64,000 nt of DNA from Arenicola marina (Eukaryota; Annelida; Polychaeta; Arenicolidae): assembly GCA_964019135.1 (NCBI GenBank), contig OZ025263.1:25109639-25173638 (forward strand), given 5' to 3'. The first letter of the stretch is position 1. The number at the start of each line of letters is the position of its first letter. Position numbers and translations under genes: made by a program. Positions 1 to 64,000 of the stretch are shown one piece after another. The notes beneath the pieces are model-generated. The model made no database searches and was not told the DNA's origin. It saw only the letters and a list, made by a program, of their open reading frames with translations.

Positions 1-480
1 TTATAACACCTACGTGTGTAGGCTTTACAAATTATACAATTATTATAATATTATATATATAAAATACAAGTCATTGTGAAATCTATAAAATGCTGGACGT
101 CATTCGTGTTAGAACACACATCATTCAGTAAGGTGATATGATTTATTCCATACCATAAATAGAAATGAATCATCATTAAGTAGCAGCAGTTGCATGTCAC
201 GTTTGTTTGTCATTGATAACATAAAGTCATGCCGATCGTCACCTCATACTTTAACTCCAGGGACCTAGGGTTGGCGAAACAGTAGGCGATGCACGATTCT
301 TTGGGCTATGATAAGGATATGCCACTAATACGATGTGCACGATTCTTTGGGCTATGATAAGGATATGCCACTAATACGATGTGCACGATTCTTTGGGCTA
401 TGATAAGGATATGCCACTAATACGATGTGCACGATTCTTTGGGCTATGATAAGGATATGCCACTAATACGATGTGTACGA
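1..480 (-). repeat. E3 module, inverted copy, truncated by window start
   Basis: The reverse complement of this stretch matches 9,440-9,840, 17,440-17,830, 19,850-20,130 and 31,905-32,190. Shared landmarks are a TTCTATTTATTCTATGGAG-like segment, a GATGTGTGTTGTA segment and a short palindrome near the outer end (here around bases 9-24). It holds a 46-bp tandem array described separately. It is AT-rich with no coding content. It belongs to the inverted block 1-4,845. The family is not one I can name. Confidence 0.75.
291..474 (-). repeat. 46-bp minisatellite, four copies
   Basis: GCACGATTC starts recur exactly at 291, 337, 383 and 429, giving four 46-bp copies with no visible differences, followed by a partial diverged copy from 475. 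The reverse complement of one monomer corresponds to a single-copy part of E3 elsewhere (for example around 12,135-12,200). The array is therefore a local expansion inside this copy only, and it is probably recent. There are no spacers, so it is not a CRISPR array. Confidence 0.9.
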
Positions 481-1000
481 TTCTCACTTACAATGTTGCA
501 AAGTGCCATTTGGACTAGACCTTTACGAAAGATAACAAAAACAGTGTCAGGAAGGAGGCAGTACATCATTGGCGGATCCAGGAATTTGAAAAGGGGATGG
601 GATGTCCACTGAAAACGTGTGACCCGCTTGGGGATGGCTCTAAAAACATTGCAATGGCCGGGGGGTGGGGGGGGGTGTACGACTTGAAAGACGTCATTGT
701 TCCTGAAAAAGAGGGGGAGGTCCACGCCTCAAGCCATCGCCTTAATTTTCCATTGAAAAACGGCATTCTTCCTCACAAAGAGGGCTTGGTGGCGGGGGAT
801 GGTGTGTGTGTGTGTGGGGAGGGGGAGGGGGGGGGCTCCTGGAATCGCCCCAGGCACGCACCTGTGGATCCCTGCAAGTGCCCGATTGTCCTACGCTGTA
901 TCGGTTGTTTTATTAGAAGCATTATGACTAATTGTCTTAACAGTAGCCTTGCCCCATGTGACTGTTGCACCTATAAGTTTGGTACTGGGAGGAATGCGTT
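475..1000 (-). repeat. E2 module, inverted copy with G/C-run core
   Basis: The reverse complement matches 7,590-8,030, 9,000-9,439, 11,480-12,170 and 17,160-17,500. Conserved parts are a TGGGGCAAGGCTACTGTTAAG-like start, a CAGCAACCGATACTGCG-like stretch, and a core with long G or C runs around GGCGGATCC. This GGCGGATCC-plus-G-run composition is typical of old interspersed repeats. Open frames crossing it (for example 597-1,214) differ between copies and are not credible genes. Confidence 0.7.
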
Positions 1001-1225
1001 ATGCAAATATTCATCGCCTGATTCATCACCAGCCGTGATGACATCGCAATACAGATTCTTATTCTCACAGGACATCGCGCTGCATGATTCATTTCGCTCA
1101 AGACGTGTAATATATTTTTTCTGTATTAACCGTCTCGTTGGGGTTTTGCCTTTTATTAACCCGAGTTCCCCTTCTTCGTGGTGCTCCAATCACCATTATT
1201 CAGTTCCTTATTGAGGTAATACATG
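1000..1225 (-). repeat. CRE-type minisatellite and leader, inverted, degenerate
   Basis: On the minus strand this shows diverged copies of the about 31-bp monomer (GATGAATCTCTGTAT-like) that is well ordered at 15,190-15,475, preceded by the TTAATAAAAGGCAAAACC segment that forms a hairpin in other copies. No perfect TGACGTCA remains here. It lies directly downstream of the inverted C module, in the same order as in the forward copies at 14.2-15.5 kb. Confidence 0.65.
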
Positions 1226-1860
1226 ACCTTTGATGATATTTCTTATGGTTTTAGGTCAGTGTGAGCGGCATTGCTGCAACTGAAACAGCGCCGGTGGAAA
1301 CCCTATATACCTACAAGAGAGACCCGAGAATGAGTCTTCCTTGCCCACCCCCATTCACACCCCGATCCCTGCCTCCCCGCAGGGGAAAGCAATATCCATG
1401 GCAGTAACTGTAACTAACGACCCCACCCCTCCTCCGCATCCGCATCCGGACTCACCGGCCATTATTGGGGAGACAGGGATGATACTATTAACTCCTTGGT
1501 TTTATACTGCACCCTCTGGTCGTATCGATACTTTGTGGAGATGTCTACATTGCTGGGGTCAAATGGCGTTTACATGTTCAATGAAAAGAATCCCACCCTT
1601 TCAATGAGAAGCAACGGCACTCTCCCGAAAATGATCGCATTAAACACGTCAGATGAAATTTTGCCAACATCTTGAGAAAAGCGAATCCTTGTCACGGGTG
1701 ATATATGATATATATGTCCCAGAAACCACAGTGAAAAAGTGCAACCACCTCGCAGAAAAATTACGATATTTAATTACATTCCCAGAGCTGTATCGTTGAA
1801 CTAAATACAACTCACGTCGGCCACAGCTGCTCCAAGGATATTTCTGTATTATTATATTAT
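1225..1860 (-). repeat. C module, inverted copy (candidate transcription unit)
   Basis: The reverse complement matches 14,245-14,920 and 33,693-34,440. On the minus strand there is TATAAAA at 1,506-1,500, then an ATG at 1,462, a spacing of 44 bp that is kept in all C copies. The frame runs 35 codons to a TGA at 1,357-1,355 and begins MAGESGCGCGGGVGS. The AATAAA signal seen in the macrosatellite copies is here AATAAG. Its nearest relative in the window is the 14.65-kb copy, not the array copies. Confidence 0.7.
1355..1462 (-). CDS. 35-codon open frame of inverted C module
   Basis: The predicted peptide starts MAGESGCGCGGGVGS, continues with a short hydrophobic stretch (LVTVTAMDIAFP) and ends CGEAGIGV. 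I do not recognise it. Compared with the 14.65-kb copy I see four base changes in the frame, three of which alter residues, so there is no sign of purifying selection. The GCGCGG motif loosely recalls cysteine-rich metal-binding peptides, but three cysteines are too few to support that. Confidence 0.15.
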   Translation of the reverse strand: MAGESGCGCGGGVGSLVTVTAMDIAFPCGEAGIGV

Positions 1861-1879
1861 CAGTATTGCGTTTCCTGTT

Positions 1880-2562
1880 TTGTTACTTGTGTAAATTGAA
1901 TGTAGTTTACAGCTAGATGGCGTTGTTTCTCTACATTTGTTATGTGCCAAGAGAGCACATGTTCCGCTGAATCTGCGGCAGCCGCATGTGAATACCACCT
2001 CCCGGAGTACCTTTTGTGTTCAGTTTATTCATCTGTTCTTCTTGTCTCCCTTTAACATCTCTACCTATTTCTATACCCCGAAGAGTGTCTGCCTCCTTCA
2101 CCGGTCAGACAGTATTTGTGCCCACATATATCTCCATCTTGCTCTGCTCTTCTAGTGTCTCTTACAGTGTGTCTTCCAGCGAGCTCTCCCGTCCTGCCTC
2201 CGTATCTCTTCATTTTCTCCCTTCATTGTCTTTCACTCGCCGCTTCCTTCTGTCGCCAAATGTCAGCAGAGATGTGCGAGTGCATACTTCCCGTTCGTTC
2301 TCTATAGCCACCATCCGCAGCAATTAAGTTGCAACTTAACGGCCATCGTATTGGCGTATAAAACAACGCTTTTCGTGGAAATCATGCCTGGATGAAAACT
2401 GCAGACTGTGGTTGGTGCTGTCAACGTTACGGCCTCGTGGGTAGATACAGACCCCATTTATCGCTCATTCCGTGGGCGTCTTTTTGCCTGCACCATTGCT
2501 AGTTCAAGCACTGCCCAGAGTCGATTTTTTTTTAGCATTAGCATTTCTAAGCATTAGGTAAC
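1880..2562 (-). repeat. H module, inverted copy
   Basis: The reverse complement matches 32,980-33,660 nearly end to end and 27,255-27,755 in its first part. Landmarks on the minus strand are GAGCGATAAATGGGGTCTG, a TTGTTTTAT segment, and AATAGGTAGAGATGTTAAAGG. Small purine-rich frames run across it but start at non-ATG codons or differ between copies. Order B-H-C on the minus strand is the same as in the macrosatellite unit. Confidence 0.7.
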
Positions 2563-2564
2563 TT

Positions 2565-3050
2565 CCTCCCAGCCATTGTATCTTTGGTGACTCCTCCAAA
2601 AGCCATATGTTGACAGCACGTGGCCATTAAAGCTAAGCTTACGAGCCTCATTTGCTCGGCAAAATTAACCAGCATAAAATAACCGATTTTTACAGGTCGC
2701 CGCAAATGGTTTTATGACGTCGGCGCCACAGACTGTGGGGGGGATAGCCCCTTCCGCCAGCGAGACCACACCGATAATATCGTGTTGTGGAAGTGTTGAT
2801 CGATGGCGCCGTTGTGATCATGTCAGCCTAGGAAAGTCATTTTCGAACCGTATGACCGATGACCGCTGCGCGGGCGCGGCGCGGCGTACGACGGTAGAGG
2901 CATCTACGCGTTGTCGCCCACTGATGCGAAGTGACGTTCAGCATGTGGCATGTCGTTAGCTCTCGCGTGTCTCTGGCCACGAATCACAGGCTGAGCCGTC
3001 GCCGGCCTCCAGCCGACCGATCTATACTTCCATACCAGTGACGTCATTGC
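2565..3050 (-). repeat. B module, inverted copy
   Basis: The reverse complement matches 26,690-27,255 (fullest copy), 13,765-14,243 and 23,645-24,018. The minus-strand landmarks are a perfect TGACGTCA (3,039-3,046), GGTCGGCTGGAGGCCGGC, CACGCGAGAGCTAACGACAT, a CGCCGTACGCCGCG-like stretch and CGATATTATCGG. CpG-rich, about 0.5 kb, with no terminal inverted repeats that I can see. It could be a short nonautonomous element or part of a longer one. Confidence 0.75.
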
Positions 3051-3059
3051 TCGGTGATA

Positions 3060-3560
3060 GTCCAGGCTTAATGCCCACGGCTTCGAATTACAACAGCGGT
3101 GGCAAAAAGACAAGCACATCACCTCCCTTGAATAGGGTTAAAGAGGGGAGAGGGAGCGACATTAAGGGTAGACATACAAGTATATATAAGTCAAACACGC
3201 CCTTGAGAGCCCAAGAAGCACTCCACGCACAAGATATCTTCCCCGTTGTTGCATTCAGTCATCGTTCAGATTCTCAGAACTGTTTTCATCTCGCTCGCTA
3301 ATTTCCCGCCAGGGTTCAATTATCACCGCGAACTTATTCACCAATATGTATAGGTGACCAGACCTAATTTGTCATTCTAGGTAAGGAACCAAAGCCGAGA
3401 GACCAAGTTACCTCAGTCTGTTAGCGCGGCAGTTATGGGTGTTTAATGTGCATTCCAAGAAGTGCAGACACCGGGTGAAATGCTGTATGAGAGGTGCCAC
3501 ATGTGACAATGACGGGCATTTGGTTCCCCGTATGTCCCCGTAAAGGGCTCACTAGGTAGG
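3060..3560 (-). repeat. F module, inverted copy
   Basis: The reverse complement matches 25,965-26,500. It shares ACCGCCCACCTACCT, ACGGGGACATACGG, CACCCGGTGTCTGCACTTC, AACACCCATAACTG and GGAAGATA segments, with many substitutions. In both places F is followed by B with the same junction (a TGGACTATCACC segment), so F and B are one unit rather than chance neighbours. Confidence 0.7.
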
Positions 3561-3561
3561 T

Positions 3562-3895
3562 GGGCGGTCAGTGAAGACTACAGAGGTTCCGTCCGTACAT
3601 ATTGTTTAGGGAGCTTCGCCCATGTACCACATATGGCTGAAGGCAAGCATTTACGCATAACGTTGCCGAGAAAGTGAGAGAGACAGATAGTCGACTTTTC
3701 GCTCTCAGCGTCATGTAGAAGTCACTCTTTTGCTCGGTTAACGTAGTCCAACTTAACGAGCATAATACGGTTATATGCACAGGTAGACACAGATCCCATT
3801 TATCGCTCATTCCGTGGACGTCTTTTTGCTTCCACAATTGCTAGTTCATGCACTGCCCACAGTCGATTTTTAACTGTTTCTTACCATTAAGCCCT
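3562..3895 (-). repeat. H module, inverted, partial
   Basis: A second inverted H copy. It keeps the GAGCGATAAATGGGATCTG segment and the GGGCAGTGCATGAACTAGC start but joins F instead of C at its far end. It shows that the inverted block itself contains two rounds of the B-H pair. Confidence 0.6.
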
Positions 3896-3897
3896 TT

Positions 3898-4237
3898 TTG
3901 CCCAGCCATGGTGTCTTTGCTGGCTACACGTTGGCAGCGTGTGTCCGTTAAGGCTAACTACGCTTACGAGCCTCATCTTCTCGGTAAAATTAACCTGCAT
4001 CAAATACCCGATTTTCGCAGCCGCCGCAAATGGTGTTACGACGTCGGCGCCACAAACTGCGGTGGGGATAGCCCCTTCGGCCAACGACACCACGCCGAGA
4101 ATATCGTGTTGTGAAAGTGTTGATCGATGGCGCCGTTGTGATCATGTCAGCATCAGAAGGTCAAGGTCAATATCGAACCGTATGACCGATGACAGCTGCG
4201 TGGTGCAGAGCAGCGTACGGCGGTAGAGGCATCTACG
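3898..4237 (-). repeat. B module, inverted, truncated
   Basis: This contains the 3' half of B (minus strand) from the CCATGGCTGGGC segment to the GATGCCTCTACCGCCGTACG segment, and stops there against the 55-bp repeat. Frames of 60-95 codons on both strands overlap it, but none is kept in the other B copies. Confidence 0.7.
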
Positions 4238-4239
4238 CG

Positions 4240-4385
4240 TTGAGGACCGTCGGGCGGTCGGGATGAAGTCCGCAGCCCAGTGGTCCTGACCATGTCCTGG
4301 CCGCCGCCAAGGACGGGCTGAAAACCGCAGCTCAATGGTCATGACCATGTCCTGGCCGTAGCCAAGGACGATACCAAGGACCAAA
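4240..4385 (-). repeat. 55-bp minisatellite, inverted, about two copies
   Basis: The minus strand reads repeated TTCAGCCCGTCCTTGGC followed by a GGCCAGGACATGGTCA-like segment, the monomer that is regular at 12,725-12,905. The monomer can fold on itself (TCCTTGGC against GGCCAGGA). Further copies are at 15.53, 18.99, 22.64, 27.92 and 34.85 kb. Confidence 0.8.
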
Positions 4386-4845
4386 GCGCCTGAAGCAGGA
4401 AAAACGTAACAGGCTTCATTGAATACTAACGGGTTCTAACGGGAGATGAACCTATCAACTCAAGGGTTGCTATACGTTGCTAGGGGAACTTTAGGCCAGG
4501 GAGATTTAATGCAGGCACGGGGGAGGGGAGGTGGCGGTAGGAGTGGGTTTGGTGTGGGGTAGGGAAGACGGTAGTCGGGAATGAGTGGAATGCTGTAGGG
4601 GCGAGTCTGGAGGGTTAGTGGGGACGGTAGTCTGTCCAAGGTCACCACCCCAAGTAGTCCTGTGCCAATAAAAGCCACTTACTGTTGATCAGGACTTATG
4701 GCAGGTCCATGTGAGGCACACAACACTAACACACAGCACCGTGTCTGCATGAGAATCGACTGTACAGGCGCCCTGTCATAGGTCCGCTATCCTTATTGGT
4801 ACAAAGTAGTCGCCATTGGGCCACTTCGTCTGATGTACACGGACG
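4385..4845 (-). repeat. G module, inverted copy
   Basis: The reverse complement matches 22,200-22,640, including CAGTAAGTGGC, GTGAGGCACACAACACTAAC (plus strand) and TGGCCCAATGG segments, and in both places abuts a 55-bp repeat. This pair shows that the left block is an inversion relative to 22.2-22.8 kb. It contains a CCACCTCCC-rich and C-run tract, with no coding signal. Confidence 0.7.
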
Positions 4846-5335
4846 TCAGATCATTGCGCCCCGCCGAGGTGGGTAAACAACGTGTGGGCGTGGTCCCAAT
4901 CCCTTCATTAAGTGGGTTGTTTGGTTGTTGCCGTCGGCTGTATGACTGCCTTATCCGGTGAGAAATAGTTCATAAATCAACCCCAATAACACCAGATAGA
5001 TCCTTGCTGGCAGAGTGTGGGGGTACCTTGAGATTATGAGATGTTGCGTCTACCTATAGTTTACTTTATTCAGTGATTTGTGGAACCTACTCTACCTACC
5101 TGCGGTGTATCTGGCCAGGCGCATGTGGGTTTCTTCAGCCATCCCCTGTGGCGGTGGTGGTCCCCAGTGAGGTTAGACACAGGATGTTGCTCACCGGCTA
5201 AGGCGATCAAACAGCCGGCAGCACCAACCAAACAAAGCACATAATGAAGGGACAACGTCTGTGAATGTCGCTGATTGTGTCACGCCTAACGGTCCACATC
5301 GTAGAGATTCAATATGGGGGCGGCCCGTGACAGTG
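4845..5335. other. single-copy stretch at the inversion boundary
   Basis: I find no second copy of this stretch in the window. It separates the inverted block from the forward copies. On the minus strand 5,255-5,070 there is a frame that looks like a signal peptide followed by a good splice donor (GTAGGT at 5,099), but it opens with TTG and has no in-frame ATG, so it is not called as a gene. Confidence 0.5.
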
Positions 5336-5650
5336 GGGGAGGCAGACGCCCCTCCAGAGAGCCAAGCTTCTAATCGCTAGGTGGCGCTACGCAAGTTTAT
5401 AACGATGCTGTCGGCCGGGACAAATTGTAAGATTCTTGAGAAACAGTCAAATCAGCTGTAATGTCTTGCAACATGATAATTTTCAAGAATTAAACATAAA
5501 ACTTAGGAGCTATGTGTATATAATACAGCAAAAAACATACTCTTTCGAAAAAGTTATAATTGTGACTGAACTATTTACTAGGCTTAGGCTGGGTTCCCGG
5601 CACTAATTTGCAGAAATGTTGAGCAGCACCGCCCTGGTGAGTGAGTGTGC
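5335..5650 (+). repeat. E7 module, forward
   Basis: Matches 12,285-12,560 and 18,525-18,830: AGGTGGCGCTACGC start, CAAATCAGC-GTAAT segment, TTTAATACAGCAAAAAACAT and GGCTTAGGCTGGG near the end. AT-rich in the middle. This is the first forward-oriented module after the inverted block. Confidence 0.7.
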
Positions 5651-6284
5651 CAATGCATTGACGCAATAGGCGACGACGGAGATATCATGGAGCCCTAGCG
5701 GAGTGAGTCGAAGGCAGAGACTGTCAGGGAGCGTTCATAGAATCAGAAATAATTTTAGAAAATGTTCGTTTCATCTCTAACCTCCCCTCGCCCCTTCCTG
5801 CTCCGCCCCCTTGCAAAGCCTCAACCCAGCCCCCCACACACACGGGCTTGGAAATGCATACACTAGGCAATAATCAGGTCATTTCGAGAAATCATGTCGC
5901 CTCGTATCAAGCAAGTTCATATCATGCCCCATGGCGAAAACATTCTGGGACGACCATCTATCAGGGTGGAAATGTAACGCCACTGAAAACGTCCATATGC
6001 ATGAATTGCAACTATTATTAGGAGATATCGCGGCAGATTACACTTTAAAAGACTGCTTGCTTGTTGCAGGAAATTGTATTTATAAATAGAAGCGTAATAT
6101 GTCACCTGTCAGGTTTCCTATTTTAAAGGCCGTCTTGAAAGCATGAAAATAGGTGCTCTCATTAATATAAAATGTCATGCAATATTTAGCTATGTTCGTC
6201 AAGAAACCCTGGATGTATACTCGCACACGCACTTTATCTAATATTTACAACAAACAATCATCTTAAATATTACGCTACTTCTAG
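5650..6284. other. mostly single-copy AT-rich stretch
   Basis: Apart from a short match around 6,065-6,100 to 30,930-30,960 (TTGCAGGAAATTGT and following bases), I see no other copy and no convincing gene. A pyrimidine tract with a CA run lies at 5,780-5,850. Small frames here are short and lack context. Confidence 0.45.
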
Positions 6285-6618
6285 CACGATCCGCGTTACT
6301 TAATGTGCTGTCAGGCAAACCGGGTTGATTCAATCAGTCCGCACACCACAGCTGACAGGCTTGTCGTATCACGTGGATGAGTGAAGCCCCAAAAGAGACC
6401 ACAAAATCGTTGTTACCTTCTAGATATCAGCTTCGTCACACGGTATATCTAAATGAAGTGCCAGGGCAGGGAATGGGCCTACTTCGTTTTTATACTAACA
6501 CCGGATATCACTCTCATGTGGTTTCGTTTGACGTCGGTATCTATTGTTATTTAGCCTTTCAAGTGTTCGTGATATGGGCAGTGTAAAACTTTATGTTCTT
6601 ATTGCGTCCCAGGGGAAA
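6285..6618 (+). repeat. E0 module, forward
   Basis: Matches 30,965-31,265 and 19,055-19,215, plus the copies in units 2 and 3. Shared text includes CTTCTAGCACGATCCGC, TAGATATCAGCTTCGTCACA, GGGAATGGGCCTACTT and ATCTATTGTTATTTAGCCTT. A 60-95 codon frame is visible in several copies but starts at different, often non-ATG codons, so it is not called. Confidence 0.7.
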
Positions 6619-8030
6619 TCTAAGCAAAACCGGGGGCACGGAATGAGACATCAATGGAAGAGGCGACGTTGTAAGCTATTAATGTGATCAAGAATATTTA
6701 ATGGTTGCATGAATGCATGTTTTAGTGTCTTTACTACAGAACGCGTAGGGCGGAGATGTCAATGAGAGCGCTAGCTGGCCGCCCGAACTTGCTACCATCG
6801 GGAACTACACAGCATTGATGAGGGGAATGTGTTTTGATTCAGCGTTTCATCAGGCGGATTGTGGTTTTTCTTACAATTAAAGATTTATTACTATTACTAT
6901 TGTTAATGCGCAATTGGTTGGTGACTATTAGCGGCGCCCATGTTGATCATTACGGTCGCTTGTTTATCATCATATACCTCGCTTATGTCCCATTCGAACG
7001 ATGGCCTCCCTTTTGCGCTGCTACGTTTAAAGTTCGAGAAGGGAATTACAATTTGAACTCTTACAAACTCAAATTTGAATTCGAACTATCCAAAATATTA
7101 ACTTGAGTGATCCAAAATATGAAGTGAAACGATACAAAATTTGAACACGAAAGATCCAAAATTTGAACACGAAATATCCAAAATATGAACTAAGACAATA
7201 TCAAAATTTTAACTCGAATGATCCAAAATTTTAACTCGAATGATCCAAAATTTTAATCCAAATGATCCACAAATATAGCTCAAAAGGAAACCTGGACGTT
7301 TATTGCACAAGGCCAAAATGTTTCACCGTTTCGCACTCTACCGTGCAAAGGCAAACGATATTGTACAATGTTGAACAAAGCCATTGTAAACTGTCAAAAT
7401 AGTTGTATTTTATGTTTGCCTTGTCTCCTGTGGTAAGTAGATGCATTAGTGTCCTGACTGCCACACTATTCATGCGAGTGTTATCGAAGGATTGTGTGCA
7501 AAGCTGCAAATTCATCGTTTTTGCAAACGGACGGATGCCAACCGAGTATTCACGCTTATTACTCCAGTAATGTGTAAAATGCCAACTTATAAGGAAAAGA
7601 GTCACTTGGGGCAAGGCTATTGTTAAGACAGCTAGTCAGAATGCTGCTACTCAGCAACCGATACTGCGTAGGACAGTCCGGCACAGGTAATGATCCACAG
7701 AAGGGTGGCTGGGGCGGTTCCAGGGGTCCGGACCCCTGCCCCCTCTTTGTGGGGAAGAATGTTGTTTTTCAATGCCAAATTAAAGCCGCCAGTCCCCACT
7801 AGAACCCTCTATCTTTTTCGGGAAGAATGACGTTTTCAAAGCGTAGAACCCCCAGTCCCCGTCTTCCAAGAATTGGTGGACCCCCCGGTTCCAACTTTTT
7901 AGAGACCCAGTGGACCAACCCCACGCCCCCTCCCCCCCCCCCCCTCCCCCCATCCCTCAAATTCTTCAGATCCGCTCTCCTGGGGTGCTGACCCCCTCCT
8001 CACACCGTTTTTGCTATTATTCTCACAGAA
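6619..8030 (+). repeat. 1.41-kb tandem duplication, copy 1
   Basis: TCTAAGCAAAACCGG starts here and again at 8,031, so the period is 1,412 bp. The unit combines an E-type segment (leucine-rich frame region, also at 19,200-19,850 and 31,265-31,905), a 22-bp minisatellite, a segment with a 104-codon minus frame, and E2 with its C runs. The break lies where E2 ends in CTCACAGAATCT, so the join uses a short AATCT overlap. Confidence 0.92.
7060..7280 (+). repeat. 22-bp minisatellite, about ten copies
   Basis: The repeat is ATCCAAAATTTTAACTCGA plus AT(G), best ordered at 7,200-7,270 where consecutive copies start at GATCC every 22 bp; the left part is more degenerate. The homologous places at 19,670-19,790 and 31,730-31,850 hold only about four to five copies, so copy number has changed between element copies. 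The same array recurs at 8,472-8,692. Confidence 0.85.
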
Positions 8031-9439
8031 TCTAAGCAAAACCGGGGGCACGGAATGAGACATCAATGGAAGAGGCGACGTTGTAAGCTATTAATGTGAT
8101 CAAGAATATTTAATGGTTGCATGAATGCATGTTTTAGTGTCTTTACTACAGAACGCGTAGGGCGGAGATGTCAATGAGAGCGCTAGCTGGCCGCCCGAAC
8201 TTGCTACCATCGGGAACTACACAGCATTGATGAGGGGAATGTGTTTTGATTCAGCGTTTCATCAGGCGGATTGTGGTTTTTCTTACAATTAAAGATTTAT
8301 TACTATTACTATTGTTAATGCGCAATTGGTTGGTGACTATTAGCGGCGCCCATGTTGATCATTACGGTCGCTTGTTTATCATCATATACCTCGCTTATGT
8401 CTCATTCGAACGATGGCCTCCCTTTTGCGCTGCTACGTTTAAAGTTCGAGAAGGGAATTACAATTTGAACTCTTACAAACTCAAATTTGAATTCGAACTA
8501 TCCAAAATATTAACTTGAATGATCCAAAATATGAAGTGAAACGATACAAAATTTGAACACGAAAGATCCAAAATTTGAACACGAAATATCCAAAATATGA
8601 ACTAAGACAATATCAAAATTTTAACTCGAATGATCCAAAATTTTAACTCGAATGATCCAAAATTTTAATCCAAATGATCCACAAATATAGCTCAAAAGGA
8701 AACCTGGACGTTTATTGCACAAGGCCAAAATGTTTCACCGTTTCGCACTCTACCGTGCAAAGGCAAACGATATTGTACAATGTTGAACAAAGCCATTGTA
8801 AACTGTCAAAATAGTTGTATTTTATGTTTGCCTTGTCTCCTGTGGTAAGTAGATGCATTAGTGTCCTGACTGCCACACTATTCATGCGAGTGTTATCGAA
8901 GGATTGTGTGCAAAGCTGCAAATTCATCGTTTTTGCAAACGGACGGATGCCAACCGAGTATTCACGCTTATTACTCCAGTAATGTGTAAAATGCCAACTT
9001 ATAAGGAAAAGAGTCACTTGGGGCAAGGCTATTGTTAAGACAGCTAGTCAGAATGCTGCTACTCAGCAACCGATACTGCGTAGGACAGTCCGGCACAGGT
9101 AATGATCCACAGAAGGGTGGCTGGGGCGGTTCCAGGGGTCCGGACCCCTGCCCCCTCTTTGTGGGGAAGAATGTTGTTTTTCAATGCCAAATTAAAGCCG
9201 CCAGTCCCCACTAGAACCCTCTATCTTTTTCGGGAAGAATGACGTTTTCAAAGCGTAGAACCCCCAGTCCCCGTCTTCCAAGAATTGGTGGACCCCCCGG
9301 TTCCAACTTTTTAGAGACCCAGTGGACCAACCCCACGCCCCCTCCCCCCCCCCTCCCCCCATCCCTCAAATTCTTCAGATCCGCTCTCCTGGGGTGCTGA
9401 CCCCCTCCTCACACCGTTTTTGCTATTATTCTCACAGAA
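8031..9439 (+). repeat. 1.41-kb tandem duplication, copy 2
   Basis: Copy 2 is 1,409 bp. I see two substitutions (a C to T change at about 8,402 and a G to A change at about 8,519) and a C run shorter by three bases near 9,350. The duplication is therefore much younger than the divergence between module copies elsewhere. It ends at CTCACAGAA and continues into E3. Confidence 0.92.
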
Positions 9440-9840
9440 TCAAATGGCGCTACGTAACATTGTAATTGAGAACCTTACACATCGTATGCCTGCCATCTCC
9501 TTCTCATATCACATGGAATCGTGCATCGTCCCCTGTTTCGCAAACCCTAGGTCCTTAGCATTAACTTCATGATCAGCATAAGGTGACGACTGGCCAAACG
9601 TGATTTTGTGTTGTCAGACACAAACAAGTGTGGAATTTAAAGTGATTCAAACTTGTAATTTATGGTTCTTCTATTCTATTTATTCTATGGAGCAAATGGG
9701 TTACCTTACAGATGTGTGTTGTAGCACGAATGACATCCAGCATTTCATGGATTTCCCAATGACTTGCATAGACCTGTATATAATATTACAATGATTGTAT
9801 AGTTTGTAGAGCCTACACGTGTAGGCGTTATAATTGGTGA
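9440..9840 (+). repeat. E3 module with terminal palindrome
   Basis: Forward copy of the module seen inverted at 1-480. It runs from TCAAATGGCGCTACGTAAC through GTTTCGCAAACCCTAGGTC to a perfect 16-bp palindrome GCCTACACGTGTAGGC at 9,811-9,826. The palindrome is imperfect in the copies at 1-30 and 17,800-17,820 and absent from the array copies. AT-rich, non-coding. Confidence 0.75.
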
Positions 9841-10260
9841 TATAAAGACAAGCTGCCCCCAGCCCCTTTCCCGCCTCCCTCACGTTCACCCTGGACCCAA
9901 GCAGGCTGTCCACTCACATTTTTGTCAAATCATATTGATAGGTTATTAGTATATTTATATATGAAAACAACATTGTAGCTCGAAACACGTTTACGGCACG
10001 TCGATGAAGCCTAAATCCGGAACAAATTAACTGTCAGCGCACTTACAATGATCAGCAAAATTAGGTGCAGTGCGACTTTCCAGGGCGGCCATGCAATGGA
10101 ATCTAGGTAAACAAGTTACCTTGTTCAACTCTCAGTGCACTTATAATGGTCAGCCAAATGAGGTGCATGGCCACTCCCCAGAGTGGCCATGTCAGGGAAT
10201 CTGGGTAAACAAGTGATCGAGTCTAGCTTGTTTGCGCCACAGCAAGACTCGCCTAAAGGG
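9840..10260 (+). repeat. E4 module with an internal 98-bp duplication
   Basis: E4 follows E3 as at 17.83, 20.13 and 32.19 kb. Here a segment beginning AACTGTCAGCGCACTTA (10,029) recurs at 10,127 (AACTCTCAGTGCACTTA), giving two diverged 98-bp copies, each ending ATCTGGGTAAACAAG-like. The other E4 copies carry one. Confidence 0.7.
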
Positions 10261-10600
10261 CCCGACACCACCCTCCCTGGTACCCTCTCTCAACCGCCCC
10301 CACCCCCCCTTACCCGCCTTCCACCTCTGGTACCCTTCCTCAACCGCCCCCCCCCTCACCCGCACCTCTCCCCACCATACCCGCACACACAGCCGCCTTG
10401 CCATATTACCCTTACGCCCGTCAGCCACTTCTCTTCCCCCATACACGTCATACTCAGGTCCGGCTTTACCTGCTCCGCCCCCCTCCTTAACCATCCCTCC
10501 TTCACATTATATAGGGGACAACGTCCTCGCGCTAGCCTCCCTCTCCTCCTCTCTCCATCTTCCCATCAGCACTATTCTCTTTCCACTTTGACAAGCAATT
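10260..10600 (+). repeat. E5 pyrimidine-rich tract
   Basis: About 340 bp with a very strong C/T bias on the plus strand and many C runs. Counterparts lie at 18,210-18,400, 20,340-20,645, 44,645-44,945 and 57,575-57,870; unit 1 of the array has lost it. Proline/serine-rich frames of 60-150 codons here are composition effects. Such tracts can form triplex or i-motif DNA, which is general knowledge and not shown here. Confidence 0.75.
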
Positions 10601-10835
10601 GCGCACCACCAGTGAGCGTCCCTCATCACTAGGGGCCATTGGAAGCCATTGGAAGCACCAACTGGCAGACTCGCCTTGGCGCGTAGTGCCCACCCCGCCG
10701 TGTGATGGCGCTGAGCACGCAGCACTGACTCCACAACCGTCGGCATCGCCAGAGCAGCGTGGGAGGGGCGAAGAGGAGGGTGACAGGGTGGCGGGCGGCA
10801 GGGTCGCCTACAACCAGGTATAATTATGATATGAT
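10600..10835 (+). repeat. E6 module
   Basis: Matches 18,400-18,540, 20,645-20,820, 44,945-45,120 and 57,870-58,045. It carries CACTAGGGGCCATTGG, a short direct repeat GCCATTGGAAGCCATTGGAA, and TGGCGCT-AGCACGCAGCACTG. The right part (AGCAGCGTGGGAGGGGCG to the CCAGGTATAATTATGATATG segment) is shared with 12,590-12,690 and 18,850-18,960. Confidence 0.7.
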
Positions 10836-10839
10836 CCAA

Positions 10840-11200
10840 GGGCGGATCTGAATATAACAATGTTAAAATTAGGTCTGTGAATATCATTATATGTGAAGAA
10901 ATATTATAGATAATTATAAATATTACATTACACCTTTCTATCTATTGTCTCATATAATACAATATATCTGGATTGTTTTCCTCCATTTCCCCCTGTTGCT
11001 TAGTGAAATTTTGCAGTCTCCGCTCATTATAATGATGTCAGCTATAGTGCTAAGCGACCCACCATTATCTGTCGCCTTAGCAACCGGGCCGCCGCGCCAA
11101 GGAAATCAATGTGAGAAGCTCGAGGAAAGAAAATGTATAATTTCCTTCTCATCTCGGAAGAAAAAAAGGTAGATCAACAGGTGCAAGGTACTTACGTGGT
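10840..11200 (+). repeat. E1 module
   Basis: Pairs with 16,800-17,120. Shared segments are ATATTATAGATAATTAT, CATATAATACAA-ATATCTGGATT, CTCCGCTCATTATAATGATG and GGTAGATCAA-GGTGCAA. The two copies are clearly diverged. No coding signal is preserved in both. Confidence 0.7.
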
Positions 11201-11480
11201 AGGGACAAAAACGAGGATGGCGTCTGTCATACCACACCGCGAGGCTCATAATGGAAGTGTCATGGTTGACTAAATTAACCTAGAAACGTTTACATCTGTG
11301 TCATCAAATGTCACGTGGTACACATCGCCGCTCTGTCGGTTGGATTATATATAATGTTATATGTTACGTATAGAAGCGCATGGAGTCCGGGTAACCGGGT
11401 TGGTGGCAGGGCTGGGGGTGGGGGAGGGGTGGAGGGGGCGGGGTTGGGGACAGGGCGGCGAGGGTTAGGTGATTACTTCG
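11200..11480. other. single-copy spacer with G-rich tract
   Basis: I see no other copy of 11,210-11,390. At 11,400-11,470 there is a G-rich stretch (runs of three to five G) that could form G-quadruplexes. No gene is recognisable. Confidence 0.4.
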
Positions 11481-12265
11481 GTGAAACAGTCACATCCGGC
11501 AAGGCTACTGTTAAGACGGTCAGAATGTTACTACTCAGCAACCGATCATGGGTAACTGGGGCGGATCCGGGAATTTGGAAAGGGGAGAGTTTACTGAAAC
11601 TTTGTGACCGGGTGGGGGGGGGGGGGCGGGTCTAAACCGCCTCAGATAGTGATCTTCCTAAAAAAATGGAGGGGAGGCACGCTTCAGACGGTCCACATTG
11701 TGCATTGAAAATGGCATTCTTCCTCAAAAAGAGTGGGGGGGGGCTGGTAGGACCCCCTACACCCGCCCCCTGGATCTGCTCCTGGGTAAGACAATTCAGC
11801 ACAGCCTGCACGCAACGAACCACAGGAGGTGCCAGGGGCGGCCATCAGTGGCGCGGAGAAAACCTTCCCCTCTCATTTTTTCTAGACTAATGACGTTTTT
11901 CAAGGCGTAGAACCCCACCCCTGTCGTCCACAAATTGGTAAATTGGTGGATCCCCCGGTCGCAATTTGTTTAGAGCCCCACCCCACCTACCCACGCGGTC
12001 GCAAGATTTTTGTGGTCCCTCCCCACTTTTACAATTTCTAGATCGGTTACTGGGGAGCTGCCTCGCTCCTCACACTTTTTGTTTTTGTTATATTTTTGAC
12101 CGAATCTCGTCCAACTAGCGCTCCGTAACATTGTAAGTAGGAATCGTACAAATCGTATGGCTGCCATATCCTTATCATATCACATGGAATTGTGCATCGT
12201 CCCCTGTTTCGCAAACCCTAGGTCTTTAGGGTTAACTTGATGATCACCCCCCTGCCACCCGCTCC
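11480..12265 (+). repeat. E2 and start of E3, long copy
   Basis: E2 begins with CGGCAAGGCTACTGTTAAGACGG and is longer here than at 17,160. It includes two G runs, GGCGGATCCGGG, and a second half with CCCCACCCC-type runs, ending in the CTCGTCCAACTAGCGCTCCG segment and then GTTTCGCAAACCCTAGGTC of E3. It stops at about 12,245 and joins E6/E7 sequence. Frames of 60-106 codons here are by-products of G/C runs. Confidence 0.65.
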
Positions 12266-12700
12266 GTGTGGTCGCGCTCATCACGCAGAATTTTACCGCT
12301 GTTGTCGGCAAGGGGTAAAATTCAACATTCTTAAAAAACGATCAAATCAGCCGTAATTTCTTGCAAAATTTATAATTTTCAAAAATAAAACATACAACAT
12401 TGGAGCTCGGTGTATTTAATACAGCAAAAAACATCTTGTACCCTTTCTAAATTGTATAATTGTGACTGACCTTATGTGTTCTTAGGCTTAGGCTGGGTCC
12501 CGGCACTAATTTGTAGAAATTGTCCTATCAATTTGCGCAGCGCTGCCCTGGCGACGAAAGTAGGCGGCAACAGAGATTGCCCCACACCCGTCGCCATCGC
12601 TAGAGCAGCGTGGGAGGGGCGGAGCGGAGGGTGACAGGGTGGCTTGGGTCAGGGGCGCCTACAGCCAGGTATAATTATGATATGGTGTAATGTCCCATTG
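12266..12700 (+). repeat. E7 plus right part of E6
   Basis: Matches 18,500-18,960 almost throughout, including TTTACCGCTGTTGTCGGC, CAAATCAGCCGTAATTTC, GGCTTAGGCTGGGTCCC and GCAGCGTGGGAGGGGCGGAG, ending at ACAGCCAGGTATAATTATG. Both copies are followed by a 55-bp repeat array, so the junction is inherited. Confidence 0.75.
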
Positions 12701-12724
12701 CAACAGAATTCAGAGAAAACTCAT

Positions 12725-12910
12725 GACATGTTCAGGACCATCCAGCGGCGGACTTCAGCCCGTCCTTGGCTGCCGCCATGACATGTTCAGGACCATCCGG
12801 CTGCGGACTTCAGCCCGTCCTTGGCTGTGGCTAGGACATGGTCAGAACCATTGGGCTGCGGACTTCAGCCCGTCCTTGGCTGCGGCCACGACATTTTCAG
12901 GACCATAGGG
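12725..12910 (+). repeat. 55-bp minisatellite, three regular copies
   Basis: GACATG (GACATT in the last) recurs at 12,725, 12,780, 12,835 and 12,890, an exact 55-bp period. The monomer contains TTCAGCCCGTCCTTGGC and a GGACATG-TCAGGACCAT segment. As 55 is not a multiple of three, the 72-codon frame across it (12,690-12,908) is an accident of repetition. Confidence 0.9.
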
Positions 12911-13765
12911 GTGGGGACTTTCCTGGGCTCCACTAACGTCACAGATGTGCGAGACGTCAGTTTTTATGTGTAAGCCACCTGGAGATATATTGACCTCGTA
13001 TTGGTGTCAGTGCGTCGGGACCACTGATAAGGGGATGTAGCTTCTCTGTTTTATGCCCGCTCCACAATACGACCCATCCCGCCTTGTACCAATAAATCTT
13101 TCTGTGGTACCATCCCTCAATGACACGTATAGACCGCTGTGGACTTGTACTTAAAGTCGGGTTGTTGGTCTTTATGGAATCAGTAATTCATCTGTGAGTT
13201 GCAGTTTTTTCATTTATTTAACGTAAAGCCGGGATATTGTGGCACGTTTGCACATTATAAACAAACGTCAAACTGTCAGATGCCATTAACCATTTACGTA
13301 GTTTGACACAGCAGAAATATCAACGTAATAACAAAGTGGTCATACAGAATAAATAATGTCATTATACACAAGGAGACAAGCATATATCGTCATTACTTCT
13401 TACTAAGCTTCAAGCTAAAGATTATTTAATATATACTCGATACCGCAACCAAGGAAAAATATAGGTAAAACGTTCCACAATTGCAGGCTTATCACCATTC
13501 CTCCAGTCAATTTAAAACAAGGCGTTCTCTGGCCGCTTTCGTTATATAGGTCTTACTCCTGAAATTATAATGTAATCGATAACTTTTTGCAGCACTTCTC
13601 ATTATAAAGTGTTGCACAACCTCTATAATGATATCACATGCCTACCGGCCGGTGTATCGAATGGTGTGTATTTCTTGCTGCCTAACCGAGGCTACCAACT
13701 TGCACTCTTTTCTGCCCCTATCATAGTGCCTCATGTCGGGGAGTAAACCCCTATATCCAACAGCT
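12910..13765 (+). repeat. M module
   Basis: Pairs with 22,800-23,645 in order and orientation: ATCCCGCCTTGTACCAATA, CCATCCCTCAATGACACGTA, AACAAACGTCAAACTGT, a long AT-rich middle, and TTGCTGCCTAACCGAGGCT. Both copies lead into B, so 55-bp repeats, M and B travel together as one about 1.4-kb segment. I recognise no gene. Confidence 0.75.
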
Positions 13766-14243
13766 GAAAGCAAAAACAAGGGTAATATGAAGGAAGGGGG
13801 TCCCGCAGTTCCATGTCAGGAGAAAGAGTTGATGTGACCTTGCATGGCACGGAGCGATGACGTCACTGGTATGGATGTATAGGTCGGTCGGCTGGAGGCC
13901 GGCAACGACTCAGCCTGTGATTGGTGGCCAGAGACACGCGAGAGCTAACGACATGCCACATGCTGAACGTCACTTCGCATCAGTGGGCGACAACGCGCAG
14001 ATGCCTCTACCGCTACCGGCACGGCGCGCTCACCGCTCATATGTAATGATTTTTCTAGGCAGACGTGGTCACAACGGCACCATTGATGAACACTTCCACA
14101 ACACGATATTCTTGGCGTGGTCAAATGTCTGTGGCGCTGACGTCGTAAAACCATTGGCGGCGGCCAGTAAATATCGGATATGTTATGGTGGTTAATTTCA
14201 CCGAACAAATGAGGCTCGTGAGCTTAGTTGGCTTTAACGGCCA
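13765..14243 (+). repeat. B module, forward
   Basis: Starts near AACAAGGGTAATATGAAGG, carries a perfect TGACGTCA at 13,858-13,865, GGTCGGCTGGAGGCCGGC and CACGCGAGAGCTAACGACAT, and ends in GGCTTTAACGGCCACG, where it joins C. A 112-codon frame at 13,857-14,195 is not preserved in the copies at 2.6, 23.7 or 26.7 kb. Confidence 0.78.
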
Positions 14244-14244
14244 C

Positions 14245-14920
14245 GAGCAGCAGCTGTGGTTGACGTGAGTTTTCTGAAGTTCGATGATACAGCTCTGGTA
14301 ATGTAACTAAATATCACAATTTTTCTGGGATTGGAGGCGGTAGCACTGCTTAACTGTGATTTCTGGGTAATACGCATCATGACTTAACCCGTGACAAGGA
14401 TCCTCTTTGGTCAAGATGGTGGCCAAAGTTCAAAAGACAATCGTTTTTAATGGAAGAATGACGTAATTATTAGCCGTGCGGTCGTTTTCGGAACAGTGTG
14501 GTCTCTAGTCATTGAGAGGGTGGGATTCTTTTCATTGAACACGTAAACGCCATTTGACCCCAGCAATGTAGACATCTCCACAAAGTATCGATACGACCGG
14601 AGGGTGCAGTATAAAACCAAGGAGTTAATAGTATCATCCCTGTCTCCCCAATAATGGCCGGTGAGTTCGGATGCGGATGCGGAGGAGGGGTGGGGTCGTT
14701 AGTTACAGTTATGGCCATGGACATTGCTTTCCCCTGCGGGGAGGCAGGGATCGGGGTGTGAATGGTGCAAGGAGGACTCCTTCTCGGATCTCTCCTGTAG
14801 GTATATAGGGCTTCCACTCTCGCTGCTTCAGTTGCAGCCATGCGGCTCACACTGACCGACCTAAAACCACAAGAAATATCATCAAATGTCATGTATCACC
14901 TCAATAAGGAACTGATTTAT
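14245..14920 (+). repeat. C module, forward older copy
   Basis: Matches 33,693-34,440 and, inverted, 1,225-1,860. It holds TATAAAA at 14,610-14,616, an ATG 44 bp downstream of the T of TATA at 14,654, and AATAAG at 14,903-14,908 where the array copies have AATAAA. A 127-codon frame also runs antisense (14,892 to 14,509); it is interrupted in the 1.3-kb copy, so neither strand has a clear claim. Confidence 0.72.
14654..14761 (+). CDS. 35-codon frame of C module
   Basis: The peptide begins MAGEFGCGCGGGVGS and ends PCGEAGIGV. It opens with ATG in an acceptable context (AATAATGG) and stops at TGA 14,759-14,761. ATGGCCGGTGAGT at its start also contains a consensus splice-donor sequence, but no partner acceptor is convincing. 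I do not recognise the peptide. It may be a relic or chance frame under a promoter-like sequence. Confidence 0.18.
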   Translation: MAGEFGCGCGGGVGSLVTVMAMDIAFPCGEAGIGV

Positions 14921-15112
14921 TTTAATTGAAAATGGCGCTGTTTAGTGAAAGCCAAGGCTCGTTGCCCTCTGGCGTGTTTTGCTATGCTTGGCCGCCATGT
15001 GGGTGGATAATCTATTGTTATTAGTATTATCGCTCTCCACCTTCCTCTTTTGACCTTTATTGTTGTCACAACAGTCTCAACGGGAGATTTCCAAGCACCA
15101 CGAAGCGGGGAT

Positions 15113-15140
15113 CTCGGGTTAATAAGAGACAAAACCCGAG
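15113..15140 (+). promoter_or_regulatory. inverted repeat CTCGGGTT / AACCCGAG with AATAAG loop
   Basis: The arms at 15,113-15,120 and 15,133-15,140 are perfect 8-bp complements with a 12-nt loop starting AATAAG. The same arms occur at 34,533-34,560 where the loop starts AATAAA. It lies between C and the CRE array in both places. A 3'-end hairpin is possible; nothing shows it is transcribed. Confidence 0.5.
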
Positions 15141-15189
15141 CGAGGCGGTTAGAAAAGACCGAAAAATAAGACCAGATTCATGTTTCAAA

Positions 15190-15475
15190 TGATCTCTCAA
15201 TGATCATTGAGCCGAATGATCTCTGCAGCGCAATGTCCTGTGAGGACGGGAATCTCGGCGCTGTCCGCAGGGGATGAATCTCTGTAGCGTGACGTCACAA
15301 GGGGTTGAATCTCTTTATTGCGATGTCCTCAGGGGATGAATCTCTGTATCGTGACGTCAGCACGGGATGAATCTTTTTATTGCAATGTCCTCAGGGGATG
15401 AATCTCTGTATCGTGACGTCAGCACGGGATACATCTTTGCATAGCGATGTACTCATGGGATAAATCTGTTACCGA
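15190..15475 (+). repeat. CRE minisatellite, 62-bp dimeric period
   Basis: Perfect TGACGTCA palindromes lie at 15,290, 15,352 and 15,414, exactly 62 bp apart. Each 62-bp unit is two related about 31-bp monomers: one ends in GTGACGTCA, the other in AATGTCCTCA or GATGTCCTCA, both opening with GATGAATCT. The outer copies are degenerate. TGACGTCA is the classic CREB/ATF binding site in animals; binding here is inference. Confidence 0.88.
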
Positions 15476-15534
15476 TTTCGGAAGCGTTTTTAGCTTTATC
15501 ATCCGTTTCGTGTTCCCGGCATCACCAAATCGCC

Positions 15535-15660
15535 AGACTTCAGCCCGTCCTTGGCTGCAGCCAGGACATGATCGGAACCGTTGGACTGCAGATTGCAGGC
15601 CGTCCCTGGCTCAGGCCAGAACAGAACATGATCAGGACCATTGCGGTGCGGACTGCTGGT
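15535..15660 (+). repeat. 55-bp minisatellite, about two diverged copies
   Basis: Contains ACTTCAGCCCGTCCTTGGC, GCCAGGACATGATCGGAACC, then a second degenerate copy with GGCCAGAACAGAACATGATC. The same pair with the same degeneracy is found at 27,920-28,050 and 34,845-34,975, always between the CRE and the 38-bp arrays. Confidence 0.82.
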
Positions 15661-15724
15661 AACACAAAGGGCCTGAGTTGTTGTATTAACGCCCTCCCAG
15701 CGCCGGTTGTAGCACCCCTATATA

Positions 15725-16035
15725 CTTTGGTGACATGGGGTTACGGTCGCCTCGACCCCTGTGTTGGGTGACAGGGGGTGATGGCTGCCTCAACCCCTGT
15801 GTTGGGTGACATGGGGTGACGGCTGCCTTGAACCCTGTGTTGGGTGACATGGGGTGATGGCTGCCTTGATCCCAGTGTTGGGTGACATGGGGTGATGGTT
15901 GCCTTGACCCCTATGTTGGGTTAAATGGGGTGATGGTTGTCTTGACCACTGTGTTGGGTGACATGGGGGTGAGGGCTATCTTGACCCCTGTGTTGGGTGA
16001 CATTGGGTGACGGCTGCCTTGACCCCTGTGAATGC
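15725..16035 (+). repeat. 38-bp minisatellite, about eight copies, uninterrupted
   Basis: GTTGGGTGAC starts at 15,801, 15,839, 15,877 and (diverged) 15,915, an exact 38-bp period; the array runs from TTTGGTGACATGG to CTTGACCCCTGTGAATG. The monomer is TGTTGGGTGACATGGGG then TGACGGCTGCCTTGACCCC. In the macrosatellite units an about 175-bp foreign segment sits in the equivalent array, so this copy shows the unoccupied state. Confidence 0.9.
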
Positions 16036-16360
16036 ATGAAGATTGAGTAACGCATCTCCGGTTATATGATCATTGGGCGCGAAGCTGGGTCAGTGTTCGT
16101 GTATGGGTACACAAGTGGGTGGAGGGGGGGGGGATGTGAGGGGGGGGGGGAGAGGGGTCCGTGCCGCGATCTCATACCTGACACCGACTGACCGCCCAGA
16201 TGAATCTCCATCGAACAGAGATTGGAAACTTGGACATGATTTTATTAATGTTATTGTTGATGAATCCCGTTTTTGAAGCCATAATTGAGTTTGAAATTCA
16301 ATTGAGTTCACCCGGAAAAATCACTTGCGCGACAATATATGGAAACATATAATTATTGAA
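16035..16360. other. spacer with G runs
   Basis: Holds two long G runs (about 16,120-16,151) and otherwise unremarkable AT-rich sequence. The GTGAATGCATGAAGA segment at its start is shared with 29,357-29,371 just before J, so this is probably the left edge of J with an insertion. No gene seen. Confidence 0.4.
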
Positions 16361-16562
16361 AGCTCTCATCTTCTCCGCCAGTGCGAGTCGAGTCCGAATA
16401 CATCGTCACGCGGGAGTCCCCTTTTTTAGTGTCACAAGTGTTTAACTCAGGCGCTACCTACATCAATGCTCATGAGCCCCAGGTGGCTTTGAGAGATACA
16501 GACAGAAACCGCTCCCACCGAGACCCTTCATATCAGAGTGACGTTAATCCGACAGGTCAATG
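16360..16562 (+). repeat. J module
   Basis: Matches 29,378-29,584 closely: GAGTCGAGTCCG-ATACATCG, TCACAAGTGTTTAA, GGCGCTACCTACATCAATGC, GAGCCCCAGGTGGCTTT and ACAGACAGAAACCGCTC. Homology ends abruptly at TTAATCCG, where the array copies continue into the GC-rich K segment. A 60-codon frame is visible in both, starting at GTG here, with several residue changes. Confidence 0.72.
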
Positions 16563-16800
16563 AGTACAGTCAGCCCCACCCCCCACTCTCACCACACACA
16601 CCTACCTTCTCTTCCACTCCATGTTTCCCCGTGACGGTTTATTTATCTCTCCATCAACCCTCTGAATAAACCCCGGAATTGCTCTGTTCATTAGTTTTTG
16701 TTTCATTCCTTCAGTCAAGAAAGCTATAAACATATATGAATATAGGAAATGCAATTGCAGGCCGAGGCCGACAACATCAAACAATACCGATTACACAAAT
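16563..16800. other. single-copy spacer
   Basis: No other copy is seen in the window. It has a C-rich start and AT-rich end, with AATAAA at about 16,664-16,669 in no gene-like context. Confidence 0.35.
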
Positions 16801-17500
16801 ATAGCAATATCAGAATAAGGTATGTGAATACATTATATGCGATGGAATATTATAGATAATTATTAATCTATCACAATACAAGGTTCCATCTATTTTCTCA
16901 TATAATACAACATATCTGGATTCTTTTCCTAAATTTGCGCTTGTTTTTTTCGTGACATTTTGCATTCTCCGCTCATTATAATGATGTCAGCCGCAGAAGA
17001 AAGCGACCCCCATTGTCTGTCGTCTTGGCAACCGTGCCGCCAAGCCACGGATTCCCCGAAGTCAATGTGAAAAGGTCGATAAAAGAAAAGATTCCTCGGA
17101 AGAGAAACAGGTAGATCAATGGGTGCAACGTACTTGAGGGTAGGGGATTTCGTTCTCCCAGAGCCAACAGTGAAACGGTCACATGGGGCAAGGCTACTGT
17201 TAGGACAGCTAGTCAGAATGCTGCTACTCAACAACCGATACTGCGTAGTAAAGTCCGGCACAGGTCGTCAGGAGGGTGGCTGGGCCGGTTCCAAAACTAA
17301 AGCCGTTTGTTCCCCCCCCCCGCCCCCTCGCCCGCCTTCCCCCTCTCGTACCCTACCTCAATCGCCTACCCCCACACCCGCACCCCTCCCCACTCTTTTT
17401 GTTATATTTCTCACAGAATCTCGTCCAACTAGCGCTCCGTAACATTGTAAGTAGGAATCCTACAAATCGTATGGCTGCCATCTCCTTATCATATCACATG
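16800..17500 (+). repeat. E1 then E2, forward
   Basis: E1 (16,800-17,120) matches 10,840-11,200 and E2 (17,160-17,500) matches 11,480-12,170 and 7,590-8,030. The order E1, E2, E3 is as at 10.8-12.2 kb. A run of C at 17,310-17,325 and repeated CCCCTCGCCC-type text make proline-rich frames (17,119-17,506) that are composition effects. Confidence 0.72.
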
Positions 17501-17830
17501 GAATAGTGCATCGTCCCCTGTTTCGCAAACCCTAGGTCTTTAGGGTTAACTTGATGATCAGCATAAGGTGACGACTGGCCAAACGTCATGTTGCGCTATC
17601 AGTGACAAACAAGTGTGGAATTTGAAGTTATTCAAACTACTGTCAAGTTATGATTTTGCTATTCTATTTATTCTATGGAGCAAATGGTGTTATCTTACCG
17701 ATGTGTGTTGTAACCTGAATGACGTCCAACATTGCATGGACTTCACAATGACTTGCATAAACATGTACATAATAATACAGTAATTGCATAGTTATTAAGC
17801 CAACACGCGTGGGTCTTATAGTTCGTGATA
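17500..17830 (+). repeat. E3 module
   Basis: Contains GTTTCGCAAACCCTAGGTC, AAACAAGTGTGGAATTTG, TATTCTATGGAGCAAATGG and GATGTGTGTTGTAACCTG. The terminal palindrome of the 9.81-kb copy is reduced to CAACACGCGTGGG. Followed by E4. Confidence 0.75.
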
Positions 17831-18210
17831 TAAAGACAAGCTGCCCGCCCCACGCCTCATAACCCCCTCCCCCCTACACACACACACACACACACACACA
17901 CCCACACACCTTCCCAGCACCCTCGCGTTCGCCGTGGACAGAAGCAACCTATCCAGGCACATTTTTGTCAAATCACATTTACAGGTTATTGGTATATTTG
18001 TATAAGAAAACGACATTGTGTCTTGGGACACTGTATACAGCACGTCGAATAAACCTAAATGCGGAACAGATTAACTCTCAGTGGACTTATAAAGGTCAGC
18101 AAAATGAGGTGAATTGCGACTTAGCTTGGCGGCCATGTCAGGGAATCTGGGTAAAGGAGTGACCGGGTCTTGCAGCCTGTTTGTGCCGGCAGGACTCGCC
18201 TAGAGGGCCA
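17830..18210 (+). repeat. E4 module with (AC)n microsatellite
   Basis: Matches 9,840-10,260 and 20,130-20,340, ending at GGAATCTGGGTAAAGGAGTG and GGCAGGACTCGCCTAGAGG. An (AC)n run of about 25 bases lies at 17,876-17,900 and is absent from the sister copies. Confidence 0.75.
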
Positions 18211-18400
18211 GACAGCACCTGCTCTGGTACCCTCCCTGGCCCCCATCTCCCCGCACCCGCTCACCTCCTCATGTACCCGCAAACCCCTCCGCCACACGTC
18301 AGCCATACCATGTTGCCCTTACCCCGACAGCCTCTTCCTGCACGCCATATCCAGGTGCGACTTTTACCCCCCCCCCCCCTCCTTCCCATTATATAGGCCG
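18210..18400 (+). repeat. E5 pyrimidine-rich tract, short
   Basis: C/T-rich plus strand with a C run near 18,368-18,381. About half the length of the tract at 20,340-20,645; the missing half suggests deletion here or expansion there. Confidence 0.7.
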
Positions 18401-18960
18401 TCCTTCAGCACTAGGGGCAATTGGAAGCCATTGGAGGCAGAGTCGCCATGGCGTGTAGCACTCGCTCCCGCCGTGTGGTGGCGCTCAGCACGCAGCACTG
18501 ACTTAACAAGCCAAACTCCCCGCACGGTGGCGCTACGCTTTTACCGCTGTTGTCGGCCCGGGGGCAAATTTCAAGATTCTTAAAAAACGGTCAAATCAGC
18601 CGTAATTTCTTGCAAAATTTAAAATTTTCAAAAATAAGACATGCAAATATCGAGCTTTGTATATTTAATACAGCAAAAAACATCTTGTACCCTTTCTGAA
18701 TTGTATAATTGTGTCTGAACTCTTTCTTTTCATCACTTGATACGGTGTTTTATTAGGCCTAGGCTGGGTCCCGGCACTAATTTGCAGAAATTGTCCTATC
18801 AATTTGCGCAGCGTTGCCCTGGCGAGGAAGTAGGCGGCAACAGAGATTGCTCCACAACCGTCGCCATCGCTAGAGCAGCGTGGGAGGGGCGGAGCGGAGG
18901 GTGACAGGGTGGCGTGGGTCAGGGGCGCCTACAGCCAGGTATAATTATGATATGGTCTAA
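18400..18960 (+). repeat. E6 and E7 modules
   Basis: E6 (GGCCGTCCTTCAGCACTAGG to the GCACGGTGGCGCTACG segment) runs into E7 (TTTACCGCTGTTGTCGG, CAAATCAGCCGTAATTTC, TTTAATACAGCAAAAAACAT) and ends with the same AGCAGCGTGGGAGGGGCGG to CAGGTATAATTATGATATG block as 12,590-12,690. Confidence 0.72.
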
Positions 18961-18984
18961 TCTTTGCAACATAATTCAGAGAAA

Positions 18985-19050
18985 ACCCATGACATGTTCA
19001 GGACCATCCGGCTGCGGACTTCAGCCCGTCCTTGGCTGCGGCTAGGACAT
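18985..19050 (+). repeat. 55-bp minisatellite, about one copy
   Basis: ATGACATGTTCAGGACCATC followed by TTCAGCCCGTCCTTGGCTGC and TAGGACATGGTC, then an abrupt change to E0. The sister place at 12,725 carries three copies before M, so this copy has been cut by rearrangement. Confidence 0.8.
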
Positions 19051-19850
19051 GGTCGATATACCTGACCGAAGTGCCTGGACGGGGAATGGGCCTACTTGTT
19101 TTTTATACTAACACCGGATGTGACTCTTATGTGGTTTCGTTGGACGCCGGTATCTATTGTTATTTAGCCTTAAGTAATTGAAGCATGTGTTCGTGATATG
19201 GGCAGGGTAACACTTTATGTTCTTATTGCGTCCCAGGGGAAATCGAAGCAAAACCGAGGGCACGAAATGAGACATCTGTGGAAGAGAGGATGTCGTAAGC
19301 TATTGATGTGGCCATGAATATTTAATGGATACATAAATGCATGTTTTAATGTCTTTACTACAGAACGTATGAGGCAAACAGGTCAATGAGTACTCTCGCT
19401 GGCCGCCCGAACTTGCTACCATCGGGAACTACAAAGCATTGATGAAGGGAATGCGTTTTGCTTCAGCGTTCCATCGGGCGGATTGTGGTTCTTACAATTA
19501 AAGATTTATTACTATTACTATTGTTAATGAGCGAGTGGTTGGTGACTATTATCGGCGCCCATTTTGATCAGTACGGTCGCTTGTTTATCGTCATAAACCT
19601 CGCTTATGTCCCATTCGCCCGACGGCGTCCCTTTTGCCCCGCTAGGAATGGACTAGGAAACTCGAACGAACTCAAATTTGAATTCGAACTATCCAGCACA
19701 TTAACACGAACGATCAAAGATATGAACTAAAGTGATCCAAAATGTTAACTCGAACGATCCAAATTTTTAATTCAAATGATCCAAAAATATAGCTCAAAAG
19801 GAAAACTGGCCGTTTATTGCACAAGGCAGACATTTTTCACCGTTAGAGTT
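19051..19850 (+). repeat. E0 and leucine-rich-frame segment
   Basis: Matches 31,120-31,905 very well and 6,430-7,300 less well. It includes GGGAATGGGCCTACTT, AATATTTAATGG-TACATAAATGC, a 90-codon frame region with seven consecutive leucines, and a short 22-bp minisatellite (19,670-19,790). The frame begins at TTG in this copy and its residues vary between copies, so I treat it as a by-product. Confidence 0.75.
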
Positions 19851-20340
19851 ACCCTTGTTTCGCAAACCCTAGGTCATTAGAGTTAACTTTATGATCAGCA
19901 TAAGGTGACGACTGGCCAAACGTGATTTTGTGTTGTCAGTGACAAACAAGTGTGGAATTTAAAGTGATTCAAACTACAGTTAATTTATGATTCTTCTATT
20001 CTATTTATTCTATGGAGCACATGGTGTCACCTTACCGATGTGTGTTGTAACAAGAATGACATCCAGTATTTCATGGATTTCACAATGACTTGCATCGGCA
20101 TGTATATAATATTACAATAATTGCATAGTTTGTAGAGCTGCTTAATTGCGTCTCTGAACACGTTCACAGCACTTCGATTAAACCTAAATACAGAACCGAT
20201 TAACTCCGAGTGCATTTATAATGGTCAGCAAAATGAGGTGAATTGCGATTTAACCTGGCGGCCATGTCAGGGAATCTGGGTAAAGGAGTGACCGGGTCTT
20301 GCAGCCTGTTTGTGCCGGCAGGACTCGCCTAGAGGGCCCG
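19850..20340 (+). repeat. E3 and E4 modules
   Basis: E3 (CCCTTGTTTCGCAAACCCTA to TTGCATAGTTTGTA) and E4 (GTCTCTGAACACGTTCACAG to GGACTCGCCTAGAGGG). This stretch and 19,051-19,850 are the closest relatives in the window of unit positions 31,120-32,390, indicating that the macrosatellite arose from this local sequence type. Confidence 0.78.
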
Positions 20341-20645
20341 ACAGTTCCCGTTCTGGTACCCTCTCTGACCCCATCTCTCCTAACTCGCCCCCCCCCCCTC
20401 ATGTACCCGCACACCCCTCCACCACACCTCCACCTTGCCATGTTGCCCTTACCCCGGCAGCCTCTTCCCACACGCCATACCCAGGTCCGGCTTTACCTCC
20501 CCCGCCTCCCCCCCCCCCCGACCACCTTCCACATTATCTAGGGGACAACGGCCTCGCGCTAGCCTCCACCCCCACCCCTTCCCCGCCCACTCCCTCGCCT
20601 CCTCTCCTCATCTTCCCACCAGACACTACTCTCTTCCCACTTTGA
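20340..20645 (+). repeat. E5 pyrimidine-rich tract
   Basis: Long C runs (about 20,389-20,398 and 20,507-20,518) in an almost pure C/T context; matched by 44,645-44,945 and 57,575-57,870. No coding value. Confidence 0.78.
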
Positions 20646-21340
20646 CAATCCACTGCACACCACCAGAGGCCGTCCCTCAGCACTAGGGGCCATTGGAAGC
20701 CATTGGAAGCATCAGATGGCAGAGTCGCCATGGCGTGCAGCACCCACTAGCGCCGCGTGGTGGCGCTCAGCACGCAGCACTGACTCCACAACCCAAACTT
20801 CCCGCACGGTGGCGCTAAGAGCTCTGTTTATTTAATACAGCAAAAATTTCTACGAATGCATGTCTCAATTTGTGCAATTATCGGGAGAGGATACTTCCCA
20901 GATGCTTATATCTGTGAAGGCTATTGATGCGTTGTTCTGCAAATGGATTTCGCAAACGTATCTATATCGGTCAGGAAACACCCCGAATTCTGATGGCGTA
21001 ATGCTCATCGGGTTACGTTTAGGGGTACGTTCAGTCGAAAACGTGGCGCAATAACTCCCTAATGTCAGTTAATATCGCGCAAGTACTAATGTTATCCTGT
21101 TAAGCTTTTGTTCCGACGTAAAATCAAATCTTAGCTAATGTTATTTTATCTTTAATCTTAAACAAAACAACTCTTTGTTCTAGTTGCATTCTATTATGTT
21201 TCTATTGAGATCGCCTACGTATATTGTGAACAACGCCTGTGTCTCGGAAAACGTTCAAGGCACGCCGAGCAAAGTTAATATGGAAACCTTCAAGTAGCAG
21301 TGCACTTATAATGGTCAACATAATGAGGTGCATTTCCACC
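20645..21340 (+). repeat. E6 and S segments
   Basis: E6 (CAGCACTAGGGGCCATTGG to GGTGGCGCTAAGAGCTC) then S, which matches 45,120-45,645 and 58,045-58,571 closely and 32,402-32,757 in part. S includes a 64-codon frame (20,860-21,054) that begins MSQFVQLSGEDTSQML in an ATG context and is intact in three copies, but that is expected from recent duplication. S ends with an E4-like piece before the ATCC microsatellite. Confidence 0.72.
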
Positions 21341-21348
21341 TGTACTGG

Positions 21349-21425
21349 CATCTATCTATCAATCTATCCATTCATCCATTCATCCACCCACCCATCCATC
21401 CATATATCCATCCATCCATCCATCT
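21349..21425 (+). repeat. (ATCC)/(ATCT) tetranucleotide microsatellite
   Basis: Imperfect ATCT, ATCC and CATTCATC repeats. The same array follows S at 32,758-32,834, 45,647-45,723 and 58,573-58,649 with nearly the same interruptions, so it was inherited rather than independently formed. The sequence right of it differs (here single-copy DNA, in the array a piece of B). Confidence 0.9.
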
Positions 21426-21429
21426 AAAA

Positions 21430-22199
21430 CTTCAAAACATTTAAGTTTTCTCTATTTCTCCTGTAACGTAGGGTTGAGTTTCTCGTCCCCACAATAGCGT
21501 TTTGCAGCACATTCGGCAAAAAATGGCTTTCTATTGAACTGCTTGAATGTGTTTGCCAAGCCGGTAACTGGTGATAACGCAGCTTGTGGCGCCACCATTA
21601 TCCTGATGAAGAATAACCTCATTTCCCAGTAACGCTTCATTCCATCTTGAGATGTTCCAGTGAAGTGTCAAGCGTGCTTGAAAGGTTTACAGTAAAAACT
21701 AAATTATAACTTTGATCCGGACGGGAGGCAGGATACATTCATTATTGCCATGCCCAAGTCCGAGCTTATTAAGGGCTGGATGGAGTCAACACGCATACAC
21801 TTATTTTACAAGGACAAATATTACCGGGCAAAGAGGCTAAAACTAAAACTAAAGCGTGGAAGAAGCATTTTTTTAAAGATCAAAGGAATTATAATAATGC
21901 CGTTTTAAAATTGTTTTGCACTCAAATAATGTTATCTTACAAAAGGTATACAAGCTATAAGTACGATCACAAATGCTATTTGTGATCAATTATCAATAAT
22001 ACCTTTTAACAAACGTCTTCCCGTTCTCTTGAAAACATGCATAGATCATAGAAAGTTAATTTTTCTCTATATTTAGGCGCACGTAAGTTATTGGATATAG
22101 TTATAAACATCTTGGTTTCGGACAAGGATTTTCTTGATAATTTCTCGATGAATATCATGGTAGTGCTTGCCAAGCCGGTGACTGGTGATAACGCAGCTT
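21430..22199. other. single-copy insert between 35-bp direct repeats
   Basis: No other copy in the window. A 35-bp sequence beginning GTTTGCCAAGCCGG (21,551-21,585) recurs with two differences at 22,165-22,199, 614 bp apart. Between them lie a palindrome with 10-bp arms GATCACAAAT and ATTTGTGATC around 3 nt (21,965-21,987), and a 52-codon ATG frame (21,750-21,908). Its base composition and lack of minisatellites differ from all neighbours. Confidence 0.6.
21750..21908 (+). CDS. 52-codon open frame, hypothetical
   Basis: Opens ATG and reads MPKSELIKGWMESTRIHLFY, then a lysine/arginine-rich stretch (AKRLKLKLKRGRS) and ends IIIMPF before TAA. I do not recognise it. The run of lysine codons in AAACTAAAACTAAAG is partly low-complexity. 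No TATA or AATAAA lies at the expected distance. It is the only ATG frame in the single-copy insert worth naming, and it may be chance. Confidence 0.15.
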   Translation: MPKSELIKGWMESTRIHLFYKDKYYRAKRLKLKLKRGRSIFLKIKGIIIMPF

Positions 22200-22640
22200 A
22201 CGTATAGTGTATATCAGACGCAGTGGCCCAATGGAGACTACTTTGTACCAATGAGGACTACTTGGCGGACCTTTGACGGGGCGCCTGTACAGTCGATTCT
22301 CATGCAGAGGTGGCGCCGTGTGTTAGTGTTGTGTGCCTCACGTGGACCTGCCATAAGTCCTGATCAACAGTAAGTGGCTGTTATTGGCACTGGAATATTG
22401 GGGGGGGGGGGGTGACCTTGGACAGACTATCGTCACCCCTAACCCTCCTGCCCCGCCCCTACCCCATTCCACACTTTTCAGTCTCCCGTCCCCCATCCCC
22501 ATCTGCTCTTACCGGCAACCATTAAGTTTACCCTAAGCAACCCTTAAGTTTTTTGGTTCATCTCCCGCGGGGAAACCCGTTAGCATTCAATGACGCCTGT
22601 TAGTTTTTTCCTGCTTCAGGCACTTTCGTCCTTGGTATCG
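22200..22640 (+). repeat. G module, forward
   Basis: Sister of the inverted copy at 4,385-4,845: ATATCAGACGCAGTGGCCC, GTTAGTGTTGTGTGCCTCA, CCTGATCAACAGTAAGTGGC and TTTTTTCCTGCTTCAGGC. Carries a 12-base G run near 22,400. Followed by 55-bp repeats in both copies. Confidence 0.72.
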
Positions 22641-22800
22641 TCCTTGGCTGCGGCCAGGACATCGTCAAGGCTATTGGGCTGCGGACTTCAGCCCGTCCTT
22701 GGCTGCGGCCAGGACATGGTCAGGTCCATTGGTCTGCAGATTTTATCCCCTCCTTGGCTGCATCCAGGATTTGGTCAAGACCATTGGGCTGCGCACTTAC
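22640..22800 (+). repeat. 55-bp minisatellite, about three copies
   Basis: Successive copies of TTCAGCCCGTCCTTGGCTGC with GGCCAGGACATGGTCAGG; the last copy is diverged (TTTTATCCCCTCCTTGGC). Order G, 55-bp, M, B. Confidence 0.85.
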
Positions 22801-23645
22801 CATTTGGTTCACTGACCTCAGTGATGTGCGGGCGTCAGTTTCTATATGTGTGATATCATCACTGATGTATATGGTGATTTTTTACCTCGATGAGCGTATC
22901 CAGTACAGGTCAGTGCGTCACGACCACTGATATCGTGATGTAAGCTTCATCGGTCTGAGCACCCAACATAATGCATTATTAAGTCATTCTGCTACCACTT
23001 ACACGGCCATATTTTCCCTTATGTATGACCCCTTCGTAATACGACCCATCCCGCCTTGTACCAATACATCTTTCAATGGTACCATCCCTCAATGACACGT
23101 ACAGACCGCTGTGCACAAACGTCAAACTGTGATATGACATTAGCAAATTAAGCAAATTACGTCTGACACAGCATATATGTCAACAATATGACAAAGTAGC
23201 CATACAGAATAAATAGTGTCATTATACACAAAGAGACAAGTATATATCATCATAACTATTTTCGAAGCTTCCACATAAATATTAATTAATATATATTAGA
23301 CACCACAATAATGTCAAAATATATGTAAAACGTTCAAAACTGCAGGCGTATTACCATTTCTATAGTCAATTGGAAACAAGTCGTTCTCTGCTCGCTTCCG
23401 TTATATAGTTCTCACTCATGTAATTTAACTGTGACCTTAATTTATAACTTTTTACAGCCCTTCTCATTATTTAATTTTGCGCAACCTCTCATACGCGATA
23501 TCCTGCGCCCTACATCGTTGTTATCATTGGACCAGAGGCCATAATGGCATGTCTTACTTGCTGCCTAACCGAGGCTGCCAACTTGCAGTCTGTTAAGCCC
23601 CTACCATATTGCCTCATGGCGGGTAGTCTACCCTTATATCCGACG
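22800..23645 (+). repeat. M module
   Basis: Second copy of 12,910-13,765: ATCCCGCCTTGTACCAATA, CCATCCCTCAATGACACGTA, AACGTCAAACTGT and TTGCTGCCTAACCGAGGCT. AT-rich; no gene seen. Confidence 0.75.
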
Positions 23646-24018
23646 GCCATAAGCCAAAACAAGGGTAATATGAAGGAAGGGATCTGGCCGTTCCATATCA
23701 GGAGAAGGAGTTGATGTGACCTTGCTTGGCACCGAACGATGACTTCACTGGTGTGGATGTGTAGATCGGTCGGCTGGCAGCCGGCGGCGGCTCAGCCTGT
23801 GATTGGTGGCAGAGACACGCGAGAGCTAACGACATGCCACATGCTGAACGCCACTTTCGCATCAGTGGGCGACAACGCGCAGATGCCTCTACCGCCGTAC
23901 GCCGCGCCGCGCCGTGCGCACCGGTCATACGGTTCGATAATGACCTTGGCCTTCCTAGGCAGACATGATCACAACGGCGCCATCGATCAACACTTCCACA
24001 ACACGATATTCTCGGCGT
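23645..24018 (+). repeat. B module, 3' part cut off at the array boundary
   Basis: B runs from AACAAGGGTAATATGAAGG to ACACGATATTCTCGGCGTG and then stops; other copies continue with the GGTCA-GGCCGAAGGGGC segment. The cut coincides with the first base of the macrosatellite. Its CRE site is changed (GATGACTTCACTGG). A 5-bp overlap GTCAA is shared by the expected continuation and the array start. Confidence 0.8.
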
Positions 24019-24478
24019 GTAGTCAAGCAATGTATCATAGATACAATGTAACGCGATGTCGTTCACTCCATTATATTCTATTAACTGTAATCAATATCAA
24101 TCAATTCAATTAATGCAATAAGATTGATGCGACCAATCATGTCTCCAGCAATTTCTCTTCAGCCAATACTGTTCAGATTATCTTTGACGCCCATTATAAG
24201 GCACATACCAATTGTTCTATCATTCATTGTTTTAGAATTGAGTCTCCTTTAACCGTTGAAACCCAGATCATTTGTTGTCGTTTCTATCCTTTAGAGTCAC
24301 TTGTATCCACCCGCCAATAGACTCCCTTCAGCCCTGTTCTGCTACTTAACCCATCTTGATCCATTCTGCCACGTACAACTTCTTTCCGCCGCTATTACTC
24401 GGCCAATCGTCATCAATGGCTTAATGAATCTAGTCGTATGATATATAATATCTAGTCGTATAATCGCTTTGCGCCACT

Positions 24479-24682
24479 GTGCTCAAGCAAATGCTAGCAA
24501 CCTTTGCTATCGAGGCGGTTCTCGGACTACAGAATGGCCAACTGGTAAGTATGGCCTCGGCATATACACCACTTAGCAATAGTATTCAGGACATTTCCCG
24601 AATGACCTGCCTGGGTCAAATAGCTACACTCAATGAGTCTCCGTTGGATATGCGCTTGTGAGATATCGCCGCTTGTTGCTTG
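24479..24682 (+). repeat. A insert, copy a
   Basis: A segment with an open frame (TFAIEAVLGLQNGQLVSMAS and following) ending TGA at 24,659-24,661. It is followed by two 38-bp repeats (24,683-24,736) and AATAAA (24,782-24,787). A second copy lies inside the 38-bp array at 28,171-28,345. The sequence CTGGTAAGTATGG within it is a consensus splice donor; the second copy has lost it. Most differences between copies alter residues, so selection on a protein is not evident. The frame as extended left starts at CTG, not ATG. Confidence 0.6.
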
Positions 24683-24840
24683 CGTGACATGGGGTGACGG
24701 CTGCCTTGACCCCTGTGTTGGGTGACATGGGATGACAACTGACCAACAACTTAGTCACTGATACCCCAGCGAACCAATATCAATAAAATCGTATAAATGT
24801 CTTCATCTTATCGCTGTTTCATGACAGCTATCTTCTTTGT

Positions 24841-25010
24841 TTGTCCAGTACATTCCAAATCCAGTGCATAGGGGTTCTACATTACGCCTTCCTTCACCCC
24901 GGCGTGCGTTCCAAGGAACCAAATAAACATGGTCGGATATTCATAGAATACTCAGGATGTCATAAAATTAATCACAGAGGGAGACATTGTTATGTGTCCA
25001 TGTTTTTGGT
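24841..25010 (+). other. diverged paralogue of the 29,001 frame
   Basis: After AATAAA (24,782) the sequence is a diverged relative of 28,985-29,210, alignable in the same reading frame. Both translations contain PNK-GR-F (PNKHGRIF here, PNKNGRMF there) and a following cysteine. This resembles the PN-GR-F signature of GRF-type zinc fingers, but the other expected cysteines are not in place, so that is a weak hint. The frame begins with TTG here. Confidence 0.35.
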
Positions 25011-25316
25011 AATAATACAACACGATATTATCGGAGTGATCGCAATGGCCGAAGGGGCTATCCCTCCCGAAGACTGGCGCCACCCATTTGCGGCGGCCAG
25101 TAAAAATCGGGTATTTTATGCTGGTTAATTTCGCCGAGCAAATGGGGCTCGCAATCTTAGTTACCCTTAACGGCCACGCGTTACCAATGTGTAGCTTTTG
25201 GAGGAGACAGCGAAGATACCATGGCTGGGCGGAAGTTTCATAATAGGATCAAAATCAAGTGTTTAAGCAATCCATGAGACCCCCGCAAAGTAGTGTTTTA
25301 TTCGCCAATGAAGGTG

Positions 25317-25452
25317 TCAGTCTCAGTCTCATTCTCAGTCTCAGTCTCGGTTTTGGTCTCAGTCTCAGTCTCAGTCTCAGTCTTAGTCTCAGTCTCAGTC
25401 TCAGTCTCAGTTTCAGTCTCAGTCTCAGTCCCAGTCTCAGTCTCAGTCTCAG
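25317..25452 (+). repeat. (CTCAGT)n hexamer array, unit 1
   Basis: 136 bp of CTCAGT with a few interruptions (TTCAGT, CCCAGT, TTAGTC, CGGTTTTGGT). Frames on both strands give SLSLSL, VSVSVS, TETETE and RLRLRL, all artefacts of the hexamer. Lengths in units 2, 3 and 4 are 130, 136 and 124 bp, differing by whole hexamers. Confidence 0.97.
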
Positions 25453-25790
25453 CGGGAGATTTCGAAACACCACGCAGAGGGGACTTCGGGTTAGTAAAAG
25501 ACAAAACCTGAGCGGGACGATTAATAAAGAACGAAAAACAATACCTGATTCATATTACGCAGTTTGAACTTAATAATCTCTGTAGTGCGATTTCCTGTGA
25601 GCATGAGAAATTCTTGACCGTGACGTCATTGCTGAGATGAATCTCTGTATAGCGATTTCCTCAGGGATGAATATATGCACAACGTATGCCGAGGGGATGA
25701 TTGTTTGTATGGTGATGTACTCAGGTTATGAATCTCGTTATTGCAATATCATCAGGACATGAATCCCTTTATTGTGATTTGACTGTCTGC
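25453..25790 (+). repeat. hairpin remnant and CRE minisatellite, unit 1 first copy
   Basis: Starts with GCGGGAGATTTCGAAACACC and a decayed CTTCGGGTT-AACCTGAG inverted repeat, then degenerate about 31-bp monomers. One perfect TGACGTCA remains at 25,621-25,628. The following bases, to about 25,965, are found only in the array. Confidence 0.75.
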
Positions 25791-25964
25791 TGCAGGCTTC
25801 TGGTGCCACAAGCGGAAGAATTGCTTCAGGACGACACTGCGAGCGAAATGATGACTACCTGTCCCTCTCGCTCTCTCTAAAACATTATGCGTAAATGCTT
25901 GACTGCAGCCATATTTTGTAAATGGGCGAATCTTCCCGAAGGAACGTATTTTAGCTGGTGTGGT

Positions 25965-26690
25965 GTGGTCTCCACGGACCGCCCACCTACCTGGTGACCC
26001 CAGCACGGGGACATACGGCGAACAACCTGCCCGTCTTTGTCACATGTGACAGCTCTCATACAGCTCTCACCCGGTGTCTGCACTTCTTGGAAATACACAT
26101 TAAACACCCATAACTGACGCGCTGACAGACTGAAGCATTTTCGTCTCTCGGTTCTGGTTCCTTACCTAGAATTATAAATTGAGTCTCGTCCCTTATACAT
26201 ATTGGTGAATGAATCCGCTTTGATAATTGACCCCAGGTGAGGAAATTAAAGAACTTGATTAAAACAGTTCCGAGAATCTGAACGATGGCTAAATGCAACA
26301 ACGGGGAAGATACCTATCCTGGCGGTGAAGCGTTGCTTGGTCTCTCAGTGGCGTATTTTACTGATATATACGTGTATGCATATATTAATGCCCCTTTCTT
26401 ACCCTATCCGCGGGAGGTGTCGTGCTTGTCTTTTACTTATATATCCCCTCTGATGTGATGTGAAGCTATGGCCCTTAGGCCTGGACTATCACCTTTCAGT
26501 GTAGAAGATCATGCGAACAGGTATTTAGCCCTTTCCGTTAAGTATGGCGTGAAACATTTCTTAATTGCGTGCATGTGCGCTATCAATGGCGTCATGCGCA
26601 ACATTTACAACTATGGAATACAATCAGCGATTTACAAGCAATATTATCCGAATGGGGACTGCGGGAGAAACATCTGACAGCCCGGACGCG
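25965..26690 (+). repeat. F module and F-B link
   Basis: Sister of the inverted copy at 3,060-3,560. It contains an inverted repeat TCACATGTGA (26,040-26,049) and CACCCGGTGTC. Short frames on both strands (for example 26,468-26,677) are unchanged between units only because the units are young. The link 26,500-26,690 is partly absent from the inverted copy. Confidence 0.65.
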
Positions 26691-27255
26691 GAAACAAGGG
26701 TAATATGGACGAAGGGAGTCCTGCCGATTCATGTCAGGAGAAAGGGCTGATGTGACATTGTATGGGACGGAGTGATGACGTCACGGGTATGGATGTATGG
26801 ATCGGTTGGCTGGCGGCCGGCGACGGCTCAGCCTCTGATTTGTGGCCAGAGACACGCGAGAGCTAACCACATGCCACATGCTGAACGTCACTTCGCATCA
26901 GTGGACGACAACGGGTAGATGCCTCTACCGCCGTACGCCGCGGCGAGCCGCGATCATACGGTCACACGATTATGACCTTGACCTTCCTAGGCTGACATGG
27001 TCACAAAGGCGCCATCGATCAACACTTCCACATCACGATATTCTCGGGGCGGTCACACTGGCCGAAGGGGCTATCAATCATGCAGTCTGTGAAGCCGACG
27101 TCGATTGGCGGCGGCCATGGCAAAACTGGTATTTTATGCTGGTTCATTTCGTCGAGCAAATGAGGCTCGTAAGCTTAGTTAGCTTTGACGCCCCCGCGCT
27201 GCCAATGCGTAGCTTTTTGAGGAGTCATTGAAGACATCATGGCTGGGCGGCAGTT
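26690..27255 (+). repeat. B module, fullest copy
   Basis: About 565 bp from AACAAGGGTAATATGGACG to CATGGCTGGGCGGCAG. It has a perfect TGACGTCA at 26,776-26,783 and CpG-rich centre CGCCGTACGCCGCG. A 129-codon frame (26,842-27,231) opens with ATG only in this position and is broken up in the older copies at 2.6 and 13.8 kb, so I do not call it a gene. Confidence 0.75.
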
Positions 27256-27850
27256 GCCTAATAGTTAGAAACAGTTAAAAAATCGAATCTGGGCAGTGCG
27301 TGAACTGGCAATGGAGGAAGCCAAAAGACACTCGCATACTGAGCGATAGATGGGGTCTGTGGGGTCCGAGACCGTAACGCTGATACCAACAACCGCAGTA
27401 TGCAGTTTTCTTCCAGGCCTAAAACAGGGCTTCGGGCCATCGATGAGTTTTGCGAAAAGCATTGTTTTATTCGCAAATGACGGTATATATAACCATACCA
27501 TGATCCTTAAGTTGGATTTTAATTGCTGAGGGTGGTGGATTGGGAGGCTTTAGAGAACAAGGGGGGAGTGTGCACTAGCACAATTCATGTAGACTGACGT
27601 GAGCCGACTGAACCAAAAGCGATTAGTGACACTGATGGGAGAAAAAAGAAATACGGAAGCGGAATGAAGGAGATATATGTGGGATAAAATACTGTCGGAC
27701 CAGTGAAAGGCGCAGACAGGCTTCACTCAGGGTATTGAAATAGGTAGAGATGGTAAAGGGGATGAATCTGCGCTGTCCCCAGGAGATGAATCTCTTTATC
27801 GTGACGTCATCCCAGGATACATCTTTGCATAGCGATGTGCTCATGGAATA
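27255..27850 (+). repeat. H module (first part) and short CRE array
   Basis: H runs to AATAGGTAGAGATGGTAAAG at about 27,755 and joins directly to CRE monomers with one TGACGTCA at 27,802-27,809. In the other H copy of the unit (32,980-33,660) the module is longer and reaches C, so the C module has been lost here. Confidence 0.7.
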
Positions 27851-27919
27851 AATCTGTTTCCGATTTCGGAAGCGTTTTTAGCTTGATCATCAGTTTGTAT
27901 GTTTCATGTTCCCGGAATC

Positions 27920-28050
27920 ACCAAATCGCCAGACTTCAGCCCATCCTTGGCTGCGGTCAAGACATGATCGGAACCATTGGACTGCAGATTGCAAGCCATC
28001 CCCCGCCGCGGGCCAGAACAGAACATGGTCAGGACCATTGAGGTGCAGAC
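27920..28050 (+). repeat. 55-bp minisatellite, two diverged copies
   Basis: Same two-copy degenerate pattern as 15,535-15,660 and 34,845-34,975, including GGCCAGAACAGAACATGGTC. Followed by CACAAAGGGCTTGAGTTGC and the 38-bp array, as at 15.6-15.7 kb. Confidence 0.85.
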
Positions 28051-28128
28051 TGCTGATAACACAAAGGGCTTGAGTTGCTGTATTGACGTCCTCCCAGCGC
28101 CGGTTGGAGCACCCCTATACACTTTGGT

Positions 28129-28772
28129 GACTTGGTGTCACGGTCGCCTCGACCCCTGTGTTGGGTGACATTTGCTATCGAGGGGGTTCTCGGACTACAG
28201 AATGGTCAAGTGTTAATTATAGTCTCGGCATATACATCACTTTGCAATAGTATTCAGGACATTTCCCGAATTACCTGGCTGGGTCAAATAGCTACACTAA
28301 ATGAGTCTCCGCTGCATATGTGCTTGTGAGATATCGTCGCTTGTTGCTTGGGTGACGTGGGGTCAGGGCTGTCTTGACCCCTGTGTTGGGTGACATGGGG
28401 TGACGGCTGCCTTGTCCCTTGCGTTTGGGTGACATGGGGTGGCGGCTGCCTTGACCCCTGTGTTGGGTGACATTGGGTGGCGGCTGCCTCAACCCCTGTG
28501 TTGGGTGAAATGTGGTGACGGTTGACTTGATCTCTGTGTTTGGGTCACATGAGGTGACCGCTGACTTGCCCCCGTGTTGGATGACATGGGGTGGCGACTG
28601 CCTTGACCACAGTGTGTGGGTGACGTGGGTGGCGGCTGCCTTGAACCCTGTGTTGGGTGACAAAGAGTGACGGCTGACTCGACCCCTGTGTTGGATGACG
28701 TGGGGTGGCGGCTGTCTTGACCCCTGTGTTAGGTGACATGGGGTGACGACTGCCTTGACCCCTGTGTTGCAT
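28129..28772 (+). repeat. 38-bp minisatellite interrupted by A insert, unit 1
   Basis: The array begins GGTGACTTGGTGTCACGGTC, is broken after TGTTGGGTGACAT by the A insert (28,171-28,345) and resumes with GGTGACGTGGGGTCAGGG for about eleven more copies. The 165-codon minus frame (28,789-28,292) arises because 38-bp repeats read all three frames in turn. Units 2 and 3 have the same structure at 40,422-41,065 and 53,317-53,960. Confidence 0.9.
28171..28345 (+). repeat. A insert, copy b, inside 38-bp array
   Basis: About 175 bp from TTTGCTATCGAGG to CGCTTGTTGCTTG. Diverged copy of 24,490-24,680. The uninterrupted 38-bp array at 15,725-16,035 shows the state without it. The bases GGGTGAC occur on both sides, but they belong to the array repeat, so a target-site duplication cannot be judged. 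Confidence 0.75.
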
Positions 28773-29000
28773 GCAGTGCCTAGGTTCATATACTGGCTGC
28801 CGAACCTATCTTACCCCATGCTCTGGGAGTCTCATTCATGGTGGACAACACGAGGCAATGCCCGCACCTTTAGTCACATGTCCCCTTCTTTCTCACATAG
28901 CAAACCCCATCATTGGCCTAAAGCTTAGCACAGTCAGCTCTAGGAGCTGAGCGGTGATACCCCAACCCAACCAATATCAATAAAACTGTTAAAGCTAATC

Positions 29001-29216
29001 ATGTTCCCTGACACCGGTGTCTGCCTTGTTTTTGTCAATGCATTCCGTATGCAATTCAAGAGGTTTCTGTATTTTGCCCTCCTTTCTCCAAAGCTTGCTT
29101 GTCAGGGAGGACAGCGACCTAACAAGAACGGCCGAATGTTTAAAGCATGCTCGCGATGTTATAAAAATATAAATCAAACAGGAAACCTATTTATGTGTTC
29201 TCGTTATATGGCGTAG
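29001..29216 (+). CDS. 71-codon open frame, hypothetical (unit 1)
   Basis: Opens with ATG (MFPDTGVCLVFVNAFRMQFK), contains PNKNGRMFKACSRCYKNINQ and ends CSRYMA before TAG at 29,214-29,216. AATAAA lies just upstream (28,979-28,984), as in the paralogue at 24.8 kb. Cysteines and the PN-GR-F stretch loosely suggest a zinc-binding GRF-like fragment; I cannot confirm that. Copies at 41,294-41,509 and 54,189-54,404 each differ by one or two residues. More likely a fragment of an unknown element protein than a host gene. Confidence 0.2.
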   Translation: MFPDTGVCLVFVNAFRMQFKRFLYFALLSPKLACQGGQRPNKNGRMFKACSRCYKNINQTGNLFMCSRYMA

Positions 29217-29377
29217 CATAAGAAATATTTCTTGTGACAGGCGAAGCCGATAGATTGGTTTTCTATGACGGCTTATTCACCATTCTTCGGGTGGTTCATT
29301 TTTCTCCTATCGGCTTTGCACAAAACAAAATTAAACCAATCGATCTACTGAAATATGTGAATGCATGAAGAGTGAGT

Positions 29378-29584
29378 GCCTTCAATTATTGAAAGCTCCT
29401 ATCTTCTCCGCAAGTCGGAGTCGAGTCCGTATACATCGTCACGCGGGAGTCACTTTTTTTTGGTGTCACAAGTGTTTAATTCCGGCGCTACCTACATCAA
29501 TGCTTATGAGCCCCAGGTGGCTTTAAGAGATACAGACAGAAACCGCTCTTGCCGAGACCCTTCATAGCAGAGTGACTTTAATCC
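29378..29584 (+). repeat. J module, unit 1
   Basis: Close match to 16,360-16,562, ending at TTTAATCCGT. Counterparts at 41,657-41,863 and 54,566-54,772. Confidence 0.75.
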
Positions 29585-30010
29585 GTTAGTCCGGGTCACT
29601 GCGGAGCCGTAAACGTGAGTAATGACTTGGTGGGGTGCCACCCTCATAGAGTCACGTGGGCGACCGCTTTCCAAAACGAGGCTGTAATGACCTCTGGCGG
29701 AAGTGACCCTGATGTAACGGCGCTAGTCTCCGACACTAAATCACCGCGACCTTGACGTGACAAGGCAAGGTGGGCGCTGAGGCCGGAAGACGTCTTCCTC
29801 CCGGGGGGATGACATCTATGGTGGAGGGGGCCACCGTTAAGCGGGTGTCAAGGCAATCTAAATTCTAGGCCAGGATTCCAGTTCATGCCGCGTCCATCCA
29901 TGTTCCCCGGCTCTGGGTGTTCATCCGGGTGACTCTCTGGCCAACGGTCACGCGGGGCAGTGGGGAACCGGAGTAGGGAGCCGCTTACCACATGAAGTGA
30001 CGTCAACATG
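29585..30010 (+). repeat. K segment, GC-rich, array only
   Basis: About 425 bp with higher GC than its surroundings and no copy in the first 24 kb. Starts exactly where J homology ends and finishes near AAGTGACGTCAACATGG (perfect TGACGTCA at 29,998-30,005). It contains GCGGAGCCGTAAACGTGAG and GGGGCAGTGGGGAACCGG. I see no frame and no known family. Units 2 and 3 carry it at 41,864-42,290 and 54,773-55,200. Confidence 0.6.
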
Positions 30011-30930
30011 GAACAATGAAAACTAAACGCAATCCTTGCGGATAATGAACTCTGGGTTTATGTGGCGGAAGGGATGTAGATTTGGCGATGACTAATGATA
30101 ACAGTCATTACTCCGCAACCGGACAGCCGATTAACCTGAAATGTTCAATGTAGCTTCGATGATCATAGACACATGTAACAATATGACAAGTACCATTAGC
30201 ATATATATTGTATGCATTTCAACTATCTGTTTCAATGTTGAGTTTCCTTATGTGCATCTGGTCATATGTATTAAAGTTCCAGCGAAAGTTGAGTCCGGTT
30301 TCTTTTGGGCTGAGACCTGGTTTGAAGCGCTTAAGCCATATGAATGCTTCCTAAATGCCACAAAAAAAAAAAAAAAAAAAAAAAAAAAGGAATGCTTCTC
30401 GAATGCCATCCTTATCGTCGTCGGAAACAATGAGGGGACGAAAGTTAAAGGTTTTGAATCTTTTTTGCTGTACGTTTCTAATTTAGAAAATTTGGGATAG
30501 GGATAATATGCAATCTTAATTTATATCTGTCCTAATAGAGTCAGATAAATGACGTCTCTTACCAAAGTCGCTGCTGAATATCATTTATAGCATAAAAGGC
30601 AAATAAAACATGTGACTAATATTGAAGTATAGTATTTAAAAAATAAGCAAATTTATAGGTGACGCAAAAACAGGAAGTAAAAATAAGTCAACATGTTACT
30701 TTGTCTCTCTCATTGCTTTGTCTAGTGTATTTGCGTTTACAACGAGATCATCTCAATAAACAAGACAACCCTTCACGAAAAAAGGAGCACGAGCTGAAAG
30801 ATAAATATGGTATGGAAAGCTAAATATGTATTTTAATTTCGTAGAATATTACTCGTTACGTTCAATCAAACTACATAGCTGAAATTTCTTCCAATGGCAG
30901 CATTTATTGTACAACGCGTCAAATTGTGCA
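30011..30930 (+). other. L segment, AT-rich, array only
   Basis: AT-rich DNA with no copy in the left 24 kb and no convincing gene. It holds a poly(A) run described separately. The 119-codon frame through the poly(A) (30,141-30,500) has a polylysine centre and shifts in the other units, so it is not called. Confidence 0.5.
30362..30388 (+). repeat. poly(A) run between imperfect direct repeats, unit 1
   Basis: 27 A residues. On the left is GAATGCTTCCTAAATGCC (30,342-30,359), on the right GAATGCTTCTCGAATGCC (30,391-30,408), 15 of 18 bases alike. Units 2 and 3 have 23 A (42,620-42,642) and 10 A, G, 12 A (55,550-55,572). This looks like a retroposed tail bounded by a target-site duplication with almost nothing else inserted, or slippage within a local duplication. 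Confidence 0.8.
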
Positions 30931-32390
30931 GGAAATTGTGTTCATCAATAAAAGTGTAATGTGGCATTTATTACGTTACTTCTAGCACAATCCGCATTTA
31001 TTAATGTACTGTCAGGCAAACTGGGCGAGCGCTCTGGTTGGCTCAATCCGTCTACCCACCGGATAATCCCAAAAGCGACCATAAAATCGTTGTTACCTCC
31101 TAGATATCAGCTTCGTCACACGATATACCTGACCGAAGTGCCTGGACGGGGAATGGGCCTACTTCGTTTTTATACTAACACCGGATATGACTCTCATGTG
31201 GTTTCGTTGGACGTCGGTATCTATTGTTATTTAGCCTTAAGTAATTGAAGCACGTCAGGCAGGGTAAAACTTTATGTTCTTATTGCGTCCCAGGGGAAAT
31301 CGAAGCAAAACCGAGGGCACGAAATGAGACATATGTGGAAGAGAGGATGTCGTAAGCTATTGATGTGGCCATGAATATTTAATGGATACATAAATGCATG
31401 TTTTAATGTCCTTACTACAGAACATATGAGGCGGACAGGTCAATGAGTACTCTCGCTGGCCACCCGAACTTGCTACCATCCGGAACTACAAAGCATTGAT
31501 GAAGGGAATGCGTTTTGCTTCAGCGTTTCATCGGGCGGATTGTGGTTTATACAATTACAAATTTATTACTATTACTATTGTTAATTAGCGAGTGGTTGGT
31601 GACTATTAGCGGCGCCCATATTGATCATTACCGTCACTTGTTTATCATCATAAACCTCGCTTATGTCCCATTCGCGCGACGGCGTCCCTTTTGCACCGCT
31701 AGGAATGGACTAGGAAAATCGAACGAACTCAAATTTGAATTCGAACTATCCATTACATTAACACGAACGATCAAAGATGTGAACTAAAGTGATCCAAAAT
31801 GTTAACCCAAACGGTCCAAATTTTTAATTCTAATGATCCAAAAATATAGCTGAAAAGGAAAACTGGCCGTTTATTGCACAAGGCAAACATTTTTCACCGT
31901 TAGAGTTACCCTTGTTTCGCAAACCCTAGGTCATTAGAGTTAACTTTATGATCAGCATAATGTGACGACTGGCCAAACGTGATTTTGTGTTGTCAGTGAC
32001 AAACAAGTGTAGAATTTAAAGTGATTCAAATTACAGTTAATTTATGATTCTTCTATTCTGTTTATTCTATGGAGGCCATGGTGTCACCTTACCGATGTGT
32101 GTTGTAACCTGAATGACATCCAGTATTTCATGGATTTCACAATGACTTGCATCGGCATGTATATAATATTACAATAATTGCATAGTTTGTAATTGTGTCT
32201 CTGAACACGTTCACAGCACGTCGATTAAACCTAAATACAGAACCGATTAACTCCGAGTGCATTTATAATGGTCAGCAAAATGAGGTGAATTGCGATTTAA
32301 CCTGGCGGCCATGTCAGGGAATCTGGGTAAAGGAGTGACCGGGTCTTGCAGCCTGTTTGTGCCGGCAGGACTCGCCTAGAGTTCCCGTTC
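30930..32390 (+). repeat. E0, leucine-frame segment, E3 and E4, unit 1
   Basis: Same order and orientation as 19,051-20,340. The leucine-rich 90-codon frame (31,515-31,787) starts at TTG and again shows seven leucines. E4 ends GGCAGGACTCGCCTAGAG-TTCCCGTTC at 32,390, where a deletion begins. Confidence 0.78.
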
Positions 32391-32401
32391 CCATTCTTCG
32401 T
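32391..32401 (+). other. deletion scar with 11-bp filler, unit 1
   Basis: Units 2 and 3 continue from GTTCCCGTTC into E5, E6 and most of S. Unit 1 instead has 11 unrelated bases (CCATTCTTCGT) and then resumes at ATGGCGTAATGCTCATCGG. Compared with unit 2 (44,645-45,290), 646 bp are missing. Short filler at a junction is typical of end-joining repair. Confidence 0.9.
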
Positions 32402-33690
32402 ATGGCGTAATGCTCATCGGGTTACGTTTAGGGGTGCGTTTAGTCGAAAACGTGGCGCAATAACTCCCTAATGTCAGTTAATATCGCGCAAGTACTAATG
32501 TTATCCTGTTAAGCTTTTGTTCCGACGTAAAATCAAATCTTAGCTAATGTTATTTTATCTTTAATCTTAAACAAAACAACTCTTTGTTCTAGTTGCATTC
32601 TATTATGTTTCTATTGAGATCGCCTACGTATATTGTGAACAACGCCTGTGTCTCGGAAAACGTTCAAGGCACGCCGAGCAAAGTTAATATGGACACCTTC
32701 AAGTAGCAGTGCACTTATAATGGTCAACATAATGAGGTGAATTTCCACCTGTACTGGCATCTATCTATCAATCTATCCATTCATCCATTCATCCACCTAC
32801 CCATCCATCCATATATCCATCCATCCATCCATCTAAAACTTCAAAAAGCCGAAGAAGCTATTCGTCCTGCAGTATGTGGCGCCGACGTCGTAAAACTATT
32901 TGCGGCGGCACGTAAAAATTGAGTATTTTACGCTGGTTAATTCCAAGGAGCAAATGAGGCTCGCAAGCTTAGATAACTTTAACATCAGGGAACAGCAATG
33001 GTGGAAGCAAAAATACGCACGCGGAATGAGCGATAAATGGGGTTTGTGTCTACCCGAGAGGCCGTAACTCTGATACCACCAAGCGCAGTCTGCAGTTTGC
33101 ATCCAGACCTAAAAACAAGGCTTCTGGCAATTGATGAGTTCTACGAACAGCATTGTTTTATTCGTCAATGAGGTGTATGTAACAATGCCACGGTCGTTAA
33201 GTTGGATGGTGGTTTGGGAGGCTAAAGAGAACGAGGGGGGAGTGTGCTCTCACGCAATTCAGGTAAACTGACATGGACCCCGAGAAGGGGCCCGTGGGTA
33301 TAAGATAATGAAGGGAGAAAAAAGATACACTGAGGCAGAACGGGATAGCTGGCTGGAAGACACACTGTGAGACGCTAGAAGAGCAGAGAAAGATGGAGAT
33401 ATAAGTGGGCAAAAAGACTGTTGGACCATTGAAAAAGTCAGACCGGCTTCAGGGTATTCAAATAGGTAGAGATGTTAAAGGGAGACGAGGAGAACAAAAG
33501 GCCAGACTGAAAGCAAAAGATATTCTTGAAGGTGGCTATCATATCTGGATGACGCAGTTACAGAGGAACATGTTCTCTCTTGATACAAGTGTACTAACAA
33601 GACAATGCAATCATTCATTGGCGATAACAAATGTAGGGAAACAAGGAGCACAATAATCGCATTATTTATTGTAGTAACAGAAATATCTTT
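32402..33690 (+). repeat. S remnant, ATCC microsatellite, B piece and H, unit 1
   Basis: S (32,402-32,757), ATCC array (32,758-32,834), last 145 bp of B (GCCGAAGAAGCTATTCG to TTAGATAACTTTAAC), then H, which is full length here and matches the inverted 1,880-2,562 copy. The 83-codon frame at 33,405-33,656 opens at GTG. Confidence 0.75.
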
Positions 33691-34062
33691 AAAGCGGCTG
33701 TGGCCGACTTGAGTTTTCTGAAGTTCGACGTTACAGCTCTGGCAATGTACCTAAATGTCATCAGTTTTCTGCGACTGGAGGTGGTAGCACGGATTAACTG
33801 CGTGTTTCTGTGAAATATGCGTCCTGACTTACCTCATGAAAAGGATTCTGGTTGGTCAAGATGGTGGTTAAAGTTCATTACACAATGGCTTTTAATGGAA
33901 GAATGCCGTAATTGGCAGCCAAATGCGCGATCGCTTTCGGGAGAGTACGGTCGTTTTTCATTGAAAGGGTGGGATTCTGTTCATTGAGATTGTAAATGCC
34001 ATTTGACCCCATCGATGTACTTAGTCACTGCCAGGAAGTATCGATGCGAAAGGAGGGTACAG

Positions 34063-34069
34063 TATAAAA
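34063..34069 (+). promoter_or_regulatory. TATA box of C module, unit 1
   Basis: TATAAAA, 44 bp before the ATG. The same spacing is kept at 14,610 and on the minus strand at 1,506, although the surrounding sequence has diverged. A start about 30 bp downstream would fall in the pyrimidine-rich CATCCCTTTCTCCC stretch and leave a very short 5' leader. Unit 2 and 3 equivalents are at 46,952 and 59,871. Confidence 0.5.
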
Positions 34070-34106
34070 CCAAAGAGTAAATAGTATCATCCCTTTCTCC
34101 CAAATA

Positions 34107-34295
34107 ATGGCCGGTGCGTCTGGATGCGGAGGAGAGGTGGGGTCGTTAGTTACAGTTATGGCCATGGATATTGCTTTCCCTGCGGGGGAGGAGGGAGGGT
34201 CGATAGAGGTGGTCAAGGAGAACGGCTTCTCGGATCACACTTGTATGTATACCTTCGCTGCTTCAGCTGCAGCAATGCCGCTCACACTGAGCTAA
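34107..34295 (+). CDS. 62-codon frame of C module, unit 1
   Basis: ATG in a good context (AATAATGG); MAGASGCGGEVGS at the start, a hydrophobic stretch (LVTVMAMDIAFPAG), an acidic centre (GEEGGSIEVVKE) and an alanine-rich end (TFAASAAAMPLTLS), then TAA. A second in-frame ATG lies in ATGGCCATGGAT. It is longer than the 35-codon frame of the older copies because of small indels after the PCG/PAG position. No family recognised; cysteines are too few for a metallothionein. A real short secreted or regulatory peptide, a non-coding RNA with a chance frame, or a relic are all possible. Confidence 0.25.
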   Translation: MAGASGCGGEVGSLVTVMAMDIAFPAGEEGGSIEVVKENGFSDHTCMYTFAASAAAMPLTLS

Positions 34296-34333
34296 AGCCC
34301 CAAGAAATATCATCAAAGGTCATGTATCAACTC

Positions 34334-34339
34334 AATAAA
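34334..34339 (+). terminator. AATAAA polyadenylation signal of C module, unit 1
   Basis: AATAAA 39 bp after the stop codon, followed by a T-rich GATTTATTATAATTGG stretch. The older copy has AATAAG at 14,903. Position relative to the frame fits a compact animal transcript; use is not shown. Confidence 0.4.
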
Positions 34340-34532
34340 GAATTGATTTATTATAATTGGCGCTGTTCAGTGAAAGCCAAGGCTCTTTGCTCACCCGCGC
34401 GTTTTGCTATGCTTGGCCGCTACGTGGGTGGATAATGTATTGTTACTGGTATTATCGCTCCTTTCTCTTTTGACCTTTATTGTTGTCACAACAGTCTCGG
34501 CGGGACGTTTCCAAGCACCATGAAGAGGGGAC

Positions 34533-34560
34533 CTCGGGTTAATAAAAGACAAAACCCGAG
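34533..34560 (+). promoter_or_regulatory. perfect hairpin with AATAAA loop, unit 1
   Basis: Arms CTCGGGTT (34,533-34,540) and AACCCGAG (34,553-34,560) around a 12-nt loop AATAAAAGACAA. Both arms are intact at 15,113-15,140 too, while nearby bases differ, and decayed at 25.49 kb and in the inverted 1.15-kb copy. Unit 2 and 3 equivalents are at 47,422 and 60,341. Confidence 0.55.
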
Positions 34561-34599
34561 CGAGATGGTTAATAAAGACCGAAAAATAATTCCTGATTC

Positions 34600-34790
34600 A
34601 TGTTACACGTCTTGAACGAAATGATCTCTGTCCTGTGAGAGCGAAAATCTCTGTATCGTGACGTCATCGGAGGATGCATCCCTTTAATGCACTGTCCTCA
34701 GGGGATGAATCTCTGTAGCGTCATCAGCGGATACGTCTTTGCTTAGGGATGTGCTCATGGGATAAATCTGTTTTCGATTTCGGAAGCGTT
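34600..34790 (+). repeat. CRE minisatellite, unit 1 second copy
   Basis: Degenerate about 31-bp monomers with one perfect TGACGTCA at 34,659-34,666, followed by a GTCCTCAGGGGATGAATCTC monomer. Same place relative to C and the 55-bp repeats as at 15.2 kb. Confidence 0.8.
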
Positions 34791-34844
34791 TTTAGCTTGA
34801 TCATCAGTTTGTAAGTTTACATGTTCCTGGCATCACCAAATAGC

Positions 34845-35090
34845 CAGACTTCAGCCCGTCTTTGGCGGCGGCCAGGACATGATCGGAACCATTGGACTGC
34901 AGATTGCAGGCCGTCTCTGGCTGCGGACAGAGCAGAACATGGTCAGGACCATTGGGTTGCGGACCGCTGATATTACAAAGGGTCTGCGTTGTGCTATCGT
35001 GGCCGGCTGCCGCACCCCTATATACATGGGTGACATGGGGTGACGGACGCCTTGATCCCTGTCCTTGGTGACAGCTGGTGAAGGCTGCCT
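34845..35090 (+). repeat. 55-bp and 38-bp minisatellites, unit 1 last copy
   Basis: Two degenerate 55-bp copies (34,845-34,975) and a remnant of about two 38-bp copies (35,025-35,090, GGGTGACATGGGGTGACGG). A 96-codon minus frame crosses both and is a repeat by-product. Confidence 0.8.
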
Positions 35091-36271
35091 TCACACATGG
35101 GTGGTCATCATCAACACAAACCGCTCAGCATTGTCACTGCTTGTACATGATATAGAAGCAGTGTGCTGGTCATAGCAGGGCTACCGTGTGTGAGATAATG
35201 GGGTTCATCGCTGATGAGGCGGAGCTCTGAAGCCAACAAACAGTGTTTAATCACTTGCTGTCATTCATTATATTATCATCAACAGGAAATAAGCTAGATA
35301 CATTTCTGCTTCCTCACAGATAGATAGTCGGCTGGAACTATCTATGTCTTTTTTGTAACAACCACGTGTCTCCGGTGTTGGAGCGCTCTAGCCACGGGGC
35401 TCAATTATTAACCCAGCACGGAATGCCTCTCTGCATGGATTTCAACATATTTCGCGGACGCAGTCGTCCCCTTGATACAAAACCCTCAATGTGTAATATC
35501 CTTTTACTGTCTAGTACTATCGTAACAGACTCCACTGTCACTCTGAGGAGTTAGGGACCTCCGGCAGAAAATTGCGCTTCTATTATTCCTCGTTGTTTCT
35601 TGCTTAAATGAAGAATGGTCACGTGAATCATTGTTGTAATAAACGCATATATAAAATATATAAGACGACAATATCTAGAGCCAAACTTTACAATCTGTAA
35701 CCGACTGAAAAACATGCAATATTTTATTAAGTAGAAAGCAAATTCCTCCCTTTACGACTACACGACGACTAGACAAATTAAAAGAAAAGAAATGTCCTTC
35801 CTTTTCCGTCACATCTGTGCAATGTCTTGAAAAATAATGGTTTCCTTCTTGGCCTTCATTGCCGACAGACGTCATCTTTTTCACTAATTACATCTGATTA
35901 CGTGTGTTGTCAACCCTGGTACCTGTAATTACTTAGACATATGACATCAATACTACCTCTACTTTATTATTCTGCCAATTGACTCAAACAAGTTTCTTGT
36001 ATTAGTTATTTACATAATCATGTGAAAATAATGAACAAGATTTCATATCCATAATGAAAGCAAGACATAACAGTACAGTCCACGGCAGAGGAAGACAAAG
36101 TTTGAAACCCACAATTGAAGCATAACATATTCATCTCTTAATTAGCATTGGATAACACATAGTGGGTTCCAATTTGTTCTTAGATATACTAAAAGACAAA
36201 AATGGTTTTTATTCATCCGCCGACTTCGGATAGTTAAATTGAACACGATTTCGTTATTCAAACCCGTGTAT
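35091..36271. other. unit-only AT-rich end, unit 1
   Basis: No copy outside the array. AT-rich with AATAAA at 35,639-35,644 and TATATAAAATATATAAG, no frame above about 70 codons that opens with ATG and has any support. It ends AACCCGTGTAT and abuts the next unit start. Confidence 0.5.
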
Positions 36272-36422
36272 TCAAGCAATGTATCATAGATACAATGTAA
36301 CGCGATGTCATTCACTGCATTATATTCTATTAACTGTAATTAATATCAATCAATTCAATTAATGCAATAAGATTGATGCGACCAATCATGTCTCCAGCAA
36401 TTTCTCTTCAGCCAATACTGTT

Positions 36423-36487
36423 CATATATTTATCTTTGACATATATATATCTTTGATATCTTTGATATCTTTGATATATCTTTGACG
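36423..36487 (+). repeat. ATCTTTGAT short tandem repeat, unit 2
   Basis: Several copies of ATCTTTGAT/ATATCTTTG mixed with (AT)n. Unit 1 has a single ATCTTTGACG at the same place (24,179-24,188); units 3 and 4 have the expanded form at about 49,312-49,376 and 62,231-62,295. Confidence 0.85.
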
Positions 36488-37615
36488 CCCATTATAAGGC
36501 ACATACCAATTGTTCTATCATTCATTGTTTTAGAATTGAGTCTTCTTTAACCGTTGAAACCCAGATCATTTGTTGTCGTTTCTATCCTTTTAGAGTCACT
36601 TGTATCCACCCGCCAATAGACTCCCTTCAGCCCTGTTCTGCTACTTAACCCATCTTGATCCATTCTGCCACGTACAACTTCTTTCCGCCGCTATTACTCG
36701 GCCAATCGTCATCAACCGCTTAATGAATCTAGTCGTATGATATATAATATCTAGTCGTATAATCGCTTTGCGCCACTGTGCTCAAGCCAATGCTAGCAAC
36801 CTTTGCTATCGAGGCGGTTCTCGGACTACAGAATGGCCAACTGGTAAGTATGGCCTCGGCATATACACCACTTAGCAATAGTATTCAGGACATTTCCCGA
36901 ATGACCTGCCTGGGTCAAATAGCTACACTCAATGAGTCTCCGTTGGATATGCGCTTGTGAGATATCGTCGCTTGTTGCTTGCGTGACATGGGGTGACGGC
37001 TGCCTTGAGCCCTGTGTTCGGTGACATGGGATGACAACTGACCAACAACTTAGTCACTGATACCCCAGCGAACCAATATCAATAAAATCGCATAAATGTC
37101 TTCATCTTATCGCTGTTTCATGACAGCTATCTTCTTTGTTTGTCCAGTGCATTCCAAATCCAGTGCATAGGGGTTCTACATTACGCCTTCCTTCACCCCG
37201 GCGTGCGTTCCAAGGAACCAAATAAACATGGTCGGATATTCATAGAATACTCAGGATGTCATAAAATTAATCACAGAGGGAGACATTGTTATGTGTCCAT
37301 GTTTTTGGTAATAATACAACACGATATTATCGGAGTGATCGCAATGGCCGAAGGGGCTATCCCTCCCGAAGACTGGCGCCACCCATTTGCGGCGGACAGT
37401 AAAAATCGGGTATTTTATGCTGGTTAATTTCGCCGAGCAAATGGGGCTCGCAAGCTTAGTTACCCTTAACGGCCACGCGTTGCCAATGTGTAGCTTTTGG
37501 AGGAGACAGCGAAGATACCATGGCTGGGCGGAAGTTTCATAATAGGATCAAAATCAAGTGTTTAAGCAATCCATGAGACCCCCGCAAAGTAGTGTTTTAT
37601 TCGCCAATGAAGGTG

Positions 37616-37745
37616 TCAGTCTCAGTCTCATTCTCAGTCTCAGTCTCGGTTTTGGTCTCAGTCTCAGTCTCAGTCTCAGTCTTAGTCTCAGTCTCAGTCT
37701 CAGTCTCAGTCTCAGTCTCAGTCTCAGTCTCAGTCTCAGTCTCAG
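37616..37745 (+). repeat. (CTCAGT)n hexamer array, unit 2
   Basis: 130 bp; the right half is uninterrupted, unlike units 1, 3 and 4, which keep TTCAGT and CCCAGT variants. Either unit 2 was homogenised or the others share an older state. Confidence 0.95.
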
Positions 37746-40421
37746 CGGGAGATTTCGAAACACCACGCAGAGGGGACTTCGGGTTAGTAAAAGACAAAAC
37801 CTGAGCGGGACGATTAATAAAGAACGAAAAACAATACCTGATTCTTATTACGCAGTTTGAACTTAATAATCTCTGTAGTGCGATTGCCTGTGAGCATGAG
37901 AAATTCTTGACCGTGACGTCATTGCTGAGATGAATCTCTGTATAGCGATTTCCTCAGGGATGAATATATGCACAACGTATGCCGAGGGGATGATTGTTTG
38001 TATGGTGATGTACTCAGGTTATGAATCTCGTTATTGCAATATCATCAGGACATGAATCCCTTTATTGTGATTTGACTGTCTGCTGCAGGCTTCTGGTGCC
38101 ACAAGCGGAAGAATTGCTTCAGGACGACACTGCGAGCGAAATGATGACTACCTGTCCCTCTCGCTCTCTCTAAAACATTATGCGTAAATGCTTGACTGCA
38201 GCCATATTTTGTAAATGGGCGAATCTTCCCGAAGGAACGTATTTTAGCTGGTGTGGTGTGGTCTCCACGGACCGCCCACCTACCTGGTGACCCCAGCACG
38301 GGGACACACGGCGAACAACCTGCCCGTCTTTGTCACATGTGACAGCTCTCATACAGCTCTCACCCGGTGTCTGCACTTCTTGGAAATACACATTAAACAC
38401 CCATAACTGACGCGCTGACAGACTGAAGCATTTTCGTCTCTCGGTTCTGGTTCCTTACCTAGAATTATAAATTGAGTCTCGTCCCTTATACATATTGGTG
38501 AATGAATCTGCTTTGATAATTGACCCCAGGTGAGGAAATTAAAGAACTTGATTAAAACAGTTCCGAGAATCTGAACGATGGCTAAATGCAACAACGGGGA
38601 AGATACCTATCCTGGCGGTGAAGCGTTGCTTGGTCTCTCAGTGGCGTATTTTACTGATATATACGTGTATGCATATATTAATGCCCCTTTCTTACCCTAT
38701 CCGCGGGAGGTGTCGTGCTTGTCTTTTACTTATATATCCCCTCTGATGTGATGTGAAGCTGTGGCCCTTAGGCCTGGACTATCACCTTTCAGTGTAGAAG
38801 ATCATGCGAACAGGTATTTAGCCCTTTCCGTTAAGTATGGCGTGAAACATTTCTTAATTGCGTGCATGTGCGCTATCAATGGCGTCATGCGCAACATTTA
38901 CAACTATGGAATACAATCAGCGATTTACAAGCAATATTATCCGAATGGGGACTGCGGGAGAAACATCTGACAGCCCGGACGCGGAAACAAGGGTAATATG
39001 GACGAAGGGAGTCCTGCCGATTCATGTCAGGAGAAAGGGCTGATGTGACATTGTATGGGACGGAGTGATGACGTCACGGGTATGGATGTATGGATCGGTT
39101 GGCTGGCGGCCGGCGACGGCTCAGCCTCTGATTTGTGGCCAGAGACACGCGAGAGCTAACCACATGCCACATGCTGAACGTCACTTCGCATCAGTGGACG
39201 ACAACGGGTAGATGCCTCTACCGCCGTACGCCGCGGCGAGCCGCGATCATACGGTCATACGATTATGACCTTGACCTTCCTAGGCTGACATGGTCACAAA
39301 GGCGCCATCGATCAACACTTCCACATCACGATATTCTCGGGGCGGTCACACTGGCCGAAGGGGCTATCAATCATGCAGTCTGTGAAGCCGACGTCGATTG
39401 GCGGCGGCCATGGCAAAACTGGTATTTTATGCTGGTTCATTTCGTCGAGCAAATGAGGCTCGTAAGCTTAGTTAGCTTTGACGCCCCCGCGCTGCCAATG
39501 CGTAGCTTTTTGAGGAGTCATTGAAGACATCATGGCTGGGCGGCAGTTGCCTAATAGTTAGAAACAGTTAAAAAATCGAATCTGGGCAGTGCGTGAACTG
39601 GCAATGGAGGAAGCCAAAAGACACTCGCATACTGAGCGATAGATGGGGTCTGTGGGGTCCGAGATCGTAACGCTGATACCAACAACCGCAGTATGCAGTT
39701 TTCTTCCAGGCCTAAAACAGGGCTTCGGGCCATCGATGAGTTTTGCGAAAAGCATTGTTTTATTCGCAAATGACGGTATATATAACCATACCATGATCCT
39801 TAAGTTGGATTTTAATTGCTGAGGGTGGTGGATTGGGAGGCTTTAGAGAACAAGGGGGGAGTGTGCACTAGCACAATTCATGTAGACTGACGTGAGCCGA
39901 CTGAACCAAAAGCGATTAGTGACACTGATGGGAGAAAAAAGAAATACGGAAGCGGAATGAAGGAGATATATGTGGGATAAAATACTGTCGGACCAGTGAA
40001 AGACGCAGACAGGCTTCACTCAGGGTATTGAAATAGGTAGAGATGGTAAAGGGGATGAATCTGCGCTGTCCCCAGGAGATGAATCTCTTTATCGTGACGT
40101 CATCCCAGGATACATCTTTGCATAGCGATGTGCTCATGGAATAAACCTGTTTCCGATTTCGGAAGCGTTTTTAGCTTGATCATCAGTTTGTATGTTTCAT
40201 GTTCCCGGAATCACCAAATCGCCAGACTTCAGCCCATCCTTGGCTGCGGTCAAGACATGATCGGAACCATTGGACTGCAGATTGCAAGCCATCCCCCGCC
40301 GCGGGCCAGAACAGAACATGGTCAGGACCATTGAGGTGCAGACTGCTGATAACACAAAGGGCTTGAGTTGCTGTATTGACGTCCTCCAAGCGCCGGTTGG
40401 AGCACCCCTATACACTTTGGT

Positions 40422-41065
40422 GACATGGTGTCACCGTCGCCTCGACCCCTGTGTTGGGTGACATTTGCTATCGAGGGGGTTCTCGGACTACAGAATGGTC
40501 AAGTGTTAATTATAGTCTCGGCATATACATCACTTTGCAATAGTATTCAGGACATTTCCCGAATTACCTGGCTGGGTCAAATAGCTACACTAAATGAGTC
40601 TCCGCTGCATATGTGCTTGTGAGATATCGTCGCTTGTTGCTTGGGTGACGTGGGGTCAGGACTGTCTTGACCCCTGTGTTGGGTGACATGGGGTGACGGC
40701 TGCCTTGTCCCTTGCGTTTGGGTGACATGGGGTGGCGGCTGCCTTGACCCCTGTGTTGGGTGACATTGGGTGGCGGCTGCCTCAACCCCTGTGTTGGGTG
40801 AAATGTGGTGACGGTTGACTTGATCTCTGTGTTTGGGTCACATGAGGTGACCGCTGACTTGCCCCCGTGTTGGATGACATGGGGTGGCGACTGCCTTGAC
40901 CACAGTGTTTGGGTGACGTGGGTGGCGGCTGCCTTGAACCCTGTGTTGGGTGACAAAGAGTGACGGCTGACTCGACCCCTGTGTTGGATGACGTGGGGTG
41001 GCGGCTGTCTTGACCCCTGTGTTAGGTGACATGGGGTGACGACGGCCTTGACCCCTGTGTTGCAT
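40422..41065 (+). repeat. 38-bp minisatellite with A insert, unit 2
   Basis: Same as unit 1, with single-base changes only. The A insert occupies about 40,464-40,638. Confidence 0.9.
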
Positions 41066-42619
41066 GCAGTGCCTAGGTTCATATACTGGCTGCCGAACCT
41101 ATCTTACCCCGAGCTCTGGGAGTCTCATTCATGGTGGACAACACGAGGCAATGCCCGCACCTTTAGTCACATGTCCCCTTCTTTCTCACATAGCAAACCC
41201 CATCATTGGCCTAAAGCTTAGCACAGTCAGCTCTAGGAGCTGAGCGGTGATACCCCAACCCAACCAATATCAATAAAACTGTTAAAGCTAATCATGTTCC
41301 CTGACACCGGTGTCCGCCTTGTTTTTGTCAATGCATTCCGTATGCAATTCAAGAGGTTTCTGTATTTTGCCCTCCTTTCTCCAAAGCTTGCTTGTCAGGG
41401 AGGACAGCGACCTAACAAGAACGGCCGAATGTTTAAAGCATGCTCGCGATGTTATAAAAATATAAATCAAACAGGAAACCTATTTATGTGTTCTCGTTAT
41501 ATGGCGTAGCATAAGAAATATTTCTTGTGACAGGCGGTTTTCTATGACGGCTTATTCACCATTCTTCGGGTGGTTCATTTTTCTCCTATCGGCTTTGCAC
41601 AAAACAAAATTAAACCAATCGATCTACTGAAATATGTGAATGCATGAAGAGTGAGTGCCTTCAATTATTGAAAGCTCCTATCTTCTCCGCAAGTCGGAGT
41701 CGAGTCCGTATACATCGTCACGCGGGAGTCACTTTTTTTTGGTGTCACAAGTGTTTAATTCCGGCGCTACCTACATCAATGCTTATGAGCCCCAGGTGGC
41801 TTTAAGAGATACAGACAGAAACCGCTCTTGCCGAGACCCTTCATAGCAGAGTGACTTTAATCCGTTAGTCCGGGTCACTGCGGAGCCGTAAACGTGAGTA
41901 ATGACTTGGTGGGGTGCCACCCTCATAGAGTCACGTGGGCGACCGCTTTCCAAAACGAGGCTGTAATGACCTCTGGCGGAAGTGACCCTGATGTAACGGC
42001 GCTAGTCTCCGACACTAAATCACCGCGACCTTGACGTGACAAGGCAAGGTGGGCGCTGAGGCCGGAAGACGTCTTCCTCCCGGGGGGATGACATCTATGG
42101 TGGAGGGGGCCACCGTTAAGCGGGTGTCAAGGCAATCTAAATTCTAGGCCAGGATTCCAGTTCATGCCGCGTCCATCCATGTTCCCCGGCTCTGGGTGTA
42201 CACCCGGGTGACTCTCTGGTCAACGGTCACGCGGGGCAGTGGGGAACCGGAGTAGGGAGCCGCTTACCACATGAAGTGACGTCAACATGGAACAATGAAA
42301 ACTAAACGCAAGGGTTTATGTGGCGGAAGGGATGTAGATTTGGCGATGACTAATGATAACAGTCATTACTCCGCAACCGGACAGCCGATTAACCTGAAAT
42401 TTTCAATGTAGCTTCGATGATCATAGACACATGTAACAATATGACAAGTACCATTAGCATATATATTGTATGCATTTCAACTATCTGTTTCAATGTTGAG
42501 TTTCCTTATGTGCATCTGGTCATATGTATTAAAGTTCCAGCGAAAGTTGAGTCCGGTTTCTTTTGGGTTGAGACCTGGTTTGAAGCGCTTAAGCCATATG
42601 AATGCTTCCTAAATGCCAC

Positions 42620-42642
42620 AAAAAAAAAAAAAAAAAAAAAAA
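42620..42642 (+). repeat. poly(A) run, unit 2
   Basis: 23 A residues between the same imperfect direct repeats as in unit 1; the right flank here reads GAATGCTTTTCGAATG. Confidence 0.85.
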
Positions 42643-44644
42643 GGAATGCTTTTCGAATGTTATCCTTATCGTCGTCGGAAACAATGAGGGGACGAAAGTT
42701 AAAGGTTTTGAATCTTTTTTGCTGTACGTTTCTAATTTAGAAAATTTGGGATAGGGATAATATGCAATCTTAATTTATATCTGTCCTAATAGAGTCAGAT
42801 AAATGACGTCTCTTACCAAAGTCGCTGCTGAATATCATTTATAGCATAAAAGGCAAATAAAACATGTGACTAATATTGAAGTATAGTATTTAAAAAATAA
42901 GCAAATTTATAGGTGACGCAAAAACAGGAAGTAAAAATAAGTCAACATGTTACTTTGTCTCTCTCATTGCTTTGTCTAGTGTATTTGCGTTTACAACGAG
43001 ATCATCTCAATAAACAAGACAACCCTTCACGAAAAAAGGAGCACGAGCTGAAAGATAAATATGGTATGGAAAGCTAAATATGTATTTTAATTTCGTAGAA
43101 TATTACTCGTTACGTTCAATCATACTACATAGCTGAAATTTCTTCCAATGGCAGCATTTATTGTACAACGCGTCAAATTGTGCAGGAAATTGTGTTCATC
43201 AATAAAAGTGTAATGTGGCATTTATTACGTTACTTCTAGCACAATCCGCATTTATTAATGTACTGTCAGGCAAACTGGGCGAGCGCTCTGGTTGGCTCAA
43301 TCCGTCTACACACCGGATAATCCCAAAAGCGACCATAAAATCGTTGTTACCTCCTACATATCAGCTTCGTCACACGATATACCTGACCGAAGGGCCTGGA
43401 CGGGGAATGGGCCTACTTCGTTTTTATACTAACACCGGATATGACTCTCATGTTGTTTCGTTGGACGTCGGTATCTATTGTTATTTAGCCTTAAGTAATT
43501 GAAGCACGTCAGGCAGGGTAAAACTTTATGTTCTTATTGCGTCCCAGGGGAAATCGAAGCAAAACCGAGGGCACGAAATGAGACATATGTGGAAGAGAGG
43601 ATGTCGTAAGCTATTGATGTGGCCATGAATATTTAATGGATACATAAATGCATGTTTTAATGTCCTTACTACAGAACATATGAGGCGGACAGGTCAATGA
43701 GTACTCTCGCTGGCCACCCGAACTTGCTACCATCCGGAACTACAAAGCATTGATGAAGGGAATGCGTTTTGCTTCAGCGTTTCATCGGGCGGATTGTGGT
43801 TTATACAATTACAAATTTATTACTATTACTATTGTTAATTAGCGAGTGGTTGGTGACTATTAGCGGCGCCCATATTGATCATTACCGTCACTTGTTTATC
43901 ATCATAAACCTCGCTTATGTCCCATTCGCGCGACGGCGTCCCTTTTGCACCGCTAGGACTGGACTAGGAAACTCGAACGAACTCAAATTTGAATTCGAAC
44001 TATCCAACACATTAACACGAACGATCAAAGATATGAACTAAAGTGATCCAAAATGTTAACCCAAACGGTCCAAATTTTTAATTCTAATGATCCAAAAATA
44101 TAGCTGAAAAGGAAAACTGGCCGTTTATTGCACAATGCAAACATTTTTCACCGTTAGAGTTACCCTTGTTTCGCAAACCCTAGGTCATTAGAGTTAACTT
44201 TATGATCAGCATAATGTGACGACTGGCCAAACGTGATTTTGTGTTGTCAGTGACAAACAAGTGTAGAATTTAAAGTGATTCAAATTACAGTTAATTTATG
44301 ATTCTTCTATTCTGTTTATTCTATGGAGGCCATGGTGTCACCTTACCGATGTGTGTTGTAACCTGAATGACATCCAGTATTTCATGGATTTCACAATGAC
44401 TTGCATCGGCATGTATATACTATTACAATAATTGCATAGTTTGTAATTGTGTCTCTGAACACGTTCACAGCACGTCGATTAAACCTAAATACAGAACCGA
44501 TTAACTCCGAGTGCATTTATAATGGTCAGCAAAATGAGGTGAATTGCGATTTAACCTGGCGGCCATGTCAGGGAATCTGGGTAAAGGAGTGACCGGGTCT
44601 TGCAGCCTGTTTGTGCCGGCAGGACTCGCCTAGAGTTCCCGTTC

Positions 44645-45290
44645 TGGTACCCTCTCTGACCCCATCTCTCCTAACTCGCTCCCCCCCCTCCCCTTCATGT
44701 ACCCGCACACCCCTCCACCACACCTCCACCTTGCCATGTTGCCCTTACCCCGGCAGCCTCTTCCCACACGCCATACCCAGGTCCGGCTTTACCTCCCCCG
44801 CCTTCCCGCCCCCCGACAACCTTCCTTCACATGATCTAGGGGACAACGCCCTCGCGCTAGCCTCCACCCCCTCCCCCTCCCCGCCCACTCCCTCGCCTCC
44901 TTTCCTCATCTTCCCACCAGACACTACTCTCTTCCCACTTTGACAATGCACTGCACACCACCAGAGGCCGTCCCTCAGCACTAGGGGCCATTGGAAGCCA
45001 TTGGAAGCATCAGCTGGCAGAGTCGCCATGGCGTGCAGCACCCACTAGCGCCGCGTGGTGGCGCTCAGCAAGCAGCACTGACTCCACAACCCAAACTTCC
45101 CGCACGGTGGCGCTAAGAGCTCTGTTTATTTAATACAGCAAAAATTTCTACGAATGCATGTCTCAATTTGTACAATTATCGGGAGAGGATACTTCCCAGA
45201 TGCTTATATCTGTGAAGGCTATTGATGCGTTGTTCTGCAAATGGATTTCGCAAACGTATCTATATCGGTCAGGAAACACCCCGAATTCAG
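44645..45290 (+). repeat. E5, E6 and S segment missing from unit 1
   Basis: Pyrimidine-rich tract (to about 44,945), E6 (GGGGCCATTGGAAGCCATTG, GCGCCGCGTGGTGGCGCTC) and the first part of S. Homologous to 20,340-20,995, so presence is the ancestral state and unit 1 carries a deletion. Confidence 0.88.
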
Positions 45291-46995
45291 ATGGCGTAAT
45301 GCTCATCGGGTTACGTTTAGGGGTACGTTTAGTCGAAAACGTGGCGCAATAACACCCTAATGTCAGTTAATATCGCGCAAGTACTAATGTTATCCTGTTA
45401 AGCTTTTGTTCCGACGTAAAATCAAATCTTAGCTAATGTTATTTTATCTTTAATCTTAAACAAAACAACTCTTTGTTCTAGTTGCATTCTATTATGTTTC
45501 TATTGAGATCGCCTACGTATATTGTGAACAACGCCTGTGTCTCGGAAAACGTTCAAGGCACGCCGAGCAAAGTTAATATGGACACCTTCAAGTAGCAGTG
45601 CACTTATAATGGTCAACATAATGAGGTGAATTTCCACCTGTACTGGCATCTATCTATCAATCTATCCATTCATCCATTCATCCACCTACCCATCCATCCA
45701 TATATCCATCCATCCATCCATCTAAAACTTCAAAAAGCCGAAGAAGCTATTCGTCCCGCAGTATGTGGCGCCGACGTCGTAAAACTATTTGCGGCGGCAC
45801 GTAAAAATTGAGTATTTTACGCTGGTTAATTCCAAGGAGCAAATGAGGCTCGCAAGCTTAGATAACTTTAACATCAGGGAACAGCAATGGTGGAAGCAAA
45901 AATACGCACGCGGAATGAGCGATAAATGGGGTTTGTGTCTACCCGAGAGGCCGTAACTCTGATACCACCAAGCGCAGTCTGCAGTTTGCATCCAGACCTA
46001 AAAACAAGGCTTCTGGCAATTGATGAGTTCTACGAACAGCATTGTTTTATTCGTCAATGAGGTGTATGTAACAATGCCACGGTCGTTAAGTTGGATGGTG
46101 GTTTGGGAGGCTAAAGAGAACGAGGGGGGAGTGTGCTCTCACGCAATTCAGGTAAACTGACATGGACCCCGAGAAGGGGCCCGTGGGTATAAGATAATGA
46201 AGGGAGAAAAAAGATACACTGAGGCAGAACGGGATAGCTGGCTGGAAGACACACTGTGAGACGCTAGAAGAGCAGAGAAAGATGGAGATATAAGTGGGCA
46301 AAAAGACTGTTGGACCATTGAAAAAGTCAGACCGGCTTCAGGGTATTCAAATAGGTAGAGATGTTAAAGGGAGACGAGGAGAACAAAAGGCCAGACTGAA
46401 AGCAAAAGATATTCTTGAAGGTGGCTATCATATCTGGATGACGCAGTTACAGAGGAACATGTTCTCTCTTGATACAAGTGTACTAACAAGACAATGCAAT
46501 CATTCATTGGCGATAACAAATGTAGGGAAACAAGGAGCACAATAATCGCATTATTTATTGTAGTAACAGAAATATCTTTAAAGCGGCTGTGGCCGACTTG
46601 AGTTTTCTGAAGTTCGACGTTACAGCTCTGGCAATGTACCTAAATGTCATCAGTTTTCTGCGACTGGAGGTGGTAGCACGGATTAACTGCGTGTTTCTGT
46701 GAAATATGCGTCCTGACTTACCTCATGAAAAGGATTCTGGTTGGTCAAGATGGTGGTTAAAGTTCATTACACAATGGCTTTTAATGGAAGAATGCCGTAA
46801 TTGGCAGCCAAATGCGCGATCGCTTTCGGGAGAGTACGGTCGTTTTTCATTGAAAGGGTGGGATTCTGTTCATTGAGATTGTAAATGCCATTTGACCCCA
46901 TCGATGTACTTAGTCACTGCCAGGAAGTATCGATGCGAAAGGAGGGTACAGTATAAAACCAAAGAGTAAATAGTATCATCCCTTTCTCCCAAATA

Positions 46996-47184
46996 ATGGC
47001 CGGTGCGTCTGGATGCGGAGGAGAGGTGGGGTCGTTAGTTACAGTTATGGCCATGGATATTGCTTTCCCTGCGGGGGAGGAGGGAGGGTCGATAGAGGTG
47101 GTCAAGGAGAACGGCTTCTCGGATCACACTTGTATGTATACCTTCGCTGCTTCAGCTGCAGCAATGCCGCTCACACTGAGCTAA
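46996..47184 (+). CDS. 62-codon frame of C module, unit 2
   Basis: Identical translation to unit 1 as far as I can read, with TATA at 46,952 and AATAAA at 47,223. Identity reflects the youth of the array and is not evidence of selection. Confidence 0.25.
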   Translation: MAGASGCGGEVGSLVTVMAMDIAFPAGEEGGSIEVVKENGFSDHTCMYTFAASAAAMPLTLS

Positions 47185-50100
47185 AGCCCCAAGAAATATC
47201 ATCAAAGGTCATGTATCAACTCAATAAAGAATTGATTTATTATAATTGGCGCTGTTCAGTGAAAGCCAAGGCTCTTTGCTCACCCGCGCGTTTTGCTATG
47301 CTTGGCCGCTACGTGGGTGGATAATGTATTGTTACTGGTATTATCGCTCCTTTCTCTTTTGACCTTTATTGTTGTCACAACAGTCTCGGCGGGACGTTTC
47401 CAAGCACCATGAAGAGGGGACCTCGGGTTAATAAAAGACAAAACCCGAGCGAGATGGTTAATAAAGACCGAGAAATAATTCCTGATTCATGTTACACGTC
47501 TTGAACGAAATGATCTCTGTCCTGTGAGAGCGAAAATCTCTGTATCGTGACGTCATCGGAGGATGCATCCCTTTAATGCACTGTCCTCAGGGGATGAATC
47601 TCTGTAGCGTCATCAGCGGATACGTCTTTGCTTAGGGATGTGCTCATGGGATAAATCTGTTTTCGATTTCGGAAGCGTTTTTAGCTTGATCATCAGTTTG
47701 TAAGTTTACATGTTCCTGGCATCACCAAATAGCCAGACTTCAGCCCGTCTTTGGCGGCGGCCAGGACATGATCGGAACCATTGGACTGCAGATTGCAGGC
47801 CGTCTCTGGCTGCGGACAGAGCAGAACATGGTCAGGACCATTGGGTTGCGGACCGCTGATATTACAAAGGGTCTGCGTTGTGCTATCGTGGCCGGCTGCC
47901 GCACCCCTATATACATGGGTGACATGGGGTGACGGACGCCTTGATCCCTGTCCTTGGTGACAGCTGGTGAAGGCTGCCTTCACACATGGGTGGTCATCAT
48001 CAACACAAACCGCTCAGCATTGTCACTGCTTGTACATGATATAGAAGCAGTGTGCTGGTCATAGCAGGGCTACCGTGTGTGAGATAATGGGGTTCATCGC
48101 TGATGAGGCGGAGCTCTGAAGCCAACAAACAGTGTTTAATCACTTGCTGTCATTCATTATATTATCATCAACAGGAAATAAGCTAGATACATTTCTGCTT
48201 CCTCACAGATAGATAGTCGGCTGGAACTATCTATGTCTTTTTTGTAACAACCACGTGTCTCCGGTGTTGGAGCGCTCTAGCCACGGGGCTCAATTATTAA
48301 CCCAGCACGGAATGCCTCTCTGCATGGATTTCAACATATTTCGCGGACGCAGTCGTCCCCTTGATACAAAACCCTCAATGTGTAATATCCTTTTACTGTC
48401 TAGTACTATCGTAACAGACTCCACTGTCACTCTGAGGAGTTAGGGACCTCCGGCAGAAAATTGCGCTTCTATTATTCCTCGTTGTTTCTTGCTTAAATGA
48501 AGAATGGTCACGTGAATCATTGTTGTAATAAACGCATATATAAAATATATAAGACGACAATATCTAGAGCCAAACTTTACAATCTGTAACCGACTGAAAA
48601 ACATGCAATATTTTATTAAGTAGAAAGCAAATTCCTCCCTTTACGACTACACGACGACTAGACAAATTAAAAGAAAAGAAATGTCCTTCCTTTTCCGTCA
48701 CATCTGTGCAATGTCTTGAAAACTAATGGTTTCCTTCTTGGCCTTCATTGCCGACAGACGTCATCTTTTTCACTAATTACATCTGATTACGTGTGTTGTC
48801 AACCCTGGTACCTGTAATTACTTAGACATATGACATCAATACTACCTCTACTTTATTATTCTGCCAATTGACTCAAACAAGTTTCTTGTATTAGTTATTT
48901 ACATAATCATGTGAAAATAATGAACAAGATTTCATATCCATAATGAAAGCAAGACATAACAGTACAGTCCACGGCAGAGGAAGACAAAGTTTGAAACCCA
49001 CAATTGAAGCATAACATATTCATCTCTTAATTAGCATTGGATAACACATAGTGGGTTCCAATTTGTTCTTAGATATACTAAAAGACAAAAATGGTTTTTA
49101 TTCATCCGCCGACTTCGGATAGTTAAATTGAACACGATTTCGTTATTCAAACCCGTGTATTCAAGCAATGTATCATAGATACAATGTAACGCGATGTCAT
49201 TCACTGCATTATATTCTATTAACTGTAATTAATATCAATCAATTCAATTAATGCAATAAGATTGATGCGACCAATCATGTCTCCAGCAATTTCTCTTCAG
49301 CCAATACTGTTCATATATTTATCTTTGACATATATATATCTTTGATATCTTTGATATCTTTGATATATCTTTGACGCCCATTATAAGGCACATACCAATT
49401 GTTCTATCATTCATTGTTTTAGAATTGAGTCTCCTTTAACCGTTGAAACCCAGATCATTTGTTGTCGTTTCTATCCTTTTAGAGTCACTTGTATCCACCC
49501 GCCAATAGACTCCCTTCAGCCCTGTTCTGCTACTTAACCCATCTTGATCCATTCTGCCACGTACAACTTCTTTCCGCCGCTATTACTCGGCCAATCGTCA
49601 TCAACCGCTTAATGAATCTAGTCGTATGATATATAATATCTAGTCGTATAATCGCTTTGCGCCACTGTGCTCAAGCCAATGCTAGCAACCTTTGCTATCG
49701 AGGCGGTTCTCGGACTACAGAATGGCCAACTGGTAAGTATGGCCTCGGCATATACACCACTTAGCAATAGTATTCAGGACATTTCCCGAATGACCTGCCT
49801 GGGTCAAATAGCTACACTCAATGAGTCTCCGTTGGATATGCGCTTGTGAGATATCGTCGCTTGTTGCTTGCGTGACATGGGGTGACGGCTGCCTTGACCC
49901 CTGTGTTGGGTGACATGGGATGACAACTGACCAACAACTTAGTCACTGATACCCCAGCGAACCAATATCAATAAAATCGTATAAATGTCTTCATCTTATC
50001 GCTGTTTCATGACAGCTATCTTCTTTGTTTGTCCAGTACATTCCAAATCCAGCGCATAGGGGTTCTACATTACGCCTTCCTTCACCCCGGCGTGCGTTCC

Positions 50101-50504
50101 AAGGAACCAAATAAACATGGTCGGATATTCATAGAATACTCAGGATGTCATAAAATTAATCACAGAGGGAGACATTGTTATGTGTCCATGTTTTTGGTAA
50201 TAATACAACACGATATTATCGGAGTGATCGCAATGGCCGAAGGGGCTATCCCTCCCGAAGACTGGCGCCACCCATTTGCGGCGGCCAGTAAAAATCGGGT
50301 ATTTTATGCTGGTTAATTTCGCCGAGCAAATGGGGCTCGCAAGCTTAGTTACCCTTAACGGCCACGCGTTACCAATGTGTAGCTTTTGGAGGAGACAGCG
50401 AAGATACCATGGCTGGGCGGAAGTTTCATAATAGGATCAAAATCAAGTGTTTAAGCAATCCATGAGACCCCCGCAAAGTAGTGTTTTATTCGCCAATGAA
50501 GGTG

Positions 50505-50640
50505 TCAGTCTCAGTCTCATTCTCAGTCTCAGTCTCGGTTTTGGTCTCAGTCTCAGTCTCAGTCTCAGTCTTAGTCTCAGTCTCAGTCTCAGTCTCAGTT
50601 TCAGTCTCAGTCTCAGTCCCAGTCTCAGTCTCAGTCTCAG
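50505..50640 (+). repeat. (CTCAGT)n hexamer array, unit 3
   Basis: 136 bp, with the same length and interruptions as unit 1. Confidence 0.95.
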
Positions 50641-53600
50641 CGGGAGATTTCGAAACACCACGCAGAGGGGACTTCGGGTTAGTAAAAGACAAAACCTGAG
50701 CGGGACGATTAATAAAGAACGAAAAACAATACCTGATTCATATTACGCAGTTTGAACTTAATAATCTCTGTAGTGCGATTTCCTGTGAGCATGAGAAATT
50801 CTTGACCGTGACGTCATTGCTGAGATGAATCTCTGTATAGCGATTTCCTCAGGGATGAATATATGCACAACGTATGCCGAGGGGATGATTGTTTGTATGG
50901 TGATGTACTCAGGTTATGAATCTCGTTATTGCAATATCATCAGGACATGAATCCCTTTATTGTGATTTGACTGTCTGCTGCAGGCTTCTGGTGCCACAAG
51001 CGGAAGAATTGCTTCAGGACGACACTGCGAGCGAAATGATGACTACCTGTCCCTCTCGCTCTCTCTAAAACATTATGCGTAAATGCTTGACTGCAGCCAT
51101 ATTTTGTAAATGGGCGAATCTTCCCGAAGGAACGTATTTTAGCTGGTGTGGTGTGGTCTCCACGGACCGCCCACCTACCTGGTGACCCCAGCACGGGGAC
51201 ATACGGCGAACAACCTGCCCGTCTTTGTCACATGTGACAGCTCTCATACAGCTCTCACCCGGTGTCTGCACTTCTTGGAAATACACATTAAACACCCATA
51301 ACTGACGCGCTGACAGACTGAAGCATTTTCGTCTCTCGGTTCTGGTTCCTTACCTAGAATTATAAATTGAGTCTCGTCCCTTATACATATTGGTGAATGA
51401 ATCCGCTTTGATAATTGACCCCAGGTGAGGAAATTAAAGAACTTGATTAAAACAGTTCCGAGAATCTGAACGATGGCTAAATGCAACAACGGGGAAGATA
51501 CCTATCCTGGCGGTGAAGCGTTGCTTGGTCTCTCAGTGGCGTATTTTACTGATATATACGTGTATGCATATATTAATGCCCCTTTCTTACCCTATCCGCG
51601 GGAGGTGTCGTGCTTGTCTTTTACTTATATATCCCCTCTGATGTGATGTGAAGCTGTGGCCCTTAGGCCTGGACTATCACCTTTCAGTGTAGAAGATCAT
51701 GCGAACAGGTATTTAGCCCTTTCCGTTAAGTATGGCGTGAAACATTTCTTAATTGCGTGCATGTGCGCTATCAATGGCGTCATGCGCAACATTTACAACT
51801 ATGGAATACAATCAGCGATTTACAAGCAATATTATCCGAATGGGGACTGCGGGACAAACATCTGACAGCCCGGACGCGGAAACAAGGGTAATATGGACGA
51901 AGGGAGTCCTGCCGATTCATGTCAGGAGAAAGGGCTGATGTGACATTGTATGGGACGGAGTGATGACGTCACGGGTATGGATGTATGGATCGGTTGGCTG
52001 GCGGCCGGCGACGGCTCAGCCTCTGATTTGTGGCCAGAGACACGCGAGAGCTAACCACATGCCACATGCTGAACGTCACTTCGCATCAGTGGACGACAAC
52101 GGGTAGATGCCTCTACCGCCGTACGCCGCGGCGAGCCGCGATCATACGGTCATACGATTATGACCTTGACCTTCCTAGGCTGACATGGTCACAAAGGCGC
52201 CATCGATCAACACTTCCACATCACGATATTCTCGGGGCGGTCACACTGGCCGAAGGGGCTATCAATCATGCAGTCTGTGAAGCCGACGTCGATTGGCGGC
52301 GGCCATGGAAAAACTGGTATTTTATGCTGGTTCATTTCGTCGAGCAAATGAGGCTCGTAAGCTTAGTTAGCTTTGACGCCCCCGCGCTGCCAATGCGTAG
52401 CTTTTTGAGGAGTCATTGAAGACATCATGGCTGGGCGGCAGTTGCCTAATAGTTAGAAACAGTTAAAAAATCGAATCTGGGCAGTGCGTGAACTGGCAAT
52501 GGAGGAAGCCAAAAGACACTCGCATACTGAGCGATAGATGGGGTCTGTGGGGTCCGAGACCGTAACGCTGATACCAACAACCGCAGTATGCAGTTTTCTT
52601 CCAGGCCTAAAACAGGGCTTCGGGCCATCGATGAGTTTTGCGAAAAGCATTGTTTTATTCGCAAATGACGGTATATATAACCATACCATGATCCTTAAGT
52701 TGGATTTTAATTGCTGAGGGTGGTGGATTGGGAGGCTTTAGAGAACAAGGGGGGAGTGTGCACTAGCACAATTCATGTAGACTGACGTGAGCCGACTGAA
52801 CCAAAAGCGATTAGTGACACTGATGGGAGAAAAAAGAAATACGGAAGCGGAATGAAGGAGATATATGTGGGATAAAATACTGTCGGACCAGTGAAAGGCG
52901 CAGACAGGCTTCACTCAGGGTATTGAAATAGGTAGAGATGGTAAAGGGGATGAATCTGCGCTGTCCCCAGGAGATGAATCTCTTTATCGTGACGTCATCC
53001 CAGGATACATCTTTGCATAGCGATGTGCTCATGGAATAAATCTGTTTCCGATTTCGGAAGCGTTTTTAGCTTGATCATCAGTTTGTATGTTTCATGTTCC
53101 CGGAATCACCAAATCGCCAGACTTCAGCCCATCCTTGGCTGCGGTCAAGACATGATCGGAACCATTGGACTGCAGATTGCAAGCCATCCCCCGCCGCGGG
53201 CCAGAACAGAACATGGTCAGGACCATTGAGGTGCAGACTGCTGATAACACAAAGGGCTTGAGTTGCTGTATTAACGTCCTCCCAGCGCCGGTTGGAGCAC
53301 CCCTATACACTTTGGTGACATGGTGTCACGGTCGCCTCGACCCCTGTGTTGGGTGACATTTGCTATCGAGGGGGTTCTCGGACTACAGAATGGTCAAGTG
53401 TTAATTATAGTCTCGGCATATACATCACTTTGCAATAGTATTCAGGACATTTCCCGAATTACCTGGCTGGGTCAAATAGCTACACTAAATGAGTCTCCGC
53501 TGCATATGTGCTTGTGAGATATCGTCGCTTGTTGCTTGGGTGACGTGGGGTCAGGGCTGTCTTGACCCCTGTGTTGGGTGACATGGGGTGACGGCTGCCT

Positions 53601-56600
53601 TGTCCCTTGCGTTTGGGTGACATGGGGTGGCGGCTGCCTTGACCCCTGTGTTGGGTGACATTGGGTGGCGGCTGCCTCAACCCCTGTGTTGGGTGAAATG
53701 TGGTGACGGTTGACTTGATCTCTGTGTTTGGGTCACATGAGGTGACCGCTGACTTGCCCCCGTGTTGGATGACATGGGGTGGCGACTGCCTTGACCACAG
53801 TGTTTGGGTGACGTGGGTGGCGGCTGCCTTGAACCCTGTGTTGGGTGACAAAGAGTGACGGCTGACTCGACCCCTGTGTTGGATGACGTGGGGTGGCGGC
53901 TGTCTTGACCCCTGTGTTAGGTGACATGGGGTGACGACTGCCTTGACCCCTGTGTTGCATGCAGTGCCTAGGTTCATATACTGGCTGCCGAACCTATCTT
54001 ACCCCATGCTCTGGGAGTCTCATTCATGGTGGACAACACGAGGCAATGCCCGCACCTTTAGTCACATGTCCCCTTCTTTCTCACATAGCAAACCCCATCA
54101 TTGGCCTAAAGCTTAGCACAGTCAGCTCTAGGAGCTGAGCGGTGATACCCCAACCCAACCAATATCAATAAAACTGTTAAAGCTAATCATGTTCCCTGAC
54201 ACCGGTGTCTGCCTTGTTTTTGTCAATGCATTCCGTATGCAATTCAAGAGGTTTCTGTATTTTGCCCTCCTTTCTCCAAAGCTTGCTTTTCAGGGAGGAC
54301 AGCGACCTAACAAGAACGGCCGAATGTTTAAAGCATGCTCGCGATGTTATAAAAATATAAATCAAACAGGAAACCTATTTATGTGTTCTCGTTATATGGC
54401 GTAGCATAAGAAATATTTCTTGTGACAGGCGAAGCCGATAGATTGGTTTTCTATGACGGCTTATTCACCATTCTTCGGGTGGTTCATTTTTCTCCTATCG
54501 GCTTTGCACAAAACAAAATTAAACCAATCGATCTACTGAAATATGTGAATGCATGAAGTGTGAGTGCCTTCAATTATTGAAAGCTCCTATCTTCTCCGCA
54601 AGTCGGAGTCGAGTCCGTATACATCGTCACGCGGGAGTCACTTTTTTTTGGTGTCACAAGTGTTTAATTCCGGCGCTACCTACATCAATGCTTATGAGCC
54701 CCAGGTGGCTTTAAGAGATACAGACAGAAACCGCTCTTGCCGAGACCCTTCATAGCAGAGTGACTTTAATCCGTTAGTCCGGGTCACTGCGGAGCCGTAA
54801 ACGTGAGTAATGACTTGGTGGGGTGCCACCCTCATAGAGTCACGTGGGCGACCGCTTTCCAAAACGAGGCTGTAATGACCTCTGGCGGAAGTGACCCTGA
54901 TGTAACGGCGCTAGTCTCCGACACTAAATCACCGCGACCTTGACGTGACAAGGCAAGGTGGGCGCTGAGGCCGGAAGACGTCTTCCTCCCGGGGGGATGA
55001 CATCTATGGTGGAGGGGGCCACCGTTAAGCGGGTGTCAAGGCAATCTAAATTCTAGGCCAGGATTCCAGTTCATGCCGCGTCCATCCATGTTCCCCGGCT
55101 CTGGGTGTACACCCGGGTGACTCTCTGGGCAACGGTCACGCGGGGCAGTGGGGAACCGGAGTAGGGAGCCGCTTACCACATGAAGTGACGTCAACATGGA
55201 ACAATGAAAACTAAACGCAATCCTTGCGGATAATGAGCTCGGGGTTTATGTGGCGGAAGGGATGTAGATTTGGCGATGACTAATGATAACAGTCATTACT
55301 CCGCAACCGGACAGCCGATTAACCTGAAATTTTCAATGTAGCTTCGATGATCATAGACACATGTAACAATATGACAAGTACCATTAGCATATATATTGTA
55401 TGCATTTCAACTATCTGTTTCAATGTTGAGTTTCCTTATGTGCATCTGGTCATATGTATTAAAGTTCCAGCGAAAGTTGAGTCCGGTTTCTTTTGGGTTG
55501 AGACCTGGTTTGAAGCGCTTAAGCCATATGAATGCTTCCTAAATGGCACAAAAAAAAAAGAAAAAAAAAAAAGGAATGCTTCTCGAATGCCATCCTTATC
55601 GTCGTCGGAAACAATGAGGGGACGAAAGTTAAAGGTTTTGAATCTTTTTTGCTGTACGTTTCTAATTTAGAAAATTTGGGATAGGGATAATATGCAATCT
55701 TAATTTATATCTGTCCTAATAGAGTCAGATAAATGACGTCTCTTACCAAAGTCGCTGCTGAATATCATTTATAGCATAAAAGGCAAATAAAACATGTGAC
55801 TAATATTGAAGTATAGTATTTAAAAAATAAGCAAATTTATAGGTGACGCAAAAACAGGAAGTAAAAATAAGTCAACATGTTACTTTGTCTCTCTCATTGC
55901 TTTGTCTAGTGTATTTGCGTTTACAACGAGATCATCTCAATAAACAAGACAACCCTTCACGAAAAAAGGAGCACGAGCTGAAAGATAAATATGGTATGGA
56001 AAGCTAAATATGTATTTTAATTTCGTAGAATATTACTCGTTACGTTCAATCATACTACATAGCTGAAATTTCTTCCAATGGCAGCATTTATTGTACAACG
56101 CGTCAAATTGTGCAGGAAATTGTGTTCATCAATAAAAGTGTAATGTGGCATTTATTACGTTACTTCTAGCACAATCCGCATTTATTAATGTACTGTCAGG
56201 CAAACTGGGCGAGCGCTCTGGTTGGCTCAATCCATCTACACACCGGATAATCCCAAAACGACCATAAAATCGTTGTTACCTCCTAGATATCAGCTTCGTC
56301 ACACGATATACCTGACCGAAGGGCCTGGACGGGGAATGGGCCTACTTCGTTTTTATACTAACACCGGATATGACTCTCATGTTGTTTCGTTGGACGTCGG
56401 TATCTATTGTTATTTAGCCTTAAGTAATTGAAGCACGTCAGGCAGGGTAAAACTTTATGTTCTTATTGCGTCCCAGGGGAAATCGAAGCAAAACCGAGGG
56501 CACGAAATGAGACATATGTGGAAGAGAGGATGTCGTAAGCTATTGATGTGGCCATGAATATTTAATGGATACATAAATGCATGTTTTAATGTCCTTACTA

Positions 56601-59600
56601 CAGAACATATGAGGCGGACAGGTCAATGAGTACTCTCGCTGGCCACCCGAACTTGCTACCATCCGGAACTACAAAGCATTGATGAAGGGAATGCGTTTTG
56701 CTTCAGCGTTTCATCGGGCGGATTGTGGTTTATACAATTACAAATTTATTACTATTACTATTGTTAATTAGCGAGTGGTTGGTGACTATTAGCGGCGCCC
56801 ATATTGATCATTACCGTCACTTGTTTATCATCATAAACCTCGCTTATGTCCCATTCGCGCGACGGCGTCCCTTTTGCACCGCTAGGACTGGACTAGGAAA
56901 CTCGAACGAACTCAAATTTGAATTCGAACTATCCAACACATTAACACGAACGATCAAAGATATGAACTAAAGTGATCCAAAATGTTAACCCAAACGGTCC
57001 AAATTTTTAATTCTAATGATCCAAAAATATAGCTCAAAAGGAAAACTGGCCGTTTATTGCACAAGGCAAACATTTTTCACCGTTAGAGTTACCCTTGTTT
57101 CGCAAACCCTAGGTCATTAGAGTTAACTTTATGATCAGCATAATGTGACGACTGGCCAAACGTGATTTTGTGTTGTCAGTGACAAACAAGTGTAGAATTT
57201 AAAATGATTCAAATTACAGTTAATTTATGATTCTTCTATTCTGTTTATTCTATGGAGGCCATGGTGTCACCTTACCGATGTGTGTTGTAACCTGAATGAC
57301 ATCCAGTATTTCATGGATTTCACAATGACTTGCATCGGCATGTATATAATATTACAATAATTGCATAGTTTGTAATTGTGTCTCTGAACACGTTCACAGC
57401 ACGTCGATTAAACCTAAATACAGAACCGATTAACTCCGAGTGCATTTGTAATGGTCAGCAAAATGAGGTGAATTGCGATTTAACCTGGCGGCCATGTCAG
57501 GGAATCTGGGTAAAGGAGTGACCGGGTCTTGCAGCCTGTTTGTGCCGGCAGGACTCGCCTAGAGTTCCCGTTCTGGTACCCTCTCTGACCCCATCTCTCC
57601 TAACTCGCTCCCCCCCTCCCCTTCATGTACCCGCACACCCCTCCACCACACCTCCACCTTGCCATGTTGCCCTTACCCCGGCAGCCTCTTCCCACACGCC
57701 ATACCCAGGTCCGGCTTTACCTCCCCCGCCTTCCCCCCCCGACAACCTTCCTTCACATGATCTAGGGGACAACGCCCTCGCGCTAGCCTCCACCCCCACC
57801 CCCTCCCCGCCCACTCCCTCGCCTCCTTTCCTCATCTTCCCACCAGACACTACTCTCTTCCCACTTTGACAATCCACTGCACACCACCAGAGGCCGTCCC
57901 TCAGCACTAGGGGCCATTGGAAGCCATTGGAAGCATCAGCTGGCAGAGTCGCCATGGCGTGCAGCACCCACTAGCGCCGCGTGGTGGCGCTCAGCAAGCA
58001 GCACTGACTCCACAACCCAAACTTCCCGCACGGTGGCGCTAAGAGCTCTGTTTATTTAATACAGCAAAAATTTCTACGAATGCATGTCTCAATTTGTGCA
58101 ATTATCGGGAGAGGATACTTCCCAGATGCTTATATCTGTGAAGGCTATTGATGCGTTGTTCTGCAAATGGATTTCGCAAACGTATCTATATCGGTCAGGA
58201 AACACCCCGAATTCAGATGGCGTAATGCTCATCGGGTTACGTTTAGGGGTACGTTTAGTCGAAAACGTGGCGCAATAACTCCCTAATGTCAGTTAATATC
58301 GCGCAAGTACTAATGTTATCCTGTTAAGCTTTTGTTCCGACGTAAAATCAAATCTTAGCTAATGTTATTTTATCTTTAATCTTAAACAAAACAACTCTTT
58401 GTTCTAGTTGCATTCTATTATGTTTCTATTGAGATCGCCTACGTATATTGTGAACAACGCCTGTGTCTCGGAAAACGTTCAAGGCACGCCGAGCAAAGTT
58501 AATATGGACACCTTCAAGTAGCAGTGCACTTATAATGGTCAACATAATGAGGTGAATTTCCACCTGTACTGGCATCTATCTATCAATCTATCCATTCATC
58601 CATTCATCCACCTACCCATCCATCCATATATCCATCCATCCATCCATCTAAAACTTCAAAAAGCCGAAGAAGCTATTCGTCCCGCAGTATGTGGCGCCGA
58701 CGTCGTAAAACTATTTGCGGCGGCACGTAAAAATTGAGTATTTTACGCTGGTTAATTCCAAGGAGCAAATGAGGCTCGCAAGCTTAGATAACTTTAACAT
58801 CAGGGAACAGCAATGGTGGAAGCAAAAATACGCACGCGGAATGAGCGATAAATGGGGTTTGTGTCTACCCGAGAGGCCGTAACTCTGATACCACCAAGCG
58901 CAGTCTGCAGTTTGCATCCAGACCTAAAAACAAGGCTTCTGGCAATTGATGAGTTCTACGAACAGCATTGTTTTATTCGTCAATGAGGTGTATGTAACAA
59001 TGCCACGGTCGTTAAGTTGGATGGTGGTTTGGGAGGCTAAAGAGAACGAGGGGGGAGTGTGCTCTCACGCAATTCAGGTAAACTGACATGGACCCCGAGA
59101 AGGGGCCCGTGGGTATAAGATAATGAAGGGAGAAAAAAGATACACTGAGGCAGAACGGGATAGCTGGCTGGAAGACACACTGTGAGACGCTAGAAGAGCA
59201 GAGAAAGATGGAGATATAAGTGGGCAAAAAGACTGTTGGACCATTGAAAAAGTCAGACCGGCTTCAGGGTATTCAAATAGGTAGAGATGTTAAAGGGAGA
59301 CGAGGAGAACAAAAGGCCAGACTGAAAGCAAAAGATATTCTTGAAGGTGGCTATCATATCTGGATGACGCAGTTACAGAGGAACATGTTCTCTCTTGATA
59401 CAAGTGTACTAACAAGACAATGCAATCATTCATTGGCGATAACAAATGTAGGGAAACAAGGAGCACAATAATCGCATTATTTATTGTAGTAACAGAAATA
59501 TCTTTAAAGCGGCTGTGGCCGACTTGAGTTTTCTGAAGTTCGACGTTACAGCTCTGGCAATGTACCTAAATGTCATCAGTTTTCTGCGACTGGAGGTGGT

Positions 59601-59914
59601 AGCACGGATTAACTGCGTGTTTCTGTGAAATATGACTTACCTCATGAAAAGGATTCTGGTTGGTCAAGATGGTGGTTAAAGTTCATTACACAATGGCTTT
59701 TAATGGAAGAATGCCGTAATTGGCAGCCAAATGCGCGATCGCTTTCGGGAGAGTACGGTCGTTTTTCATTGAAAGGGTGGGATTCTGTTCATTGAGATTG
59801 TAAATGCCATTTGACCCCATCGATGTACTTAGTCACTGCCAGGAAGTATCGATGCGAAAGGAGGGTACAGTATAAAACCAAAGAGTAAATAGTATCATCC
59901 CTTTCTCCCAAATA

Positions 59915-60103
59915 ATGGCCGGTGCGTCTGGATGCGGAGGAGAGGTGGGGTCGTTAGTTACAGTTATGGCCATGGATATTGCTTTCCCTGCGGGGGAGGA
60001 GGGAGGGTCGATAGAGGTGGTCAAGGAGAACGGCTTCTCGGATCACACTTGTATGTATACCTTCGCTGCTTCAGCTGCAGCAATGCCGCTCACACTGAGC
60101 TAA
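59915..60103 (+). CDS. 62-codon frame of C module, unit 3
   Basis: Same frame as units 1 and 2 with TATA at 59,871 and AATAAA at 60,142. The 7-bp loss upstream (near 59,633) leaves the TATA-ATG spacing unchanged. Confidence 0.25.
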   Translation: MAGASGCGGEVGSLVTVMAMDIAFPAGEEGGSIEVVKENGFSDHTCMYTFAASAAAMPLTLS

Positions 60104-62079
60104 AGCCCCAAGAAATATCATCAAAGGTCATGTATCAACTCAATAAAGAATTGATTTATTATAATTGGCGCTGTTCAGTGAAAGCCAAGGCTCTTTGCTC
60201 ACCCGCGCGTTTTGCTATGCTTGGCCGCTACGTGGGTGGATAATGTATTGTTACTGGTATTATCGCTCCTTTCTCTTTTGACCTTTATTGTTGTCACAAC
60301 AGTCTCGGCGGGACGTTTCCAAGCACCATGAAGAGGGGACCTCGGGTTAATAAAAGACAAAACCCGAGCGAGATGGTTAATAAAGACCGAAAAATAATTC
60401 CTGATTCATGTTACACGTCTTGAACGAAATGATTTCTGTCCTGTGAGAGCGAAAATCTCTGTATCGTGACGTCATCGGAGGATGCATCCCTTTAATGCAC
60501 TGTCCTCAGGGGATGAATCTCTGTAGCGTCATCAGCGGATACGTCTTTGCTTAGGGATGTGCTCATGGGATAAATCTGTTTTCGATTTCGGAAGCGTTTT
60601 TAGCTTGATCATCAGTTTGTAAGTTTACATGTTCCTGGCATCACCAAATAGCCAGACTTCAGCCCGTCTTTGGCGGCGGCCAGGACATGATCGGAACCAT
60701 TGGACTGCAGATTGCAGGCCGTCTCTGGCTGCGGACAGAGCAGAACATGGTCAGGACCATTGGGTTGCGGACCGCTGATATTACAAAGGGTCTGCGTTGT
60801 GCTATCGTGGCCGGCTGCCGCACCCCTATATACATGGGTGGCATGGGGTGACGGACGCCTTGATCCCTGTCCTTGGTGACAGCTGGTGAAGGCTGCCTTC
60901 ACACATGGGTGGTCATCATCAACAGAAACCGCTCAGCATTGTCACTGCTTGTACATGATATAGAAGCAGTGTGCTGGTCATAGCAGGGCTACCGTGTGTG
61001 AGATAATGGGGTTCATCGCTGATGAGGCGGAGCTCTGAAGCCAACAAACAGTGTTTAATCACTTGCTGTCATTCATTATATTATCATCAACAGGAAATAA
61101 GCTAGATACATTTCTGCTTCCTCACAGATAGATAGTCGGCTGGAACTATCTATGTCTTTTTTGTAACAACCACGTGTCTCCGGTGTTGGAGCGCTCTAGC
61201 CACGGGGCTCAATTATTAACCCAGCACGGAATGCCTCTCTGCATGGATTTCAACATATTTCGCGGACGCAGTCGTCCCCTTGATACAAAACCCTCAATGT
61301 GTAATATCCTTTTACTGTCTAGTACTATCGTAACAGACTCCACTGTCACTCTGAGGAGTTAGGGACCTCCGGCAGAAAATTGCGCTTCTATTATTCCTCG
61401 TTGTTTCTTGCTTAAATGAAGAATGGTCACGGGAATCATTGTTGTAATAAACGCATATATAAAATATATAAGACGACAATATCTAGAGCCAAACTTTACA
61501 ATCTGTAACCGACTGAAAAACATGCAATATTTTATTAAGTAGAAAGCAAATTCCTCCCTTTACGACTACACGACGACTAGACAAATTAAAAGAAAAGAAA
61601 TGTCCTTCCTTTTCCGTCACATCTGTGCAATGTCTTGAAAACTAATGGTTTCCTTCTTGGCCTTCATTGCCGACAGACGTCATCTTTTTCACTAATTACA
61701 TCTGATTACGTGTGTTGTCAACCCTGGTACCTGTAATTACTTAGACATATGACATCAATACTACCTCTACTTTATTATTCTGCCAATTGACTCAAACAAG
61801 TTTCTTGTATTAGTTATTTACATAATCATGTGAAAATAATGAACAAGATTTCATATCCATAATGAAAGCAAGACATAACAGTACAGTCCACGGCAGAGGA
61901 AGACAAAGTTTGAAACCCACAATTGAAGCATAACATATTCATCTCTTAATTAGCATTGGATAACACATAGTGGGTTCCAATTTGTTCTTAGATATACTAA
62001 AAGACAAAAATGGTTTTTATTCATCCGCCGACTTCGGATAGTTAAATTGAACACGATTTCGTTATTCAAACCCGTGTAT

Positions 62080-64000
62080 TCAAGCAATGTATCATAGATA
62101 CAATGTAACGCGATGTCATTCACTGCATTATATTCTATTAACTGTAATTAATATCAATCAATTCAATTAATGCAATAAGATTGATGCGACCAATCATGTC
62201 TCCAGCAATTTCTCTTCAGCCAATACTGTTCATATATTTATCTTTGACATATATATATCTTTGATATCTTTGATATCTTTGATATATCTTTGACGCCCAT
62301 TATAAGGCACATACCAATTGTTCTATCATTCATTGTTTTAGAATTGAGTCTCCTTTAACCGTTGAAACCCAGATCATTTGTTGTCGTTTCTATCCTTTTA
62401 GAGTCACTTGTATCCACCCGCCAATAGACTCCCTTCAGCCCTGTTCTGCTACTTAACCCATCTTGATCCATTCTGCCACGTACAACTTCTTTCCGCCGCT
62501 ATTACTCGGCCAATCGTCATCAACCGCTTAATGAATCTAGTCGTATGATATATAATATCTAGTCGTATAATCGCTTTGCGCCACTGTGCTCAAGCCAATG
62601 CTAGCAACCTTTGCTATCGAGGCGGTTCTCGGACTACAGAATGGCCAACTGGTAAGTATGGCCTCGGCATATACACCACTTAGCAATAGTGTTCAGGACA
62701 TTTCCCGAATGACCTGCCTGGGTCAAATAGCTACACTCAATGAGTCTCCGTTGGATATGCGCTTGTGAGATATCGTCGCTTGTTGCTTGCGTGACATGGG
62801 GTGACGGCTGCCTTGACCCCTGTGTTGGGTGACATGGGATGACAACTGACCAACAACTTAGTCACTGATACCCCAGCGAACCAATATCAATAAAATCGTA
62901 TAAATGTCTTCATCTTATCGCTGTTTCATGACAGCTATCTTCTTTGTTTGTCCAGTACATTCCAAATCCAGTGCATAGGGGTTCTACATTACGCCTTCCT
63001 TCACCCCGGCGTGCGTTCCAAGGAACCAAATAAACATGGTCGGATATTCATAGAATACTCAGGATGTCATAAAATTAATCACAGAGGGAGACATTGTTAT
63101 GTGTCCATGTTTTTGGTAATAATACAACACGATATTATCGGAGTGATCGCAATGGCCGAAGGGGCTATCCCTCCCGAAGACTGGCGCCACCCATTTGTGG
63201 CGGACAGTAAAAATCGGGTATTTTATGCTGGTTAATTTCGCCGAGCAAATGGGGCTTGCAATCTTAGTTACCCTTAACGGCCACGCGTTGCCAATGTGTA
63301 GCTTTTGGAGGAGACAGCGAAGATACCATGGCTGGGCGGAAGTTTCATAATAGGATCAAAATCAAGTGTTTAAGCAATCCATGAGACCCCCGCAAAGTAG
63401 TGTTTTATTCGCCAATGAAGGTGTCAGTCTCAGTCTCATTCTCAGTCTCAGTCTCGGTTTTGGTCTCAGTCTCAGTCTCAGTCTCAGTCTCAGTCTCAGT
63501 CTCAGTTTCAGTCTCAGTCTCAGTCCCAGTCTCAGTCTCAGTCTCAGCGGGAGATTTCGAAACACCACGCAGAGGGGACTTCGGGTTAGTAAAAGAAAAA
63601 ACCTGAGCGGGACGATTAATAAAGAACGAAAAACAATACCTGATTCATATTACGCAGTTTGAACTTGATAATCTCTGTAGTGCGATTTCCTGTGAGCATG
63701 AGAAATTCTTGACCGTGACGTCATTGCTGAGATGAATCTCTGTATAGCGATTTCCTCAGGGATGAATATATGCACAACGTATGCCGAGGGGATGATTGTT
63801 TGTATGGTGATGTACTCAGGTTATGAATCTCGTTATTGCCATATCATCAGGACATGAATCCCTTTATTGTGATTTGACTGTCTGCTGCAGGCTTCTGGTG
63901 CCACAAGCGGAAGAATTGCTTCAGGACGACACTGCGAGCGAAATGATGACTACCTGTCCCTCTCGCTCTCTCTAAAACATTATGCGTAAATGCTTGACTG
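62080..64000 (+). repeat. macrosatellite unit 4, cut by window end
   Basis: First 1.92 kb of a further unit: expanded ATCTTTGAT repeat, A insert (62,586-62,789), B 3' half, hexamer array of 124 bp (63,424-63,547) and a CRE array with TGACGTCA at 63,716. The array therefore continues beyond the window. Confidence 0.95.

Follow-up and report, generated by a model that had tools for sequence, protein, structure and literature searches.

The window analysed here, a 64,000-nucleotide stretch of the Arenicola marina genome, ends in a tandem repeat with units of up to 12.9 kb. The question raised by this locus is what kind of sequence the repeat represents (a satellite, a transcribed locus, a mobile element or a product of assembly) and how so long a unit could have arisen.

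Array layout and differences among units

Three full units and a partial fourth lie head to tail on the forward strand up to the window end. Unit 1 (24016–36264; 12,249 bp) forms the left edge of the array and carries private deletions of 635 bp (at approximately 32391) and 49 bp. It is followed by unit 2 (36265–49153; 12,889 bp), unit 3 (49154–62072; 12,919 bp), and unit 4 (62073–64000), which is cut by the window end and has 1,928 bp within the window. Self-BLAST yielded a single 18.7-kb match with 99.3% identity, far above chance. It placed the recurring start sequence exactly where the preliminary description had located it, at 24,023, 36,272, 49,161, and 62,080, and leftward extension moves the boundary 7 bp to the left. 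The head-to-tail array was likewise borne out: the units are adjacent, share one orientation, and measure several kb each, which is the structure of a macrosatellite; in humans, the term denotes multi-kb tandem units whose number varies and which usually occupy one or two sites (PMC3018141). The pairwise identities of the full units over aligned bases are 99.45% (units 1 and 2), 99.55% (units 1 and 3), and 99.61% (units 2 and 3). The description of the units as nearly identical therefore holds for the aligned bases but not for unit 1 as a whole, given its two deletions.

Such identities raise the possibility that the assembler placed one unit, or its two haplotypes, several times. Differences of this size (identities of approximately 99.5%) fall within the allelic range of many animals, and the window contains just 3.1 units. 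However, each unit has its own variants, with 36, 30, and 16 private SNPs in units 1, 2, and 3, respectively, and private indels ranging from 4 to 635 bp. The 635-bp deletion, with a filler of approximately 11 bp on the forward strand (32391–32401), is confined to unit 1. The missing stretch is present in units 2 and 3 and in an older copy at 19054–21437, indicating that it was lost by unit 1, and the filler at the break resembles what end-joining leaves. Furthermore, two haplotypes would supply no more than two versions and could not account for three or four, and the left edge with different flanking sequence is present in the assembly. The private SNPs and indels in each unit make assembler looping an unlikely source of the copies, as far as the sequence can tell, and we consider an artefact of assembly very improbable.

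The variation is unevenly spread in two regions, both picked post hoc after the data had been seen: the last 3.4 kb of the unit (approximately 58690–62072 in unit 3) contains only 6 of the 86 variable sites (window-scan permutation p = 0.001), and the first 1.2 kb of unit 1 has an excess of private SNPs (10 of 36, p = 0.002). In the last 3.4 kb, the divergence between units 1 and 2 is 0.06%, compared with 0.5–1.1% elsewhere. Exchange between units offers a simple explanation of this low variation, with constraint as an alternative. The excess in unit 1 is as expected for the edge of an array, where recombination is lower.

Diverged modules and the older flanking array

While the units are nearly identical to each other, module copies within one unit are only approximately 65–91% identical. 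In a tree of the X module, same-position copies from different units cluster together, apart from the other copies in their own unit. Both observations bear out the earlier proposal that block amplification followed an older divergence of the internal modules, since the units differ far less than the modules inside them and the X tree groups by position. The 12.9-kb unit carries three partial, mutually diverged module series and is therefore a higher-order block. In unit 3, all on the forward strand, the first series (49692–50855) comprises J, 38-bp, Z, X, D, E, and C (CRE at 50809); the second (50999–54773) comprises P, R2, X, D, C, L, 55-bp, K, J, a 38-bp array, Z, and Z2; and the third (58663–60910) comprises X, D, S, E, C, L, 55-bp, and K/38-bp. 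Between the second and third series lies the G block (G1–G6, 56153–58661), with 22-bp repeats, a C-rich stretch, and (CATC)n. As in satellite higher-order repeats, the blocks are near-identical and the monomers inside them diverged. The monomer is not regular and of fixed length; the module copies follow an order, but they are interrupted by deletions and insertions and unevenly spaced.

The unit had also been called a pure repeat mosaic. Most of it is indeed repeated, but the wording overstates the case: in the non-redundant window (left flank plus one unit), the share of sequence with another, mostly diverged copy is 88% in the flank and 70% in the unit, which leaves approximately 30% of the unit (49154–49687, 54774–56152, 60911–62072, and small gaps) present only once.

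Nor is the region "already shuffled" in the sense of a free rearrangement. Mapping of approximately 30 modules gave a canonical order, R2-X-D-S-E-C(CRE)-L-55bp-K-J-38bp-Z-Z2-G block-Q-55bp-R1-R2, which is kept in both the left flank and the unit. Older, diverged module copies in the flank follow it on the forward strand at 5397–24015 and, inverted, on the reverse strand at 1–4355. In an order test that is approximate because it used module strings assembled manually from the module map, 13 of the 20 flank adjacencies also occurred in the unit, compared with a mean of 2 and a maximum of 9 among 20,000 shuffles, none of which reached 13; in the inverted part (1–4.36 kb), five of the seven module pairs are in canonical order (p = 0.014). 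The order shared by flank and unit thus identifies the region as the decayed remains of an old array whose repeat was long and complex. Successive modules in the flank are spaced at approximately 6.2, 8.0, and 9.9 kb, which suggests an old complex repeat of roughly 6–8 kb that has since become irregular.

Several other features of the flank can be distinguished. The orientation switches within 4256–5617: below approximately 4.36 kb the modules lie on the minus strand, above 5.4 kb they lie on the plus strand, and Q modules face one another on either side of the switch. At 19054–21437, the G block recurs as a 2.4-kb copy that is 95.6% identical to that of the units, ends on the right in a (CATC)n tract, and is younger than the old modules but older than the recent array. 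Separate from the 12.9-kb array and independent of it, a recent tandem duplication at 6590–9444 consists of two copies of a 1.41-kb unit with 99.6% identity (98.8% over a longer alignment). Another recent local expansion, a 46-bp tandem repeat in 4.2 copies with 99% identity, is located at 290–484.

Near the end of unit 3, K (to 60881) and a further 38-bp repeat give way to 1.7 kb of AT-rich sequence, after which J starts at 62607 in the next unit. This AT-rich sequence (AT1+AT2, 60911–62606, forward strand, 38% GC) spans the junction of units 3 and 4, and further copies lie at 35103–36798 and 47992–49687. In the copy at 53241–53535, K is directly joined to J. The most plausible reading of the AT-rich sequence is an insertion that separates K from J and continues through the supposed unit junction, because the two modules are directly adjacent in one copy and split at the unit junction. 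At the left edge of the array, only the AT2 end of the insertion is present (24016–24499). The recurring "start sequence" is therefore not a natural start; it lies within the insertion and looks like a start because the left edge of the array falls there. At that edge (24016–24027), an R2/X module is joined to the AT-rich segment across approximately 10 bp of imperfect shared sequence (CGTG..GTCAA / CGTGTATTCAA), and we infer that it is probably a secondary, illegitimate junction.

The head-to-tail copies and the fixed edge might also be expected if a large nonautonomous mobile element had inserted in tandem or had given rise to a rolling-circle product, and the 1.7-kb AT-rich segment, a discrete insertion, could itself be an element. 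A large nonautonomous element had been suggested in the preliminary description, but the search for an element's hallmarks argues against it: there are no inverted repeats of at least 25 bp in one unit with its flanks, no element proteins or traces of them, and no LTR-like pair of high-identity direct ends within a unit. Terminal inverted repeats sought for the AT-rich insertion amounted to arms of just 17–23 nt with 74–82% identity, not at both ends, and an LTR or TIR element was rejected for want of ends. Moreover, the flank has the modules of the unit in the order of the unit, and the unit was therefore probably made from resident sequence. A mobile element is the most improbable of the explanations considered here.

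Coding content and the CRE-bearing module

No protein-coding or structural RNA content was detected in the repeat. Six-frame searches of the unit and flank against Pfam gave only sub-threshold chance matches, and none of the 159 frame tests on diverged copies showed a third-position excess at p < 0.05. Rfam searches returned no RNA at the gathering score, nor any in the unit at E ≤ 1; ARAGORN found no tRNA; and neither an rRNA gene nor a fragment of one is present in the unit or flank. The weak matches to NESP55 (E 0.005, one frame), Luciferase (E 0.005), Penaeidin, DUF963, Cas6, and HOXA11-AS1_6 are far below the curated cut-offs and were attributed to chance. The array sequence has no match in phages, viral contigs, or prokaryote genomes, and the repeat strings have none in the literature searched. 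The repeat structure and the lack of genes fit a eukaryotic genome. A tandem array of protein-coding genes was rejected because domains and coding signal are absent; there is also no conserved coding sequence in each unit. The unit thus appears to be noncoding as far as domain, frame, and RNA tests reach, a result with which short exons of an unknown gene would be compatible. Neither a gene nor a mobile element is probably the identity of the repeat.

A possible indication of function is the CRE octamer TGACGTCA, which occurs 21 times versus 1.0 expected. Each unit carries about five octamers, which come from three independent sources, the module types C, R2, and U. Most of the 21 are copies of a few modules, and the excess is therefore largely repeat multiplicity. 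In the C module, copies of which lie at 15258–15484, 50783–50855, 52957–53060, and 60440–60594, the CRE is the best-conserved 8-bp window (96% versus a mean of 74%) and is intact in six of the seven copies; the octamer had been noticed first and its conservation was tested afterwards. In the R2 module, it is not outstanding (rank 75 of 309). Its conservation in the C module could reflect a selected regulatory role, which would count against a reading without function, and the octamer is a lead towards possible transcription from the CRE-bearing module.

These observations bring in the alternative of a functional, transcribed locus, in which a CRE-driven promoter would produce long noncoding RNA or piRNA precursors and selection would have kept or expanded the array. 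Several human macrosatellites are transcribed in the testis (PMC3018141), which is in line with such a role, as are the number of CRE octamers and their top-ranking conservation in the C module. On the other hand, the octamer excess is mostly the multiplicity of a few modules, and the repeat is without the traces of transposon proteins that are typical of piRNA clusters. We regard a functional locus as unlikely. The specific proposal that the C module is a conserved promoter and the unit a transcribed regulatory unit (a germline noncoding RNA or piRNA precursor), with selection or drive rather than chance behind the expansion of the array, seems quite unlikely.

Growth of the array and comparison with known systems

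We consider it likely that the repeat is a noncoding macrosatellite with higher-order structure, which grew from an old tandem array by unequal exchange or replication misalignment and has no selected host function. The satellite reading and recent block amplification are supported by the identities of the units compared with their internal divergence. Nearby tandem duplications of other sizes and ages (46 bp × 4.2 and 1.41 kb × 2) also count in its favor. The starting point was probably an old tandem array of a complex repeat of roughly 6–8 kb (R2-X-D-S-E-CRE-L-55bp-K-J-38bp-Z-Z2-G block-Q-55bp-R), which decayed through mutation, internal deletions, insertions, and inversion. A 12.9-kb segment containing parts of several decayed repeats and the 1.7-kb AT-rich insertion was then tandemly duplicated, and its copies multiplied; the most likely mechanism is that near-identical units underwent unequal crossing-over or were misaligned during replication. 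The absence of a selected host function is likewise what we infer for the array.

Human macrosatellites such as D4Z4, DXZ4, and RS447 resemble this array in their head-to-tail, near-identical units of several kb (PMC3018141), whereas the unit here is about three to four times as long and yielded no gene, and the window contains 3.1 units. A CTCF macrosatellite like DXZ4 was considered and rejected: the 14 CTCF-like matches versus 9.5 expected are at chance level (7 of 100 shuffles reach this number). The intergenic spacer of rDNA has a period of about 10–13 kb, short subrepeats, and a repeated promoter-like module, and in all three respects the array is similar to it. An rDNA spacer was rejected in view of the missing rRNA sequences.

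Higher-order repeats are known from alpha satellite and from HsatII, where they measure 5.8 kb, and they combine diverged monomers with recent near-identical blocks (PMC2588610). The array described here shares with them the older diverged monomers beside a recent block and an inversion in the older part, but its older monomer is kb-long, irregular in length, and composed of many module types and insertions, not short and regular. Among macrosatellites, a unit that approaches 13 kb and has no detectable gene counts as long. The locus preserves several rounds of satellite growth next to one another, from the decayed old repeats through the intermediate copy with 95.6% identity to the recent block with 99.5% identity. 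Judged on sequence evidence, the array is real and is a recent noncoding macrosatellite that grew within an older array, now decayed, composed of the same modules; if so, it provides a useful case for the origin of higher-order repeats from kb-sized monomers. Its kind is already known, and its great unit length and visible age layers make it a good example of how satellite arrays grow.
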